Below, one piece after another: positions 1-34,663 of a DNA stretch of 34,663 bases; position 1 is the stretch's first letter, and each line of letters opens with the position of its first letter. Both the position numbers and the translations under genes were made by a program. The stretch spans positions 1-34,663 of the forward strand of contig JAYEKW010000041.1 of the NCBI GenBank assembly GCA_034716895.1, in the 5' to 3' direction. Source of the DNA: Candidatus Neomarinimicrobiota bacterium. Lineage in GTDB: Bacteria; Fidelibacterota; UBA8477; JABMPR01. The notes under the pieces were generated by a model. The model saw only the letters and a program-made list of their open reading frames with translations. It made no database searches and was not told the DNA's origin.

Positions 1-9
1 TACACAGTT

Positions 10-65
10 GGGCTAAAGCCCTGAATTTCTAGTGATCTGTTAATCCCCCAAGCTAAAGCATGGGG
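10..65. repeat. Pair of REP-like short palindromes
   Basis: Two small hairpins lie 24 bases apart. The first (10-21) is a perfect GGGCT-AA-AGCCC. The second (46-65) has arms CCCCA/TGGGG, one A·A mismatch, inner arms GCT/AGC and the same AA loop. The shared GCT-AA-AGC core makes them look like two variants of one dispersed palindrome, as in REP/BIME elements mobilised by REP-associated tyrosine transposases or the ends of IS200/IS605-type elements. No transposase is visible. They sit beside a decayed hipA-like gene, which fits a genomic scrap region. The assignment is inference from structure alone. Confidence 0.4.
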
Positions 66-181
66 TCATTACAAAACGCCACAACCTTCAGCTGAATTTT
101 GTCAATTGTTACTTGTAACTCTTATGGTAACAGTGTTTTGCGCAAACTCCATAGGTCACTTAAGGTGTATTCACCTCATAC

Positions 182-454
182 TCAGTCAATTACAACTATT
201 TTCGAGAAACCTCTGTAAACAAAGCCATGGTTGCGCATATGATCATCCACATTTGTAACAAGGATCGTGAATACGATCCTTCTCCATAGTTCCTGTATAT
301 CATGCTTAGGTTGTGCTCCGAATTGATGAAGGGCATCAACTAATTCCAAATAGCTCCTATTCTCGTGATCCAAAGCTCCCAGCATGCTCATCCCTGACAG
401 GAATGGAATCCTGGAAGAACCTTTGTGGTCGAACCTCTCAAGAAGTATGACATG
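182..454 (-). pseudogene. hipA: Degraded HipA-like toxin kinase remnant
   Basis: Minus-strand translation from about 454 down to 182 gives a recognisable middle piece of a HipA-family serine/threonine kinase: HVILLERFDHKGSSRIPFLS, then SMLGA, then a stretch ending VTNVDDHMRNHGFVY, which matches the HipA block with the catalytic-loop N..DDH..NHG. HipA proteins are about 400 residues; only about 90 remain. The same frame is closed upstream by a stop near 485-487 and downstream by a stop right after the NHGFVY block, where the rest of the C-terminal lobe should follow. No HipB-like partner is visible. It is therefore a truncated, non-functional relic. A 65-codon ORF at 388-585 in another frame overlaps it and has no family resemblance. 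Confidence 0.7.
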
Positions 455-637
455 TCGATCAGATACATTGATTTGTTGTGAACGTTAAAGCAGTATTTAT
501 TGCATTGTGAAGAATCCATTTGACCATTATGTAGTCTGATTACTTCTTGACCCTGGTTCTGATCTTTGAACCATATCTTCTTCAATAATTTCTTTGTTCA
601 TAAGATTTCTCCCAAAAAGGATCCCCCCACAATCGCA

Positions 638-2431
638 TTAGCTTACTCGGAACTTCGCCCACATTTTGATCAAAATAACTGACGCAATTATGGAAACTGT
701 TGTAGTAACTATAGCTGCAAATGTATTTGAATAGAGCCAGAAACCGATGGAAAATAGACCGTTGTAGATCACAAGTAACCCCAGAAATACTCCCAGTATG
801 CTAGATGGCAAATCCCATTTCTCTGAGATATAGACATCAACATTCTCACCGTCCTGTTTAGCCTTGTCCAAAACCTTTTTCCAGCCTGGACCACCAGGAG
901 TTATTTTGCGGTAAAAATTTAGTAACGTTTTCTGGTCACTTGGTTTTGTAAGCAGGGTGACCAATACCCACCCTACCGTGGTGATAGCCACGCCGATGAC
1001 CAGTTTTTTCCATTCAATAATATCCGCAAATCCCAAACGATGGTGGATGAGCTCAAAGTAAAGGGCGACTACAAATGATATGACCATTGCAGCAATTTCA
1101 CTAATGGCATTGATCCGCCACCAAAACCAGCGGAGCAAAAACAGGAGTCCTGTACCAGCTCCGATCTGCAGCATGATGTGAAAGGCTTGCAAGGCGTTAC
1201 TCAGGAACAAGGCCAGTGTACTTGCTAGAATCATGAGAATGAGGATTGTTCCTCGGCCAATCAGGACCAGTTCTTTCTCGCTGGCTTCAGTTTTAACAAA
1301 CCGTTTATAGAAATCATTCACGACATAGGATGCACCCCAGTTCAGGTGAGTAGAAATGGTTGACATTACGGCTGCGATAAGAGAGGCTACCACAATTCCT
1401 AATATGCCAGCAGGCAAATAGGTGAGCATGGCAGAATAGGCCAGATCGTCTTTTAGGATGTTTGCATCAATATTTGGAAAGGCAGCCCCTAAGGATTCCA
1501 GGTCCGGGAAAACAACCAGAGAAGCCAGCGCGACCAGAATCCAGGGCCAGGGGCGTAAAGCATAATGAGCCAAATTGAAAAACAGGGTGGCTCCCATGGC
1601 ATTCTTTTCATCCTTTGCAGCTAGCATGCGCTGGGCGATATAGCCACCACCACCGGGTTCGGCACCAGGATACCAGACACTCCACCATTGAACAGCAATG
1701 GGAATAATCAACACAGTCATCAATAAATTCGTATCTGAGAAATCTGGCAGGAGAGATATCTTACCACTGACTGCAGGATGGGATAATAAATTTGTCAGCC
1801 CACCAACCTCTGGCAAATTAACCACAATAACTGCTGCATATACGGCACCAATCATGGCAATAAAAAATTGAATAAAATCAGTAATAAGCACACCGCGTAA
1901 GCCACCAAGCATACTGTATATTACAGTTACCAAAGAGGCCCAAAATATGGTTTCAAAGGGGGTGAGTCCCAGCATGACCCCACCAATTTTAATTGCGGCG
2001 AGTAATACAGTGGCCATAATTATAACATTAAAAAAGACCCCAAGATAAAGAGACCGAAACCCCCGTAAAAAGGCTGCCGATTTTCCACTATAGCGCAGTT
2101 CATAAAATTCAACATCAGTCAATACTTCTGAGCGGCGCCATAATTTCGCATAGATAAAAACAGTCACCATTCCGGTGAGCAGAAATGCCCACCACATCCA
2201 GTTCCCGGAAACACCATGTTGGCGAACAAGGTCTGTAACCAGGTTGGGTGTATCTGCCGAAAATGTAGTTGCAACCATTGAAACACCCAATAACCACCAG
2301 GGCATACTACGCCCCGAAGCAAAGAATTCCGCTGAATTTGAACCTGCTTTTTTGGCTACGCTAAGTCCAATGATCAGTGAAATTGCAAAAAATCCAAAAA
2401 TTGAAATCCAGTCGATAAATTGTAGTGTCAT
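638..2431 (-). CDS. Sodium:solute symporter (SSS family)
   Basis: A 597-residue integral membrane protein of the sodium:solute symporter family (LeuT-fold, SGLT-like), expected in the inner membrane and moving a small organic solute with Na+. It starts with a membrane helix (DWISIFGFFAISLIIGLSVA), then the family's FFASGRSMPWWLLG block. Near the middle lies IAAVMSTISTHLNWGASYVVNDF, quoted here only to mark the conserved Na+-site helix region. About 13-14 hydrophobic helices are visible over the full usual length. The ATG at 2431 has an AGGA about 7 bases upstream. It probably shares a transcription unit with the acetyltransferase upstream (2698-3813). A related paralogue lies at 7877-9661. 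Substrate inferred from context: an amino sugar or short oligosaccharide released by the neighbouring glycosidases. Confidence 0.9.
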   Translation of the reverse strand: MTLQFIDWISIFGFFAISLIIGLSVAKKAGSNSAEFFASGRSMPWWLLGVSMVATTFSADTPNLVTDLVRQHGVSGNWMWWAFLLTGMVTVFIYAKLWRRSEVLTDVEFYELRYSGKSAAFLRGFRSLYLGVFFNVIIMATVLLAAIKIGGVMLGLTPFETIFWASLVTVIYSMLGGLRGVLITDFIQFFIAMIGAVYAAVIVVNLPEVGGLTNLLSHPAVSGKISLLPDFSDTNLLMTVLIIPIAVQWWSVWYPGAEPGGGGYIAQRMLAAKDEKNAMGATLFFNLAHYALRPWPWILVALASLVVFPDLESLGAAFPNIDANILKDDLAYSAMLTYLPAGILGIVVASLIAAVMSTISTHLNWGASYVVNDFYKRFVKTEASEKELVLIGRGTILILMILASTLALFLSNALQAFHIMLQIGAGTGLLFLLRWFWWRINAISEIAAMVISFVVALYFELIHHRLGFADIIEWKKLVIGVAITTVGWVLVTLLTKPSDQKTLLNFYRKITPGGPGWKKVLDKAKQDGENVDVYISEKWDLPSSILGVFLGLLVIYNGLFSIGFWLYSNTFAAIVTTTVSIIASVILIKMWAKFRVS

Positions 2432-2517
2432 TGTATTTTCCTAATGTTAAACCATATAAGCTGTATTATTTGTCAACCATCTTTAAAAAAGTTCAGGTGG
2501 ATCATTACTATGCTTGG

Positions 2518-2642
2518 TTGAGCCGTCTTTGTGAGTCCCCTTAGGAGGTGGCATTCTCCAAGGCTATGTCTTGGGCTTAAGAGATAGCCGTCTGTCTCCA
2601 CACAGACCGTCTTCGGCGTGGGCCAAGCCTGATCCCGCTCAG
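2518..2642. other. Hairpin-rich intergenic element, candidate structured RNA
   Basis: The 266-base gap between the two minus-strand genes contains nested self-complementary segments. One hairpin (2562-2589) has arms GGCTAT/ATAGCC, a G·G mismatch, inner arms TCTT/AAGA and a six-base loop. A second (2590-2607) follows without a gap, with arms GTCTGT/ACAGAC. Bases 2518-2523 (TTGAGC) can pair with 2637-2642 (GCTCAG), closing a domain of about 125 bases. The motif CCGTCT occurs three times. It is richer in GC than the surrounding spacers. It could be a leader RNA of the symporter gene (minus strand) or an independent small RNA on either strand. I do not recognise a known RNA family. Confidence 0.35.
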
Positions 2643-2697
2643 ACTGTCAATTGGCGTGCCTCAAACTACATGATCTAATATCAAATCAAAGTCCACA

Positions 2698-3813
2698 TTA
2701 TATTCGTATAAAGATCTTCTTTTTATATAGCCAATAGGTTAATGCCCACAGCAAGCCCCAGAGCAAGAGTGATTCTAAAGTTAACGTGAAGGCATCTGAT
2801 GTGAAGCCAAAAATACCATATACAAAGGGATGAATAATTTTTCGGAACCATTCCGTCCCACCCGTATGGGAAAACAGATAGATAAATAGGGGATTCATGC
2901 CCACAAATGTTGAAAAAACTGCCCATGATCGAATCCGGCGAACATCGATGAGCCAATAAAGAAAAGCCAGAGTGAGCAGTGCCCAACCCCCTGATGCAAA
3001 CACAAATGTTGTCGTAGAAATTCGTTTAACAATTGGCGTGAAAGGATCAAGTCCATATCCAATAACCAGCATCGCCAATCCGGCAAAACCGATAATTTTA
3101 AGCTTGCTCTGCCAGTTCCGTTTACTCATTAAGATCATTCCAGCCAGGACACCCCAAATGGTGTGAGCACTGGTGGGAATGGCATTGAAGGCGATCCAGT
3201 GACCTGCAGAAACTTTGCCCATAAGTAACATATCCATCCAGCTGCCAAAGTTGTGACCAGGGGTAAATGCCTGATCATATCCTGGCACCGACCATGTTCT
3301 ATATAAAACCTCAGTGAGTAATAACAGACCAATGGAAATAGCGAATTGAATTTTCATTGACTTGCGCATGATGAGAAATGCGATAAGATAAGTAACCGAA
3401 AGCTGAGCCAGGACATCCCACAACTCAAAGGTGATTTTCCCAGGGCCAATGCAGTACAGAGCCCAGCCAAGAAATAACAGGATCGCCGATCTTGTTATGG
3501 CATGTTTGAAACTATCTAACCAGCTCTGTCCTTTGGCCCAGCGAGCTGCGAAAGAGAAAGGCATGGCGACTCCGACGATGAACATAAAGTAGGGCTGAAT
3601 CAAATCCCAAAAGCGTAGTCCATTCCAGGGGTGATGATGAAATTGCAGAACGAAAGATTGCCAAAGGCCGTCCTCTGCGCCGAATTCCAGCAGGTGCTCA
3701 TAGAGAAAGGTGGCTTCACCAATCAATAAGAACATGGTCAAGCCCCGGAATACATCCAGGGACAATAAACGCTCGCTAATTGCTAGATGTTTATTCGAAG
3801 CAGTGCTATTCAT
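2698..3813 (-). CDS. Transmembrane acetyltransferase, HGSNAT/NagX type (COG4299, DUF5009-like)
   Basis: A 371-residue multi-pass membrane protein of the family that includes human heparan-alpha-glucosaminide N-acetyltransferase and bacterial NagX. The N-terminal block LSLDVFRGLTMFLLIGEA is followed at residues 59-65 by HHHPWNG and then a hydrophobic DLIQPYFMFIVGVAMPFS segment. These align by eye with the human HGSNAT region around its catalytic histidine (H-A-S-W-N-G), making H60 the likely acetyl-accepting residue. About ten hydrophobic helices follow. Known family role: acetyl transfer from cytoplasmic acetyl-CoA across the membrane to a terminal amino sugar. It is divergent from the glycosidase operon and upstream of a symporter. 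Inferred substrate here: terminal galactosamine. Alternative: a NagX-like role in amino-sugar uptake without a defined acceptor. Confidence 0.82.
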   Translation of the reverse strand: MNSTASNKHLAISERLLSLDVFRGLTMFLLIGEATFLYEHLLEFGAEDGLWQSFVLQFHHHPWNGLRFWDLIQPYFMFIVGVAMPFSFAARWAKGQSWLDSFKHAITRSAILLFLGWALYCIGPGKITFELWDVLAQLSVTYLIAFLIMRKSMKIQFAISIGLLLLTEVLYRTWSVPGYDQAFTPGHNFGSWMDMLLMGKVSAGHWIAFNAIPTSAHTIWGVLAGMILMSKRNWQSKLKIIGFAGLAMLVIGYGLDPFTPIVKRISTTTFVFASGGWALLTLAFLYWLIDVRRIRSWAVFSTFVGMNPLFIYLFSHTGGTEWFRKIIHPFVYGIFGFTSDAFTLTLESLLLWGLLWALTYWLYKKKIFIRI

Positions 3814-3897
3814 TACTTAGTCCTCGTTTCAAAATTCTTTTAGTCAGTAAAAAGTTGAGTAGGGAATATAGGTAAGAATTTGAATTATGGTATCTAA

Positions 3898-3911
3898 TTA
3901 AAATATTTTAA
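3898..3911. promoter_or_regulatory. Palindrome TTAAAATATTTTAA, candidate ROK operator
   Basis: A perfect 14-base palindrome in the 191-base divergent spacer between the acetyltransferase and the GH36-like gene. The identical 14 bases form the core of a longer palindrome upstream of the ROK repressor gene (13570-13593). A weaker AT-rich variant follows at about 3927-3940. The spacer is AT-rich, so chance occurrence is possible. Regulation of both divergent units by the ROK protein is inference. Confidence 0.45.
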
Positions 3912-3952
3912 AAAGAAAGTTAGACATATTAAAAAATATTATTTATATTCGT

Positions 3953-3979
3953 GCGCTCTAAAATTGCTCATTGGCGCTC
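3953..3979. promoter_or_regulatory. GCGCTC direct repeat, two helical turns apart
   Basis: GCGCTC occurs at 3953-3958 and again at 3974-3979, a start-to-start distance of 21 bases, in an otherwise AT-rich promoter region just before the GH36-like gene at 4005. Such phasing can mark a direct-repeat activator site. Two six-base matches are weak evidence. Confidence 0.2.
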
Positions 3980-4004
3980 AATAACATCAAGGAACTAAAA
4001 TTTC

Positions 4005-5885
4005 ATGAAAACAATCTCCATAAAAAAGTTCACTCCAGTTTTTACCATTAATGGCATAGAGCATCGCTTCGAAAATTTACCCCTGAAACCGGGTACTGTC
4101 ATATCAGGAGATATGGTATTAAAATTATGGGAAGATCACAAAGCTATTCGATTCTCACTTAGCCAAAAGAATGGAAAGACTTACTCTCTTGATAAAGTGC
4201 ATTACAAGTTTAGTGTCCCCCTAAGAAACTTCGGGAAAATACTTATTCCTGATTCAGGTCGTTTCTTTATGGAAAAATTCTTCCCTCGGCAAGTTTGGAG
4301 TTTCAAGTTTACTTCAACGGGTCGAGCTCTGGCAAATCCCTATTTCTGTCTACTTAACGCTCATGAAAAAGTAGATTTTGGCTTTGGGTTACTTGGGAAA
4401 ATCTATGAATCAGAATTTCATTTCCATAGCCCCGGCGCAAACAAGAAAAATAGCCTCACGGTTCACGGTGGAGTGGCCAATGCTAAATTAAGCTGGAGTG
4501 TGAAATTTCCTCTGTGGGATATGCCGGTTGGAGAAGTAAGTGTTTTTGAGGATGGAATCTATCAGTCAGCTGGCGAAGAAAATTGGTTTGAAAATCTTCG
4601 TGAATATGGCCGGATTTATCAGGACTATCATAATCTTAAATATACAATTCAGGATGAAGGTTTCCGGCCTGCTCTGTGTACCTGGAGGATTATTAATTCG
4701 GACAATATGACCCATGATTGGATTCTTGATACTGCCCGAGGTGCTAAAGAGTTAGGCATGAAAGCGTTGATCTTTGATGATGGTTGGTACGGAATTGGTT
4801 TGGATGGCCAAAGTTTAAAAGGTGATATGGGTGATTGGCCTATTACCATTAAAGGGAAATTTGATGATATTAGGGAAACCGTTAGAGCTGTCAAAGACAT
4901 TGGGATTGCCCCAATATTATGGTTCTGTCCCATTGGAATTGGTCCATACGCAAAATCGAAACCAAAAGTAAAGCATTTACTTACTCATGTGAACCAAGAA
5001 CTTTACACCTGCAGCGCTCGTTTTCATACCCTTTGTGTACGAAGTCCTGAAGCCCGGGAAGTGATGGTCGAAAATCTACTCAAGCTTATTTCCTATGGTG
5101 CTGAAGGTATAAAAAGTGATCTATTTGATTATATGCCCGATGCTGCTTGCGATTCGACAGAACACAGTCACGATTGTGATACAACCAGCGAAGGGCTGCG
5201 CCGCACCTTTAAATTGTTATTTGATGAAGCCATGAAGGCCAAGCCGAATCTTATTTATAGTGAGAAAAATAACTATGGAAACGTAGAATTGGCCACGGAT
5301 GGTAGTCATGTACGCGGTGGTGATTCGCCCTTTGATGAGAATATTAATACCCATCGTAGTATTTATCCGGCGGCCTATATGCCTATTGTTCATAACGACT
5401 ATCTGGCATTCTCAAATTTTGAGGAACCTGAAAAATTAGCCATTATGCTGATGAAGCAAATTACAACCGGTGTTCCTAATTTCTCGATTAATGTCCAAAA
5501 GATTAGTCTTAGACATGCCAAAATTTTAAAAGCCTGGCTCAGTTTTTTTGATGATCATCTCGACCTGTATAAGAAGGGTGATTTTAAACCTCAGAATTCA
5601 GTCATGGATACCTTTCAGAGAGTCAATGACCAAAAGGCATTTATCAGCGTTTTTGCCACGGGGCGTGAGATCAAGTGGGTCGATCGACCCCATGTGTTTG
5701 TGCTTAATACCACTGAATATGATGACCTCTACCTGTCAGCCTCTCAAAAGGGTACCTATCGAAGGACTCTCTATAATCACCGTTTAGAAATGATCAGTAC
5801 CTCTGATGTACAATTGCCTGAGGGTAAAATTAAAGCTCCCTCAGCTGGCCTAGCCCACTATGAAAAGATTGGTGCCTCATCATGA
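4005..5885 (+). CDS. Clan-D glycoside hydrolase (GH36/GH27-like), alpha-galactosidase or alpha-N-acetylgalactosaminidase
   Basis: 626 residues, no signal peptide, so probably cytoplasmic. Residues 1-210 form a beta-rich N-terminal domain. The TIM barrel starts near residue 218 and shows the family landmarks: FDDGW (257-261), a GDWP segment (276-279), KSD with the likely nucleophile D372, and RGGDSP with the likely acid/base D440. A beta-rich C-terminal domain closes the protein. Known for this clan: retaining cleavage of terminal alpha-D-galactosides or alpha-GalNAc. The ATG at 4005 has AAGGA 11 bases upstream. Its stop overlaps the next gene's start (ATGA), so translation is probably coupled to the nucleotidyltransferase. 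The choice between galactose and GalNAc specificity cannot be made from motifs; the neighbouring GH109 and GH114 genes favour GalNAc or galactosamine. Confidence 0.82.
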   Translation: MKTISIKKFTPVFTINGIEHRFENLPLKPGTVISGDMVLKLWEDHKAIRFSLSQKNGKTYSLDKVHYKFSVPLRNFGKILIPDSGRFFMEKFFPRQVWSFKFTSTGRALANPYFCLLNAHEKVDFGFGLLGKIYESEFHFHSPGANKKNSLTVHGGVANAKLSWSVKFPLWDMPVGEVSVFEDGIYQSAGEENWFENLREYGRIYQDYHNLKYTIQDEGFRPALCTWRIINSDNMTHDWILDTARGAKELGMKALIFDDGWYGIGLDGQSLKGDMGDWPITIKGKFDDIRETVRAVKDIGIAPILWFCPIGIGPYAKSKPKVKHLLTHVNQELYTCSARFHTLCVRSPEAREVMVENLLKLISYGAEGIKSDLFDYMPDAACDSTEHSHDCDTTSEGLRRTFKLLFDEAMKAKPNLIYSEKNNYGNVELATDGSHVRGGDSPFDENINTHRSIYPAAYMPIVHNDYLAFSNFEEPEKLAIMLMKQITTGVPNFSINVQKISLRHAKILKAWLSFFDDHLDLYKKGDFKPQNSVMDTFQRVNDQKAFISVFATGREIKWVDRPHVFVLNTTEYDDLYLSASQKGTYRRTLYNHRLEMISTSDVQLPEGKIKAPSAGLAHYEKIGASS

Positions 5886-6757
5886 TTACTAAAAGCCTAA
5901 TCGTTCTTGCCGGTGGTCTTTCTTCTCGGATGAAATCAAAGCGTGGTGATGATCAAACTAATATTAATGATATTCGCGAAGCAGAGAAAAAAGATAAGGG
6001 GGTTATTGGAGTTGGACCGGCCGGTAGACCATTACTGGACTATCTGCTCTGGAATGCTCGTCAGGCAGGATTTGAAGAAGTTGTTTTGGTGACACGCTCA
6101 GAAAATTCTGGCATAAAAGCACACTATGGCAAAGCCGATCACAACAATGATTTCCATGGGTTAGATATCTCCTATGCCATTCAGCATATTCCTGAAGATA
6201 GAGTGAAACCTTTTGGCACATCAGATGCTCTGTTACAGGCGATGGATCAGTATCCGGGGTTTATGGATAAAAGTTTTGTGGTTTGCAATTCTGATAATCT
6301 ATACTCAGCAAAAGCGCTGGAGCAAATTCGGAAATTTCAGAGTCGCAATGCCTGGGTAGATTACAATCGGGATAAGTTAGGTTTTGCCCCAGAACGTATC
6401 GCTGGGTTTGCTGTCACCAGTATTGATGCAGATAACTATTTATTGGATATTATAGAAAAGCCAAATTCTGAACAGGTCGCCAGTGTAAGTGATGCCCATG
6501 GTAGGGTAGGTGTAAGTATGAATCTTTGGAAATTATCAGGTCCGCAGATCTATTCCTTCCTGAAAGATTGCCCTGTGAGTCTGGAGCGAGATGAAAAGGA
6601 ATTGCCTCAGGCCATTTTAGCAATGGCGCGTTCCAATGCTAAATCGGTTCAAGCATTAAAAATGGAAGAGGTCGTACCTGACTTAACTGAAAAAAAAGAT
6701 ATTGCCCGCGTTCGTGAATTTTTATTTAAGGAATATGGAGAAGAGCTATGCTGGTAA
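5882..6757 (+). CDS. Sugar-1-phosphate nucleotidyltransferase
   Basis: 291 residues with the Rossmann-like nucleotidyltransferase fold. The N-terminal nucleotide-binding loop is LAGGLSSRM (9-17), a variant of the usual LAxGxGTRL loop, and a metal-binding aspartate lies in VVCNSDN near residue 137. The predicted reaction is hexose-1-phosphate plus NTP giving NDP-hexose plus pyrophosphate, in the cytoplasm. It overlaps the GH36-like gene by four bases (ATGA) and the GH114 gene by ten, so it sits inside a tight operon. Together with the GHMP kinase at 28285 it could form a kinase/uridylyltransferase salvage pair. The loop departs from canonical GalU/GlmU sequence, so the sugar specificity may be unusual. 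Confidence 0.78.
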   Translation: MITKSLIVLAGGLSSRMKSKRGDDQTNINDIREAEKKDKGVIGVGPAGRPLLDYLLWNARQAGFEEVVLVTRSENSGIKAHYGKADHNNDFHGLDISYAIQHIPEDRVKPFGTSDALLQAMDQYPGFMDKSFVVCNSDNLYSAKALEQIRKFQSRNAWVDYNRDKLGFAPERIAGFAVTSIDADNYLLDIIEKPNSEQVASVSDAHGRVGVSMNLWKLSGPQIYSFLKDCPVSLERDEKELPQAILAMARSNAKSVQALKMEEVVPDLTEKKDIARVREFLFKEYGEELCW

Positions 6758-7815
6758 AATCAGGTGTCAAACATCTCATGCTCATGTCGTTTCTGCTACA
6801 GGTCAGTTTAATGGTGGGGTGCAGTAGTCAGGAGCAGGTTAAGCCGGTGGAGCAGGTGAATGGTCCCTTAGCTGGATTTACATCTGAATCCAGATACTTG
6901 GTTTATTATGGCGATTGGTCACCCGAACAAGTTCAGTATTCTAAAAAATTTGACCTGGTTATTCTTCATCCAAAATCAAATGTCACTGCAGAAGTTGTAA
7001 CTGAAATTCAAAATGGAGTTGATGGGATTACCAATAACGAGGATGATTGCCTTGTCGTTGGCTATGTTTCCATCGGCGAGGAGAATCCAGGTCCACTCCT
7101 AAAGGGAAATGGACGCGGTCCCGTTAGCTGGGTAGATAGTGCTCTGGTGTATGGTGAAACAGGAGTTGCCAGCTACTATCTGGATGGCGATAATGACGGT
7201 GAAGTTGATTACAATGGCACCTGGGGGAGTCGCTACACCAACGCTGGTGATCCAGAATGGTATAATGAAATTCTTAATCATACCGATGGCTTAAAAACAG
7301 TGGTAGACACTCTGGGCTGTGATGGCTTCTTTATGGATACAATTGATTCTGCCTCTCCCTGGCATACCTTTGCCTGGATGATTCCAGGTATGCATAAAAT
7401 TATTGTACAAATAAGATCAGATTTTCCAAGTTCCGTCTTGATTGCCAATCGTGGCTTATTTTATTTTTATGATACCTTGCCTGAGGTTTACCGATATAAT
7501 ATCAGAGAACTGGTCAATGCAGTCATGTTTGAGTCCTATTACACATCCTGGAATTGGGAGACATCTGAAGGTGAGGTAAATCCCTGGTTTGCGGAAAATC
7601 ATAAAGCTGAAGCGGTTCCTCATGTAAACCGTGAGGCCGCTAAGCCGGATGGATTTACTGTGTTATGTCTTGATTATCTTAATCCGGAGCAATCGGACTA
7701 TGAGCAAATGCATAAGGCCCAGGCTGATGAAGTAGCTCTACAGGCCCATTGGCTGAATAGTGTCACTGATGTCTTGCTGAGATCAGGTAAAGATCTAAGC
7801 CGAGAAATACCTTGA
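6748..7815 (+). CDS. GH114-family lipoprotein (endo-alpha-1,4-polygalactosaminidase type)
   Basis: 355 residues. The N-terminus is a lipoprotein signal with the hydrophobic core LQVSLMVG and C25 as the acylation site, so the enzyme is probably anchored to a membrane. The single catalytic domain covers about residues 48-345. GH114 landmarks are an early YYGDW strand, GYVSIGE with E111, GDPEW (167-171) and DGFFMDTID with D197; E111 and D197 are the likely catalytic acids. Known for GH114: hydrolysis of alpha-1,4-linked galactosamine polymers, for example by fungal Ega3. The start overlaps the nucleotidyltransferase gene by ten bases. A second GH114 enzyme at 24422 has the same landmarks but an added sorting tail, so one is anchored and the other appears to be exported to or beyond the outer membrane. 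Confidence 0.85.
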   Translation: MLVKSGVKHLMLMSFLLQVSLMVGCSSQEQVKPVEQVNGPLAGFTSESRYLVYYGDWSPEQVQYSKKFDLVILHPKSNVTAEVVTEIQNGVDGITNNEDDCLVVGYVSIGEENPGPLLKGNGRGPVSWVDSALVYGETGVASYYLDGDNDGEVDYNGTWGSRYTNAGDPEWYNEILNHTDGLKTVVDTLGCDGFFMDTIDSASPWHTFAWMIPGMHKIIVQIRSDFPSSVLIANRGLFYFYDTLPEVYRYNIRELVNAVMFESYYTSWNWETSEGEVNPWFAENHKAEAVPHVNREAAKPDGFTVLCLDYLNPEQSDYEQMHKAQADEVALQAHWLNSVTDVLLRSGKDLSREIP

Positions 7816-7876
7816 TAACGAACCTCAGTTTCCAGAATTGTAGAAATAAATATAAGAATACAGGATGAATCTATAA

Positions 7877-9661
7877 ATGGCTATACTTGATTGGGGAATC
7901 GTAGGCGGATATTTACTTCTATCACTAGGTGTGGGACTGTATTTCACAAGAAGAGCTTCTAGCAGCTTAGATGACTATTTTGTGGCAGGTAGAAGTTTGC
8001 CTTGGTGGTTAGCTGGAACCAGCATTGTAGCCACTACTTTTAGCTCAGATACACCTCTCATGGTAGCGGGGATGGTACGTGACAGCGGAATTTATGAGAA
8101 TTGGTTCTGGTGGTCGGCCGCCTTTGGAAGCTTAATTTCGGTTTACTTTTTCTCGAAATTGTGGAAGCGGTCTGGGGTTAGAACTGATATCGAATTTATC
8201 GCATTGCGCTATGAAGGGAAAGGTGCTGTTTACCTGAGATATTTCCTCGCCCTATATAAAGGAATCTTCTTTAACATGTTTATTCTGACATCTGTAACAC
8301 TAGCCGTCGGAAAGCTTTTTGGCGTTATCCTCCACTTGAGTCCGGAGCCTCTTATTACCCTACCCATCCTTGGACCTATCACTCCATCATTGGCATTGAT
8401 AGTCGGTCTAGCCACAATGACTTTTTTCTATACGATCTTATCTGGACTATACGGTGTTGTCTACACTGATCTACTCCAGTTTGTTCTGGCCATGGTTGGG
8501 GCGATTAGTTTGGCCTGGTTGGCCTGGGCCGATGCAGCATCTACTGGCGTGAGTGTTGTGGAGCGCTTATCCGCGAGTCCGGGTTTTAGACCCGAGATGT
8601 TGAATTTTTTCCCCAGTTTTGAAAATTTCGATTTAAAAGTGCTTACCTTTGTCGTGTATTTGGGTGTGCTCTGGTGGGGCATGGCACCTGGGTATGCCTA
8701 TCAAATTCAGCGACTTCTGGCCTGTAAAACTGAAAAAGATGCCCTCTTAGCTAACTTGTGGTATAGTGTTTTGCATTATGCTGTGCGGAGTTGGCCATGG
8801 ATCATTGTTGGTGTGCTGAGTGTCATCTATTTTCCCGACCTGGTTGATTCTGAAAAGGCATATCCAATGATGATCGATAAGTTTATGCCGGTTGGTCTGA
8901 AAGGGATTATGATAGCCAGTTTATTAGCGGCCTATATGAGTACCATAAATACCTTACTCAATTGGGGCTCATCTTATGTGATAAATGATTTTATCAGACC
9001 GCGAAATCCTGAGCTAACCGAAAAAAAAGCAATTTTCTATGGCCGTGTTACCGGGGGTCTACTAGCCGTGCTAATGCTCTTTTTTGTAACACGCTTAAAC
9101 AGTATTCTAGGTATTTATAAATACGTCACGCTCATGGAGTCAGGAGCTGCAATTATTCTGGTACTTCGTTGGTATTGGTGGAGGGTCAATGCCTGGACAG
9201 AAATATCAGCATTGGCTGCATCACTTATTGTTGCAAATTTTCTACAGCTTTGGTCAGTAACTGCCCCGCCACTTGAGGGCTATGATGGGATGTTTCCCGT
9301 AAGAATTTTGATCACAACTGTGGCCGCAGCTATCGTGTGGATCAGCGTTATGATTTATACGACAACTGAACCCAGTGCCCATGTAATCGAATTTTATAAA
9401 AAATTGCGGATCGGTGGAAATGGCTGGAAACGAGTATTCGAGTCTCTACCAGATTTTCAACCCTATGCCCATAGTTTTAAAAATGATGTGATGGCATATT
9501 TTGCGTCTCTGATTGTTATTTTTGGGTTCCTGTATGGTGTTGGGCAGCTTCTGTTTGGCGAGACATGGTCTGGCTATATTGCCCTGGGAGTTGTATTTAT
9601 GAGTGCTGTGTATTTATGGAAGGCTCTTGATAAGATCACAGTTTCTGTCGACGAGCACTGA
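7877..9661 (+). CDS. Sodium:solute symporter (SSS family), second copy
   Basis: 594 residues with about 14 hydrophobic helices and the same landmarks as the symporter at 638-2431: DDYFVAGRSLPWWLAGTS near the N-terminus, a YQIQRLLACK loop, and SLLAAYMSTINTLLNWGSS for the Na+-site helix. Expected in the inner membrane. It starts 61 bases after the GH114 stop, with AGGA 11 bases before the ATG, and lies inside the plus-strand glycosidase operon. The two symporters are clear paralogues of similar length but quite different sequence, which suggests different sugars or different regulation rather than recent duplication. Confidence 0.9.
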   Translation: MAILDWGIVGGYLLLSLGVGLYFTRRASSSLDDYFVAGRSLPWWLAGTSIVATTFSSDTPLMVAGMVRDSGIYENWFWWSAAFGSLISVYFFSKLWKRSGVRTDIEFIALRYEGKGAVYLRYFLALYKGIFFNMFILTSVTLAVGKLFGVILHLSPEPLITLPILGPITPSLALIVGLATMTFFYTILSGLYGVVYTDLLQFVLAMVGAISLAWLAWADAASTGVSVVERLSASPGFRPEMLNFFPSFENFDLKVLTFVVYLGVLWWGMAPGYAYQIQRLLACKTEKDALLANLWYSVLHYAVRSWPWIIVGVLSVIYFPDLVDSEKAYPMMIDKFMPVGLKGIMIASLLAAYMSTINTLLNWGSSYVINDFIRPRNPELTEKKAIFYGRVTGGLLAVLMLFFVTRLNSILGIYKYVTLMESGAAIILVLRWYWWRVNAWTEISALAASLIVANFLQLWSVTAPPLEGYDGMFPVRILITTVAAAIVWISVMIYTTTEPSAHVIEFYKKLRIGGNGWKRVFESLPDFQPYAHSFKNDVMAYFASLIVIFGFLYGVGQLLFGETWSGYIALGVVFMSAVYLWKALDKITVSVDEH

Positions 9662-9780
9662 TTAAAAACGCTGATCTGTCTTTTTTCCATTAAAAGCATG
9701 ACTCATTTTATCGTTTAATAATTTCACAATTACTGGGCTACTATACTGTACGGCCTATTACCAATGACAAGGACTAGACC

Positions 9781-11853
9781 ATGAAACGTTTCTTGCACGT
9801 GTTCCTCAGTGGCATATTCGTAGTTGTTTCAGCCTTTGGCACGACTAGCATGATGACGCTAGCGAGCAGAGTTCAGCCCTGGCTGACCATTCACCTGGCT
9901 GATGGAGTTTCCCGAAATCTACCGTTAATACTGCGTGGCTCTCATGCATTGAATAGGGCTAATCACTTGACCTACATCACCCCTGGTTTTGAGCTGGAAT
10001 TGGTGTTTATTGATCAGGGGGACTATGTGGAATGTAATGGTACTGTCTTGTCGAATGATGGGGGAGAACACTGTGTTACCGTTGATCTGGCGATTCCTGT
10101 TGAAAATCTGCTTTCCTATCAATGGGATCAAAATATTGATGATAGTCAGTCTATAACAGCCGCTCAGCATCATTATTCTGAGTATGTCAATATTGCTACC
10201 CAGCATCCACCAGATGGTTCTTTCAATGCGAATGAGCAATCGAATGGAGGGTACAACGATTTGGTTGGTACTGGACAGATGTCCTATTATCCGCTGGCGT
10301 CAATCTCCTCAGATACACATGGTTATGCCTGGGCGGTTGACATGGGGCTGCCCTTGATCTATCGTCTTAGTGCTCAAACTGAGCGTGGGATGGTTGCTGA
10401 ATTTGACCTGGGAATTAGTCCCGAAACACAAAAATTCCCCAATCGAGCTCATTTTAAACTTTATCTGTTTGAGCATGAATCTCAGTGGCACTTTCGATCA
10501 GCTCTGGCAGCTTATTATGCAATTCAAGCAGAGTACTTCAAGAAACGTGTAGAACATGAAGGTATCTGGCTACCCTTTACCCCCCTGTTCTCCATAGATA
10601 AGTGGGAAGATTTTGGATTTGCTTTTCACGAGACTGGTCATTCGACCCGTGATCAAGGAATAAAGCCTGCTACGCTAACCATGCTAGCTGACAAAACAGC
10701 TCCAGATGTATACAGCTTCCAATACACGGAACCCTGGGATGTTCAAATCCCTATTCAGTCACTAGATGCGCCTTATGCCTCAGTGATTGGTGGTGAAACA
10801 ATCCCAGAAGGGCACTTGGCGTATTTTCCCAGTTCCGTGACTCTCGATAAACAGGGATTGTATCAAGCCCGTCGTTTGGAAACACCCTGGTTCAAAAGTG
10901 GTTGGGCAGTAAGTATTACCACCAATGTTGACCCTGAATTACCCTCACCTAACCGCTTTGAATATGTTTTACAGACAGAGATAAATCCTGCTTTGGCATT
11001 GGATGTAGATGGTATTTATTTCGATTCTATGGAGTGGAATTGGCATCATGATCTTAACTATGATCAGAATCATTTCAGATATACTGATTATCCTTTGACC
11101 TTTTCTACGTCAGCAAATCCACCTCGACCGGCGATCTGGAACTACAGCAGTGAATATGAAATGATGCATCAAATTGCCGATGAAATGCACGGTATTGGAA
11201 AGCTGGTCATGGGAAACGGTTTTGGCTGGACACCCTTCTCCGCCGGAATCTTGGATCTCTTTGGGGCTGAATTCAGTTGGTTCCATGCTGCAGATTATGA
11301 TAGTCGGATTCTTCAATTTCGACGTTCTATTGCCTACCAAAAACCAATCGTAGTATTACTAAATGAAGGTTTCTCTGGTGATGACTTCACTAAGGCCCCC
11401 TATGATGGCTACCGGGTATACTTTGAGCGGATGTTGTTTTATGGTTTCTTTCCCTCATTCTTCAGCGCAGATGCATCAAATGATCCCTACTGGGAAGATT
11501 CCAAAAACTATGATATTGGGCGGCCTTTTTTTAAAAAATATATTCCACTTATCCAAAAGATTGCTGCAGCGGGATGGGAGCCAATTACGGGGGCAAAAGC
11601 AGATCATGGTGATATTCGTTTGGAGCGCTTTGGGAGCACAGGTGATTTATACTTTACAGTTATGAATACTTCAGAATCTATTGTTAATACAGAAATTACC
11701 ATTGATTATCGAGCTTTAGGCGTGCCTAAACCTCAATCGATTAAGGAACTGATTTCAGATGAGCCTGGCCACGTAAAGATCAGCAGGAAACATGTACGTA
11801 TCCGCTTGACCTTGCCGCCTAATAGCACCCGGCTTTTGGAAATATCTGAATGA
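9781..11853 (+). CDS. Secreted 690-residue protein, predicted TIM-barrel glycosidase of unrecognised family
   Basis: An N-terminal hydrophobic segment (about residues 3-24) looks like a signal peptide. Residues 30-260 are beta-rich, resembling the sandwich domains that precede barrels in clan-D and GH31-like enzymes. Residues from about 260 appear to form a barrel, with DVDGIYFDSMEW at 408-419 giving acidic residues D415 and E418 at a strand end. Later strands include KLVMGNGFGW and the acidic segment LLNEGFSGDD. A short beta domain ends the protein (YFTVMNTSES onward). I do not recognise a named family. AAGGA seven bases before the ATG supports the start. It is separated from the symporter by 119 bases and followed 39 bases later by the phosphatase-like gene. 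An exo- or endo-glycosidase for the locus substrate is the natural guess. Confidence 0.6.
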   Translation: MKRFLHVFLSGIFVVVSAFGTTSMMTLASRVQPWLTIHLADGVSRNLPLILRGSHALNRANHLTYITPGFELELVFIDQGDYVECNGTVLSNDGGEHCVTVDLAIPVENLLSYQWDQNIDDSQSITAAQHHYSEYVNIATQHPPDGSFNANEQSNGGYNDLVGTGQMSYYPLASISSDTHGYAWAVDMGLPLIYRLSAQTERGMVAEFDLGISPETQKFPNRAHFKLYLFEHESQWHFRSALAAYYAIQAEYFKKRVEHEGIWLPFTPLFSIDKWEDFGFAFHETGHSTRDQGIKPATLTMLADKTAPDVYSFQYTEPWDVQIPIQSLDAPYASVIGGETIPEGHLAYFPSSVTLDKQGLYQARRLETPWFKSGWAVSITTNVDPELPSPNRFEYVLQTEINPALALDVDGIYFDSMEWNWHHDLNYDQNHFRYTDYPLTFSTSANPPRPAIWNYSSEYEMMHQIADEMHGIGKLVMGNGFGWTPFSAGILDLFGAEFSWFHAADYDSRILQFRRSIAYQKPIVVLLNEGFSGDDFTKAPYDGYRVYFERMLFYGFFPSFFSADASNDPYWEDSKNYDIGRPFFKKYIPLIQKIAAAGWEPITGAKADHGDIRLERFGSTGDLYFTVMNTSESIVNTEITIDYRALGVPKPQSIKELISDEPGHVKISRKHVRIRLTLPPNSTRLLEISE

Positions 11854-11892
11854 CTTTAAAGGTATTAGCCCAGTAATAATTAAGGGGAATTT

Positions 11893-13416
11893 ATGTTACA
11901 ACGTACATCTGTTTTCGTATTGTTGACATTGGTGTTTGCTTTTTCAGTTAATGGACAGAATATGACCAAGGGTCCTTATCTAGCAGATCCACAACTTGGC
12001 AGTATTTCAATTCGCTGGGAGCTTGACCAGGAAAATACAGGTAAAGTCTATTATGGTCAGAACTCAAAACTAAAACACAAAGTGAAAGCCAGGTTATTGG
12101 GCAAGGTCTCTGGTCACTACTTGTATGAAGCAAAGCTCACAGACCTTTTGCTTGATGCAACATATAAATATCAAGTAAAAATTGGGCGAAAAAAAGGAGA
12201 TGTATATACTTTTCAGGCTCCCCCAGATGCGCAGGCTAGTTGCAGCTTTGCCATTTCAGGTGATAGCCGCTCCCACCCTAAGATATTTTCCCAAATTGTA
12301 GCCGGTATCTCAAACTCTGATCCTGATTTTGTGATAAGCATGGGGGATCTTGTGGAGAACGGTGGAAATTTTGAGCAATGGGATAAGTTTTATTTTGGCC
12401 CTGCTGAAAAACTTATAGCAGAGCGCCCCTTTATTTCTACTCTTGGTGATCATGAGGGGAGTGGCGATGATGGAGCGCTCTTTAATCACTATCTTTTTCC
12501 TGAACTTGAATATGAGAAACTATGGTATTCATTTGATTATGGGATGGTCCATTTTGTTTCTCTGGATTACCGCCACGCAGACTCAGAAAAGATGCAGGAT
12601 TGGTTCAGGCAAGATATGGCGGCATCGAAGGGGAAGTGGAATGTCGTTTTTATGCATAGACCAACCTACAACCTAGGGGGACACCGGTCCTTCTGGGGTA
12701 ATCCTGATTGGCCTGATTTGTTTCGCGAATACAGGGTTGATGTTGTTTTTGGAGGTCATTCTCATATTTATGAACGGTTTTATCCTGTTTACAGTGGTGA
12801 GCAGAACAGCTGGACGATTACTTACATAACCACAGGGGGGTCAGGAGCGGGTCTCTATGAAGCGATACAACATCCTGTTTTAGCTTACGCCAAATCTACA
12901 AACCATTATGCAGATGTTAAAGTGAGTGCAGAAAGTTTTGAGTTACAGGTATATGAAATTGACGGTACGCCTATGGATTCGCTTGTAATTACTAAAAATG
13001 CAAATGGTACACAAGCTGATGACTATTTGGCTTCTGCACGATCCAGGAGAGAGCTAGATATTATGGGGGTCTTTGCTGGCCCCATATCCTGGTCGCTGGA
13101 TTCACCACCCCTATTTCATCGGCCTGCCAATAAGGAATTCAATTTGAATGCAGGTTCTATATCTGAACCGATAAAGTTTAAGTTGCGGCTCTCTGAGACA
13201 TCATTGCCGAACTACAAGATGGAGCCGTATGTGGGTGAACTGATCCCAGGTCAAAACCTGGAAATACTGCTTAAGATATGGGGTAAGTCTGATCTGAAAG
13301 TTTCAGGTTGGGGGCAAATAGATCCACCTTTTCGAATTATTGCAGAATATGAGCAAGATAAAATCAAAGGCGCTGTCCAGGGCAAATCACTCAGAATGAG
13401 AAGTTGGGGGGAATAA
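11893..13416 (+). CDS. Secreted purple-acid-phosphatase-like metallophosphoesterase
   Basis: 507 residues. The signal peptide ends near residue 21 (VNGQ). A fibronectin-like N-terminal domain (about 25-110) precedes a calcineurin-type catalytic domain (about 115-335) with all five metal-site blocks: GDSR (D124), GDLVE (D152), GDHE (185-188), H255 in FMHRP, and GGHSHIYER (H289, H291). The YER extension after the last block is typical of purple acid phosphatases. The third block reads GDHE where the family normally has GNHE, so Asp replaces the metal-bridging Asn. A C-terminal region of about 130 residues after the catalytic domain is unassigned. Predicted periplasmic or extracellular phosphomonoesterase or diesterase. 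Last gene before the ROK regulator. Confidence 0.8.
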   Translation: MLQRTSVFVLLTLVFAFSVNGQNMTKGPYLADPQLGSISIRWELDQENTGKVYYGQNSKLKHKVKARLLGKVSGHYLYEAKLTDLLLDATYKYQVKIGRKKGDVYTFQAPPDAQASCSFAISGDSRSHPKIFSQIVAGISNSDPDFVISMGDLVENGGNFEQWDKFYFGPAEKLIAERPFISTLGDHEGSGDDGALFNHYLFPELEYEKLWYSFDYGMVHFVSLDYRHADSEKMQDWFRQDMAASKGKWNVVFMHRPTYNLGGHRSFWGNPDWPDLFREYRVDVVFGGHSHIYERFYPVYSGEQNSWTITYITTGGSGAGLYEAIQHPVLAYAKSTNHYADVKVSAESFELQVYEIDGTPMDSLVITKNANGTQADDYLASARSRRELDIMGVFAGPISWSLDSPPLFHRPANKEFNLNAGSISEPIKFKLRLSETSLPNYKMEPYVGELIPGQNLEILLKIWGKSDLKVSGWGQIDPPFRIIAEYEQDKIKGAVQGKSLRMRSWGE

Positions 13417-13569
13417 CACTCATTCCATATGCTTGTTTCCTGTTGCACCAATTGTATTTCCAAATGGCACTATAAATTCCAAGTCTCTTTTTATGAGGTA
13501 ATCATAGCCAGAGCCTGGACGATCCAAGTTGATAAAGTAGATAATAAATAATTTATATAAACAGTAGAT

Positions 13570-13593
13570 ATATATTAAAATATTTTAATATAT
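13570..13593. promoter_or_regulatory. 24-base perfect palindrome upstream of the ROK gene, candidate operator
   Basis: A perfect inverted repeat centred at 13581/13582. Its central 14 bases are TTAAAATATTTTAA, flanked by ATATA and TATAT arms, ending 41 bases before the ROK start codon. The same 14-base core occurs at 3898-3911 in the divergent promoter region of the locus. Position and symmetry fit an autoregulatory site for a dimeric repressor. The gap 13417-13634 shows nothing else of note. Confidence 0.5.
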
Positions 13594-13634
13594 GCTTGAT
13601 AAGGCACAACTAGACGCTTATATTGGAGACAAAT

Positions 13635-14873
13635 ATGACAAACATTAATCATATCCGGTTCTCATCTCGCCATGGGGAAGTTGTAAAGTACTTGTTTTAT
13701 AACGATAATACGACGTTGCGAGATCTCTCACATCTGCTTCAAATCACTTTTCCAACCGCTTCAAAACTAATTGAGGATTTGTTGCAGGCCAACTTTGTGA
13801 TCATTCATGAAGAGAGTCGGTCAAGTGGTGGCCGTAGAGCTGCTCAATATCAACTCAATGCAGAAGCTGGTTACATCATCTGCGTTGATGCAGGGCGGTT
13901 AAATACAAAATTGGCAATCATGGATTTAAATCGAAATGTGGTGGCAAATAGGCACTTTCGAAGTAGGGTATTTCAACATGAAAATGGGTTTTTGCCGCTC
14001 ATGGTTGAAAATATTGAAGAGATGAAGGCGGAATTAGATATTCCAAATGAGAAATACATTGGCATGGGCATTGGCATTCCAGGCTTTGTAAATTCGGATC
14101 TGGGGATCAGTTACTCTTTTTTGAATTTTTATGATAAACCAATCAGGGATGTTCTTGAAGATGCCTTTAAACTTCCAGTGGTTATTTCAAATGACGTTAA
14201 CCTGATGGCTTATGCAGAATCTAAGTTTGGAGCTGCAATAGATCAGAGCGATGCGCTGGTTATAAATCTAGGATGGGGTATTGGCTTGGGTTTGATTCTT
14301 GATGGGGCTGTCTATCTGGGAGCGGATGGTTTCGCTGGTGAATTTGGGCATATTCAGGTTAGAGAAGATGGCGAACAATGTCACTGTGGGAAATACGGTT
14401 GTTTAGAGACAGTTGCATCAGGAGAAGCTATTGCCAAGGAGGCAATTCGCAGGTTGCAAGACGGTGAGAAATCTTTACTCATTGATGACTTTCAAGAAGA
14501 CCCTAAAAATATATCCGCAAGAAAAATTGTAACAGCTGCACAGGCAGGAGATGAGTTCTCAATAAATTTGCTGCACGAATCTGGCACTGCTATTGGCAAG
14601 ACGCTTGCCATGGTATTACAAATTCTGAATCCAAAGACAATTATACTGGGTGGTAAACATTCAAAAGCAGGCGCATTGTTAACTAATTCGATTCAGCAGA
14701 GCCTCCTCAGGAATACAAATCCCAAAATTGGTAGCAATATTTCTATCCAGAATTCCACACTCGGAGAAAATTCAAACATCCTGGGAGCAGCTTCAATGGT
14801 CATGGAGAAAATTAATTATGCTGGAATATTGCAAAGGAATATGGCAATAAATATTTCTGGAAAAAATTTGTAA
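13635..14873 (+). CDS. ROK-family transcriptional repressor
   Basis: 412 residues from ATG 13635, preferred over an in-frame TTG at 13623 because GGAG lies six bases before the ATG. Residues 1-70 carry a winged helix-turn-helix of the NagC/Mlc/XylR type, including a TTLRDLSHLLQITFPTASKL helix pair and the wing SSGGRRAAQY. The ROK domain follows, with the CHCGKYGCLE zinc-binding cysteine motif encoded near 14379-14408. The kinase phosphate loop reads DAGRLNTK rather than DxGxT, which suits a regulator rather than a sugar kinase. Known role: DNA binding relieved by a sugar or sugar phosphate. Standing between two glycan-utilisation blocks, it is the obvious local regulator; an N-acetylhexosamine derivative as inducer is inference. 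Confidence 0.9.
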   Translation: MTNINHIRFSSRHGEVVKYLFYNDNTTLRDLSHLLQITFPTASKLIEDLLQANFVIIHEESRSSGGRRAAQYQLNAEAGYIICVDAGRLNTKLAIMDLNRNVVANRHFRSRVFQHENGFLPLMVENIEEMKAELDIPNEKYIGMGIGIPGFVNSDLGISYSFLNFYDKPIRDVLEDAFKLPVVISNDVNLMAYAESKFGAAIDQSDALVINLGWGIGLGLILDGAVYLGADGFAGEFGHIQVREDGEQCHCGKYGCLETVASGEAIAKEAIRRLQDGEKSLLIDDFQEDPKNISARKIVTAAQAGDEFSINLLHESGTAIGKTLAMVLQILNPKTIILGGKHSKAGALLTNSIQQSLLRNTNPKIGSNISIQNSTLGENSNILGAASMVMEKINYAGILQRNMAINISGKNL

Positions 14874-15191
14874 ACCACTGGGAAATTGAATGATAGGACA
14901 GCAAATACAGTGAATTTAATCTTTCTTTTCAGTAAAAATATGGGCTGGGTTGTAACTGCTAAACAAATCACTTATCTCCTTCTAGATTGTGTATCTGCAC
15001 CATCAAAACGCATAGACTGTGGTTTTGAGCAGTCGCTTGTTTTGCGGGCAAAGATAGCTTTTTCAATTACAACTTCAGCCCTAGCTCGTTTTCAAGCCTA
15101 TTCTGCACTTAACATTCGATCGAAACAATTCATAAACCTCGATACCCTATAGGGAAATTCTGAGGAAAAAAATATTTATGCGAAAGTTACC
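14874..15191 (+). other. Intergenic region with small palindrome and five-codon leader ORF
   Basis: 318 bases without a convincing gene. An 88-codon ORF at 14886-15152 has no SD and no family resemblance, so I do not call it. CCCTATAGGG (15145-15154) is a perfect ten-base palindrome 37 bases before the next gene. GAGGA (15162-15166) precedes an ATG at 15178 that opens a five-codon frame whose TGA overlaps the ATG of the following CDS at 15192. The region probably contains the promoter of the 15192-28189 block, but I cannot place -35/-10 boxes with confidence. Confidence 0.35.
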
Positions 15192-16862
15192 ATGAGAATT
15201 TTAAAACTAAGCCTGATAGCATTCCTTATGACCCTCGGATTAACCGGACAAACATTCACCGATTACACATATACACCTACGAATGAACTGTTTTTAAATC
15301 CCGAGCGAGGTCTCTCAGCCTACAAGAGTAGCGCCGTATCGGTTACCTATGCAAACATGCTGAGAGCGGGGGGCTTAACCGTCGCTCAACGTATCTACAA
15401 TGTTGAAGCTTTTCGTTCAGATAGTTTGTCTTCAATATTTTTAAGTAGGGTCCATAATGATCTAACTGCTGCCAGGGAAGGTGGTATTAAGCTGGTCATG
15501 CGATACAGTTATACCGATAACCAGAATGGTGAAGATGCCTCCCTAGCCTGGATCCAGACTCATATCGAACAGTTAGGATCTGTTTGGGCAGAAAATGCTG
15601 ATGCTATTGCCTATATCGAAGCTGGCTTCATTGGTGCCTGGGGCGAATGGTACTATTCGAGTAATGACCTGGCCAATACAAATGACCGTCGAGCGGTCCT
15701 GTACAGTGAATTGGCAGCATTACCTGATAATCGAATGGTGGTTGTGCGTACTCCAGGGTACAAGAAGGCTATCTTCGGGACAAACGATCCTTTGTCTCCT
15801 GATTCAGCATTTTCAGAATCATATCGAGCTAGAACCGGTGCCCATAATGATTGCTTCCTGGCAAGTTCAACTGATTATGGAACCTATGATGATATCGAAG
15901 CTGATAAAACGTATCTTAATCTAGACAATCGTTATGTTCCACAGGGGGGCGAGACCTGTAATCCCAGTGCTTACTCCGGGTGTGAAAACGCCCTTGTGGA
16001 TTTAGCTCGTATGCGCTGGTCTATTTTAAATCGCGACTATCATCCTGATGTTCTAAATGGTTGGGAGGATAATGGTTGTTGGGATGAGATTCAACGACGT
16101 TTGGGTTACCGTTTTCAACTGATTAACTCTCAACTCCAAAATGAAGTCAAACCAGGTGGAATTCTTGAGACTGAATTTACCATTTTTAATGAGGGCTTTG
16201 CCAGTCCCTACAATCCCAGAAATTGTGAACTGGTCATTCGCAACCAAACCTCTGGAATAGAATATACACTTTTAAGTGGAGTAGATCCCAGGTGGTGGAT
16301 GGCTGGTGAAAATGCCACAATAAACATAACAGGTGGTATTCCTGTTGACATCCCTGAAGGAAATTACGACTTATTCCTTCATCTGTCAGATCCAGTGCCC
16401 GCCCTTCGCTATCGCCCGGAATTTGCGATTCATCTGGCAAATGAGGGGGTTTGGGAGGACGAAACCGGATATAATGATTTGGGGCATGTACTGGCAATTT
16501 CCAGCAGTGCTGCAGGAGAAAGCTATTCCGGTGACCTTTTATTTGGAATTATATCTCCAACTACAGTTATCAAAACACCTGAAATCCTGAAGCCAGGTTC
16601 TTTCGAAATACTAAAGGGTTTTCCTAATCCATTCAATGGTAGTTTTACCCTTGAGTTTAAAGTGCTGGAGGAAGTCCCAGTGATATTTGAGGTCTATAAT
16701 CAACTCGGGCAACAGGTCACAGTGATCTCGAACGAAGAATATTTCCCCGGTCAGTACAGTGTTCAATGGCATCCAGATGAAACAATTCCAAGTGGCCTTT
16801 ATTATATCCGGGCTGGATCCTATCAAGAATTTACAATTCAAAAAGCGATTTATCTGAAATAG
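15192..16862 (+). CDS. Secreted DUF4874/DUF4832 protein with T9SS sorting domain
   Basis: 556 residues. Signal peptide to about residue 20 (LGLTGQ). The opening NPERGLSAY and the segment up to about residue 260 match the DUF4874 pattern, with a TIM-barrel look and an acidic pair in IEAGFIGAWGEWYYS. Residues about 270-440 match DUF4832 (RLGYRFQL, NEGFASPYNPR). The last 85 residues are a secretion-system-type C-terminal domain with FPNPFNGSF and a closing GLYYIRA. These domain families have no assigned reaction; the GEW motif suggests a glycosidase or a glycan-binding barrel. No SD directly precedes ATG 15192; a tiny upstream ORF may couple translation. It is the first gene of the second block and is probably exported across the outer membrane. 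Confidence 0.72.
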   Translation: MRILKLSLIAFLMTLGLTGQTFTDYTYTPTNELFLNPERGLSAYKSSAVSVTYANMLRAGGLTVAQRIYNVEAFRSDSLSSIFLSRVHNDLTAAREGGIKLVMRYSYTDNQNGEDASLAWIQTHIEQLGSVWAENADAIAYIEAGFIGAWGEWYYSSNDLANTNDRRAVLYSELAALPDNRMVVVRTPGYKKAIFGTNDPLSPDSAFSESYRARTGAHNDCFLASSTDYGTYDDIEADKTYLNLDNRYVPQGGETCNPSAYSGCENALVDLARMRWSILNRDYHPDVLNGWEDNGCWDEIQRRLGYRFQLINSQLQNEVKPGGILETEFTIFNEGFASPYNPRNCELVIRNQTSGIEYTLLSGVDPRWWMAGENATINITGGIPVDIPEGNYDLFLHLSDPVPALRYRPEFAIHLANEGVWEDETGYNDLGHVLAISSSAAGESYSGDLLFGIISPTTVIKTPEILKPGSFEILKGFPNPFNGSFTLEFKVLEEVPVIFEVYNQLGQQVTVISNEEYFPGQYSVQWHPDETIPSGLYYIRAGSYQEFTIQKAIYLK

Positions 16863-16896
16863 ACAAATGAAATCTTTAAAGTATAGAGGCGTAGCT

Positions 16897-17901
16897 ATGC
16901 TAAAAACCGGGAGAATACTGGTCATCGGGTTGCTATTTATGTTGGCACTACCTCAGAATGTCTGGGCTGTAAAAAAATTAGCACAAACGGGCTTTAAGTG
17001 GCTTTCCATTCCTGTCGGGGCACGTGCCATGGGCATGGGATCAGCCGTGACGACTATGGATGGTGACTTAACTACAGTTTTCTGGAATCCAGCAGGGATG
17101 GCCCATATCCCAAATTCCGGGTTTAGTATTTCCAATGTATCCTGGATTGCGGATATCAATCATATAGCCAGCAGTTTAGGGTACAAACTGAATGATCGTC
17201 TCGTGTTGTCTGCTCAGATGATTAGCGTCAATTATGGAACCCTCAACGCAACAATTCGAGCCAATAACGACGATGGATATGTGGATATAGGCACGTTTTC
17301 ACCAACGGGTATTTCTGCGGGAATTGGCTTGGCAGCGGCAATCAGTGATAAATTTTCTGTAGGTAGTGTCATAAAGTACTGCTATGAGAATCTTGGGACA
17401 GCATACACCACTGATGATTTCTCTGAAGGTGAAATTGTAGCAATAGATGCAGCACTTGGTGTACCTGCCTTTGATATTGGGACTTTGTTTTATCCTGGGT
17501 ATGGAGATTTGCGGATTGGAATGACCCTGACTAATTTTTCTCAGGAAGAAGGCTATATCGCTGAATCGTTTCCGTTACCTCTCACTTTCAAGCTTGGCGC
17601 AGCCATGGATATATTTACAGCCATGGGTCGGGATAAAAACCAGCAAATGACGGTGTATTTTGACCTTATACATCCCCGAGATTATACAGAGCGAATTCAT
17701 CTGGGTGCAGAGTATGAGTTAAATCAAATGATCGCGCTTAGGGCTGGTTATAAGCTTAACTATGATGAGGAAAACTTTTCATTAGGTGTTGGTTTTAAAC
17801 ACCATGTGGGCAACCTGGGTTTTCAGTTTGATTATGCCTACAATAATTTTATCACTTTCAATCCAGTCCATGTTTTTACACTTGGTCTGTCAATAAATTA
17901 G
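16897..17901 (+). CDS. PorV/PorQ-like outer-membrane beta-barrel protein
   Basis: 334 residues from ATG 16897, chosen over ATG 16867 because AGAGG lies seven bases upstream and the signal peptide (MLKTGRILVIGLLFMLALPQ) then starts properly. The mature N-terminus GARAMGMGSAVTTMDGD and the FWNPAGMA block are the hallmark of the PorV/UPF0164 family, FadL-like 14-stranded barrels. The remainder is made of alternating beta strands and ends in an aromatic-rich strand (HVFTLGLSIN). Known relative PorV shuttles type-IX cargo to the attachment complex; other members have unknown roles. Genes with sorting tails lie on both sides, so a dedicated cargo-handling or porin role is likely. Confidence 0.78.
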   Translation: MLKTGRILVIGLLFMLALPQNVWAVKKLAQTGFKWLSIPVGARAMGMGSAVTTMDGDLTTVFWNPAGMAHIPNSGFSISNVSWIADINHIASSLGYKLNDRLVLSAQMISVNYGTLNATIRANNDDGYVDIGTFSPTGISAGIGLAAAISDKFSVGSVIKYCYENLGTAYTTDDFSEGEIVAIDAALGVPAFDIGTLFYPGYGDLRIGMTLTNFSQEEGYIAESFPLPLTFKLGAAMDIFTAMGRDKNQQMTVYFDLIHPRDYTERIHLGAEYELNQMIALRAGYKLNYDEENFSLGVGFKHHVGNLGFQFDYAYNNFITFNPVHVFTLGLSIN

Positions 17902-17913
17902 GCTGGGGGGAAA

Positions 17914-19248
17914 ATGTTTACACACATTCGATATATCACATCTTTGATCATCGTATTTAGCCTGTTAAGCTGTACTGAAGAAAGCTCGATATGGACAGAT
18001 CCTAATCCCACAGGTGGCCCCGCACCACTTATCTCAAGTATTGTGCCTGATTCAGGATTTGCTGGCAGTGAAGTGATTATCTCTGGAGAGAATTTCTCAT
18101 CAGATATAGATCACAATATGGTACTTTTCGGATCTGTTGTTGCCGTTGTGAAAGAAGCTTCAGCTACTGAGCTTAGGGTGCAGTTGCCCATGGTAAATGA
18201 TCAAACGGTAATCCCAAAGCTTGCAGTTATCGGGAGTGAATTCTGGGGTTATTGGGAAGGCGAAACTCAGGATACTTCAGGCAATACCGTTGATGATACT
18301 CTGGCCTTTACTTTTTATAAGGCATTGAATGCCCTTACTGATACGCTTTATTGGCCAGCTGGTATTACTACCGGACCTGATTCCACAATTTACTTCATCG
18401 TGAATCAGAGCGAAGCTGATTGGAGTCGGGGGATGTACAGTCTTAGTCAGGACGGCAATGTCGCTTTAGTCAGAACCTCCTCAGTTCTCGGGAATTTAAT
18501 ATACGAAACAAATACGGATACTATCTGGGGTTCAAACCTGAGAAGAGGGCGTGAAATGGGGTGGATTTCTGCAATTCCGTTTGATGGTTCTACCAGTTTT
18601 AAAAAGAAAATTAAAAATACAGTTGCGCCTTCAGGTATAGACTTTCAACAAACCACTGGAAATATGTTTTATTCAAGTCTGGGTTATTACGAAATGGATA
18701 TTACACCAGTCGAAGACAGTTTTGATACCACCATAACAGATATCTCAGGTGGGATCTATTGGGAGCCAATCCCAGGTCGAATATTTGTTGGGACTGCCAT
18801 ATCAGATACGACTCTCGGGATCAAAGTGGCAGATTATTCAAGACCAACCAGTTGTAAAATAATGGGTGACTATCTCTATGTGACCCAAGCAGGGCACACA
18901 GAAGGTGCTGCTATCAGTCGCAATCAAATCATCGGTGAAACACTGGGTGAGACAGAGGTGGTCCTGGATGAATTTGAAAATGTGTATGCTCTCGAATTTG
19001 ATATCGATGGTAATTTGTACTTTGTACCAGATGGAAGTAGTACACTCTATCGGTATACCATGGACACCGGTGATCTGGTAGAGTTTTTCCCCAACGATAT
19101 CGTACCAACAGCCAATTATATGGCCTGGGATGGGATAAATCTCCTCTTGGTGTATTCAAATATCTCGGATGATTTTGAAGTGACTTCTGCTACTGATCCT
19201 GGCATGATCCAGCAGGTTTACATTGGTACAACTGGATACAGGCAATAG
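17914..19248 (+). CDS. IPT/TIG-domain lipoprotein with a propeller-like region
   Basis: 444 residues. Lipoprotein signal with lipobox LLSC (cysteine 20). A single IPT/TIG immunoglobulin-like domain covers about residues 37-110 (PLISSIVPDSGFAGSEVIISGENF). The rest contains recurring short blocks of the type DSTIYFIVNQS, GNLYFVPDGSSTLYR and NMFYSSLGYY, which suggests a beta-propeller of the NHL or SMP-30 kind. A GGGGGG run directly before the ATG serves as SD. Known parallel: TIG-domain lipoproteins in Bacteroidetes polysaccharide loci are surface glycan-binding proteins. It sits 12 bases after the PorV-like gene and immediately before the TonB-dependent receptor, so it may be that receptor's surface partner in place of SusD. 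Confidence 0.7.
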   Translation: MFTHIRYITSLIIVFSLLSCTEESSIWTDPNPTGGPAPLISSIVPDSGFAGSEVIISGENFSSDIDHNMVLFGSVVAVVKEASATELRVQLPMVNDQTVIPKLAVIGSEFWGYWEGETQDTSGNTVDDTLAFTFYKALNALTDTLYWPAGITTGPDSTIYFIVNQSEADWSRGMYSLSQDGNVALVRTSSVLGNLIYETNTDTIWGSNLRRGREMGWISAIPFDGSTSFKKKIKNTVAPSGIDFQQTTGNMFYSSLGYYEMDITPVEDSFDTTITDISGGIYWEPIPGRIFVGTAISDTTLGIKVADYSRPTSCKIMGDYLYVTQAGHTEGAAISRNQIIGETLGETEVVLDEFENVYALEFDIDGNLYFVPDGSSTLYRYTMDTGDLVEFFPNDIVPTANYMAWDGINLLLVYSNISDDFEVTSATDPGMIQQVYIGTTGYRQ

Positions 19249-19257
19249 GTGATTATG

Positions 19258-22200
19258 ATGAAGGTTAATCTACATATGAACTTAAAAAGCTATCTCACTA
19301 TTATAATCTTATTAATGACTGTAAATCTCAGCTTTGGCGCCAGTAGTGGTAAGGTCGCCGGTAAAGTTATTGATGAAACAACGGGTGAAGGGTTGCCCGG
19401 TGCCAATGTTATGGTTTTAGAACGTTGGAATGGCACAAATGTCATTCCCGTGCCAAGAGTGATTGGTGCTGCAACTGATGTAGAGGGTGACTATTATTTG
19501 ATCAATCTTGCACCCGGTATATATAATATTTCCTGTAATATGATTGGTTATGCGAACAAAAAAAATGAGAAAATCGTCGTCTATTCCAATCGAACAACTT
19601 CAGTTGATTTCGGAATGGTTGCCGCAACTCTGGAAGGTGAAGAAATTGTGGTGCTTGCAGATCGTGAAGTGATCAAGCTGGATGTTTCAGCAAGTCAAAT
19701 ACATATCAGAGCTGAAGATATAGCTGCACTACCCCTAGAGGGTATCGATGAAATATTAACCACTCAGTTAGGTGTTTCAGCAGAATCAAATGCATCTGGT
19801 TCTGGTTTTAGTATTCGAGGTGGTGGCATTAATGAAACGAATGTCATTGTTGATGGTGTCTCGCTAATGAATGATCGTACTCAGGTTGCTCTGTCCAATA
19901 TCAGCATGTCTTCCATTGAAGAAATTGAAATATTATCAGGTGGATTTAACGCTGAGTTTGGTTCGGTGCGTTCAGGTATTGTGAACATCATTACCAGGGA
20001 GGGGCAGGATCAACTTGAGTTGCATGGGGACGTACGTTTCAGTCCACCTGCCAGAAAACATTTTGGACCAAGTCCTTATGCGCCTGATGGTCCCTTTTGG
20101 ACTGTCTATGCCGGGGATAAAGCTTTTGAAGGAATCACGAGAGAAGATGTAGAGTCTGGAGACTATCCATTTGAGTTTATTGGGTGGAATCAGGTCGCGC
20201 TTAATAACGCTAGAGATAATATTGAATCGAATGACTACACCCCTCAGGAAGCACTGGAAATCTGGAAATGGCGACATCGTGAAATCGAATATGGGAATGA
20301 ACCTGATGTAGTGGCTGACATTACGCTTACTGGGCCAACACCTATCAAGGGGCTACATTTCATGTATTCACAAAGGCTTGAGAATACGCAGTATTATTTG
20401 CCATTCAGCCGTAAAGCCTATTTCAATTCGGTTAGTCAATTAAAATTAAACTATCGTCTGAACAATAAGATCAAACTACAAATCTTAAATCTTTATAGCT
20501 ACGAAGATGGTGTGGGGGGGGGCAGTGTTTATGGCGCTTCTCCAGCAGTTCTAAATGGAAGTAGCGGATCAGTTTATACCATGTCTTACATGGCAAATTC
20601 ACCCACAAATATTTGGGCTGAAGGAGCCTATAATCCAATCCAAAACTATACCTACGTCGGTGGATTACAAATGTCCTATATCTTCAATCCGTCAAGTTAT
20701 ATGGATATTGGAATGGAATATACCAAAGATAAGACAGTCCAGGAACCACTGGATGATCGGGATACGACCTTGATCCATTTTATTGCTGGGGTTGGATATG
20801 ATGAAGGCCCTCGAGGTCACTTGGGTGATGGAGCGGAACAATGGGATCAGCAGAATCAATCCATTTTGGGAGGCTTAGGTCGCGGACAAAATCATTCGAC
20901 GTATGAGGGGCTTAGACTCCATGCTACTTATGTATCTCAAATCAATAAACAAAATCAAATCAAAGCTGGATTTGACTTAAGCTATACCCAATTTAAAGAA
21001 CGAGAGTTGCAAAATAGTGGTGGTGGCATTTATTCATACGAAGAAGCTCCTACCCAATGGATCTACTATACTGAAGACCCACTCAAGGGTAGCGCTTTTA
21101 TCCAGGATCGCCTTGAATATGAGGGGCTCATTGCAAATTTTGGATTGAGAATGGATTACTATGATCCTCGAAATAAACCTTTTAATCTGAATGATCCTTT
21201 TAATTCCCCCTATACTTTAGGCTACTTCCTTGGCGATAATACTTTTGATTCTCTCAGAACTGATGAAAAAACAGCTACATTTGTTTTAAGTCCTCGATTG
21301 GGTATTTCCCATCCGATTTCTGCTGAGGCTAAAATTTATTTTAACTATGGGCATTTTTATCAAGTGGCACAGCCCAGGTACTATTTTAACGTGAAACCCG
21401 GGGGTGTTCAGATTATCCCCAATCTCAGCCTCGATTTTCCGAAAACTATTCAGTATGAGATCGGTTATGAGCACAGTATTGCGAAACAATACCTGGTACA
21501 TCTGGGTGCGTACTATAAAGATGTTTCGAATGAAGTGGTTGCTTTGGAAATTCGTAATGGACAGTTGGGAGCAGGCGATATTCAGATCGCAACCTGGGCG
21601 AACAATCAATATAGGGATATTCGGGCTGTCGAATTCCGAATTGAAAAGAACATGGGTAAGTGGTTTACGTTCTATACCACTTTTGAATACCTGGCCAGTA
21701 GTACGGGCAGAACTGGAGAGATTGGAATCTATGAAGACCCCCTTCTCTATTATGAAGCCAGCCTCCTCTATGATCAGATTAGAACAGATCCGATTCCATC
21801 AGTATCTGCAAACCTGAATTTTATGACGCCGAGCAAATATGGTCGCAAAATAGCGGGTGTCTATCCACTGGGAGGGTGGCAAGCAAGCATCATCACTTCC
21901 TGGTCTGATGGTGGAAAATTTATTTTGGATGAAACAGCAGCATTGTCCACCAGACATTGGCTTGAATCAGTTGACTGGACAAATACAGATCTTTCAATTG
22001 AAAAAACAACACTCCTTGGCAATCGTAATTTTGTCATCTACGCCACGATCTCAAATCTGTTTAATGAAAAAAGACTGACCAATGTTGAACGTTACCCAAC
22101 CTATCTCTCATCTTTAAAACTACCTCATGAAACAGGTGATCAGCACGGTGATGATCAATACGGTATTTATGACCAGGATTATCTGGAGCTGGGGTGGTAC

Positions 22201-22260
22201 ACTTGGACCCAGTTCTTGAATCCACGCGACATATTTATTGGTATGCGGTTCTCATTTTAA
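19258..22260 (+). CDS. TonB-dependent receptor with N-terminal carboxypeptidase-regulatory domain
   Basis: About 1000 residues. AGGTG at 19247-19251 supports ATG 19255 or 19258 as the start; a GTG at 19249 is also in frame. Signal peptide to about residue 27, then a CarboxypepD_reg-like domain (GKVAGKVIDETTGEGLPGAN, about 30-110), a plug domain (ILTTQLGVSA, FSIRGGGINETNVIVDGVSL, EILSGGFNAEFGSVRSGIVN) and a 22-strand-type barrel ending in a terminal phenylalanine (GMRFSF). Role: energised import of an oligosaccharide or other large ligand across the outer membrane. No SusD-like gene is adjacent. A run of nine G (20514-20522) lies in an extracellular-loop-like glycine stretch and is a possible slippage site. 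Confidence 0.92.
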   Translation: MKVNLHMNLKSYLTIIILLMTVNLSFGASSGKVAGKVIDETTGEGLPGANVMVLERWNGTNVIPVPRVIGAATDVEGDYYLINLAPGIYNISCNMIGYANKKNEKIVVYSNRTTSVDFGMVAATLEGEEIVVLADREVIKLDVSASQIHIRAEDIAALPLEGIDEILTTQLGVSAESNASGSGFSIRGGGINETNVIVDGVSLMNDRTQVALSNISMSSIEEIEILSGGFNAEFGSVRSGIVNIITREGQDQLELHGDVRFSPPARKHFGPSPYAPDGPFWTVYAGDKAFEGITREDVESGDYPFEFIGWNQVALNNARDNIESNDYTPQEALEIWKWRHREIEYGNEPDVVADITLTGPTPIKGLHFMYSQRLENTQYYLPFSRKAYFNSVSQLKLNYRLNNKIKLQILNLYSYEDGVGGGSVYGASPAVLNGSSGSVYTMSYMANSPTNIWAEGAYNPIQNYTYVGGLQMSYIFNPSSYMDIGMEYTKDKTVQEPLDDRDTTLIHFIAGVGYDEGPRGHLGDGAEQWDQQNQSILGGLGRGQNHSTYEGLRLHATYVSQINKQNQIKAGFDLSYTQFKERELQNSGGGIYSYEEAPTQWIYYTEDPLKGSAFIQDRLEYEGLIANFGLRMDYYDPRNKPFNLNDPFNSPYTLGYFLGDNTFDSLRTDEKTATFVLSPRLGISHPISAEAKIYFNYGHFYQVAQPRYYFNVKPGGVQIIPNLSLDFPKTIQYEIGYEHSIAKQYLVHLGAYYKDVSNEVVALEIRNGQLGAGDIQIATWANNQYRDIRAVEFRIEKNMGKWFTFYTTFEYLASSTGRTGEIGIYEDPLLYYEASLLYDQIRTDPIPSVSANLNFMTPSKYGRKIAGVYPLGGWQASIITSWSDGGKFILDETAALSTRHWLESVDWTNTDLSIEKTTLLGNRNFVIYATISNLFNEKRLTNVERYPTYLSSLKLPHETGDQHGDDQYGIYDQDYLELGWYTWTQFLNPRDIFIGMRFSF

Positions 22261-22277
22261 AGGCTCAGGAAAGCACT

Positions 22278-24392
22278 ATGAAATTTGTAAGATTATTTAA
22301 AATACTCAGCGTTTTATTGCTGTTGATCACTACAATTCAATCCCAGACCTATGTGGGGAGCCGATTCCATGATTTAGGGAAATTAAAGCATCGAATCGAT
22401 ACGGGACTATTCCTGGATACTTCTGGTCCTACTAAGCCGGTACTAAGCTGGCCACAAGGGGTTTATGACTCAGAGAACTGTCAATTTTCCATTGTTTCGA
22501 TCAATGTCGAATCGTACAGATCATACTCTGTTGATTCATCCAGCGTTCCATTTGATACCACTGAAACCCTGAATGAAAAGTATGTTGGTATACCATCACT
22601 TGATACTGATCTGGCTGCACAAGGTCCTCCTTGGGGTATATATGAATATCGTCGTTATGCACCACCTCAAATTACGGTTGATGGTATCAATGATAGTTAT
22701 GACTTCAATGGTGAGCTTGCCGAAGAGATGATGTCCGATGTAGAAATCGATCTTGTGTTGAAATCTACACCCGGATTTTACGTAACAATGAAAACCTACT
22801 CATTTGCCAACGAATACCATGATGACTATATCATATATCACCTGAATTTTAAATATACCGGAGATTCTGACTTTCGGGATTCTCTGCCGGATTACCCCTC
22901 CCAAGATTTATCAAATGTATATTTTAGAGTAGGCTATAACATGCTTCCCAGTTTTGCTGGAGAGAAGGAGATTTTGGGACACCGCTGGGGCGGAGATGCT
23001 TTCGATGACTGGATGGACTGGGAAATGGTTGATCCACTTTATCCCTCAGGAATTGATAATGAACGGGATGATATGCTGTTGGTATATGGCTGGGATGGCG
23101 ATGATACCGATATTGCATCTCTTGAATCTGGTGGCAAATATTTTAATGATACGGGAGACCCGAGTTTTCTACATGAAGTAAAAGGGCAATTCCTCTCTTA
23201 TCAGTTCCCGGGATATACACTCATTCACGCCGATAAGACCACTTCTGATCCTTCTGATGACCCCGATATGCCAGGTACCCTGGCCATGTCCACCATCTTT
23301 GAAGTGTGGGCGGGAACTTATAGCGGCCAACCTGGCTATGATTATCTATCCTCAGGGGAAAAACAGCATCCACCAGATTGGGAGGATCCAGGGAACAGTC
23401 ACTGGATGAAAGGTGACCATATGCATATGAGCATGGGTCCCTACGACTTTTCGTTAGGTGAGGATGTAGATATTGTCTACGCCGTTGGTGTTGGTGGTGT
23501 GAATTATGATGAGACTGTGACCAAAGGACAGGAATGGTTGAGTTGGTATCGTGATGAAGCAGGTGCCACATTTGACGACGACGCTAAACGTGATTTTATT
23601 GGTCAGGGACTGGATTCATTGTACGATTATTTAAGCCGGGCACGCTGGGCCTGGGATCGGATGAACAGTGGACAACCTGTACCGGCTCCACTGCCATCTC
23701 CAGCCTTAGAAGTATCTAGTGGTGGTGGGTTCATCAAGCTTGTCTGGGAAGATATGAGCTCTGCACTCGACCCCGTAACCGGTGTGGCCGATTTAGCTGG
23801 TTATCGAATTTACCGGAAACTGGGTGCTCAATTGATCAATTTCAAAGAAGATGAATTTGGTAAAGGGATTGTCTATGAGCTGATTGCTGAATTGGGAACA
23901 GATGTAACAGAATATCTGGATACAACGACTGTACGGGGCGAGAGTTATCGCTATTACGTAACCACTGTTGACGATGGGACGCAAAATGATGGTCTTTTTC
24001 CAGGGAGGGCATTGGAGAGCTCGCACTATCAAAATCGAACGGCTACCGATGCAGTTGCTTTTAAGCCAGCACCCACAAATAACGATAATGTAAGAGTTGT
24101 GCCGAATCCATACATCATTTCTGGTAACGAACTCAATTTCACAGGGGAGGGGGACAAGCTACTTTTCGTAAATCTTCCTGCCTTCTGTACCATCAATATT
24201 CACAATTCTACTGGCGACTTAATCAAGACCATAGCCCATACAACTGGTAGTAGTGACGAAAGTTGGAATCAGTTGAGTGACTCGAATCAACGAATTGCCA
24301 GTGGTGTTTATTTGGCCATGATTTCCGATTGTGAAAATCTTGATGGTAGCACACTACCTGACGTGTATGAAAAATTTGTGGTTATCCGTTAG
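22278..24392 (+). CDS. Secreted 704-residue protein with FlgD-like C-terminal domain, function unknown
   Basis: The start is ATG 22278, with AGGA seven bases upstream, giving the signal peptide MKFVRLFKILSVLLLLITTI; the longer frame from 22194 overlaps the receptor and lacks such an N-terminus. Residues 20-500 are rich in Asp, Tyr and Trp with many DD and GWDGDD-like acidic turns, suggesting a beta structure and calcium sites. A fibronectin-III-like segment (about 500-600: GGGFIKLVWEDMSS, YRIYRKLG, YYVTTVDDG) precedes a FlgD/T9SS-like tail (VVPNPYI ... GVYLAMI ... VVIR). I do not recognise a catalytic family. The gene stands between the TonB receptor and a GH114 enzyme in the same operon, so an extracellular binding or structural role in glycan capture is plausible. 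Confidence 0.65.
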   Translation: MKFVRLFKILSVLLLLITTIQSQTYVGSRFHDLGKLKHRIDTGLFLDTSGPTKPVLSWPQGVYDSENCQFSIVSINVESYRSYSVDSSSVPFDTTETLNEKYVGIPSLDTDLAAQGPPWGIYEYRRYAPPQITVDGINDSYDFNGELAEEMMSDVEIDLVLKSTPGFYVTMKTYSFANEYHDDYIIYHLNFKYTGDSDFRDSLPDYPSQDLSNVYFRVGYNMLPSFAGEKEILGHRWGGDAFDDWMDWEMVDPLYPSGIDNERDDMLLVYGWDGDDTDIASLESGGKYFNDTGDPSFLHEVKGQFLSYQFPGYTLIHADKTTSDPSDDPDMPGTLAMSTIFEVWAGTYSGQPGYDYLSSGEKQHPPDWEDPGNSHWMKGDHMHMSMGPYDFSLGEDVDIVYAVGVGGVNYDETVTKGQEWLSWYRDEAGATFDDDAKRDFIGQGLDSLYDYLSRARWAWDRMNSGQPVPAPLPSPALEVSSGGGFIKLVWEDMSSALDPVTGVADLAGYRIYRKLGAQLINFKEDEFGKGIVYELIAELGTDVTEYLDTTTVRGESYRYYVTTVDDGTQNDGLFPGRALESSHYQNRTATDAVAFKPAPTNNDNVRVVPNPYIISGNELNFTGEGDKLLFVNLPAFCTINIHNSTGDLIKTIAHTTGSSDESWNQLSDSNQRIASGVYLAMISDCENLDGSTLPDVYEKFVVIR

Positions 24393-24421
24393 GGCTATAG
24401 GATAGGCTATACCTTATAATT

Positions 24422-26623
24422 ATGCGAATCAGTCTTGCCATATTGTTCATTATCACTTTCGGGTTTGCCCAAGTGACAGGTCCTTTGCCTGACTTCAGTG
24501 CAGATATGGATTACTTCTGCTATTATGGCTCCATGGGTGAGGCTGAAGTATATCAGGCACAATATTTTGATCTTATTATTTTATCAGGCTTGCAAGTAGC
24601 GGCCGAAGAAGTTCAAGATATACAAAACGGATTAGACAATCTTTCCGGAACAGATGATGATGTACTGGTATTTGCATATCTCAGTATGGGGGAATCTGGA
24701 TCAAGCAATGTGACCGGAGACGGAAGTGGGCCTGTGTACTATAATGGGGCAGATACCATCTTCCAACATGCTGGCTATGCTTCTTTCTTTCTTGATGATC
24801 AGGATCATAACGGTGCCCCTGATATGAATGGGACCTGGAACAGTTATTTTGTAAATGCAGGCGATCCATCCTGGTGGGAGTATAACGCAACCATGGTTGA
24901 TGCCATTCTCATCGAGAAAGCCTGTGATGGCCTGTTCCTGGATACTATTACAGTGCCGGCACCTGCAAGTTGGGGCGGTGTCTATGGTTGGACGACCCAG
25001 GGAATGGCAGAGTATATTGCACATCTTCGCAGTCAATATCCTGACAAATTTCTATTCGCAAACAACCCTTCAATTTATATGCATCCCAGTCTCCCCGGTT
25101 TTGCTTATCGCGACCTGATCAGGACTTCTATTAATGCTTATATGTATGAGGGCTATTACCTCACCTGGGATTGGGAGCAGGAAATTGGTTATGTCAGCCC
25201 GTGGTTTGAAAACGCTCGAGATACCTGGGCCCCACTGATCAATGCGGAGGCAATTAAACCAGATGGGTTTACACCTGTTGCATTGGATTATGTCACAGTT
25301 GAGCAAGCTGATTACGAAACCTTATTGACCCAGCAAATTCAATTCACTGAGGTTGATCAGGCTTGGCTTACAGCCGTGAGTTCGGTCATGCTTAATGAAA
25401 TTCGCTATGATGCCTATCATAATCATCCCGTTGATAATAATCCTCCAACCTGGACTAATCTGCCAGGAGTTCTGTATTTTGAATATGATGCTGCCGAGGT
25501 AACCCTTTACTGGAATGCAGCAATTGATCAAACCTGGCCTATTTCCTATCAGCTCTATTTTGGCGATGCTTTCCCTGATTTTGATGAGGGAAATATCTTT
25601 GAAATTATTAGCCCTACGGCTTCGGAAAATTTCGATTGGGAATTCACAGTAAACAATGTTGAGGTCTTTTCTGAATATTTTGTGGCAATGCGAGCCATCG
25701 ATGGAACTCCTGAAGCACACACTGATATGAATCGTCGGGTTTATCAAATCTCTACTGATCCAAACTCCTTCGGTGATCTGGCAATTGATGGTCAATTCAA
25801 TGACTGGCTCAATATCGACAATCTTGATGTTCAAGGGGCCTTAATCGAAATGGCAGGGGATACTCCTATTTCGGCCTGCGATATTGTGGATGTGTGGGCA
25901 GCTCATGATGAAGACTTCCTCTATTTCTCATGCAGCTTTAGTGAGATTCCTCAAATCAACAGTTATTTCTATCATTTGTTTTTGGATACAGATGAAAATT
26001 TTTCTACCGGTTTTCACAGCGGAGGATCAGCCCTGGGAGCCGACTATATGGTCGAGAATAGTTCACTGTGGCACTACACAGGTTCCAATGATTCCTGGAG
26101 TTGGGAATGGATCGGGGGAATTGACCTGCACGTGGGCATTACTGGTGAGCCACGGTTTGAAGCTAGCATCCCAATTGAGACACTTAACCTGGCTGGAATT
26201 CAATTAAACCTACTCTTTAACGTTAATGATAACTCAGAGGTCGGGGATGATGACTATGCCCCAGATGAGTATACAACCGATAGTTATAGTTACGATATGA
26301 CACCCCTTGGTGTTCAAAATCTCAGCCTACCTGAGTCTATGATAATATCGACCAGTCCTAATCCTTTTAATACAGCAGTGACCTTTACAATTACAAAACC
26401 TGCTGGATATGGTGGAAAGGGGCATATTGATATATATGACCTAAGGGGTAGATTGGTGAATTCAATCAAATTTCAGGTGGGAGTTGATGAACAAATTACC
26501 TGGAATGGACGTGATAACCGGAACAGAAATATTGCGTCGGGTCTCTATTTATTCCGGGTTCTAAAAGATAACAATGCAAAAGATCCATTGCTTTCTGTAG
26601 GGAAAGTATTGGCTCTAAAATAG
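24422..26623 (+). CDS. Exported GH114 polygalactosaminidase with binding module and T9SS sorting domain
   Basis: 733 residues. Signal peptide to about residue 16. The GH114 domain (about 28-320) repeats the landmarks of the lipoprotein at 6748: CYYGSM, AYLSMGE with E91, NAGDPSWW and DGLFLDTI with D174. A fibronectin-like segment spans about 340-445. A CBM9/DOMON-like module follows at about 450-625 (LAIDGQFNDWLNI, LFLDTDENFSTGF). The tail (about 640-733) has SPNPFNT, WNGRDNRNRNIASGLYLFRV and a basic end, the pattern of type-IX cargo. The enzyme is therefore expected at or beyond the outer membrane, making the first cuts in an alpha-galactosamine polymer. SD is weak (AGGATAGG about 15 bases upstream). 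Gene order places it right after the receptor group. Confidence 0.85.
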   Translation: MRISLAILFIITFGFAQVTGPLPDFSADMDYFCYYGSMGEAEVYQAQYFDLIILSGLQVAAEEVQDIQNGLDNLSGTDDDVLVFAYLSMGESGSSNVTGDGSGPVYYNGADTIFQHAGYASFFLDDQDHNGAPDMNGTWNSYFVNAGDPSWWEYNATMVDAILIEKACDGLFLDTITVPAPASWGGVYGWTTQGMAEYIAHLRSQYPDKFLFANNPSIYMHPSLPGFAYRDLIRTSINAYMYEGYYLTWDWEQEIGYVSPWFENARDTWAPLINAEAIKPDGFTPVALDYVTVEQADYETLLTQQIQFTEVDQAWLTAVSSVMLNEIRYDAYHNHPVDNNPPTWTNLPGVLYFEYDAAEVTLYWNAAIDQTWPISYQLYFGDAFPDFDEGNIFEIISPTASENFDWEFTVNNVEVFSEYFVAMRAIDGTPEAHTDMNRRVYQISTDPNSFGDLAIDGQFNDWLNIDNLDVQGALIEMAGDTPISACDIVDVWAAHDEDFLYFSCSFSEIPQINSYFYHLFLDTDENFSTGFHSGGSALGADYMVENSSLWHYTGSNDSWSWEWIGGIDLHVGITGEPRFEASIPIETLNLAGIQLNLLFNVNDNSEVGDDDYAPDEYTTDSYSYDMTPLGVQNLSLPESMIISTSPNPFNTAVTFTITKPAGYGGKGHIDIYDLRGRLVNSIKFQVGVDEQITWNGRDNRNRNIASGLYLFRVLKDNNAKDPLLSVGKVLALK

Positions 26624-26653
26624 ATAGAAAACAAACCTAAGGAGGGTTGTAAA

Positions 26654-28189
26654 ATGCGTAAAATGCTACAGAACACGCTGGTTGGACTATCCATTCTGCT
26701 ATTTGCAGTGTATGGAATGGCTGCAACTATCACAATTGATGGAGACATGTCTGACTGGACAGCAGATATGCAAGTCGATGTGGCGCCAGGAGATGTTGAA
26801 GAAACTGGTGATCAGGCAATTGTTGAAATAGATATTAAAGATGTCTATATGACCAATGATGCTGATTTTCTCTATATCCGCGTGGATATTAATGAAGATG
26901 GTATGTTTGGTGATCTTGAAAGTGTTAGTGGAAAACCACAGATATTTCTAGATACAGACATGTCCGCTGCAACTGGTCTCACTTGGGACTGGTGGGCAAC
27001 TGGTGTTGATTATTGGATCGAATGGCCATTAACCAGCCAGGATACTATTGTAAATATACAAGGTTCTGGATCGGTAACAGAATGGGTAAATGTAGAATGT
27101 GCCACGGTTTCAGCAATTAATGCTGATGACAATGGGTATGAGATATCTATCAGTCGTACCGACTTGGGACTTCTCGATGCAGCTGGTGTAAGGTTATTAG
27201 TCTTAAACGAGGAAACTGCAACCTGGGGCAACGATGCGTTTCCAAATGATATCGGCAGTACTACGATGGATTATTTCTTTAGTTATGATATCACAATTGA
27301 TGGTGATATGACAGATTGGTTCCCCCACATGCAGATGGATGCCCCACCTCATGGCCTTGAAGAGACAGGTGACATTGATTATCCATCAATGGATATTAAA
27401 GATGTCTACATGACCTATAACGATGAATTTGTCTTTATCAGAGTTGATATCAATGAAGATGGAATATTTGGTGATCTTGAAAGTGTTAGTGGCAAACCAC
27501 AAATCTTTTTAGATACAGATGCCAGTGCGGCAACTGGACTAACTTGGGATTGGTGGGCTACTGGTGTGGATTACTGGATTGAATGGCCACTAACTAGTCA
27601 GGATACAATTATTAATATCGTTGGTGCTGGCTCTGTAACAGAATGGGTCGAGATTGAATGTGCTACTGTTTCAGGGATTAATGCTGATGATAATGCTTAT
27701 GAGCTCTCTATTGAAAGAGACGCTATTGGTGAAATCGGAACGTTCTACGAAAGTCTTCGTTTGCTCGTATTGAATGAAGAAACAGTGAATTGGAGCAATG
27801 ATGCTTTTCCAAATGACATTGGTGGAGAAACAGCTACCTTTGCTTATGGTTCAGGTGGAACAGCTCGGGTAGAACCAGTAGCTATTGATGAAGAACTTAT
27901 TTCTATCCCAAGTGAATTTGCCATCGTTGGTAACTATCCCAACCCTTTTAACCCAAGTACTACAATCAGATTCACCCTTGGTGATGCTTCTGCAGTTAGT
28001 TTGGATGTTTATAACATGCTTGGCCAAAAAGTGGCCTCCGTTTATAGTGGCATGGGTCATTCTGGTGCGAATGAGATAACCTGGAATGGTATGAATGATT
28101 TTAATCAATCAGTAGATTCTGGTGTATATCTTTATCGTATTTCAACTCCTGCCGGTGTAGTTTCCGGTAAGATGATTATGCTCAAATAA
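26654..28189 (+). CDS. Secreted protein with two tandem CBM9/DOMON-like modules and T9SS sorting domain
   Basis: 511 residues. AAGGAGGG eight bases before the ATG is the strongest ribosome binding site in the window and predicts high expression. Signal peptide to about residue 24. Two modules of about 185 residues follow (residues 26-212 and 213-395), each opening ITIDGDM and containing FLDTD, GLTWDWWATGVDYWIEWP and NDDAFPNDIG-like blocks. No catalytic motif is visible; the Trp-rich block could form a sugar-stacking surface. The tail (about 420-511) has NYPNPFNPSTT, WNGMNDFNQSVDSGVYLYRI and ends MIMLK, a textbook type-IX sorting domain. A likely abundant surface or secreted glycan-binding protein encoded at the end of the receptor block. 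Confidence 0.75.
   Translation: MRKMLQNTLVGLSILLFAVYGMAATITIDGDMSDWTADMQVDVAPGDVEETGDQAIVEIDIKDVYMTNDADFLYIRVDINEDGMFGDLESVSGKPQIFLDTDMSAATGLTWDWWATGVDYWIEWPLTSQDTIVNIQGSGSVTEWVNVECATVSAINADDNGYEISISRTDLGLLDAAGVRLLVLNEETATWGNDAFPNDIGSTTMDYFFSYDITIDGDMTDWFPHMQMDAPPHGLEETGDIDYPSMDIKDVYMTYNDEFVFIRVDINEDGIFGDLESVSGKPQIFLDTDASAATGLTWDWWATGVDYWIEWPLTSQDTIINIVGAGSVTEWVEIECATVSGINADDNAYELSIERDAIGEIGTFYESLRLLVLNEETVNWSNDAFPNDIGGETATFAYGSGGTARVEPVAIDEELISIPSEFAIVGNYPNPFNPSTTIRFTLGDASAVSLDVYNMLGQKVASVYSGMGHSGANEITWNGMNDFNQSVDSGVYLYRISTPAGVVSGKMIMLK
26729..27835 (+). repeat. Internal tandem duplication of a ~560-base module
   Basis: Unit 1 runs from 26729 to 27289 and unit 2 from 27290 to about 27835. 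The middle thirds are nearly identical at protein level (from VDINEDG through WPLTSQDT) and still clearly alike at DNA level, with changes mostly at third codon positions. This points to an intragenic duplication kept under purifying selection. Confidence 0.85.
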
Positions 28190-28210
28190 GTTAGAGAGTT
28201 GTGTTTTTCC

Positions 28211-28233
28211 GGGGAGCCCTCTGAGGGCTCCCC
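28211..28233 (+). terminator. Strong GC hairpin without U-tract
   Basis: Nine-base-pair perfect stem GGGGAGCCC/GGGCTCCCC with a TCTGA loop, 22 bases after the stop of the tandem-module gene. No T-run follows on the plus strand (AACTTCT), so it may be a processing or 3'-stabilising hairpin, or a partial terminator, rather than a full intrinsic terminator. It separates a probably abundant secreted protein from the kinase gene. Confidence 0.55.
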
Positions 28234-28284
28234 AACTTCTATCCTGGGTTTCACCGAAGAGTGATTCTTTCTAATAGGAATTCT

Positions 28285-29361
28285 ATGACCACTTCACCCA
28301 TTGTTCGAGTAAAATCACCTGGACGGATATGTCTTTTTGGGGAACACCAGGACTATCTTGGATTGCCTGTTATTGCCACGGCAATAAACCGTTATATAAA
28401 AATTCAGGGTCAGCTAAATACCGATCCATTCATGACTATCAATACGCCTGACATTAATACAGTGCGTAAAATTAACCTGGAAGAACAATTTAAGGTCTTA
28501 GAATCCCGGGATTACATCGCTTCCACAATCCGGGTACTGCGCCGTGAAGGCATAAAATTTCACACTGGCTGTCAGCTCACCTATTCAGGAAATATTCCCT
28601 ACAAGGCAGGTGCTTCAAGCTCTAGTGCAATTATAGTGGGTTTGCTAAAAACTTTGCTAAAATTATACAGCCCAAATGATCATTATGATTCTCATGCAAT
28701 AGCTCATTTGGCATATCAGGCTGAAGTACTGGAACATGGGGAACCTGGTGGTATGATGGATCACTATTCTATTTCTCTGGGCAATGTTATCCATATCGAT
28801 ACAGCTACTTATGAGGTTCAACAGTTGGGGGATTCTCTTGAAGGATTAATCATCAGTAACTCATTAATCCCGAAAGAAATTCTGGAAGTTCATGGGCGGA
28901 TTCGACCATCGATTGAACGGGCAATATCAATTCTCAGGCAGAATGATCCCGAATTCAAGCTCGCTCAAGTACAAGTTGAAGAAATTGATGAGTATTGTGA
29001 ATATTTACCAGAATCGCTAATCCCAATATTTTATGCAACAATAACCAATCATGAATTTACACGCCAAGCGCTTAAACATTTTAAACAGGAATCTGTTGAC
29101 CTCAAGCAAATCGGAATTTTGATGAATCTGCACCATAAACATCTGCGCGACTATTTACAGATCACTGTTCCAAAGATCAATCTCATGATTAACCGGGCGA
29201 TGGACATGGGAGCACTGGGAGCTAAAATTAATGGCTCAGGTGGGGGGGGGACAATTGCAATTTTGGCACCAGGCCGTGTAAAGGAAGTCTGTGCAGCCCT
29301 GGAAAAGGTCGGTGCAATGAGTTATCCTGTAAAAGTTGACAAAGGGGCACGATATGAGTAA
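28285..29361 (+). CDS. GHMP-family sugar kinase (galactokinase-like)
   Basis: 358 residues from ATG 28285, which has AGGAA five bases upstream; an in-frame GTG at 28261 is a weaker alternative. GHMP motif 1 is SPGRICLFGEHQDYLGLPVI (11-30), close to the galactokinase PGRxNLIGEHTDY signature. Motif 2 is AGASSSSA near residue 110, and motif 3 is AKINGSGGGG near residue 313. An internal EPGGMMDHYS block also resembles sugar kinases. Predicted reaction: ATP-dependent phosphorylation of a sugar at C1, in the cytoplasm. It overlaps the GH109 gene by eight bases. A GalNAc or galactosamine 1-kinase is the contextual inference; galactokinase proper is the alternative. Motif 3 is encoded over a run of nine G, a possible slippage site. 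Confidence 0.85.
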   Translation: MTTSPIVRVKSPGRICLFGEHQDYLGLPVIATAINRYIKIQGQLNTDPFMTINTPDINTVRKINLEEQFKVLESRDYIASTIRVLRREGIKFHTGCQLTYSGNIPYKAGASSSSAIIVGLLKTLLKLYSPNDHYDSHAIAHLAYQAEVLEHGEPGGMMDHYSISLGNVIHIDTATYEVQQLGDSLEGLIISNSLIPKEILEVHGRIRPSIERAISILRQNDPEFKLAQVQVEEIDEYCEYLPESLIPIFYATITNHEFTRQALKHFKQESVDLKQIGILMNLHHKHLRDYLQITVPKINLMINRAMDMGALGAKINGSGGGGTIAILAPGRVKEVCAALEKVGAMSYPVKVDKGARYE

Positions 29362-30754
29362 CCAGGGTCTGAATCGGGATAGTTCTAAAAGAAACGATGA
29401 AAAATTAAGTCGTCGGGACTTCCTGCGTATAGGCGGTGCTGTAGGTGTTGGTACAGTGCTGGCAGGTGTAGCCCTGAATAGTTGCGCAAAAGAGATTGTT
29501 ACTAGCCCAGGTGCTGCAAAAGTAGACCCGATTGAAACGGTTCGCTTAGGAATTGTTGGTGTCGGTAATCAAGGGTCAGGTCACTTTAAATATTTCTTAC
29601 GGATTCCAGGTGTTGAGATTGTCGCTGTGTGTGATATTATTGAAGATAAAGTGAAGCGCATGCAGGATTGGGCAATTGAAGCCGGTAAGCCGAAACCAAC
29701 AGGCTACTTTAATGGTGAGAATGATTTCAAACGTATGTGTGCCGAAGAAGAACTCGATCTGGTCTTTACAGCTACCCCCTGGAAATGGCATACTCCCATC
29801 CTTCTCGAAGCTATGCGGAACGGTAGCCATGCCGCTTCGGAAGTACCGGTAGCTGTCACTATTGATGAATGTTGGGCCTTGGTGGAAGCATCAGAGAAGT
29901 ATAACAAACACTGCGTTATGATGGAAAATGTCTGTTATATGGAACCTGAGATGATGATATATAATATGGTAAAGCAGGGGGTCTTTGGTGAAGTGCTGCA
30001 TGGTGAGGGTGCCTATAATCATGACCTGAGAAATTATCTCATCGGAACAGAATATGAAGGGGATTGGCGGATAAAGCATTCCATTAATCGTGATGGAAAT
30101 CTCTATCCAACGCATGGCTTAGGTCCTATTGCACAGTGTATGGACATTAGTCGTGGTGATCGTTTTGATTATCTGGTTTCCATGAGTACAACAGCTCATG
30201 GACTGCAGGAATACGCTACGAAGCACCTAGGCACGGATCACAAATATGCAAAAGCAGATTACAAATGTGGTGATGTGAATACCACCATGATCAAGACGAT
30301 AAAGGGGAAGACTATCTATCTGGTACATGATACACATCTACCACGACCCTATAGTCGTATAAATATGATTCAAGGAACAAAGGGTATCACCCAGGGCTTT
30401 GGTGATCTTACACATGCCAACCTGATCCACATTGAGGGCATGACTGCTTCTCACAGCTGGGAACCACTGATGACTCATGTAGAGAAATATAAACATCCAC
30501 TGATTACTCAGATGGAGGAAATGGCTGATGGTGCAACCCATGGTGGCGCAGATTTCATTGAGGACTACCGTCTGATCCATTGCTTGCGAAATGGACTTCC
30601 TACCGATATGGATGTCTATGAGGCTGTTGATTGGACTGTTGTATCTGGGTTGACGGAACTCTCTGTTGCCAATGGGTCAAAACCTGTCAAATTTCCTGAT
30701 TTCACCAGAGGTAAGTGGAAAACCAGAGCACCACTTGGGATTATTAAGAACTAA
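29354..30754 (+). CDS. GH109 alpha-N-acetylgalactosaminidase, Tat-exported
   Basis: 466 residues from ATG 29354, with AGGGG about six bases upstream and an eight-base overlap with the kinase. A twin-arginine signal (SRRDFLR at 19-25, then a hydrophobic stretch) directs export as a folded, cofactor-loaded protein; a cysteine at 44 may make it a lipoprotein. The Rossmann NAD site is GVGNQG (69-74). Blocks shared with characterised GH109 enzymes include ENVCY, YNHDLRNYL, NLYPTHGLGP with H254, VHDT..PRPYSR, HGGADF and PDFTRGKWK. GH109 belongs to the Gfo/Idh/MocA fold but hydrolyses terminal alpha-GalNAc by an NAD-dependent oxidation/elimination mechanism. This gene is the strongest pointer to GalNAc as the locus sugar. 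Confidence 0.9.
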   Translation: MSNQGLNRDSSKRNDEKLSRRDFLRIGGAVGVGTVLAGVALNSCAKEIVTSPGAAKVDPIETVRLGIVGVGNQGSGHFKYFLRIPGVEIVAVCDIIEDKVKRMQDWAIEAGKPKPTGYFNGENDFKRMCAEEELDLVFTATPWKWHTPILLEAMRNGSHAASEVPVAVTIDECWALVEASEKYNKHCVMMENVCYMEPEMMIYNMVKQGVFGEVLHGEGAYNHDLRNYLIGTEYEGDWRIKHSINRDGNLYPTHGLGPIAQCMDISRGDRFDYLVSMSTTAHGLQEYATKHLGTDHKYAKADYKCGDVNTTMIKTIKGKTIYLVHDTHLPRPYSRINMIQGTKGITQGFGDLTHANLIHIEGMTASHSWEPLMTHVEKYKHPLITQMEEMADGATHGGADFIEDYRLIHCLRNGLPTDMDVYEAVDWTVVSGLTELSVANGSKPVKFPDFTRGKWKTRAPLGIIKN

Positions 30755-31478
30755 ATTTATTTTATTGCCGAATTTATTTATTCTGGCAGTACTCATATTT
30801 ATTAGATGCAGTAGTGATCCTGAAGCAGCCCTGAGTTGGCAGGATTCAACTGTGGCAAATCTCCGCTTTGATATTCAGCTCTCTCCAGATATTTACCGAT
30901 TGAGTAATTTTGGTGAACCACCCCAAATGGCCCTTTGGCTGGAAAATGAGAATGCCAGTGAGATTCGGACCCTTTGGGTTTCAAATCGCCTTGCCAGGGG
31001 AATCTGGGTGGGCAAGGTGGTTTGCCCCACGGCTCTGCCTTATTGGATATCGCGCCGGGAGTTGGAAACGGGTGGGGAAATCCCTTCCTTTTTAAAACCG
31101 CTGCCAGATGGGATTACCGGGGCAACCCCCAAAGACAAACTTTCAATTTATACTCAAGTACCCCCAGGCTCAAACTGGCGCTATTTTCTCGAACTCAATG
31201 TATCCGGAGACTATAATGAAAGCTTCACAGCCAGCCAGCCTAATGGAGAGCCTGATCCAGATGGGAATGGTCAACCCTCACTGGTATACTCTGGTAGATT
31301 AAAAGCTGAAACTGGATGGGTTGACTCTACAGTTTTGATTGGACGGACTGAACAAGCTGTAGTTCCATCCATGCTCAACCATGACTTAGTTTCAATTACC
31401 AGTGCAAGCCAGGTCTTACGCAAACTAGAAGTGACATATTTATCTACGGATGTTCCTTCTCTGTCGCCAGACAGATAA
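30735..31478 (+). CDS. Predicted lipoprotein, DUF2271-like
   Basis: The frame is open from 30672, but translation from there overlaps the GH109 coding end by more than 80 bases. TTG 30735 gives MGLLRTKFILLPNLFILAVL as a signal followed by FIRCSS, a plausible lipoprotein cysteine, so a start near 30735 is preferred; no strong SD is visible. About 247 residues. The segment MALWLENENASEIRTLWVSN, and TALPYW after it, resembles DUF2271 periplasmic proteins, and GITGATPKD precedes a strand-rich tail. No enzymatic motif is seen. It lies between the GH109 enzyme and a CBM9-like protein in the same transcription direction. The function is unknown. Confidence 0.55.
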   Translation: MGLLRTKFILLPNLFILAVLIFIRCSSDPEAALSWQDSTVANLRFDIQLSPDIYRLSNFGEPPQMALWLENENASEIRTLWVSNRLARGIWVGKVVCPTALPYWISRRELETGGEIPSFLKPLPDGITGATPKDKLSIYTQVPPGSNWRYFLELNVSGDYNESFTASQPNGEPDPDGNGQPSLVYSGRLKAETGWVDSTVLIGRTEQAVVPSMLNHDLVSITSASQVLRKLEVTYLSTDVPSLSPDR

Positions 31479-31500
31479 TTCCTCTGAGGAGTAGTTTATA

Positions 31501-32175
31501 GTGTTCTCCAAATCATATTCATTAAGTAAAGTCACCCGGAAACCAGAATTTCAAGGGTTCTGGGAAGGTGCAGTATGGGGTCAAGTGACTCCTCTAGATA
31601 TCGCGTCATTCAGGCCTGAAAGTGGTTCTCACCGACCGAGGACCCAGTGTAAATTGATACACAGTCACGAAGGGCTCTATGGGATATTTAAGGTTGAAGA
31701 TCGATACATTCGCTGTATACACACAACCTTTCAATCCGATGTACATGAGGATAGCAGTGTTGAAATATTTTTACAGCCCCCAAAAAAACAGGGATATTTT
31801 AATTTTGAGTTTAATTGCGGAGGAACCCTCTTCGCCAGCTATGTTACAAATTCTACTCGAGTGAATAAAAACATCAAGGAATTTCAATTATTCTCCCAGG
31901 CTGAGAACCTACAGATCAAACGCTTTCACTCACTACCTTCCAGGGTCGATCCCGAACAAAAAGCTCCAGCTACATGGCTTTTGGAGTTTTTTATCCCCTT
32001 TGCGATTCTAGAGAACTATGTTGGAAACTTGGGCGATGATGAGAAGCAATTATGGAAGGGAAACGCTTTTAAATGTGGAGAGAAAACATCCCATCCCCAC
32101 TGGGGGTCGTGGGTAGCATTGGATGAGCTGGAATTCCATGCTCCTGCAAATTTTGGCGAACTTCGTTTTAGATAA
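31501..32175 (+). CDS. CBM9-like domain protein without signal peptide
   Basis: 224 residues starting at GTG 31501, supported by GAGGAG nine bases upstream. The whole protein is a single CBM9-like/DOMON-like beta sandwich: an early W..A.WGQV segment, GLYGIFKVEDRYIR, the conserved EDSSVEIFLQP, YFNFEFNCGGT and a closing FGELRFR. Stand-alone CBM9-like proteins of this length are common beside glycan-utilisation genes. There is no signal peptide or sorting tail, so it is either cytoplasmic or exported by an unseen route, which is odd for a carbohydrate-binding module. Last gene of the plus-strand locus, 22 bases after the DUF2271-like gene. Confidence 0.72.
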   Translation: MFSKSYSLSKVTRKPEFQGFWEGAVWGQVTPLDIASFRPESGSHRPRTQCKLIHSHEGLYGIFKVEDRYIRCIHTTFQSDVHEDSSVEIFLQPPKKQGYFNFEFNCGGTLFASYVTNSTRVNKNIKEFQLFSQAENLQIKRFHSLPSRVDPEQKAPATWLLEFFIPFAILENYVGNLGDDEKQLWKGNAFKCGEKTSHPHWGSWVALDELEFHAPANFGELRFR

Positions 32176-32310
32176 AAATGATTTAGTACATAATTGCTGA
32201 TATATAAATTGCGTATACTGATTATAAACAAGCTATCGATGCCGGGGTTATGTCCAACGTATGGGATCCACTGCTCTCCTCGTTATCCCGAGCGGCCTGT
32301 GAGGGTAAAA

Positions 32311-32344
32311 AAAACGCCGGTACTCCTGAAGAGCCCGGCGTTTT
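32311..32344. terminator. Bidirectional intrinsic terminator
   Basis: Perfect ten-base-pair stem AAAACGCCGG/CCGGCGTTTT with a 14-base loop that can extend by CTC/GAG. On the minus strand it is followed by eight U and terminates the cold-shock gene; on the plus strand the stem ends in TTTT and can stop read-through from the glycan locus. The rest of 32176-32310 holds nothing I can assign. Confidence 0.85.
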
Positions 32345-32364
32345 AAATTCTTTAGAAAAAGAAT

Positions 32365-32577
32365 TTATACAGCAGTAACGTTCTCTGCCTGTGGACCTTT
32401 TTCGCCCTGTGTGACATTCAAAGTAACGTTTTGTCCTTCTTTTAAGGACGCGTGTCCATCACTGTTGATCGCACGATAATGCACAAATACGTCTGGACCG
32501 TCTTCTTGCTGAATAAATCCGTAACCTTTTGCATCGTTAAACCATTTGACCACACCGTTGACTAATTGATCAGCCAT
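32365..32577 (-). CDS. Cold-shock domain protein (CspA family)
   Basis: 70 residues, the usual length. The OB-fold nucleic-acid-binding motifs are present: RNP1 as KGYGFI and RNP2 as VFVHY, after GVVKWFNDA. Role: single-stranded RNA/DNA binding and RNA chaperone, in the cytoplasm. AGAGG lies seven bases before the ATG. A 260-base non-coding stretch upstream fits the long 5' leader typical of cold-shock genes, and a strong terminator lies 21 bases downstream, so it is a monocistronic unit unrelated to the glycan locus. Confidence 0.95.
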
Positions 32578-32843
32578 TCTTGAACCTCTTTCTTTATCTT
32601 AACCACTAAAGGTGGCTTTCTTCCAGTCAGTTTTTTCTACATACATCTGCAGAAAACATTACCATCCAATTGGACTTTCCTGACTATGGCTTGAATATGG
32701 GCTTTAAAAACATAAAACAAACAACCATTTACATTTGATTTATACCAATTATACTTCAGAATGCGCGTGTAGATTCAAAATATCACCAAGCAACTCTGAA
32801 GACCATGCTCAAGTAACCCCCTGAATATGGGTTGAGCCCTTTT
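32578..32843 (-). other. Leader/promoter region of the cold-shock gene
   Basis: 266 bases without a gene, AT-rich. It must contain the promoter and the 5' leader of the cold-shock gene on the minus strand. Poly-T and AT-rich patches are visible around 32700-32750, but I cannot fix promoter boxes or a cold-box motif. Confidence 0.4.
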
Positions 32844-33302
32844 TTATCTGATTATTTCAGGACATGGGAGTAAAGTTTCTGGGTTTTTTTTCACAAATCC
32901 AACCACAAAATCCCGATAAAGCCAGCCCAGTTCATTACTATCCGGACTTTGAATAAAAAACCAGGAACCCTGTTGTTCAACGATGTAACAATGGCTGCCT
33001 GGTTGGGCCTGGCCGATAACTCGTTCAGCATTTTGTAGGGTATCAGCATAAAGGGGGATTTGGTAGTGAGTGATGACCCAATCTTTAGGTCTCTTGAGTT
33101 TTTTAGCCAATTTGCTGGCGGAGATGAGTACTGCAAAATCTTCACAATTTTTCATGCTGACATTTCCAAAGGTATGAGGATTTGAAATGTTTCTGTCCCT
33201 GGTGAGGATTTTGCTGTATTTATCATTATCAGGTTTCGATTCCATGTCGCAATTGAGTAGCCCGCAGGTTAAAAGGATAATTATTAAGAATCGGTAATTC
33301 AT
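32844..33302 (-). CDS. SH3-domain lipoprotein
   Basis: 152 residues from ATG 33302, which starts the signal MNYRFLIIILLTCGLLNC; a TTG at 33323 would add seven residues before it. Lipobox GLLNC. Residues about 80-140 form a bacterial SH3-like fold (QIPLYADTLQNAERVIG, GSHCYIVEQQGSWFFI, LGWLYRDFVVG), usually a peptidoglycan- or protein-binding module. No catalytic domain. It follows the metallopeptidase gene by about 120 bases in the same direction. The partner or substrate is unknown. Confidence 0.7.
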   Translation of the reverse strand: MNYRFLIIILLTCGLLNCDMESKPDNDKYSKILTRDRNISNPHTFGNVSMKNCEDFAVLISASKLAKKLKRPKDWVITHYQIPLYADTLQNAERVIGQAQPGSHCYIVEQQGSWFFIQSPDSNELGWLYRDFVVGFVKKNPETLLPCPEIIR

Positions 33303-33422
33303 CCATAATATTATCGTAGCCAAAACGAAAATATTGAGTTGTTGTGACGACTTATCTGCCTGTATTTCCGTTAAAATTATTGGGATTCCATCGCCCTGGT
33401 GGTCACGACGATAGGTGTAGAT

Positions 33423-34046
33423 TTATCCAGATTCCGGAGGACGGTGGAATAGGAATTCGAAATATTTTAAATCACGGCGAGTCTGTTTTGTACGATCTCG
33501 GCCCAAAATATTATACAGAATTGTCCAGAATGCAGGGCTGTGATCTTTCCGGATCGTGTGGGCGAGTTCATGGAGGAGGACATAGTCCAGCAATTCAGGT
33601 GGGAGATAATAAAGATTTTGATTAAGGCTGATGTTATTGTGTGTTGAGCATGACCCCCAGCGACTCTTTTGGTTCCTGATGCTGACTTTCGCATAAACAA
33701 AATCATGTTGATGTGCCAGGCTGTCCAGGCGTTGGATCAAAAAGCGTCTAATCTTTGGTTTGGGTACCTCTGCATGTGTGTGGAAAAAATCTCGTGACAA
33801 TTTCTCAATTTCATGCGCTCTACCCCGAGCCTGTTGGATCCAATTCTGGTTACGTTTTGCAAATATCAGCGCTTTTTTGGTGGAACAGCCGGGGGGTAGT
33901 TTGACCAGCAGACCATGGAAAGGTTTAACGAAGAGTTTCAGGGTTTTGGATCTCTTGCTCCGTGCAAATGTGATCTTGCCAATCTCTGGATGTTCCTCTA
34001 TCCAGGATTTTGATCCAGAGGGTTTAGTTAGGAAGAAAATGCCCAT
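33423..34046 (-). CDS. YgjP-like zinc metallopeptidase (DUF45/WLM type)
   Basis: 207 residues. The C-terminal half carries the family block SRWGSCS followed by LLHELAHTIRKDHSPAFW, giving the zinc ligands HELAH and the third histidine in the DHS triplet. The N-terminal half (VKLPPGCSTKKALIFAKRNQ) also fits DUF45. No signal peptide, so cytoplasmic. Its start overlaps the upstream regulator gene by 23 bases, indicating one transcription unit. The physiological substrate is not known for this family. Confidence 0.85.
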   Translation of the reverse strand: MGIFFLTKPSGSKSWIEEHPEIGKITFARSKRSKTLKLFVKPFHGLLVKLPPGCSTKKALIFAKRNQNWIQQARGRAHEIEKLSRDFFHTHAEVPKPKIRRFLIQRLDSLAHQHDFVYAKVSIRNQKSRWGSCSTHNNISLNQNLYYLPPELLDYVLLHELAHTIRKDHSPAFWTILYNILGRDRTKQTRRDLKYFEFLFHRPPESG

Positions 34047-34663
34047 CTATCCGGGTTAATTCACGGGTTTTGCTGATGATGGAAGGGTAGCTGAGATCCA
34101 GGATGTTAGCCATTCTGTTCTTATTGTAACCATATTTTTCATAAAGGTAGTGGATCATCTCCCGTTCAAATAGTTCATTGATCTCATCCCAGTTCAGTTC
34201 TCCATGTTGATGAATAAAGCCCTGGAGATCATGGGTCTCTGAAGGAGGGCTTTGATCCTTACCGGGTAACAGATAACCGCGCACTTTAAGCCGTTCCCGA
34301 ATGGAATACAGGGTGGATGCCGGTAGAGCAAGTTTTTTTGCCAGCTGTCTACTGTTCAATTCATTTGCAGCGTGATAGAGTATGAGTTGATGTTGAAAAG
34401 TATCCTTGATTTCCTTCCAGGGTTTGCCACCGGCAAAGGCAAAAACATCAATATTCTTACTGCTCTTGGCTGTTACTGGCGCTGGTTTTGAATCATGGAG
34501 CAATTTATGATAGGCATCAACTACCTTTCTACGATCACCGATCAGGCAAATTCCCTGTTCTGCATATCGCATTGAATGATCATGTCCCAATTTGTAGTAG
34601 TATTCGGCTTGACCCAGGTCCTGATAGTGTGTTCTATGGATATCCCCCAGGTAAAGGCATTGT
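34024..34663 (-). CDS. TPR protein with two Fis-type helix-turn-helix regions (partial, runs off the window)
   Basis: The minus-strand frame stays open to the end of the window, so the 5' part of the gene is missing; at least 212 codons are visible. The window-end part reads as tetratricopeptide repeat (CLYLGDIHRTHYQDLGQAEYYY shortened here, then LGHDHSMRYAEQGICLIGDR). Two Fis/NtrC-like DNA-binding segments follow: FQHQLILYHAANELNSRQLA with PASTLYSI, and EREMIHYLYEKYGYNKNRMA with YPSIISKTREL. A TTG at 34590 is not a real start because coding continues upstream. This fits the C-terminal end of a TPR-containing transcription regulator, possibly of the sigma-54 activator kind, though no AAA+ domain is within view. 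Confidence 0.72.
   Translation of the reverse strand, partial: QCLYLGDIHRTHYQDLGQAEYYYKLGHDHSMRYAEQGICLIGDRRKVVDAYHKLLHDSKPAPVTAKSSKNIDVFAFAGGKPWKEIKDTFQHQLILYHAANELNSRQLAKKLALPASTLYSIRERLKVRGYLLPGKDQSPPSETHDLQGFIHQHGELNWDEINELFEREMIHYLYEKYGYNKNRMANILDLSYPSIISKTRELTRIDGHFLPN

Follow-up and report, generated by a model that had tools for sequence, protein, structure and literature searches.

A gene cluster of an uncultured marine-type bacterium that looks built for feeding on Pel-like galactosamine polymers

In the genome of the host, an uncultured bacterium of marine type, a cluster of genes spans 31 kilobases (positions 638–32175 of the window, i.e., the whole 34,663-nucleotide stretch of DNA that was analysed) and looks built for cutting, importing and feeding on Pel-like galactosamine polymers, the sticky sugar by which many biofilms are kept together; no Pel exporter gene was detected in that genome. 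Bacterial and fungal biofilm matrices contain Pel and galactosaminogalactan as major cationic polymers, and enzymes able to cut these polymers are attractive for biofilm dispersal. A literature search found no published locus for bacterial feeding on either polymer. We propose that the locus probably serves the utilisation of a foreign, partly de-N-acetylated alpha-1,4-linked GalN/GalNAc polymer of the Pel or galactosaminogalactan kind. The proposal draws directly on gene content, family relationships, a predicted fold, retained catalytic residues, partial synteny, a family-level association with pel operons and the lack of a detectable pelG; from these we infer the substrate, the localisation of the proteins, the order of steps, the specificity of the GH36 enzyme and the kinase, and the regulation.

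The PelA-like enzymes and the DUF4832 protein of the cluster

All genes listed in a preliminary description of the window lie together at 638–32175 and are intact, and profile searches bore out its calls of two Na+ symporters, a TonB receptor, a ROK protein, a sugar nucleotidyltransferase, a galactokinase-type GHMP kinase and a clan-D glycosidase. The features are as follows:

638–2431, minus strand: sodium:solute symporter SSFa (PF00474, 1.2e-32)
2698–3813, minus strand: NagX/HGSNAT-type transmembrane amino-sugar N-acetyltransferase (NF046061; HGSNAT 8vkj; H60)
4005–5885, plus strand: clan-D (GH36-type) alpha-galactosidase/alpha-galactosaminidase, no obvious signal peptide (PF02065, 1.5e-9)
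5882–6757, plus strand: sugar-1-phosphate nucleotidyltransferase, NTPT (PF00483, 6.4e-9)
6748–7815, plus strand: PelA-hydrolase-like glycosidase of the GH166/191/114 group, predicted lipoprotein (profile against PDB PelA, 7.2e-8; AF2; Foldseek)
7877–9661, plus strand: sodium:solute symporter SSFb (PF00474, 6.9e-33)
9781–11853, plus strand: ORF690, secreted protein (homologue adjoins a PelA-like gene in Cerasicoccus)
11893–13416, plus strand: secreted calcineurin-like phosphoesterase, purple-acid-phosphatase (PAP) type (PF00149, 3.3e-17)
13623–14873, plus strand: ROK-family protein with an N-terminal extension, nearest model NagC (PF00480, 1.2e-61)
15192–16862, plus strand: DUF4874/DUF4832 protein with a C-terminal sorting tail (PF16116, 4.2e-68; PF16173, 2.8e-37)
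16867–17901, plus strand: PorV/PorQ-family outer-membrane protein (NF033709, 1.1e-52, above cut-off)
17914–19248, plus strand: IPT/TIG-domain lipoprotein (PF01833, 2.1e-10)
19249–22260, plus strand: TonB-dependent receptor (PF07715, 5.1e-14, plus a carboxypeptidase-regulatory domain)
22194–24392, plus strand: ORF732, large secreted protein with a FlgD-like tail (true start probably downstream of 22194)
24422–26623, plus strand: second PelA-hydrolase-like glycosidase with a C-terminal sorting tail (family A2; genome profile match 4.0e-95; FlgD_ig/Por_Secre tail)
26654–28189, plus strand: secreted protein with two repeated domains (read from the translation) and a T9SS-type tail (TIGR04183, 5e-11, above cut-off)
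28261–29361, plus strand: GHMP sugar-1-kinase, galactokinase/GalNAc-kinase type (PF00288, PF08544, PF10509)
29336–30754, plus strand: GH109 alpha-N-acetylgalactosaminidase with a Tat signal (PF21252, 1.6e-65; PF10518)
30666–31478, plus strand: small lipoprotein-like ORF, start uncertain (no family above cut-off)
31501–32175, plus strand: CBM9-like carbohydrate-binding protein (PF16011, 1.4e-25)

The one call that needed correction was that of two GH114 enzymes: neither protein matches Pfam PF03537 above its curated cut-off, and no match to this GH114 family was detected anywhere in the whole genome. Both proteins belong to the GH114/GH135/GH166/GH191 group and are nearest to GH166 by profile and fold. 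Since a PDB search with a single PelA-like sequence returned nothing relevant, a 47-member family profile was needed; PelA structures ranked first, with the PelA hydrolase (GH166) at 7.2e-8 ahead of GH114 at 0.004. In this broader family, 24 of the 47 members match PF03537 at E ≤ 0.1.

The AF2 model of the 6748–7815 protein (pLDDT 93.4) possesses the modified beta/alpha barrel of the group, and its strongest Foldseek matches included PelA at the top (6.3e-14), followed by GH191 and then Ega3-GH114; GH168 fucanases also appeared, with weaker E-values. The catalytic Asp/Glu pair aligned with that of PelA at D197/E262 in this protein and at D174/E243 in the 24422–26623 protein. The closest known enzymes are the PelA hydrolase domain (GH166, PDB 5tcb) and the GH191/GH114/GH135 endo-galactosaminidases (PMC12054363): they have the fold and the aligned Asp/Glu pair in common with the window enzymes and give their best profile and fold match. 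The differences are an identity to PelA of ~18%, the failure of PF03537 to pick up either window protein, and the setting, since the window genes lie in an uptake and salvage locus instead of a synthesis operon. Judged by these likenesses, the two enzymes would cut an alpha-1,4-GalN/GalNAc polymer.

The 15192–16862 protein scores above cut-off for DUF4832 (229.8 bits), is the sole DUF4832 match found in the genome and shares homology with a DUF4832 protein from a pel operon (9e-21). SIR_1591, the DUF4832 hydrolase encoded in the pel operon of Streptococcus intermedius, disperses Pel aggregates and is the only DUF4832 protein for which such activity has been shown (PMC12345266). The two are likened by domain, DUF4832 being common to both; the window protein combines high-scoring DUF4832 and DUF4874 domains, carries a sorting tail and sits outside any pel operon. 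It is put forward as a candidate second Pel-type hydrolase.

Pel-operon relatives and conservation of gene order

Relatives of the PelA-like enzymes lie inside pel operons of three phyla. Among the loci of family members, 8 of 65 contain pelG, against 0.42 expected if each genome had one pelG; Pfam searches confirmed the PelG/PelF identity for Lachnospiraceae, Desulfuromonadaceae and Verrucomicrobia, and some of these operons also encode DUF4832. In the family tree, the window enzymes stand apart from most pel-operon members, in a clade shared with KSB1/Ignavibacteria loci, which means that the substrate assignment is transferred at the level of the family and counts against the Pel-type reading. 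In Cerasicoccus, a PelA-like gene lies beside genes for GH135 (PF12138, 7.6e-41), an ORF690 homologue, an N-acetylhexosamine 1-kinase identified as NahK (3.5e-76), a nucleotidyltransferase and an epimerase. These relatives, together with the DUF4832/DUF4874 and NagX-type proteins, go beyond the preliminary description and point in the same direction.

Gene order is conserved in each half of the locus. The order SSFa-NagX-GH36-NTPT-PelA-like-SSFb-ORF690-PAP recurs in another genome of the same genus, a third genome keeps a shorter part of it, and a fourth has the order DUF4832-PorV-TIG-TBDR-ORF732-PelA-like-DOMON-GHMP-(GH36)-GH109. Only the window shows the two halves joined, since the contigs of the other genomes end at that point.

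As for surface proteins, ORF732 belongs to a repeated family, with many weaker paralogues scattered through the host genome; for this reason the surface-protein/TonB block was considered but not counted as substrate-specific evidence. The locus has the TonB receptor of a SusC/SusD polysaccharide utilisation locus but not the SusD pairing, as no SusD-family match was found in the window with Pfam. The 26654–28189 product is possibly a surface glycan-binding protein. ORF690 had no Pfam or PDB match in profile searches, its longer Cerasicoccus homologues matched only an F5/8-type C accessory domain in Pfam and PDB profiles, and its AF2 model, built from a 5-sequence alignment, reached a pLDDT of 34.

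Amino-sugar processing and salvage

The 2698–3813 protein matches the NagX model NF046061 over its full length (2.2e-37; 129 bits, below the equivalog cut-off of 480) and HGSNAT 8vkj at 1.8e-7, with H60 aligned to the catalytic His297 of HGSNAT. The likeness to the NagX glucosamine pathway (PMC9007349) lies in a transmembrane N-acetyltransferase, predicted in the window, that keeps the catalytic His position and is accompanied by amino-sugar catabolism genes; here the acceptor is likely GalN or alpha-GalN oligomers, and the host genome has no NagA above cut-off. The GH109 assignment was strongly confirmed: a Rossmann domain (PF01408) is followed by the C-terminal domain PF21252, and the protein is close to characterised members (6t2b, 1.2e-108, 366.9 bits; 2ixa, 6.4e-87, 295.3 bits). 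The GH36-type protein exceeds the Melibiase PF02065 cut-off (37.8 bits against 27), matches GH36 structures in the PDB at 3.4e-5 and retains the active-site set D258/D259, W306 and K370-x-D372 (compared with PMC11762096). Both GH109 and GH36 families have other known substrates, which counts against a Pel-type target.

The kinase is nearer to galactokinases (PDB, 1.5e-25) than to human GalNAc kinase (8.9e-14), an observation that also counts against a Pel-type target. The ROK protein matches NF047937 at 1.1e-61, below cut-off, and is likely a regulator.

The locus had been described as self-contained, which is nearly right: galE and nagB are present in the host genome outside the locus, and nagA has sub-threshold matches only. 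A GalNAc-6-phosphate route via NagA was considered; with nagA at this level, a step is missing on the way to GlcN-6-P, a further point against the main reading. The Leloir gene galT was not found in the host genome. Bifidobacterial GNB/LNB-type HexNAc salvage consists of NahK, a nucleotidyltransferase and an epimerase, and the window follows the same logic of 1-kinase, UDP-sugar and 4-epimerase, except that a GHMP kinase replaces NahK and the epimerase is encoded elsewhere in the genome; Cerasicoccus uses NahK itself.

Alternative substrates and a proposed route

A different alpha-GalNAc/alpha-Gal heteropolymer, such as an archaeal or bacterial cell-wall glycan, an LPS O-antigen or an algal glycan, would require a shifted specificity of the PelA-like enzymes. 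The separate clade with KSB1/Ignavibacteria loci is consistent with such a shift, and the GH36 enzyme and galactokinase-like kinase suggest galactose as well; galactose does not discriminate, because fungal galactosaminogalactan also contains it. DUF4832 and NagX again indicate a GalN-containing polymer, and Cerasicoccus joins GH135 to the same enzyme set, so that we regard a heteropolymer as rather unlikely. Far less probable is the utilisation of mucin or O-glycoprotein alpha-GalNAc, as by Bacteroides thetaiotaomicron BT4240-50 (PMC11992087): GH109 and a sugar 1-kinase occur in both, but the window kinase is of the GHMP type and theirs of the APH superfamily, their locus encodes a mucin protease and GH2, neither an M60-type peptidase nor GH2 is among the Pfam matches of the window, and a pathway of that kind has no place for the PelA-like, DUF4832 and NagX proteins.

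A third alternative, in which the cell remodels or recycles a Pel-like polymer that it makes itself, would fit the relatives of the PelA-like and DUF4832 enzymes in pel biosynthesis operons. Unlike such operons, the host draft genome (about 95% complete) lacks a detectable pelG (PF16933), which makes use of a foreign polymer likelier; PelG above cut-off was also absent from 60 relatives, and the locus carries uptake and sugar-salvage genes. We consider self-remodelling highly improbable. The Pel-like or galactosaminogalactan-like target named in the preliminary description gains support beyond that description from the PelA profile and fold likeness, the pel-operon relatives, DUF4832, NagX and GH109, and has lost the strict GH114 call; with this one correction, its central inference probably holds.

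For a foreign Pel-type polymer, the secreted enzymes with sorting tails (PelA-like 24422–26623 and DUF4832 15192–16862) would cut the chain outside the cell, and the TonB receptor with its PorV-like and lipoprotein partners would bring oligomers into the periplasm, where the lipoprotein PelA-like enzyme (6748–7815) may trim them further. NagX would acetylate free amino groups, whether on GalN monomers or at the ends of chains, with cytoplasmic acetyl-CoA as the donor; Tat-exported GH109 would then take off alpha-GalNAc, and the GH36 enzyme Gal, GalN or GalNAc. Released sugars could enter through the sodium symporters and be converted to UDP-sugar by the GHMP kinase and nucleotidyltransferase, from which the GalE of the genome would lead by epimerisation to the UDP-Glc/UDP-GlcNAc series, with the NagC-like ROK protein presumably sensing an amino sugar. 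More tentatively, the locus might represent an undescribed class of Pel utilisation, in which NagX N-acetylates galactosaminyl ends across the membrane and GH109 removes the resulting alpha-GalNAc, with ORF690 as an undefined glycosidase-like family.

Overall, the locus gives a parts list from polymer to UDP-sugar, ties the DUF4832 and PelA-like families together in a setting other than biosynthesis and hints at a way of handling de-N-acetylated residues. If true, the acetylate-then-cut order would be a bacterial counterpart of lysosomal HGSNAT-NAGLU heparan sulfate turnover.

Identity of the PelA-like enzymes

Two proteins of the window, a predicted lipoprotein (6748–7815) and a protein with a C-terminal sorting tail (24422–26623), had been assigned to GH114 in the preliminary description, an assignment that has to be revised: PF03537 (GH114) matches neither of them, nor anything else in the source genome. 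Searching 84,980 species genomes with a seed alignment yielded 67 relatives, distributed over Neomarinimicrobiota, KSB1, Ignavibacteria, Sumerlaeota, Verrucomicrobia, Planctomycetes, Clostridia and other groups. Across the aligned domains of 47 members, an aspartate (DGxFxDT) is invariant and a glutamate nearly so; the aligned catalytic pair is D197/E262 in 6748–7815 and D174/E243 in 24422–26623. The 47-member profile matched structures of the PelA hydrolase (5tcb, 7.2e-8; 9cgy, 2e-7) and, more weakly, those of GH114 (0.004), and 24 of the 47 members individually matched PF03537 at E ≤ 0.1 (best 3.4e-13). For the AlphaFold model of 6748–7815 (pLDDT 93.4), the best Foldseek matches were PelA (6.3e-14, TM-score 0.62 by query) and GH191, followed lower by Ega3 of GH114, with GH168 fucanases also among the matches.

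Given the profile and fold matches and the aligned catalytic pair, both proteins belong to the GH114/135/166/191 group (PMC12054363), with GH166 nearest, and may constitute a family of their own. In the tree, both fall into an 11-member group with KSB1/Ignavibacteria proteins, and most of the pel-operon members lie outside it, so we infer their Pel-like substrate at the level of the family.

Association with pel operons and DUF4832

The flanking genes of 65 family members were clustered without the use of annotation. A pelG gene lay 2–8 kb from the glycosidase gene in eight of these loci, as against 0.42 expected even with one pelG per genome, a count that ignores the kinship of the genomes; the same calculation with six independent pelG cases gives 5e-6. 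Pfam verified PelG for one member each from Lachnospiraceae, Desulfuromonadaceae and Verrucomicrobia (1.3e-135, 4.1e-163, 7.5e-127), and a PelF-type glycosyltransferase (PF11997, 7e-78 and 8e-80) for the Lachnospiraceae and Verrucomicrobia ones; the remaining five pelG loci were identified from BLAST clusters. In a Desulfuromonadaceae pel operon (L040:2893–5670 and 9824–11722), a PelA-like member and a protein with a true GH114 domain (PF03537, 7e-20) are encoded separately. No PelG was detectable in the source genome, a 3.45 Mb draft that is ~95% complete, and none above cut-off in 60 relatives.

Several pelG-bearing operons of the family also encode DUF4832. In a streptococcal pel operon (PMC7112168), a DUF4832 protein disperses Pel aggregates comparably to the PelA hydrolase (PMC12345266). 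The window carries a DUF4832/DUF4874 protein (15192–16862) that had previously gone unnamed; it is the sole DUF4832 match found in the genome and is homologous to a copy from a pel operon (9e-21). Lachnospiraceae pel-type operons (L023, L032, L052, L054) combine the PelA-like family with DUF4832, an arrangement suggesting that Gram-positive Pel loci lacking the PelA hydrolase domain may rely on these two instead. At L052, a purple-acid-phosphatase N-terminal-like domain follows the PelA-like domain.

Predicted amino-sugar salvage and related loci

Profile searches against Pfam, NCBIfam or PDB bore out the other gene calls. GH109 is the strongest of them (1.2e-108 to the GH109 structure 6t2b; 6.4e-87 to the solved alpha-N-acetylgalactosaminidase 2ixa); the clan-D glycosidase, nucleotidyltransferase, galactokinase-type kinase, TonB receptor, ROK protein and two symporters were likewise confirmed. 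Localisation was read from signal sequences, lipobox, Tat motif (PF10518) and sorting tails. The nearest model for the ROK protein is NagC. The product of 2698–3813 matches NagX along its entire length (2.2e-37, under the equivalog cut-off), as well as human HGSNAT (1.8e-7), with H60 aligned to the catalytic histidine; for NagX, acetylation of glucosamine in the periplasm has been proposed (PMC9007349). A known alpha-galactosaminidase, FpGalNase (PMC11762096), is among the GH36-type enzymes. The window protein retains the equivalent DD, W and KxD residues, and its substrate may accordingly be Gal, GalN or GalNAc. In the source genome galE is present, galT was not found, nagA gave a sub-threshold match only, and an apparent nagB, assigned by reading, adjoins pta-ackA and a GntR-type regulator. 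We infer the specificities of the GHMP kinase and the GH36 enzyme, and the order of the steps.

In two Cerasicoccus species, a PelA-like member adjoins a Spherulin4/GH135 protein (7.6e-41) and an ORF690 homologue. Encoded alongside are a clear N-acetylhexosamine 1-kinase (NahK, 3.5e-76), a nucleotidyltransferase, an NAD epimerase and a LacI-type regulator. The logic of these loci matches that of the window, except that NahK replaces the GHMP kinase. The ORF690 family (window 9781–11853; L071:12388–16506, L072:12417–16559), common to Neomarinimicrobiota and Cerasicoccus, has no Pfam or PDB match; it carries a DGIY(F/L)DS motif resembling those of barrel glycosidases and adjoins amino-sugar genes in the loci seen. 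KSB1 and Ignavibacteria relatives contain the TonB receptor, PorV-like and surface-protein block, which was not counted as substrate evidence because it is partly a repeated family in the source genome. A secreted phosphoesterase is encoded inside the locus (11893–13416), and a phosphate-bearing substrate is conceivable.

Distribution and substrate of the locus

The locus comprises 20 intact genes (638–32175); among named relatives, the source genome is closest to metagenome-assembled genomes of Candidatus Neomarinimicrobiota. Outside the locus, genes for a small protein and a YgjP-like metallopeptidase and a regulator-like gene are followed by apparent type IV pilus/secretion genes, which look unrelated; downstream of the window, L006:3450–13375 holds an apparent type IV pilus/MSHA-type secretion cluster. 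Among 245 genomes of the phylum, the locus is confined to one genus (five genomes in total), with the PelA-like enzymes and ORF690 each present in four. One of the five, genome G005, has a partial set split across two contigs (L083:1–11076 with L009:1–17043), including an extra GH36, a second GHMP kinase, its own NagX-like gene, a different sodium:solute symporter, nucleotidyltransferase genes and a DeoR-like regulator.

Overall, the locus proposed in the preliminary description is real, and its suggested substrate, a Pel-like or galactosaminogalactan-like GalN/GalNAc polymer, is probably right as judged from sequence, with GH114 replaced by a PelA-like group nearest to GH166. Its parts are mostly known, but their arrangement is new, and literature searches for Pel or galactosaminogalactan utilisation turned up no comparable published locus.
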